Assembly: GCF_000003605.2 (NCBI RefSeq)
Contig: NW_003133553.1
Location: forward strand, 1 to 24,138
DNA: 24,138 nucleotides
Direction of reading: 5' to 3'
Origin: Saccoglossus kowalevskii
Taxonomy: Eukaryota; Hemichordata; Enteropneusta; Harrimaniidae
A program made the translations under genes and the position numbers. Of this stretch, positions 1-24,138 are shown piece after piece; the stretch's first letter is position 1, and the number at the start of each line of letters is the position of its first letter. The notes beneath the pieces are model-generated. The model saw nothing but the letters and a program-made list of their open reading frames with translations, had not been told where the DNA came from and searched no databases.

Positions 1-278
1 TCATACATATGTGCATGTTGTACCATTCAGTATGCACACGTCATACATATGTACGTGTTGTACCATTCCAGTATGCACACATACACATGTACATGTTGTA
101 CCATTCCAGTAATTCACACATCATACATATGTACATGTTCTACCATTCCAGTATTCACACATCATACATATGTACATATTCTACCATTCCAGTATGTACA
201 CATCATACATATGTACATGTTCTACCATTCCAGTATTCACACATCATACATATGTACATGTTGCACCATTCTAGTATG
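1..278 (+). repeat. Edge-type higher-order block, copy 1
   Basis: This block is recognised by an ordered set of unit variants: GTGCATGTTG, then CACACGTCATAC followed by GTACGTGTTG, then a 38-bp unit with CACACATACACATG, then units beginning TTCACAC, and finally GTTGCACC with ATTCTAG at 262-278. It aligns with 2942-3219 at an offset of 2941. Two single-base differences set it apart: ACCATTCAG near 24-30 lacks one base, and GTAATTCAC near 110 has one extra. The start of the block is cut by the window edge. Confidence 0.85.
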
Positions 279-374
279 CACACATCATACATATGTACAT
301 GCTCTACCATTCCAGTATGCACACTTCATACATATGTACATGCTCTACCATTCCAGTATGCACACATCATACAT

Positions 375-937
375 ATGTACATGTTCTACCATTCCAGTAT
401 ACACACAACATACATATGTACATGTTCTACCATTCCAGTATTCACATATAATACATATGTACATGTTCTACCATTCCAGTATGCACACATCATACATATG
501 TACATGTTGTACCATTCCAGTATGCACACATCATACATATGTACATGTTCTACCATTCCAGTATGCACACATCATACATATGTACATGTTCTACCATTCC
601 AGTATGCACACATCATACATATGTTCGTGTTGTACCATTCCAGTATGCACACATCATACATATGTACATGTTCTACCATTCCAGTATGCACACATCATAC
701 ATATGTACATGTTGTAACATTCCAGTATGCACACAACATACATATGTACATGCTCTACCATTCCAGTATGCACACATCATACATATGTACATGTTGTACC
801 ATTCCAGTATGCACACATCATACATATGTACATGTTCTACCATTCCAGTATGCACATCATACATATGTACATGTTCTACCATTCCAGTATGCACACATCA
901 TACATATGTACATGTTGTAACATTCCAGTATGCACAC
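375..937 (+). repeat. Higher-order block containing the 39-bp unit, copy 1
   Basis: Marker order is GTATACACACAACATAC (398), TTCACATATAATAC (about 440), GTTCGTGTTG (624), GTTGTAACATT (about 712) and a 39-bp unit at 853-891 in which CACACATCAT has become CACATCAT. The same order, with the same 39-bp unit, recurs at 3562-4124 (offset 3187). The part from about 600 onward also recurs at 4974-5674 (offset 4374). Confidence 0.8.
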
Positions 938-1818
938 AACATACATATGTACATGCTCTACCATTCCAGTATGCACACATCATACATATGTACATGTTGT
1001 ACCATTCCAGTATGCACACATCATACATATGTACATGTTGTACCATTCCAGTATGCACACAACATACATATGTACATGCTCTACCATTCCAGTATGCACA
1101 CATCATACATATGTTCGTGTTGTACCATTCCAGTATGCACACATCATACATATGTACATGTTCTACCATTCCAGTATGCACACATCATACATATGTACAT
1201 GTTGTAACATTCCAGTATGCACACAACATACATATATACATGCTCTACCATTCCAGTATGCACACATCATACATATGTACATGTTGTACCATTCCAGTAT
1301 GCACACAACATACATATGTACATGCTCTACCATTCCAGTATGCACACATCATACATATGTACATGCTCTACCATTCCAGTATGCACACATCATACATATG
1401 TACATGTTCTACCATTCCAGTATGCATACATCATACATATGTTCGTGTTGTACCATTCTAGTATGCACACATCATACATATGTACATGTTCTACCATTCC
1501 AGTATGCACACATCATACATATGTACATGTTGTAACATTCCAGTATGCACACAACATACATATGTACATGCTCTACCATTCCAGTATGCACACATCATAC
1601 ATATGTACATGTTGTACCATTCCAGTATGCACACATCATACATATGTACATGTTCTACCATTCCAGTATGCACACATCATACATATGTACATGTTCCACC
1701 ATTCCAGTATGCACACATCATACATATGTACATGTAGCACCATTCCAGTATGCACACATCATACATATGTACATGTTCTACCATTCCAGTATGCACACAA
1801 CATACATATGTACATGTT

Positions 1819-3815
1819 CTACCATTCCAGTATGCACACATCATACATATGTACATGTTGTAACATTCCAGTATGCGCACAACATACATATGTACATGCT
1901 CTACCATTCCAGTATGCACACATCATACATATGTACATGTTGTACCATTCCAGTATGCACACAACATACATATGTACATGCTCTACCATTCCAGTATGCA
2001 CACATCATACATATGTTCGTGTTGTACCATTCCAGTATGCACACATCATACATATGTACATGTTCTACCATTCCAGTATGCACACATCATACATATGTAC
2101 ATGTTGTAACATTCCAGTATGCACACAACATACATATATACATGCTCTACCATTCCAGTATGCACACATCATACATATGTACATGTTGTACCATTCCAGT
2201 ATGCACACAACATACATATGTACATGCTCTACCATTCCAGTATGCACACATCATACATATGTACATGCTCTACCATTCCAGTATGCACACATCATACATA
2301 TGTACATGTTCTACCATTCCGGTATGCACACATCATACATATGTTCATGTTGTACCATTCTAGTATGCACACATCATACATATGTACATGTTCTACCATT
2401 CCAGTATGCACACATCATACATATGTACATGTTGTAACATTCCAGTATGCACACAACATACATATGTACATGCTCTACCATTCCAGTATGCACACATCAT
2501 ACATATGTACATTCTCTACCATTCCAGTATGCACACATCATACATATGTACATGTTCTACTATTCCAGTATGCACACATCATACATATGTACATGCTCTA
2601 CCATTCCAGTATGCACACATCATACATATGTACATGCTCTACCATTCCAGTATGCACACATCATACATATGTACATGTTCTACCATTCCAGTATGCACAC
2701 ATCATACATATGTACATGTTCTACCATTCCAGTATGTACACATCATACATATGTACGTGTTGTACCATTCCAGTATGCACACATACATATGTACATGTTC
2801 TACCATTCCAGTATGCACACATCATACATATGTACATATTCTACCATTCCAGTATGCACACATCATACATCTGTACGTGTTGTACCATTCCAGTATGCAC
2901 ACATACATATGTACATGTTGTACCATTCCAGTGTGCACACATCATACATATGTGCATGTTGTACCATTTCAGTATGCACACGTCATACATATGTACGTGT
3001 TGTACCATTCCAGTATGCACACATACACATGTACATGTTGTACCATTCCAGTATTCACACATCATACATATGTACATGTTCTACCATTCCAGTATTCACA
3101 CATCATACATATGTACATATTCTACCATTCCAGTATGTACACATCATACATATGTACATGTTCTACCATTCCAGTATTCACACATCATACATATGTACAT
3201 GTTGCACCATTCTAGTATGCACACATCATACATATGTACATGCTCTACCATTCCAGTATGCACACTTCATACATATGTACATGCTCTACCATTCCAGTAT
3301 GCACACATCATACATATGTACATGCTCTACCATTCCAGTATGCACACATCATACATATGTACATGTTCCACCATTCCAGTATGCACACATCATACATATG
3401 TACATGTAGCACCATTCCAGTATGCACACATCATACATATGTACATGTTCTACCATTCCAGTATGCACACAACATACATATGTACATGTTCTACCATTCC
3501 AGTATGCACACATCATACATATGTACATATTCTACCATTCCAGTATGCACACAACATACATATGTACATGTTCTACCATTCCAGTATACACACAACATAC
3601 ATATGTACATGTTCTACCATTCCAGTATTCACATATAATACATATGTACATGTTCTACCATTCCAGTATGCACACATCATACATATGTACATGTTGTACC
3701 ATTCCAGTATGCACACATCATACATATGTACATGTTCTACCATTCCAGTATGCACACATCATACATATGTACATGTTCTACCATTCCAGTATGCACACAT
3801 CATACATATGTTAGT
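1819..3815 (+). repeat. About 2-kb higher-order segment, left copy (partner 17140-19502)
   Basis: Rare markers occur in the same order in both copies: TATGCGCAC (about 1873 and 17194), ACATATATAC (about 2130; 17456 and 17784), ATTCCGGTATG (about 2318 and 17967), GTTCATGTTG with ATTCTAG, ACATTCTCTACC (about 2509 and 18158), TTCTACTATTCC, and then the whole edge-type block. The offset is 15321 at the left, 15649 in the middle and 15687 at the right. The right copy has gained 328 bp (eight units) and later one 38-bp unit. Part of the left copy (2065-2542) also matches 8458-8935 at offset 6393. Confidence 0.85.
2931..3219 (+). repeat. Edge-type higher-order block, copy 2
   Basis: This is the most complete copy. 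It starts at GTGTGCACAC, then has GTGCATGTTG with CCATTTCAG, CACACGTCATAC with GTACGTGTTG, the 38-bp unit with CACACATACACATG, TTCACAC units, GTACATATTC and GTATGTACAC, and ends in GTTGCACC-ATTCTAG. It is preceded by the 38-bp units near 2780 and 2898 and by CATACATCTG near 2868. Confidence 0.88.
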
Positions 3816-3904
3816 GTTGTACCATTCCAGTATGCACACATCATACATATGTACATGTTCTACCATTCCAGTATGCACACATCATACATATGTACATGTT
3901 GTAA
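3422..3904 (+). repeat. About 480-bp higher-order block, copy 1 of 6
   Basis: The block follows a TGTAGCACC unit. It contains, in order, an AACATAC unit, GTACATATTC, GTATACACACAACATAC (3585), TTCACATATAATAC (about 3628), GTTGTACC, two GTTCTACC units and a GTTCGTGTTG-class unit. In this copy that last class reads GTTAGTGTTG (about 3810). Near-identical copies start at 8963, 14939, 19109, 21926 and 23033. Confidence 0.85.
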
Positions 3905-4124
3905 CATTCCAGTATGCACACAACATACATATGTACATGCTCTACCATTCCAGTATGCACACATCATACATATGTACATGTTGTACCATTCCAGTATGCA
4001 CACATCATACATATGTACATGTTCTACCATTCCAGTATGCACATCATACATATGTACATGTTCTACCATTCCAGTATGCACACATCATACATATGTACAT
4101 GTTGTAACATTCCAGTATGCACAC
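3562..4124 (+). repeat. Higher-order block containing the 39-bp unit, copy 2
   Basis: It matches 375-937 at offset 3187, including the 39-bp unit at 4040-4078. It differs at GTTAGTGTTG (GTTCGTGTTG in copy 1). It ends where the GTTGTAACATT unit is followed by CACACATCAT instead of the usual CACACAACAT (about 4107-4127), so the two copies diverge there. Confidence 0.8.
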
Positions 4125-4973
4125 ATCATACATATGTACATGCTCTACCATTCCAGTATGCACACATCATACATATGTACATGTTCTACCATTCCAGTAT
4201 GCACACATCATACATATGTACATGTTCTACCATTCCAGTATGCACACATCATACATATGTTCGTGTTGTACCATTCCAGTATGCACACATCATACATATG
4301 TACATGTTCTACCATTCCAGTATGCACACATCATACATATGTACATGTTGTAACATTCCAGTATGCACACAACATACATATGTACATGCTCTACCATTCC
4401 AGTATGCACACATCATACATATGTACATGTTGTACCATTCCAGTATGCACACATCATACATATGTACATGTTCTACCATTCCAGTATGCACACATCATAC
4501 ATATGTACATGTTCCACCATTCCAGTATGCACACATCATACATATGTACATGTAGCACCATTCCAGTATGCACACATCATACATATGTACATGTTCTACC
4601 ATTCCAGTATGCACACAACATACATATGTACATGTTCTACCATTCCAGTATGCACACATCATACATATGTACATGTTGTAACATTCCAGTATGCACACAA
4701 CATACATATGTACATGTTCTACCATTCCAGTATACACACATCATACATATGTACATGTTCTACCATTCCAGTATTCACATATAATACATATGTACATGTT
4801 CTACCATTCCAGTATGCACACATCATACATATGTACATGTTGTACCATTCCAGTATGCACACATCATACATATGTACATGTTCTACCATTCCAGTATGCA
4901 CACATCATACATATGTACATGTTCTACCATTCCAGTATGCACACATCATACATATGTACATGCTCTACCATTC

Positions 4974-5674
4974 CAGTATGCACACATCATACATATGTTC
5001 GTGTTGTACCATTCCAGTATGCACACATCATACATATGTACATGTTCTACCATTCCAGTATGCACACATCATACATCTGTACATGTTGTAACATTCCAGT
5101 ATGCACACAACATACATATGTACATGCTCTACCATTCCAGTATGCACACATCATACATATGTACATGTTGTACCATTCCAGTATGCACACATCATACATA
5201 TGTACATGTTCTACCATTCCAGTATGCACATCATACATATGTACATGTTCTACCATTCCAGTATGCACACATCATACATATGTACATGTTGTAACATTCC
5301 AGTATGCACACAACATACATATGTACATGCTCTACCATTCCAGTATGCACACATCATACATATGTACATGTTGTACCATTCCAGTATGCACACATCATAC
5401 ATATGTACATGTTGTACCATTCCAGTATGCACACAACATACATATGTACATGCTCTACCATTCCAGTATGCACACATCATACATATGTTCGTGTTGTACC
5501 ATTCCAGTATGCACACATCATACATATGTACATGTTCTACCATTCCAGTATGCACACATCATACATATGTACATGTTGTAACATTCCAGTATGCACACAA
5601 CATACATATATACATGCTCTACCATTCCAGTATGCACACATCATACATATGTACATGTTGTACCATTCCAGTAT
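4974..5674 (+). repeat. Higher-order block containing the 39-bp unit, copy 3
   Basis: It matches about 600-1300 at offset 4374. GTTCGTG lies at 4998 (624 in the partner), the 39-bp unit at 5227-5265 (853-891) and ACATATATAC near 5605 (about 1231). A CATACATCTG substitution near 5075 is private to this copy within the trio. Divergence begins near 5679, where one copy has AACATAC and the other ATCATAC. Confidence 0.8.
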
Positions 5675-5716
5675 GCACACATCATACATATGTACATGTT
5701 CTACCATTCCAGTATG

Positions 5717-5758
5717 CACACATCATACATATGTACATGTTCTACCACTTCCAGTATG
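5717..5758 (+). repeat. 42-bp unit with a single inserted C
   Basis: CTACCATTCC reads CTACCACTTCC, so the unit is 42 bp. The corresponding unit in the paralogous stretch near 12300 lacks the insertion. Alignment of the two stretches (5749-6294 against 12315-12860, offset 6566) resumes directly after it. Confidence 0.85.
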
Positions 5759-6294
5759 CACACAACATACATATGTACATGTTCTACCATTCCAGTATTC
5801 ACACATAATACATATGTACATGTTGTACCATTCCAGTATGCACACAACATACATATGTACATGCTCTACCATTCCAGTATGCACACATCATACATATGTG
5901 CATGTTCTACCATTCCAGTATTCACACATAATACATATGTACATGTAGCACCATTCCAGTATGCACACATCATACATATGTACATGTTCTACCATTCCAG
6001 TATGCACACAACATACATATGTACATGTTCTACCATTCCAGTATGCACACATCATACATATGTACATATTCTACCATTCCAGTATGCACACAACATATAT
6101 ATGTACATGTTCTACCATTCCAGTATGCACACATCATACATATGTACATGTTCTACCATTCCAGTATGCACACAACATACATATGTACATGTTCTACCAT
6201 TCCAGTATTCACACATAATACATATGTACATGTTGTACCATTCCAGTATGCACACATCATGCATATGTACATGTTCTACCATTCCAGTATGCAC
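5749..6294 (+). repeat. Higher-order block rich in TTCACACATAATAC units, left copy
   Basis: Markers in order are TTCACACATAATAC (about 5797), GTGCATGTTC, TTCACACATAATAC followed by TGTAGCACC (about 5943), GTACATATTC (about 6065), ACATATATATG (about 6095), TTCACACATAATAC (about 6208) and CATCATGCATATG (about 6258). The same order is present at 12315-12860, offset 6566. TTCACACATAATAC is confined to this block type and to the related stretch near 7111. Confidence 0.8.
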
Positions 6295-6660
6295 ACATCA
6301 TACATATGTACATGTTCTACCATTCCAGTATGCACACATCATACATATGTACGTGTTGTACCATTCCAGTATGCACACATCATACATATGTACATGTTCT
6401 ACCATTCCAGTATGCACACATCATACATATGTACATGTTCTACCATTCCAGTATGCACACATCATACATATGTACATGTTCTACCATTCCAGTATGCACA
6501 CAGCATACATATGTACATGTTCTACCATTCCAGTATGCACACAACATACATATGTACATGTTCTACCATTCCAGTATTCACACATCATACATATGTACAT
6601 GTTGTACCATTCCAGTATGCACACACCATGCATATGTACATGTTCTACCATTCCAGTATG
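6177..6660 (+). repeat. Local duplication of about 22 units, left copy (partner 7080-7563)
   Basis: TTCACACATAATAC and two CATGCATATG units (6258 and 6627) recur at an offset of 903 bp (second pair near 7161 and at 7530). 903 is 22 units plus one base, and the extra base is explained by single-base length changes between 6661 and 7030. The CACAGCATAC marker is at about 6500 and 7321, an offset of only 821, so units have also been gained or lost inside the copies. Confidence 0.7.
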
Positions 6661-7030
6661 CACACATCATACATATGTACATGTTGTACCATTCCAGTAA
6701 TGCACACATCATACATATGTACATGTTCTACCATTCCAGTATGCACACATCATACATATGTACGTGTTGTACCATTCCAGTATGCACACATCATATATAT
6801 GTACATGTTCTACCATTCCAGAATGCACACATCATACATAATGTACATGTTGTACCATTCCAGTATGCACACAACATACATATGTACATGCTCTACCATT
6901 CCAATATGCACACATCATACATATGTACATGTTGTACCATTCCAGTATGCACACACCATACATATGTACATGCTCTACCATTCCAGTATGCACACTTCAT
7001 AATATGTACATGCTCTACCATTCCGGTATG
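6661..7030 (+). repeat. Stretch with clustered one-base length variants
   Basis: Three units deviate in length within 370 bp: 6661-6702 (42 bp, GTAATGC), 6826-6867 (42 bp, CATACATAATG) and 6991-7030 (40 bp, TTCATAATATG). Private substitutions are also present: CAGAATG near 6820, ATTCCAATATG near 6900 and CATAAATATG near 7040. Elsewhere single-base length changes are rare, so this stretch is either an older, less homogenised part of the array or one with residual sequence errors. Confidence 0.75.
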
Positions 7031-7079
7031 CACACATCATAAATATGTACATGTTCTACCATTCCAGTATGCACACAAC

Positions 7080-7563
7080 ATACATATGTACATGTTCTAC
7101 CATTCCAGTATTCACACATAATACATATGTACATGTTGTACTATTCCAGTATGCACACATCATGCATATGTACATGTTCTACCATTCCAGTATGCACACA
7201 TCATACATATGTACATGTTCTACCATTCCAGTATGCACACATCATACATATGTACGTGTTGTACCATTCCAGTATGCACACATCATACATATGTACATGT
7301 TCTACCATTCCAGTATGCACACAGCATACATATGTACATGTTCTACCATTCCAGTATGCACACATCATACATATGTACATGTTCTACCATTCCAGTATGC
7401 ACACATAATACATATGTACATGTTCTACCATTCCAGTATGCACACAACATACATATGTACATGTTCTACCATTCCAGTATTCACACATCATACATATGTA
7501 CATGTTGTACCATTCCAGTATGCACACATCATGCATATGTACATGTTCTACCATTCCAGTATG
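7080..7563 (+). repeat. Local duplication of about 22 units, right copy
   Basis: Partner of 6177-6660 at offset 903. It carries the same TTCACACATAATAC and CATGCATATG marker units. It differs in GTACTATTCC near 7140 and in the position of the CACAGCATAC unit. Confidence 0.7.
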
Positions 7564-8096
7564 CACACATCATACATATGTACATGTTGTACCATTCCAG
7601 TATGCACACATCATACATATGTACATGTTCTACCATTCCAGTATGCACACATCATACATATGTACGTGTTGTACCATTCCAGTATGCACACATCATATAT
7701 ATGTACATGTTCTACCATTCCAGTATGCACACATCATACATATGTACATGTTGTACCATTCCAGTATGCACACAACTTACATATGTACATGCTCTACCAT
7801 TCCAGTATGCACACATCATACATATGTACATGTTGTACCATTCCAGTATGCACACAGCATACATATGTACATGCTCTACCATTCCAGTATGCACACTTCA
7901 TACATATGTACATGCTCTACCATTCCAGTATGCACACATCATACATATGTACATGTTCTACCATTCCAGTATACACACAACACACATATGTACATGTTCT
8001 ACCATTCCAGTATTCACATATAATACATATGTACATGTTGTACCATTCCAGTATGCACACATTATGCATATGTACATGTTCTACCATTCCAGTATG

Positions 8097-8145
8097 CACA
8101 CATCATACATATGTACATATGTACATGTTCTACCATTCCAGTATG
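8097..8145 (+). repeat. 49-bp unit with internal 8-bp duplication
   Basis: ATATGTAC is present twice in tandem (CATACATATGTAC followed by ATATGTACATG), giving 49 bp. This is the only unit of this length I found. The duplicated segment lies in the TACATATGTA palindrome, which fits a small slippage event. Confidence 0.9.
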
Positions 8146-8457
8146 CACACATCATACATATGTTTGTGTTGTACCATTCCAGTATGCACACATCATACAT
8201 ATGTACATGTTCTACCATTCCAGTATGCACACATCATACATATGTACATGTTGTAACATTCCAGTATGCACACAACATACATATGTACATGCTCTACCAT
8301 TCCAGTATGCACACATCATACATATGTACATGTTGTACCATTCCAGTATGCACACAACATACATATGTACATGCTCTACCATTCCAGTATGCACACATCA
8401 TACATATGTTCGTGTTGTACCATTCCAGTATGCACACATCATACATATGTACATGTT

Positions 8458-8935
8458 CTACCATTCCAGTATGCACACATCATACATATGTACATGTTGT
8501 AACATTCCAGTATGCACACAACATACATATATACATGCTCTACCATTCCAGTATGCACACATCATACATATGTACATGTTGTACCATTCCAGTATGCACA
8601 CAACATACATATGTACATGCTCTACCATTTCAGTATGCACACATCATACATATGTACATGCTCTACCATTCCAGTATGCACACATCATACATATGTACAT
8701 GTTCTACCATTCCGGTATGCACACATCATACATATGTTCATGTTGTACCATTCTAGTATGCACACATCATACATATGTACATGTTCTACCATTCCAGTAT
8801 GCACACATCATACATATGTACATGTTGTAACATTCCAGTATGCACACAACATACATATGTACATGCTCTACCATTCCAGTATGCACACATCATACATATG
8901 TACATTCTCTACCATTCCAGTATGCACACATCATA
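8458..8935 (+). repeat. Higher-order segment shared with 2065-2542 and 17714-18191
   Basis: The segment contains ACATATATAC (about 8527), ATTCCGGTATG (about 8712), GTTCATGTTG with ATTCTAG, and ACATTCTCTACC (about 8902). Offset to the right partner is 9256. The two share a CCATTTCAG substitution (8625 and 17881) that the 2-kb region lacks, so these copies are the closer pair. After about 8940 this copy switches to a TGTAGCACC unit while the other two continue with TTCTACTATTCC. That is an in-register junction between block types. Confidence 0.82.
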
Positions 8936-8945
8936 CATATGTACA

Positions 8946-10420
8946 TGTAGCACCATTCCAGTATGCACACATCATACATATGTACATGTTCTACCATTAC
9001 AGTATGCACACAACATACATATGTACATGTTCTACCATTCCAGTATGCACACATCATACATATGTACATATTCTACCATTCCAGTATGCACACAACATAC
9101 ATATGTACATGTTCTACCATTCCAGTATACACACAACATACATATGTACATGTTCTACCATTCCAGTATTCACATATAATACATATGTACATGTTCTACC
9201 ATTCCAGTATGCACACATCATACATATGTACATGTTGTACCATTCCAGTATGCACACATCATACATATGTACATGTTCTACCATTCCAGTATGCACACAT
9301 CATACATATGTACATGTTCTACCATTCCAGTATGCACATATTATACATATGTTCGTGTTGTACCATTCCAGTATGCACACATCATACATATGTACATGTT
9401 CTACCATTCCAGTATGCACACATCATACATATGTACATGTTGTAACATTCCAGTATGCACACAACATACATATGTACATGCTCTACCATTCCAGTATGCA
9501 CACATCATACATATGTACATGTTGTACCATTCCAGTATGCACACATCATACATATGTACATGTTCTACCATTCCAGTATGCACACATCATACATATGTAC
9601 ATGTTCTACCATTCCAGTATGCACACATCATACATATGTACATGTTGTAACATTCCAGTATGCACACAACATACATATGTACATGCTCTACCATTCCAGT
9701 ATGCACACATCATACATATGTACATGTTGTACCATTCCAGTATGCACACATCATACATATGTACATGTTCTACCATTCCAGTATGCACACATCATACATA
9801 TGTACATGTTCTACCATTCCAGTATGCACACATCATACATATGTTTGTGTTGTACCATTCCAGTATGCACACATCATACATATGTACATGTTCTACCATT
9901 CCAGTATGCACACATCATACATATGTACATGTTGTAACATTCCAGTATGCACACAACATACATATGTACATGCTCTACCATTCCAGTATGCACACATCAT
10001 ACATATGTACATGTTGTACCATTCCAGTATGCACACATCATACATATGTACATGTTCTACCATTCCAGTATGCACACATCATACATATGTACATGTTCCA
10101 CCATTCCAGTATGCACACATCATACATATGTACATGTAGCACCATTCCAGTATGCACACATCATACATATGTACATGTTCTACCATTCCAGTATGCACAC
10201 AACATACATATGTACATGTTCTACCATTCCAGTATGCACACATCATACATATGTACATGTTGTAACATTCCAGTATGCACACAACATACATATGTACATG
10301 TTCTACCATTCCAGTATACACACAACATACATATGTACATGTTCTACCATTCCAGTATTCACATATAATACATATGTACATGTTCTACCATTCCAGTATG
10401 CACACATCATACATATGTAC
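8946..10420 (+). repeat. About 1.5-kb higher-order segment, left copy (partner 14922-16396)
   Basis: It aligns at a constant offset of 5976 from TGTAGCACC (8946 and 14922) to about 10420. Few differences are visible: CATTACAG near 8995; CACATATTATAC (about 9337) against CACACATCATAC; GTTTGTGTTG (about 9842) against GTTCGTGTTG; GTTCTACC against GTTGTACC at the right end. It contains copy 2 of the 480-bp block. Confidence 0.87.
8963..9445 (+). repeat. About 480-bp higher-order block, copy 2 of 6
   Basis: Same marker order as 3422-3904. Private changes are CATTACAG near 8995 and CACATATTATAC near 9337. The latter is shared with copy 4 (about 19483), which links these two copies. Confidence 0.85.
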
Positions 10421-10834
10421 ATGTTCTACCATTCCAGTATGCACACATCATACATATGTACATGTTCTACCATTCCAGTATGCACACATCATACATATGT
10501 ACATGTAGCACCATTCCAGTATGCACACATCATACATATGTACATGTAGCACCATTCCAGTATGCACACATCATACATATGTACATGTTCTACCATTCCA
10601 GTATGCACACAACATACATATGTACATGTTCTACCATTCCAGTATGCACACATCATACATATGTACATATTCTACCATTCCAGTATGCACACAACATACA
10701 TATGTACATGTTCTACCATTCCAGTATGCACACATCATACATATGTACATGTTCTACCATTCCAGTATGCACACATCATACATATGTACATGTTCTACCA
10801 TTCCAGTATGCACACATCATACATATGTACATGT

Positions 10835-11400
10835 AGCACCATTCCAGTATGCACACATCATACATATGTACATGTTCTACCATTCCAGTATGCACACAAC
10901 ATACATATGTACATGTTCTACCATTCCAGTATGCACACATCATACATATGTACATATTCTACCATTCCAGTATGCACACAACATACATATGTACATGTTC
11001 TACCATTCCAGTATACACACAACATACATATGTACATGTTCTACCATTCCAGTATACACACAACATACATATGTACATGTTCTACCATTCCAGTATTCAC
11101 ATATAATACATATGTACATGTTCTACCATTCCAGTATGCACACATCATACATATGTGCATGTTCTACCATTCCAGTATGCACACAACATACATATGTACA
11201 TGTTCTACCATTCCAGTATGCACACATCATACATATGTACATGTTCTACCATTCCAGTATGCACACATCATACATATGTACATGCTCTTCCATTCCAGTA
11301 TGCACACAACATACGTATGTGCATGTTCTACCATTCCAGTATGCACACAACATACATATGTACATGTTCTACCATTCCAGTATGCACACATCATACATAT
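10835..11400 (+). repeat. Higher-order segment with CATACGTATGTGC unit, left copy (partner 16524-17048)
   Basis: TGTAGCACC (10832) leads into two successive GTATACACACAACATAC units (about 11013 and 11054), TTCACATATAATAC (about 11098), GTGCATGTTC and a unit with ATACGTATGTGC (11311; 16959 in the partner). The offset is 5689 before and 5648 after the doubled GTATACAC unit, because the partner has one such unit. This is a clean one-unit gain or loss. Confidence 0.82.
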
Positions 11401-12314
11401 GTACATGCTCTACCATTCCAGTATGCACACATCATACATATGTACATGCTCTACCATTCCAGTATGCACACATCATACATATGTACATGTTCCACCATTC
11501 CAGTATGCACACATCATACATATGTACATGTAGCACCATTCCAGTATGCACACATCATACATATGTACATGTTCTACCATTCCAGTATGCACACAACATA
11601 CATATGTACATGTTCTACCATTCCAGTATGCACACATCATACATATGTACATATTCTACCATTCCAGTATGCACACAACATACATATGTACATGTTCTAC
11701 CATTCCAGTATTCACATATAATACATATGTACATGTTGTACCATTCCAGTATGCACACATTATGCATATGTACATGTTCTACCATTCCAGTATGCACACA
11801 TCATACATATGTACATGTTGTACCATTCCAGTATGCACACATCATACATATGTACATGTTCTACCATTCCAGTATGCACACAACATACATATGTACATGT
11901 TCTACCATTCCAGTATGCACACATCATACATATGTTCGTGTTGTACCATTCCAGTATGCACACATCATACATATGTACATGTTCTACCATTCCAGTATGC
12001 ACACATCATACATATGTACATGTTGTAACATTCCAGTATGCACACAACATACATATGTACATGCTCTACCATTCCAGTATGCACACATCATACATATGTA
12101 CATGCTCTACCATTCCAGTATGCACACATCATACATATGTACATGTTCTACCATTCCAGTATGCACACATCATACATATGTACATGTTGTACCATTCCAG
12201 TGTGCACACATCATACATATGTACGTGTTGTACCATTCCAGTATGCACACATACATATGTACATGTTGTACCATTCCAGTATGCACACATCATACATATG
12301 TACATGTTCTACCA

Positions 12315-12860
12315 TTCCAGTATGCACACAACATACATATGTACATGTTCTACCATTCCAGTATTCACACATAATACATATGTACATGTTGTACCATTCC
12401 AGTATGCACACAACATACATATGTACATGCTCTACCATTCCAGTATGCACACATCATACATATGTGCATGTTCTACCATTCCAGTATTCACACATAATAC
12501 ATATGTACATGTAGCACCATTCCAGTATGCACACATCATACATATGTACATGTTCTACCATTCCAGTATGCACACAACATACATATGTACATGTTCTACC
12601 ATTCCAGTATGCACACATCATACATATGTACATATTCTACCATTCCAGTATGCACACAACTTACATATGTACATGTTCTACCATTCCAGTATGCACACAT
12701 CATACATATGTACATGTTCTACCATTCCAGTATGCACACAACATACATATGTACATGTTCTACCATTCCAGTATTCACACATAATACATATGTACATGTT
12801 GTACCATTCCAGTATGCACACATCATGCATATGTACATGTTCTACCATTCCAGTATGCAC
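12315..12860 (+). repeat. Higher-order block rich in TTCACACATAATAC units, right copy
   Basis: Partner of 5749-6294 at offset 6566. It lacks the inserted C near 5747 and has CACACAACTTAC near 12660 where the partner has ACATATATATG nearby. Just upstream (12199-12260) lies an isolated GTGTGCACAC unit and a 38-bp unit, apparently a fragment of the edge-type block. Confidence 0.78.
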
Positions 12861-12871
12861 ACATCATACAT

Positions 12872-13750
12872 ATGTACATGTTGTACCATTCCAGTATGCA
12901 CACATCATACATATGTACATGTTCTACCATTCCAGTATGCACACATCATACATATGTACATATTCTACCATTCCAGTATGCACACAACATACATATGTAC
13001 ATGCTCTACCATTCCAGTATGCACACTTCATACATATGTACATGCTCTACCATTCCAGTATGCACACATCATACATATGTACATGTTCCACCATTCCAGT
13101 ATGCACACATCATACATATGTACATGTAGCACCATTCCAGTATGCACACATCATACATATGTACATGTTCTACCATTCCAGTATGCACACAACATACATA
13201 TGTACATGTTCTACCATTCCAGTATGCACACATCATACATATGTACATGTAGCACCATTCCAGTATGCACACATCATACATATGTACATGTTCTACCATT
13301 CCAGTATGCACACAACATACATATGTACATGCTCTACCATTCCAGTATGCACACATCATACATATGTACATGTTGTACCATTCCAGTATGCACACATCAT
13401 ACATATGTACATGTTCTACCATTCCAGTATGCACACATCATACATATGTACATATTCTACCATTCCAGTATGCACACAACATACATATGTACATGCTCTA
13501 CCATTCCAGTATGCACACTTCATACATATGTACATGCTCTACCATTCCAGTATGCACACATCATACATATGTACATGTTCCACCATTCCAGTATGCACAC
13601 ATCATACATATGTACATGTAGCACCATTCCAGTATGCACACATCATACATATGTACATGTTCTACCATTCCAGTATGCACACAACATACATATGTACATA
13701 TTCTACCATTCCAGTATGCACACATCATACATATGTACATATTCTACCAT
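12872..13750 (+). repeat. Local tandem duplication of 12 units (492 bp)
   Basis: The series GTTGTACC, GTTCTACC, GTACATATTC, AACATAC-GCTCTACC, CACTTCATAC, GTTCCACC, TGTAGCACC appears twice. The two TGTAGCACC units lie 492 bp (12 x 41) apart at about 13126 and 13618. The whole-unit period shows that the copies stayed in register. Confidence 0.8.
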
Positions 13751-14169
13751 TCCAGTATGCACACAACATACATATGTCCATGTTCTACCATTCCAGTATG
13801 CACACATCATACATATGTACATGTTCTACCATTCCAGTATGCACACAACATACATATGTACATGTTCTACCATTCCAGTATTCACATATAATACATATGT
13901 ACATGTTCTACCATTCCAGTATGCACACATTATGCATATGTACATGTTCTACCATTCCAGTATGCACACATCATACATATGTACATGTTGTACCATTCCA
14001 GTATGCACACATCATATATATGTACATGTTCTACCATTCCAGTATGCACACAACATACATATGTACATGTTCTACCATTCCAGTATGCACACATCATACA
14101 TATGTTTGTGTTGTACCATTCCAGTATGCACACATCATACACATGTACATGTTCTACCATTCCAGTATG

Positions 14170-14253
14170 CACACATCATACATATGTACATGTTGTAACA
14201 TTCCAGTTATGCACACATCATACATATGTACATGTTCTACCATTTCCAGTATG
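14170..14253 (+). repeat. Two adjacent 42-bp units at a block junction
   Basis: 14170-14211 (CAGTTATGC) and 14212-14253 (CATTTCCAG) each carry one extra T, back to back. The first is also one of the two places where GTTGTAACATT is followed by CACACATCAT rather than CACACAACAT. Immediately downstream, alignment with 2690-3219 begins at offset 11558. Confidence 0.88.
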
Positions 14254-14488
14254 CACACATCATACATATGTACATGTTCTACCATTCCAGTATGTACACA
14301 TCATACATATGTACGTGTTGTACCATTCCAGTATGCACACATACATATGTACATGTTCTACCATTCCAGTATGCACACATCATACATATGTACATATTCT
14401 ACCATTCCAGTATGCACACATCATACATCTGTACGTGTTGTACCATTCCAGTATGCACACATACATATGTACATGTTGTACCATTCCA

Positions 14489-14777
14489 GTGTGCACACAT
14501 CATACATATGTGCATGTTGTACCATTTCAGTATGCACACGTCATACATATGTACGTGTTGTACCATTCCAGTATGCACACATACACATGTACATGTTGTA
14601 CCATTCCAGTATTCACACATCATACATATGTACATGTTCTACCATTCCAGTATTCACACATCATACATATGTACATATTCTACCATTCCAGTATGTACAC
14701 ATCATACATATGTACATGTTCTACCATTCCAGTATTCACACATCATACATATGTACATGTTGCACCATTCTAGTATG
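14489..14777 (+). repeat. Edge-type higher-order block, copy 3
   Basis: It aligns to 2931-3219 at a constant offset of 11558, from GTGTGCACAC to GTTGCACC-ATTCTAG. The upstream 38-bp units and CATACATCTG (about 14426) are included in the longer match. Confidence 0.88.
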
Positions 14778-14921
14778 CACACATCATACATATGTACATG
14801 CTCTACCATTCCAGTATGCACACTTCATACATATGTACATGCTCTACCATTCCAGTATGCACACATCATACATATGTACATGCTCTACCATTCCAGTATG
14901 CACACATCATACATATGTACA

Positions 14922-16396
14922 TGTAGCACCATTCCAGTATGCACACATCATACATATGTACATGTTCTACCATTCCAGTATGCACACAACATACATATGT
15001 ACATGTTCTACCATTCCAGTATGCACACATCATACATATGTACATATTCTACCATTCCAGTATGCACACAACATACATATGTACATGTTCTACCATTCCA
15101 GTATACACACAACATACATATGTACATGTTCTACCATTCCAGTATTCACATATAATACATATGTACATGTTCTACCATTCCAGTATGCACACATCATACA
15201 TATGTACATGTTGTACCATTCCAGTATGCACACATCATACATATGTACATGTTCTACCATTCCAGTATGCACACATCATACATATGTACATGTTCTACCA
15301 TTCCAGTATGCACACATCATACATATGTTCGTGTTGTACCATTCCAGTATGCACACATCATACATATGTACATGTTCTACCATTCCAGTATGCACACATC
15401 ATACATATGTACATGTTGTAACATTCCAGTATGCACACAACATACATATGTACATGCTCTACCATTCCAGTATGCACACATCATACATATGTACATGTTG
15501 TACCATTCCAGTATGCACACATCATACATATGTACATGTTCTACCATTCCAGTATGCACACATCATACATATGTACATGTTCTACCATTCCAGTATGCAC
15601 ACATCATACATATGTACATGTTGTAACATTCCAGTATGCACACAACATACATATGTACATGCTCTACCATTCCAGTATGCACACATCATACATATGTACA
15701 TGTTGTACCATTCCAGTATGCACACATCATACATATGTACATGTTCTACCATTCCAGTATGCACACATCATACATATGTACATGTTCTACCATTCCAGTA
15801 TGCACACATCATACATATGTTCGTGTTGTACCATTCCAGTATGCACACATCATACATATGTACATGTTCTACCATTCCAGTATGCACACATCATACATAT
15901 GTACATGTTGTAACATTCCAGTATGCACACAACATACATATGTACATGCTCTACCATTCCAGTATGCACACATCATACATATGTACATGTTGTACCATTC
16001 CAGTATGCACACATCATACATATGTACATGTTCTACCATTCCAGTATGCACACATCATACATATGTACATGTTCCACCATTCCAGTATGCACACATCATA
16101 CATATGTACATGTAGCACCATTCCAGTATGCACACATCATACATATGTACATGTTCTACCATTCCAGTATGCACACAACATACATATGTACATGTTCTAC
16201 CATTCCAGTATGCACACATCATACATATGTACATGTTGTAACATTCCAGTATGCACACAACATACATATGTACATGTTCTACCATTCCAGTATACACACA
16301 ACATACATATGTACATGTTCTACCATTCCAGTATTCACATATAATACATATGTACATGTTCTACCATTCCAGTATGCACACATCATACATATGTAC
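14922..16396 (+). repeat. About 1.5-kb higher-order segment, right copy
   Basis: Partner of 8946-10420 at offset 5976. This copy keeps GTTCGTGTTG where the left copy has GTTTGTGTTG. It contains copy 3 of the 480-bp block at 14939-15421. Confidence 0.87.
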
Positions 16397-17139
16397 ATGT
16401 TGTACCATTCCAGTATGCACACATCATACATATGTACATGTTCTACCATTCCAGTATGCACACATCATACATATGTACATGTTCTACCATTCCAGTATGC
16501 ACACATCATACATATGTACATGTAGCACCATTCCAGTATGCACACATCATACATATGTACATGTTCTACCATTCCAGTATGCACACAACATACATATGTA
16601 CATGTTCTACCATTCCAGTATGCACACATCATACATATGTACATATTCTACCATTCCAGTATGCACACAACATACATATGTACATGTTCTACCATTCCAG
16701 TATACACACAACATACATATGTACATGTTCTACCATTCCAGTATTCACATATAATACATATGTACATGTTCTACCATTCCAGTATGCACACATCATACAT
16801 ATGTGCATGTTCTACCATTCCAGTATGCACACAACATACATATGTACATGTTCTACCATTCCAGTATGCACACATCATACATATGTACATGTTCTACCAT
16901 TCCAGTATGCACACATCATACATATGTACATGCTCTTCCATTCCAGTATGCACACAACATACGTATGTGCATGTTCTACCATTCCAGTATGCACACAACA
17001 TACATATGTACATGTTCTACCATTCCAGTATGCACACATCATACATATGTACATGTTCTACCATTCCAGTATGCACACATCATACATATGTTCGTGTTGT
17101 ACCATTCCAGTATGCACACATCATACATATGTACATGTT

Positions 17140-19502
17140 CTACCATTCCAGTATGCACACATCATACATATGTACATGTTGTAACATTCCAGTATGCGCA
17201 CAACATACATATGTACATGCTCTACCATTCCAGTATGCACACATCATACATATGTACATGTTGTACCATTCCAGTATGCACACAACATAGATATGTACAT
17301 GCTCTACCATTCCAGTATGCACACATCATACATATGTTCGTGTTGTACCATTCCAGTATGCACACATCATACATATGTACATGTTCTACCATTCCAGTAT
17401 GCACACATCATACATATGTACATGTTGTAACATTCCAGTATGCACACAACATACATATATACATGCTCTACCATTCCAGTATGCACACATCATACATATG
17501 TACATGTTGTACCATTCCAGTATGCACACAACATACATATGTACATGCTCTACCATTCCAGTATGCACACATCATACATATGTACATGCTCTACCATTCC
17601 AGTATGCACACATCATACATATGTACATGCTCTACCATTCCAGTATGCACACATCATACATATGTTCGTGTTGTACCATTCCAGTATGCACACATCATAC
17701 ATATGTACATGTTCTACCATTCCAGTATGCACACATCATACATATGTACATGTTGTAACATTCCAGTATGCACACAACATACATATATACATGCTCTACC
17801 ATTCCAGTATGCACACATCATACATATGTACATGTTGTACCATTCCAGTATGCACACAACATACATATGTACATGCTCTACCATTTCAGTATGCACACAT
17901 CATACATATGTACATGCTCTACCATTCCAGTATGCACACATCATACATATGTACATGTTCTACCATTCCGGTATGCACACATCATACATATGTTCATGTT
18001 GTACCATTCTAGTATGCACACATCATACATATGTACATGTTCTACCATTCCAGTATGCACACATCATACATATGTACATGTTGTAACATTCCAGTATGCA
18101 CACAACATACATATGTACATGCTCTACCATTCCAGTATGCACACATCATACATATGTACATTCTCTACCATTCCAGTATGCACACATCATACATATGTAC
18201 ATGTTCTACTATTCCAGTATGCACACATCATACATATGTACATGCTCTACCATTCCAGTATGCACACATCATACATATGTACATGCTCTACCATTCCAGT
18301 ATGCACACATCATACATATGTACATGTTCTACCATTCCTGTATGCACACATCATACATATGTACATGTTCTACCATTCCAGTATGTACACATCATACATA
18401 TGTACGTGTTGTACCATTCCAGTATGCACACATACATATGTACATGTTCTACCATTCCAGTATGCACACATCATACATATGTACATATTCTACCATTCCA
18501 GTATGCACACATCATACATCTGTACGTGTTGTACCATTCCAGTATGCACACATACATATGTACATGTTGTACCATTCCAGTATGCACACATACATATGTA
18601 CATGTTGTACCATTCCAGTGTGCACACATCATACATATGTGCATGTTGTACCATTTCAGTATGCACACGTCATACATATGTACGTGTTGTACCATTCCAG
18701 TATGCACACATACACATGTACATGTTGTACCATTCCAGTATTCACACATCATACATATGTACATGTTCTACCATTCCAGTATTCACACATCATACATATG
18801 TACATATTCTACCATTCCAGTATGTACACATCATACATATGTACATGTTCTACCATTCCAGTATTCACACATCATACATATGTACATGTTGCACCATTCT
18901 AGTATGCACACATCATACATATGTACATGCTCTACCATTCCAGTATGCACACTTCATACATATGTACATGCTCTACCATTCCAGTATGCACACATCATAC
19001 ATATGTACATGCTCTACCATTCCAGTATGCACACATCATACATATGTACATGTTCCACCATTCCAGTATGCACACATCATACATATGTACATGTAGCACC
19101 ATTCCAGTATGCACACATCATACATATGTACATGTTCTACCATTCCAGTATGCACACAACATACATATGTACATGTTCTACCATTCCAGTATGCACACAT
19201 CATACATATGTACATATTCTACCATTCCAGTATGCACACAACATACATATGTACATGTTCTACCATTCCAGTATACACACAACATACATATGTACATGTT
19301 CTACCATTCCAGTATTCACATATAATACATATGTACATGTTCTACCATTCCAGTATGCACACATCATACATATGTACATGTTGTACCATTCCAGTATGCA
19401 CACATCATACATATGTACATGTTCTACCATTCCAGTATGCACACATCATACATATGTACATGTTCTACCATTCCAGTATGCACATATTATACATATGTTC
19501 GT
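17140..19502 (+). repeat. About 2-kb higher-order segment, right copy, expanded
   Basis: Partner of 1819-3815. Inside it, eight units (328 bp) are repeated in tandem, so the ACATATATAC marker appears at about 17456 and again at 17784. A 38-bp unit near 18549 is doubled (second copy from about 18587). Private changes include CATAGATATG near 17287 and ATTCCTGTATG near 18336. It carries copy 4 of the edge-type block and copy 4 of the 480-bp block. Confidence 0.85.
18618..18906 (+). repeat. Edge-type higher-order block, copy 4
   Basis: It aligns with 2931-3219 at offset 15687. Two consecutive 38-bp units precede it, where copies 2 and 3 have one. The same doubled 38-bp unit precedes copy 5, so copies 4 and 5 share a recent ancestor. 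Confidence 0.88.
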
Positions 19503-19591
19503 GTTGTACCATTCCAGTATGCACACATCATACATATGTACATGTTCTACCATTCCAGTATGCACACATCATACATATGTACATGTTGTAA
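19109..19591 (+). repeat. About 480-bp higher-order block, copy 4 of 6
   Basis: It aligns with 3422-3904 at offset 15687. It shares CACATATTATAC (about 19483) with copy 2. Confidence 0.85.
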
Positions 19592-20696
19592 CATTCCAGT
19601 ATGCACACAACATACATATGTACATGCTCTACCATTCCAGTATGCACACATCATACATATGTACATGTTGTACCATTCCAGTATGCACACATCATACATA
19701 TGTACATGTTCTACCATTCCAGTATGCACACATCATACATATGTACATGCTCTTCCATTCCAGTATGCACACAACATACATATGTACATGCTCTACCATT
19801 CCAGTATGCACACATCATACATATGTTCGTGTTGTACCATTCCAGTATGCACACATCATACATATGTACATGTTCTACCATTCCAGTATGCACACATCAT
19901 ACATATGTACATGTTGTAACATTCCAGTATGCACACAACATACATATATACATGCTCTACCATTCCAATATGCACACATCATACATATGTACATGTTGTA
20001 CCATTCCAGTATGCACACAACATACATATGTACATGCTCTACCATTCCAGTATGCACACATCATACATATGTACATGCTCTACCATTCCAGTATGCACAC
20101 ATCATACATATGTACATGTTCTACCATTCCGGTATGCACACATCATACATATGTTCATGTTGTACCATTCTAGTATGCACACATCATACATATGTACATG
20201 TTCTACCATTCCAGTATGCACACATCATACATATGTACATGTTGTAACATTCCAGTATGCACACAACATACATATGTACATGCTCTACCATTCCAGTATG
20301 CACACATCATACATATGTACATGCTCTACCATTCCAGTATGCACACATCATACATATGTACATGCTCTACCATTCCAGTATGCACACATCATACATATGT
20401 ACATGTTCTACCATTCCAGTATGCACACATCATACATATGTACATGTTCTACCATTCCAGTATGTACACATCATACATATGTACGTGTTGTACCATTCCA
20501 GTATGCACACATACATATGTACATGTTCTACCATTCCAGTATGCACACATCATACATATGTACATATTCTACCATTCCAGTATGCACACATCATACATCT
20601 GTACGTGTTGTACCATTCCAGTATGCACACATACATATGTACATGTTGTACCATTCCAGTATGCACACATACATATGTACATGTTGTACCATTCCA

Positions 20697-20861
20697 GTGT
20701 GCACACATCATACATATGTGCATGTTGTACCATTTCAGTATGCACACGTCATACATATGTACGTGTTGTACCATTCCAGTATGCACACATACACATGTAC
20801 ATGTTGTACCATTCCAGTATTCACACATCATACATATGTACATGTTCTACCATTCCAGTAT
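20697..20861 (+). repeat. Edge-type higher-order block, copy 5, truncated
   Basis: It matches copy 4 at offset 2079 but leaves it at about 20861, where copy 4 continues with a second TTCACAC unit and this copy returns to ordinary TATGCACAC units. It lacks the GTATGTACAC and GTTGCACC-ATTCTAG part. Confidence 0.83.
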
Positions 20862-21500
20862 GCACACATCATACATATGTACATGCTCTACCATTCCAGT
20901 ATGCACACATCATACATATGTGCATGTTGTACCATTCCAGTATGCACACAACATACATATGTACATGCTCTACCATTCCAGTATGCACACATCATACATA
21001 TGTTCGTGTTGTACCATTCCAGTATGCACACATCATACATATGTACATGTTCTACCATTCCAGTATGCACACATCATACATATGTACATGTTGTAACATT
21101 CCAGTATGCACACAACATACATATATACATGTTCCACCATTCCAGTATGCACACATCATACATATGTACATGTAGCACCATTCCAGTATGCACACATCAT
21201 ACATATGTACATGTTGTAACATTCCAGTATGCACACAACATACATATGTACATGCTCTACCATTCCAGTATGCACACATCATACATATGTACATGTTGTA
21301 CCATTCCAGTATGCACACATCATACATATGTACATGTTGTACCATTCCAGTATGCACACAACATACATATGTACATGCTCTACCATTCCAGTATGCACAC
21401 ATCATACATATGTTCGTGTTGTACCATTCCAGTATGCACACATCATACATATGTACATGTTCTACCATTCCAGTATGCACACATCATACATATGTACATG

Positions 21501-21723
21501 TTGTACCATTTCAGTATGCACACGTCATACATATGTACGTGTTGTACCATTCCAGTATTCACACATCATACATATGTACATGTTCTACCATTCCAGTATT
21601 CACACATCATACATATGTACATATTCTACCATTCCAGTATGTACACATCATACATATGTACATGTTCTACCATTCCAGTATTCACACATCATACATATGT
21701 ACATGTTGCACCATTCTAGTATG
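21501..21723 (+). repeat. Edge-type higher-order block, copy 6, internally deleted
   Basis: CCATTTCAG and CACACGTCATAC with GTACGTGTTG are present, but the 38-bp unit with CACACATACACATG is missing, so the block runs straight into TTCACAC units. It ends in GTTGCACC-ATTCTAG at 21723, in register with copy 2 at offset 18504. Confidence 0.83.
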
Positions 21724-21925
21724 CACACATCATACATATGTACATGCTCTACCATTCCAGTATGCACACTTCATACATATGTACATGCTCTACCATTCCA
21801 GTATGCACACATCATACATATGTACATGCTCTACCATTCCAGTATGCACACATCATACATATGTACATGTTCCACCATTCCAGTATGCACACATCATACA
21901 TATGTACATGTAGCACCATTCCAGT

Positions 21926-22408
21926 ATGCACACATCATACATATGTACATGTTCTACCATTCCAGTATGCACACAACATACATATGTACATGTTCTACCA
22001 TTCCAGTATGCACACATCATACATATGTACATATTCTACCATTCCAGTATGCACACAACATACATATGTACATGTTCTACCATTCCAGTATACACACAAC
22101 ATACATATGTACATGTTCTACCATTCCAGTATTCACATATAATACATATGTACATGTTCTACCATTCCAGTATGCACACATCATACATATGTACATGTTG
22201 TACCATTCCAGTATGCACACATCATACATATGTACATGTTGTACCATTCCAGTATGCACACATCATACATATGTACATGTTCTACCATTCCAGTATGCAC
22301 ACATCATACATATGTTCGTGTTGTACCATTCCAGTATGCACACATCATACATATGTACATGTTCTACCATTCCAGTATGCACACATCATACATATGTACA
22401 TGTTGTAA
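21926..22408 (+). repeat. About 480-bp higher-order block, copy 5 of 6
   Basis: It aligns with 3422-3904 at offset 18504. One GTTCTACC unit reads GTTGTACC (about 22239) in this copy. Confidence 0.85.
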
Positions 22409-23032
22409 CATTCCAGTATGCACACAACATACATATGTACATGCTCTACCATTCCAGTATGCACACATCATACATATGTACATGTTCTACCATTCCAGTA
22501 TGCACACATCATACATATGTACATGTTGTAACATTCCAGTATGCACACAACATACATATGTACATGCTCTACCATTCCAGTATGCACACATCATACATAT
22601 GTACATGTTGTACCATTCCAGTATGCACACATCATACATATGTACATGTTCTACCATTCCAGTATGCACACATCATACATATGTACATGTTCTACCATTC
22701 CAGTATGCACACATCATACATATGTTCGTGTTGTACCATTCCAGTATGCACACATCATACATATGTACATGTTCTACCATTCCAGTATGCACACATCATA
22801 CATATGTACATGTTGTAACATTCCAGTATGCACACAACATACATATGTACATGCTCTACCATTCCAGTATGCACACATCATACATATGTACATGTTGTAC
22901 CATTCCAGTATGCACACATCATACATATGTACATGTTCTACCATTCCAGTATGCACACATCATACATATGTACATGTTCCACCATTCCAGTATGCACACA
23001 TCATACATATGTACATGTAGCACCATTCCAGT

Positions 23033-23515
23033 ATGCACACATCATACATATGTACATGTTCTACCATTCCAGTATGCACACAACATACATATGTACATGT
23101 TCTACCATTCCAGTATGCACACATCATACATATGTACATATTCTACCATTCCAGTATGCACACAACATACATATGTACATGTTCTACCATTCCAGTATAC
23201 ACACAACATACATATGTACATGTTCTACCATTCCAGTATTCACATATAATACATATGTACATGTTCTACCATTCCAGTATGCACACATCATACATATGTA
23301 CATGTTCTACCATTCCAGTATGCACACATCATACATATGTACATGTTCTACCATTCCAGTATGCACACATCATACATATGTACATGTTCTACCATTCCAG
23401 TATGCACACATCATACATATGTTCGTGTTGTACCATTCCAGTATGCACACATCATACATATGTACATGTTCTACCATTCCAGTATGCACACATCATACAT
23501 ATGTACATGTTGTAA
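23033..23515 (+). repeat. About 480-bp higher-order block, copy 6 of 6
   Basis: It aligns with 21926-22408 at an offset of 1107 (27 units). It is the copy nearest the end of the array and is followed by only about 420 bp of repeat. Confidence 0.85.
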
Positions 23516-23814
23516 CATTCCAGTATGCACACAACATACATATGTACATGCTCTACCATTCCAGTATGCACACATCATACATATGTACATGTTGTACCAT
23601 TCCAGTATGCACACATCATACATATGTACATGTTCTACCATTCCAGTATGCACACAACATACATATGTACATGCTCTACCATTCCAGTATGCACACATCA
23701 TACATATGTACATGTTGTACCATTCCAGTATGCACACAACATACATATGTACATGCTCTACCATTCCAGTATGCACACATCATACATATGTTCGTGTTGT
23801 ACCATTCCAGTATG

Positions 23815-23937
23815 CACACATCATACATATGTGCGTGTTGTACCATTCCAGTATTCACACATACATATGTACATGTTCTACCATTCCAGTATTCACACAT
23901 ACATATGTACATGTTGTACCATTCCAGTATTCACACA
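23815..23937 (+). repeat. Right edge of the array: diverged short units
   Basis: The last units are 23815-23855 (41 bp, with GTGCGTGTTG), 23856-23893 (38 bp), 23894-23931 (38 bp) and a 6-bp remnant. The last three TATG positions all read TATT, giving TATTCACAC. The two 38-bp units have CACACATACATATG. This mixture of 38-bp units, TTCACAC and GTGC/CGTG variants is otherwise found mainly in the edge-type block, so that block probably preserves old edge sequence that was copied inward. Confidence 0.85.
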
Positions 23938-23963
23938 CCCTATTTTTGTGTTTTAATGTACAG
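23930..23963 (+). promoter_or_regulatory. Predicted 3' splice site: branch-site candidate, pyrimidine tract and acceptor
   Basis: The acceptor is TACAG, with AG at 23962-23963. It is preceded by a T-rich tract (CCCTATTTTTGTGTTTT, 23938-23954). No other AG occurs between the CCAG of the last repeat (23926-23927) and the acceptor, as expected for an AG-exclusion zone. A possible branch site, TTCAC (yUnAy-like, A at 23933), lies 30 bases before the last intron base and falls in the final partial repeat. Splicing here joins a phase-1 intron to an exon that starts with the last two bases of a codon (GT). The branch-site assignment is tentative. Confidence 0.72.
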
Positions 23964-24079
23964 GTGACAGTAAATATTGGAAATCAATTGCTATTGGTGC
24001 ATTGACCATATTGGTTTGCTTGCTGATAATGTTCAGTGTGTACAAGTGGTACAGTAGAGATGTAAACGTAAAGCAGTAA
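23964..24079 (+). CDS. Last coding exon (partial gene): single transmembrane segment and short cytosolic-type tail
   Basis: After a two-base split codon (GT, 23964-23965), 37 codons run from GAC at 23966 to CAG at 24076, and TAA stops at 24077-24079. The peptide begins DSKYWKS. It has an uninterrupted hydrophobic stretch of about 19-20 residues (exon residues 7-26, including IAIGALTILVCLLIMF) and ends with a polar tail, YKWYSRDVNVKQ. Aromatic and basic residues flank both ends (K3, Y4, W5, K6; Y26, K27, W28, Y29, R31), as is usual for membrane spans at the lipid interface. This architecture fits a tail-anchored protein or the C-terminal end of a type I membrane protein, and the charge balance does not decide between them. 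The rest of the protein lies upstream of the intron, outside the window. I do not recognise the family. A SNARE-like tail is only one of several possibilities. Confidence 0.72.
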
Positions 24080-24138
24080 ACAAATATTACAGTCAACCTG
24101 TGTATAGTAAATTTATTGATAGTGGTTTTTCTGTGAAA
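24080..24138 (+). other. Start of a 3' untranslated region (inferred)
   Basis: These 59 bases after the TAA stop are A/T-rich, unique, and have no similarity to the 41-bp unit. No AATAAA or ATTAAA polyadenylation signal is present, so the transcript should extend past the window. A second acceptor-like ATTACAG lies at 24086-24092 but has a poor pyrimidine tract. Confidence 0.6.

Follow-up and report, generated by a model that had tools for sequence, protein, structure and literature searches.

The window analysed here, 24,138 nucleotides from the hemichordate Saccoglossus kowalevskii (NCBI RefSeq assembly GCF_000003605.2, contig NW_003133553.1, positions 1 to 24,138 of the forward strand), is nearly all one run of head-to-tail copies of a 41-bp repeat. 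Our in silico analysis shows this run to be a mosaic built from copied blocks of roughly 2 kb. We favor, at somewhat better than even chances, the reading that it is a giant intronic minisatellite (VNTR type) in the last intron of a gene predicted to encode a single-pass membrane protein. The features are listed in Table 1.

Table 1. Features of the window (all coordinates refer to the window)
Feature	Position	Strand	Remarks
Tandem array, 41-bp unit (consensus TCATACATATGTACATGTTCTACCATTCCAGTATGCACACA)	1..23937	+	TRF; left end beyond window
Block of about 2 kb	1985..4025	+	Near-identical to 17634-19712
Second copy of the 1985-4025 block	17634..19712	+	Unit-order and base-level alignment
Block of about 2.1 kb	21505..23636	+	Related to 2963-5212; part 21505-23390 also to 14521-16485
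Right-edge repeats: two 38-bp units and a partial unit	23842..23937	+	TATTCAC in all three
Best-placed branch-point-like site TTCAC, A at 23933	23930..23934	+	In last repeat copy
Non-repeat gap, T-rich, ending TACAG (predicted 3' splice site)	23938..23963	+	Sequence
Predicted terminal coding exon, phase 1	23964..24079	+	Two split-codon bases, DSKYWKSIAIGALTILVCLLIMFSVYKWYSRDVNVKQ, stop
Presumed 3' UTR start	24080..24138	+	AGTAAA variant at 24106

Minisatellites are built of units of about 10–100 bp, arranged head to tail in many copies. TRF reported a single array at 1–23937 with a period of 41 bp, 585.0 copies, 93% matches and 0% indels, which places it in the minisatellite/VNTR class by unit and copy number; 17 further TRF rows, with periods of 23–26, are all nested within it. 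An anchor search gave 584 anchors and thus 583 complete units from 62 to 23917, spaced by 41 bp in 555 cases, by 38 bp in 18 and by 39–49 bp in the remaining 10. Since all these spacings fall between 38 and 49 bp, the array holds no foreign insert. Bases 1–61 are repeat as well, including one copy missed by the anchor, with a one-base deletion. The 41-bp units show a mean identity of 96.4% to their own consensus, so that a chance origin of the array is of no concern, and the 583 units comprise 85 distinct sequences. GC content per kb is 36–38%. Bases 1–700 align over their full length to stretches within 1501–23937, at up to 96.7% identity, and the window therefore starts inside the array. As the original prediction had stated, about 580 uninterrupted copies span at least 23.9 kb and the left end lies beyond the window.

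Units were aligned by their order and blocks base by base. Local alignments of unit order reached scores of up to 213, compared to 14.4–16.3 for the best alignment in each of three shuffled orders, and the 19 alignments scoring at least 50 together span 421 of the 583 units. The block pair 1985–4025 and 17634–19712 is 99.8% identical across 2041 aligned bases, with 5 mismatches and a single gap of 38 bases; the longest exact repeat, of 920 bp, lies within it (at 2878 and at 18565). The block at 21505–23636 is 99.1% identical to 2963–5212 over 2129 aligned bases, and its part 21505–23390 is 98.6% identical to 14521–16485 over 1883. Overall, the five pairs of about 2 kb that were aligned show 97.9–99.8% identity; they have between 5 and 46 mismatches as well as gaps, which range from 2 to 328 bases and in some cases amount to whole units. 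Identical neighbors are rarer than in shuffled orders (32 of 582, P 0.006; mean 47.2, sd 5.9 over 1000 shuffles), and no unit occurs more than 3 times in succession, where shuffled orders average a longest run of 3.95. A regular higher-order repeat of the alpha-satellite type was rejected: unit identity is flat with distance, the fraction of identical units is 0.04–0.12 at lags 1–30 (mean 0.08 over lags 1–499), and the offsets of the block pairs vary. The array may thus have grown by block-level exchange of tens of units, through unequal crossover, gene conversion or replication-based copying.

We then analyzed the signals carried by the units. The array contains 558 acceptor-like CCAG sites, while its plus strand has no AATAAA, ATTAAA, GTAAG or AGGT. 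A recursive-splicing ratchet site consists of AG directly followed by GT, and the absence of AGGT rules out such sites in the array. CATTCC, which we take to be the M-CAT/TEAD core, occurs 561 times, on one strand only; any repeat array would show some factor's motif hundreds of times, and TEAD is not favored by anything in the window. The predicted RNA fold of 23760–23963 is somewhat more stable than those of shuffles (z −2.70, 3 of 200 shuffles as stable), which palindromes in the unit could explain; we do not read it as functional. For 11000–11204, the DNA fold gave a z of −1.76, with 9 of 200 shuffles as good.

At the right edge, the exact sequence of each of the two terminal 38-bp units is unique in the array; both carry TATTCAC, found in 41 of the 583 complete units. 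The branch-point motif YTNAY has a usual spacing to the junction. The TTCAC of the last repeat copy lies 30 nt before the last intron base of the predicted junction (23963/23964), with two more YTNAY sites within the last 80 nt, at distances of 68 and 7 nt. No AG starts between 23926 and 23962. The 26-bp gap originally proposed between array and predicted acceptor is exact, with the last repeat base at 23937, the AG at 23962–23963 and the exon start at 23964. Under a rough weight matrix, the score is 4.23 for the predicted acceptor and averages 1.16 for the array AGs, with 1 of 603 reaching 4.23 or more. The weakness of the array sites is nevertheless uncertain, because pyrimidine content from −20 to −4 is slightly higher in the consensus unit (0.71) than at the predicted acceptor (0.65). 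A mirage model, in which the unit derives from the acceptor region, was also rejected, as shuffles often align to the unit as well as the 26-nt gap does (score 17 against two unit forms, P 0.095–0.26, 2000 mononucleotide and 1000 dinucleotide shuffles); these 26 nt may bear a weak, diverged relation to the unit. Block copying, the 558 CCAG sites with a plus strand free of AATAAA, ATTAAA and GTAAG, and the branch-point-like site within the last repeat copy all add to the original prediction.

The predicted frame after the junction has 37 codons, encoding a hydrophobic segment (best 19-residue Kyte-Doolittle mean 2.62) and a short basic tail before the stop. The 37 residues gave three Pfam families, all below cut-offs (best E 0.046), and nothing convincing among PDB sequences (best E 1.4). 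Downstream of the stop, the remaining 59 bases contain neither AATAAA nor ATTAAA but one AGTAAA variant. We consider this terminal exon plausible. Scans of the window found no tRNA or tmRNA gene, and no Rfam family reached its gathering score. Bacterial signals in 23700–24138, of little use for a eukaryote, were 2 promoter-like (shuffle mean 2.7) and 0 terminator-like (0.2). Pattern scans by exact matching or with one free base gave 0 matches in viral and genome contigs, and blastn of 23700–24138 found no match in plasmids and phages; as these collections do not consist of eukaryotic genomes, such negatives say little.

The intron reading is favored by the AG-free T-rich tract, the TACAG, the YTNAY at 30 nt, the phase-1 junction and the hydrophobic 37-residue frame. 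The array would fill the 3′ part of the last intron and be removed by splicing at 23963/23964. Its rightward spread would stop short of the polypyrimidine tract, since any further extension would destroy the acceptor, and the branch point would now come from the last repeat copy. It would be mostly passive cargo, transcribable since its plus strand lacks AATAAA and ATTAAA, and skippable if its CCAG sites are indeed weaker than the true acceptor. At most, length changes may modulate terminal-exon use or expression. We regard as very unlikely a switch, tuned by array length, between a membrane-bound and a secreted protein, in which hundreds of CCAG sites would compete with the true acceptor, its branch point lying in the last repeat copy, and array length would set the use of the transmembrane exon versus an earlier, secreted ending.

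The original prediction of a satellite-scale array in an apparent intron beside an exon holds for the array, with a plausible acceptor and an open hydrophobic frame; the intron itself is an interpretation, plausible from one predicted acceptor and 37 codons with no detectable relative, and the window contains no upstream exon. Transcription through the array and variation in its length are likewise interpretations. The array may instead be an intergenic or heterochromatic satellite that is not spliced, next to a frame that is chance or a gene remnant. We hold this possible, if doubtful. When the terminal 201 bases were shuffled 4000 times with dinucleotides kept, 3.8% of the shuffles produced a frame of 37 residues or more whose hydropathy was 2.2 or higher, and the lack of a Pfam or PDB homologue, the lack of a standard poly(A) signal and the purely repetitive left side of the window point the same way. 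However, frame, hydrophobic segment, basic tail, stop, phase-1 junction, polypyrimidine tract, AG-free zone and branch-point spacing are concordant, which speaks against this reading.

We think it unlikely that an assembly error, with one stretch placed twice, accounts in part for the length or block order of a real array. Exact repeats could invite such errors: 237 maximal ones reach 200 bp or more, up to 920 bp, and cover 84% of the array. However, the mismatches and gaps within all five block pairs are unlike simple double placement, and words of 656 bases are unique at 97% of positions, so that reads of several kb could resolve the array. A coding array, as a 41-residue repeat protein or exonised, is highly improbable. 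The plus-strand unit is stop-free in every frame and the longest open stretch is 1540 codons, versus 143 on the minus strand; yet 4.9% of 20000 shuffled units are equally stop-free, the frame is not kept across 38-, 41- and 42-bp units, and one 204-residue piece matched no Pfam family (best E 0.67). A protein-coding tandem repeat was rejected, as no single open frame runs through the array, its plus frames having 25, 45 and 31 stops. Least probable is a gene on the minus strand with the array as its downstream flank: its 61-codon open frame (24138–23953) runs to the window edge, but it is antisense to the predicted transmembrane frame and 60 of its 61 codons matched no Pfam family above cut-off (best E 0.033).

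Should the intron be confirmed, a minisatellite of 23.9 kb or more would sit directly before a 3′ splice site, a natural setting in which to test how splicing finds an acceptor that follows hundreds of similar sites; otherwise the window holds an ordinary satellite array. Two published cases, the ABCA7 VNTR and the CACNA1C TRACT, weaken the view that arrays of this kind are unusual right beside a coding exon. The human ABCA7 intron 18 VNTR has a 25-bp unit, is 298 to 10,678 bp long, with as many as roughly 427 copies, and includes the exon 18 splice donor GT; its correlation with exon 19 skipping and expression was measured (PMC5954066). Like our array, it is a minisatellite of kilobase length at an exon edge with splice signals in its units, but it lies at a 5′ splice site, whereas ours is longer and would be on the acceptor side. 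The human CACNA1C TRACT is intronic, with a 30-bp unit and alleles from 3 to more than 30 kb, one class being about 24 kb; its preprint describes no evidence that the repeat is overtly unstable, in germline or soma, in living people (PMC13131567). For our array, length polymorphism is plausible. Like TRACT, it is a minisatellite made of variants of one unit. TRACT growth was attributed to perfect runs, with 26 identical units in the shortest long-class alleles (PMC13131567), in contrast to the longest identical run of 3 here; the mosaic of copied blocks points to a growth mode unlike the perfect-run expansion proposed for TRACT.

Amphioxus "mirages" are repeats of a minisatellite-like kind that sit where introns meet exons, and many of them carry AG/GT signals; their units repeat the boundary itself (6 and 3 units of 150–160 bp in BflGb6), and their boundary units are excluded from homogenisation (PMC3087553). 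The last units of our array also stand apart from the others; however, mirages copy the splice-site region, while here its alignment to the unit was no better than shuffles. The Drosophila Y genes kl-3 and kl-5 have giant introns with satellites that were shown to be transcribed (PMC6508621). Our array is of satellite scale too and would, on the favored reading, also lie within an intron; the Drosophila satellites, for their part, are short and simple, megabases long, Y-linked and expressed in spermatogenesis (PMC6508621). Avian dot-chromosome "sequence stuttering" consists of long local tandem expansions filling many introns; it is GC-rich and less regular (PMC12954441), unlike our regular array with 36–38% GC in one apparent intron. 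Very long repeats within introns and touching exons are thus known from other genes, and this array looks like a further example.

Tandem Repeats Finder reports a single array of period 41 with 585.0 copies and 93% matches, at the coordinates of the original prediction (Table), whose estimate of about 580 copies agrees with this figure and with our unit count. Using the anchor ACCATTCCAGTA with up to 3 substitutions allowed, we found 584 anchors delimiting 583 complete units. Since all anchor spacings lie between 38 and 49 bp (41 bp in 555/583, 38 bp in 18/583, 39–49 bp in the remaining 10), the array contains no foreign insert. The bases before the first anchor are also repeat, and one copy there was skipped because of a one-base deletion. 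The 583 units comprise 85 distinct sequences, 37 of them singletons. Mean identity of the 41-bp units to the consensus is 96.4%; between units it stays at 93.5–94.1% across 11 sampled distances spanning 1 to 200 units. GC content is 36–38% in all 24 one-kb windows. The first 700 bases align over their full length to stretches deeper in the array (best 96.7%); the window therefore begins within the array, whose left end, as predicted, is not reached.

Features of the 41-bp array and its right flank
Feature	Coordinates	Strand
Tandem array of 41-bp units	1–23937	
Repeat before the first anchor	1–61	
Complete units	62–23917	
38-bp units at 120-bp spacing	2764–3041; 14322–14599; 18413–18728; 20492–20807	
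Longest unit (49 bp)	8083–8131	
1540-codon open stretch	11722–16344	+
Final two complete units (starts)	23842; 23880	
Interval in which no AG starts	between 23926 and 23962	
A of the candidate branch point	23933	
Non-repeat gap	23938–23963	
Predicted acceptor	23963/23964	
Predicted terminal exon	23964–24079	+

Self-alignment of the order of unit types gave blocks with a top score of 213, whereas the maxima in three shuffled orders were 14.4–16.3, and the 19 alignments scoring at least 50 span 421 of the 583 units. Base-by-base alignment of 5 of these 19 block pairs showed 97.9–99.8% identity over 1.9–2.2 kb and gaps between 2 and 328 bases long. Exact repeats of at least 200 bp cover 84% of the array, the longest being 920 bp. 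Identical adjacent units are scarcer than in 1000 shuffles (32/582 vs 47.2, sd 5.9, P 0.006), and the longest run of identical units is 3 (shuffle mean 3.95). Together, the block alignments, long exact repeats and scarce identical neighbours point to growth in which blocks of tens of units were copied, rather than to recent slippage of single units. A strong higher-order period is absent: at lags of 1–30 units the identical-unit fraction is 0.04–0.12, against a mean of 0.08 over lags 1–499. In four stretches 38-bp units come back every 120 bp (38+41+41), which marks one block copied several times. The longest unit carries an apparent local 8-base duplication, ATATGTACATATGTACATG.

The consensus unit is stop-free in all plus frames, as are 4.9% of 20,000 shuffles. 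Coding by the array as a whole is ruled out, because variant units bring 25, 45 and 31 stops into the three plus frames; the 1540-codon open stretch is put down to the stop-free unit, not to coding. Motif counts over the plus strand of the array gave CCAG 558 times, GTATG 520 times, and AGGT, GTAAG, AATAAA and ATTAAA not once. Alternating purine-pyrimidine runs of at least 10 make up 67% of the array and 71% of the consensus (5000 shuffles of which averaged 1.0% and never reached this value) and may favour unusual DNA structure. With the palindrome TACATATGTA, present 505 times, a Z-DNA or cruciform tendency is possible. CATTCC, the TEAD/M-CAT core, occurs 561 times, always on the plus strand, possibly as a binding-site array or as chance content of the unit.

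At the right edge, the final two complete units are 38-bp variants, each exact sequence being present once. They share with the terminal partial unit the form TATTCAC, found in 41/583 complete units. The 26 non-repeat bases anticipated between array and predicted exon follow, T-rich and ending in TACAG. Within the last 80 nt, YTNAY, a branch-point pattern, occurs 30, 68 and 7 nt upstream of the final base of the predicted intron; the copy at 30 nt, the usual branch-point spacing, is TTCAC within the last repeat copy. On a rough weight matrix, 1 of 603 array AGs scores at least as high as the predicted acceptor. Against this, pyrimidine content at −20 to −4 is slightly higher in the unit than at that acceptor (0.71 vs 0.65). 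An origin of the units as copies of the acceptor region was not supported by alignment against shuffles (P 0.095–0.26).

Two bases of the predicted exon complete a split codon (phase-1 junction), followed by the frame DSKYWKSIAIGALTILVCLLIMFSVYKWYSRDVNVKQ and a stop. Its best 19-residue hydropathy mean, 2.62, is high enough for the predicted segment to span a membrane. When the last 201 bases were dinucleotide-shuffled 4000 times, 3.8% of the shuffles yielded a frame of 37 or more residues with hydropathy of at least 2.2. No real relative of these residues turned up in Pfam or among PDB sequences. The 59 bases 3′ of the stop contain one AGTAAA and neither AATAAA nor ATTAAA.

The array is best read as a giant minisatellite within what would be the last intron of a predicted membrane-protein gene; the repeats and their blocks are seen directly in the sequence. 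We infer that it would have expanded through block copying, with its right limit fixed by the need to preserve the polypyrimidine tract and acceptor, and that the branch point would now sit in the last repeat copy. Any function would be a modest effect of array length on terminal-exon use or expression.

Word searches, as opposed to sequence searches, of open papers other than a ladybird satellitome (PMC7397073) turned up nothing recognised as the 41-bp repeat; the sequence collections searched comprised viral, bacterial, archaeal, phage and plasmid records. Known systems include the 25-bp ABCA7 VNTR, which adjoins exon 18, takes in its donor, measures 298 to 10,678 bp and correlates with exon 19 skipping (PMC5954066). 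The alleles of CACNA1C TRACT, an intronic VNTR with a 30-bp unit, fall into classes near 6 and 24 kb, its growth being ascribed to perfect runs (PMC13131567, preprint). Amphioxus mirages place repeats at intron/exon boundaries, reportedly without interference in regular splicing, and their boundary units evade homogenisation (PMC3087553). Drosophila kl-3 and kl-5 transcribe satellite introns of megabases (PMC6508621), and local tandem expansion fills introns on chicken dot chromosomes (PMC12954441). The 41-bp array fits within the range of these cases.
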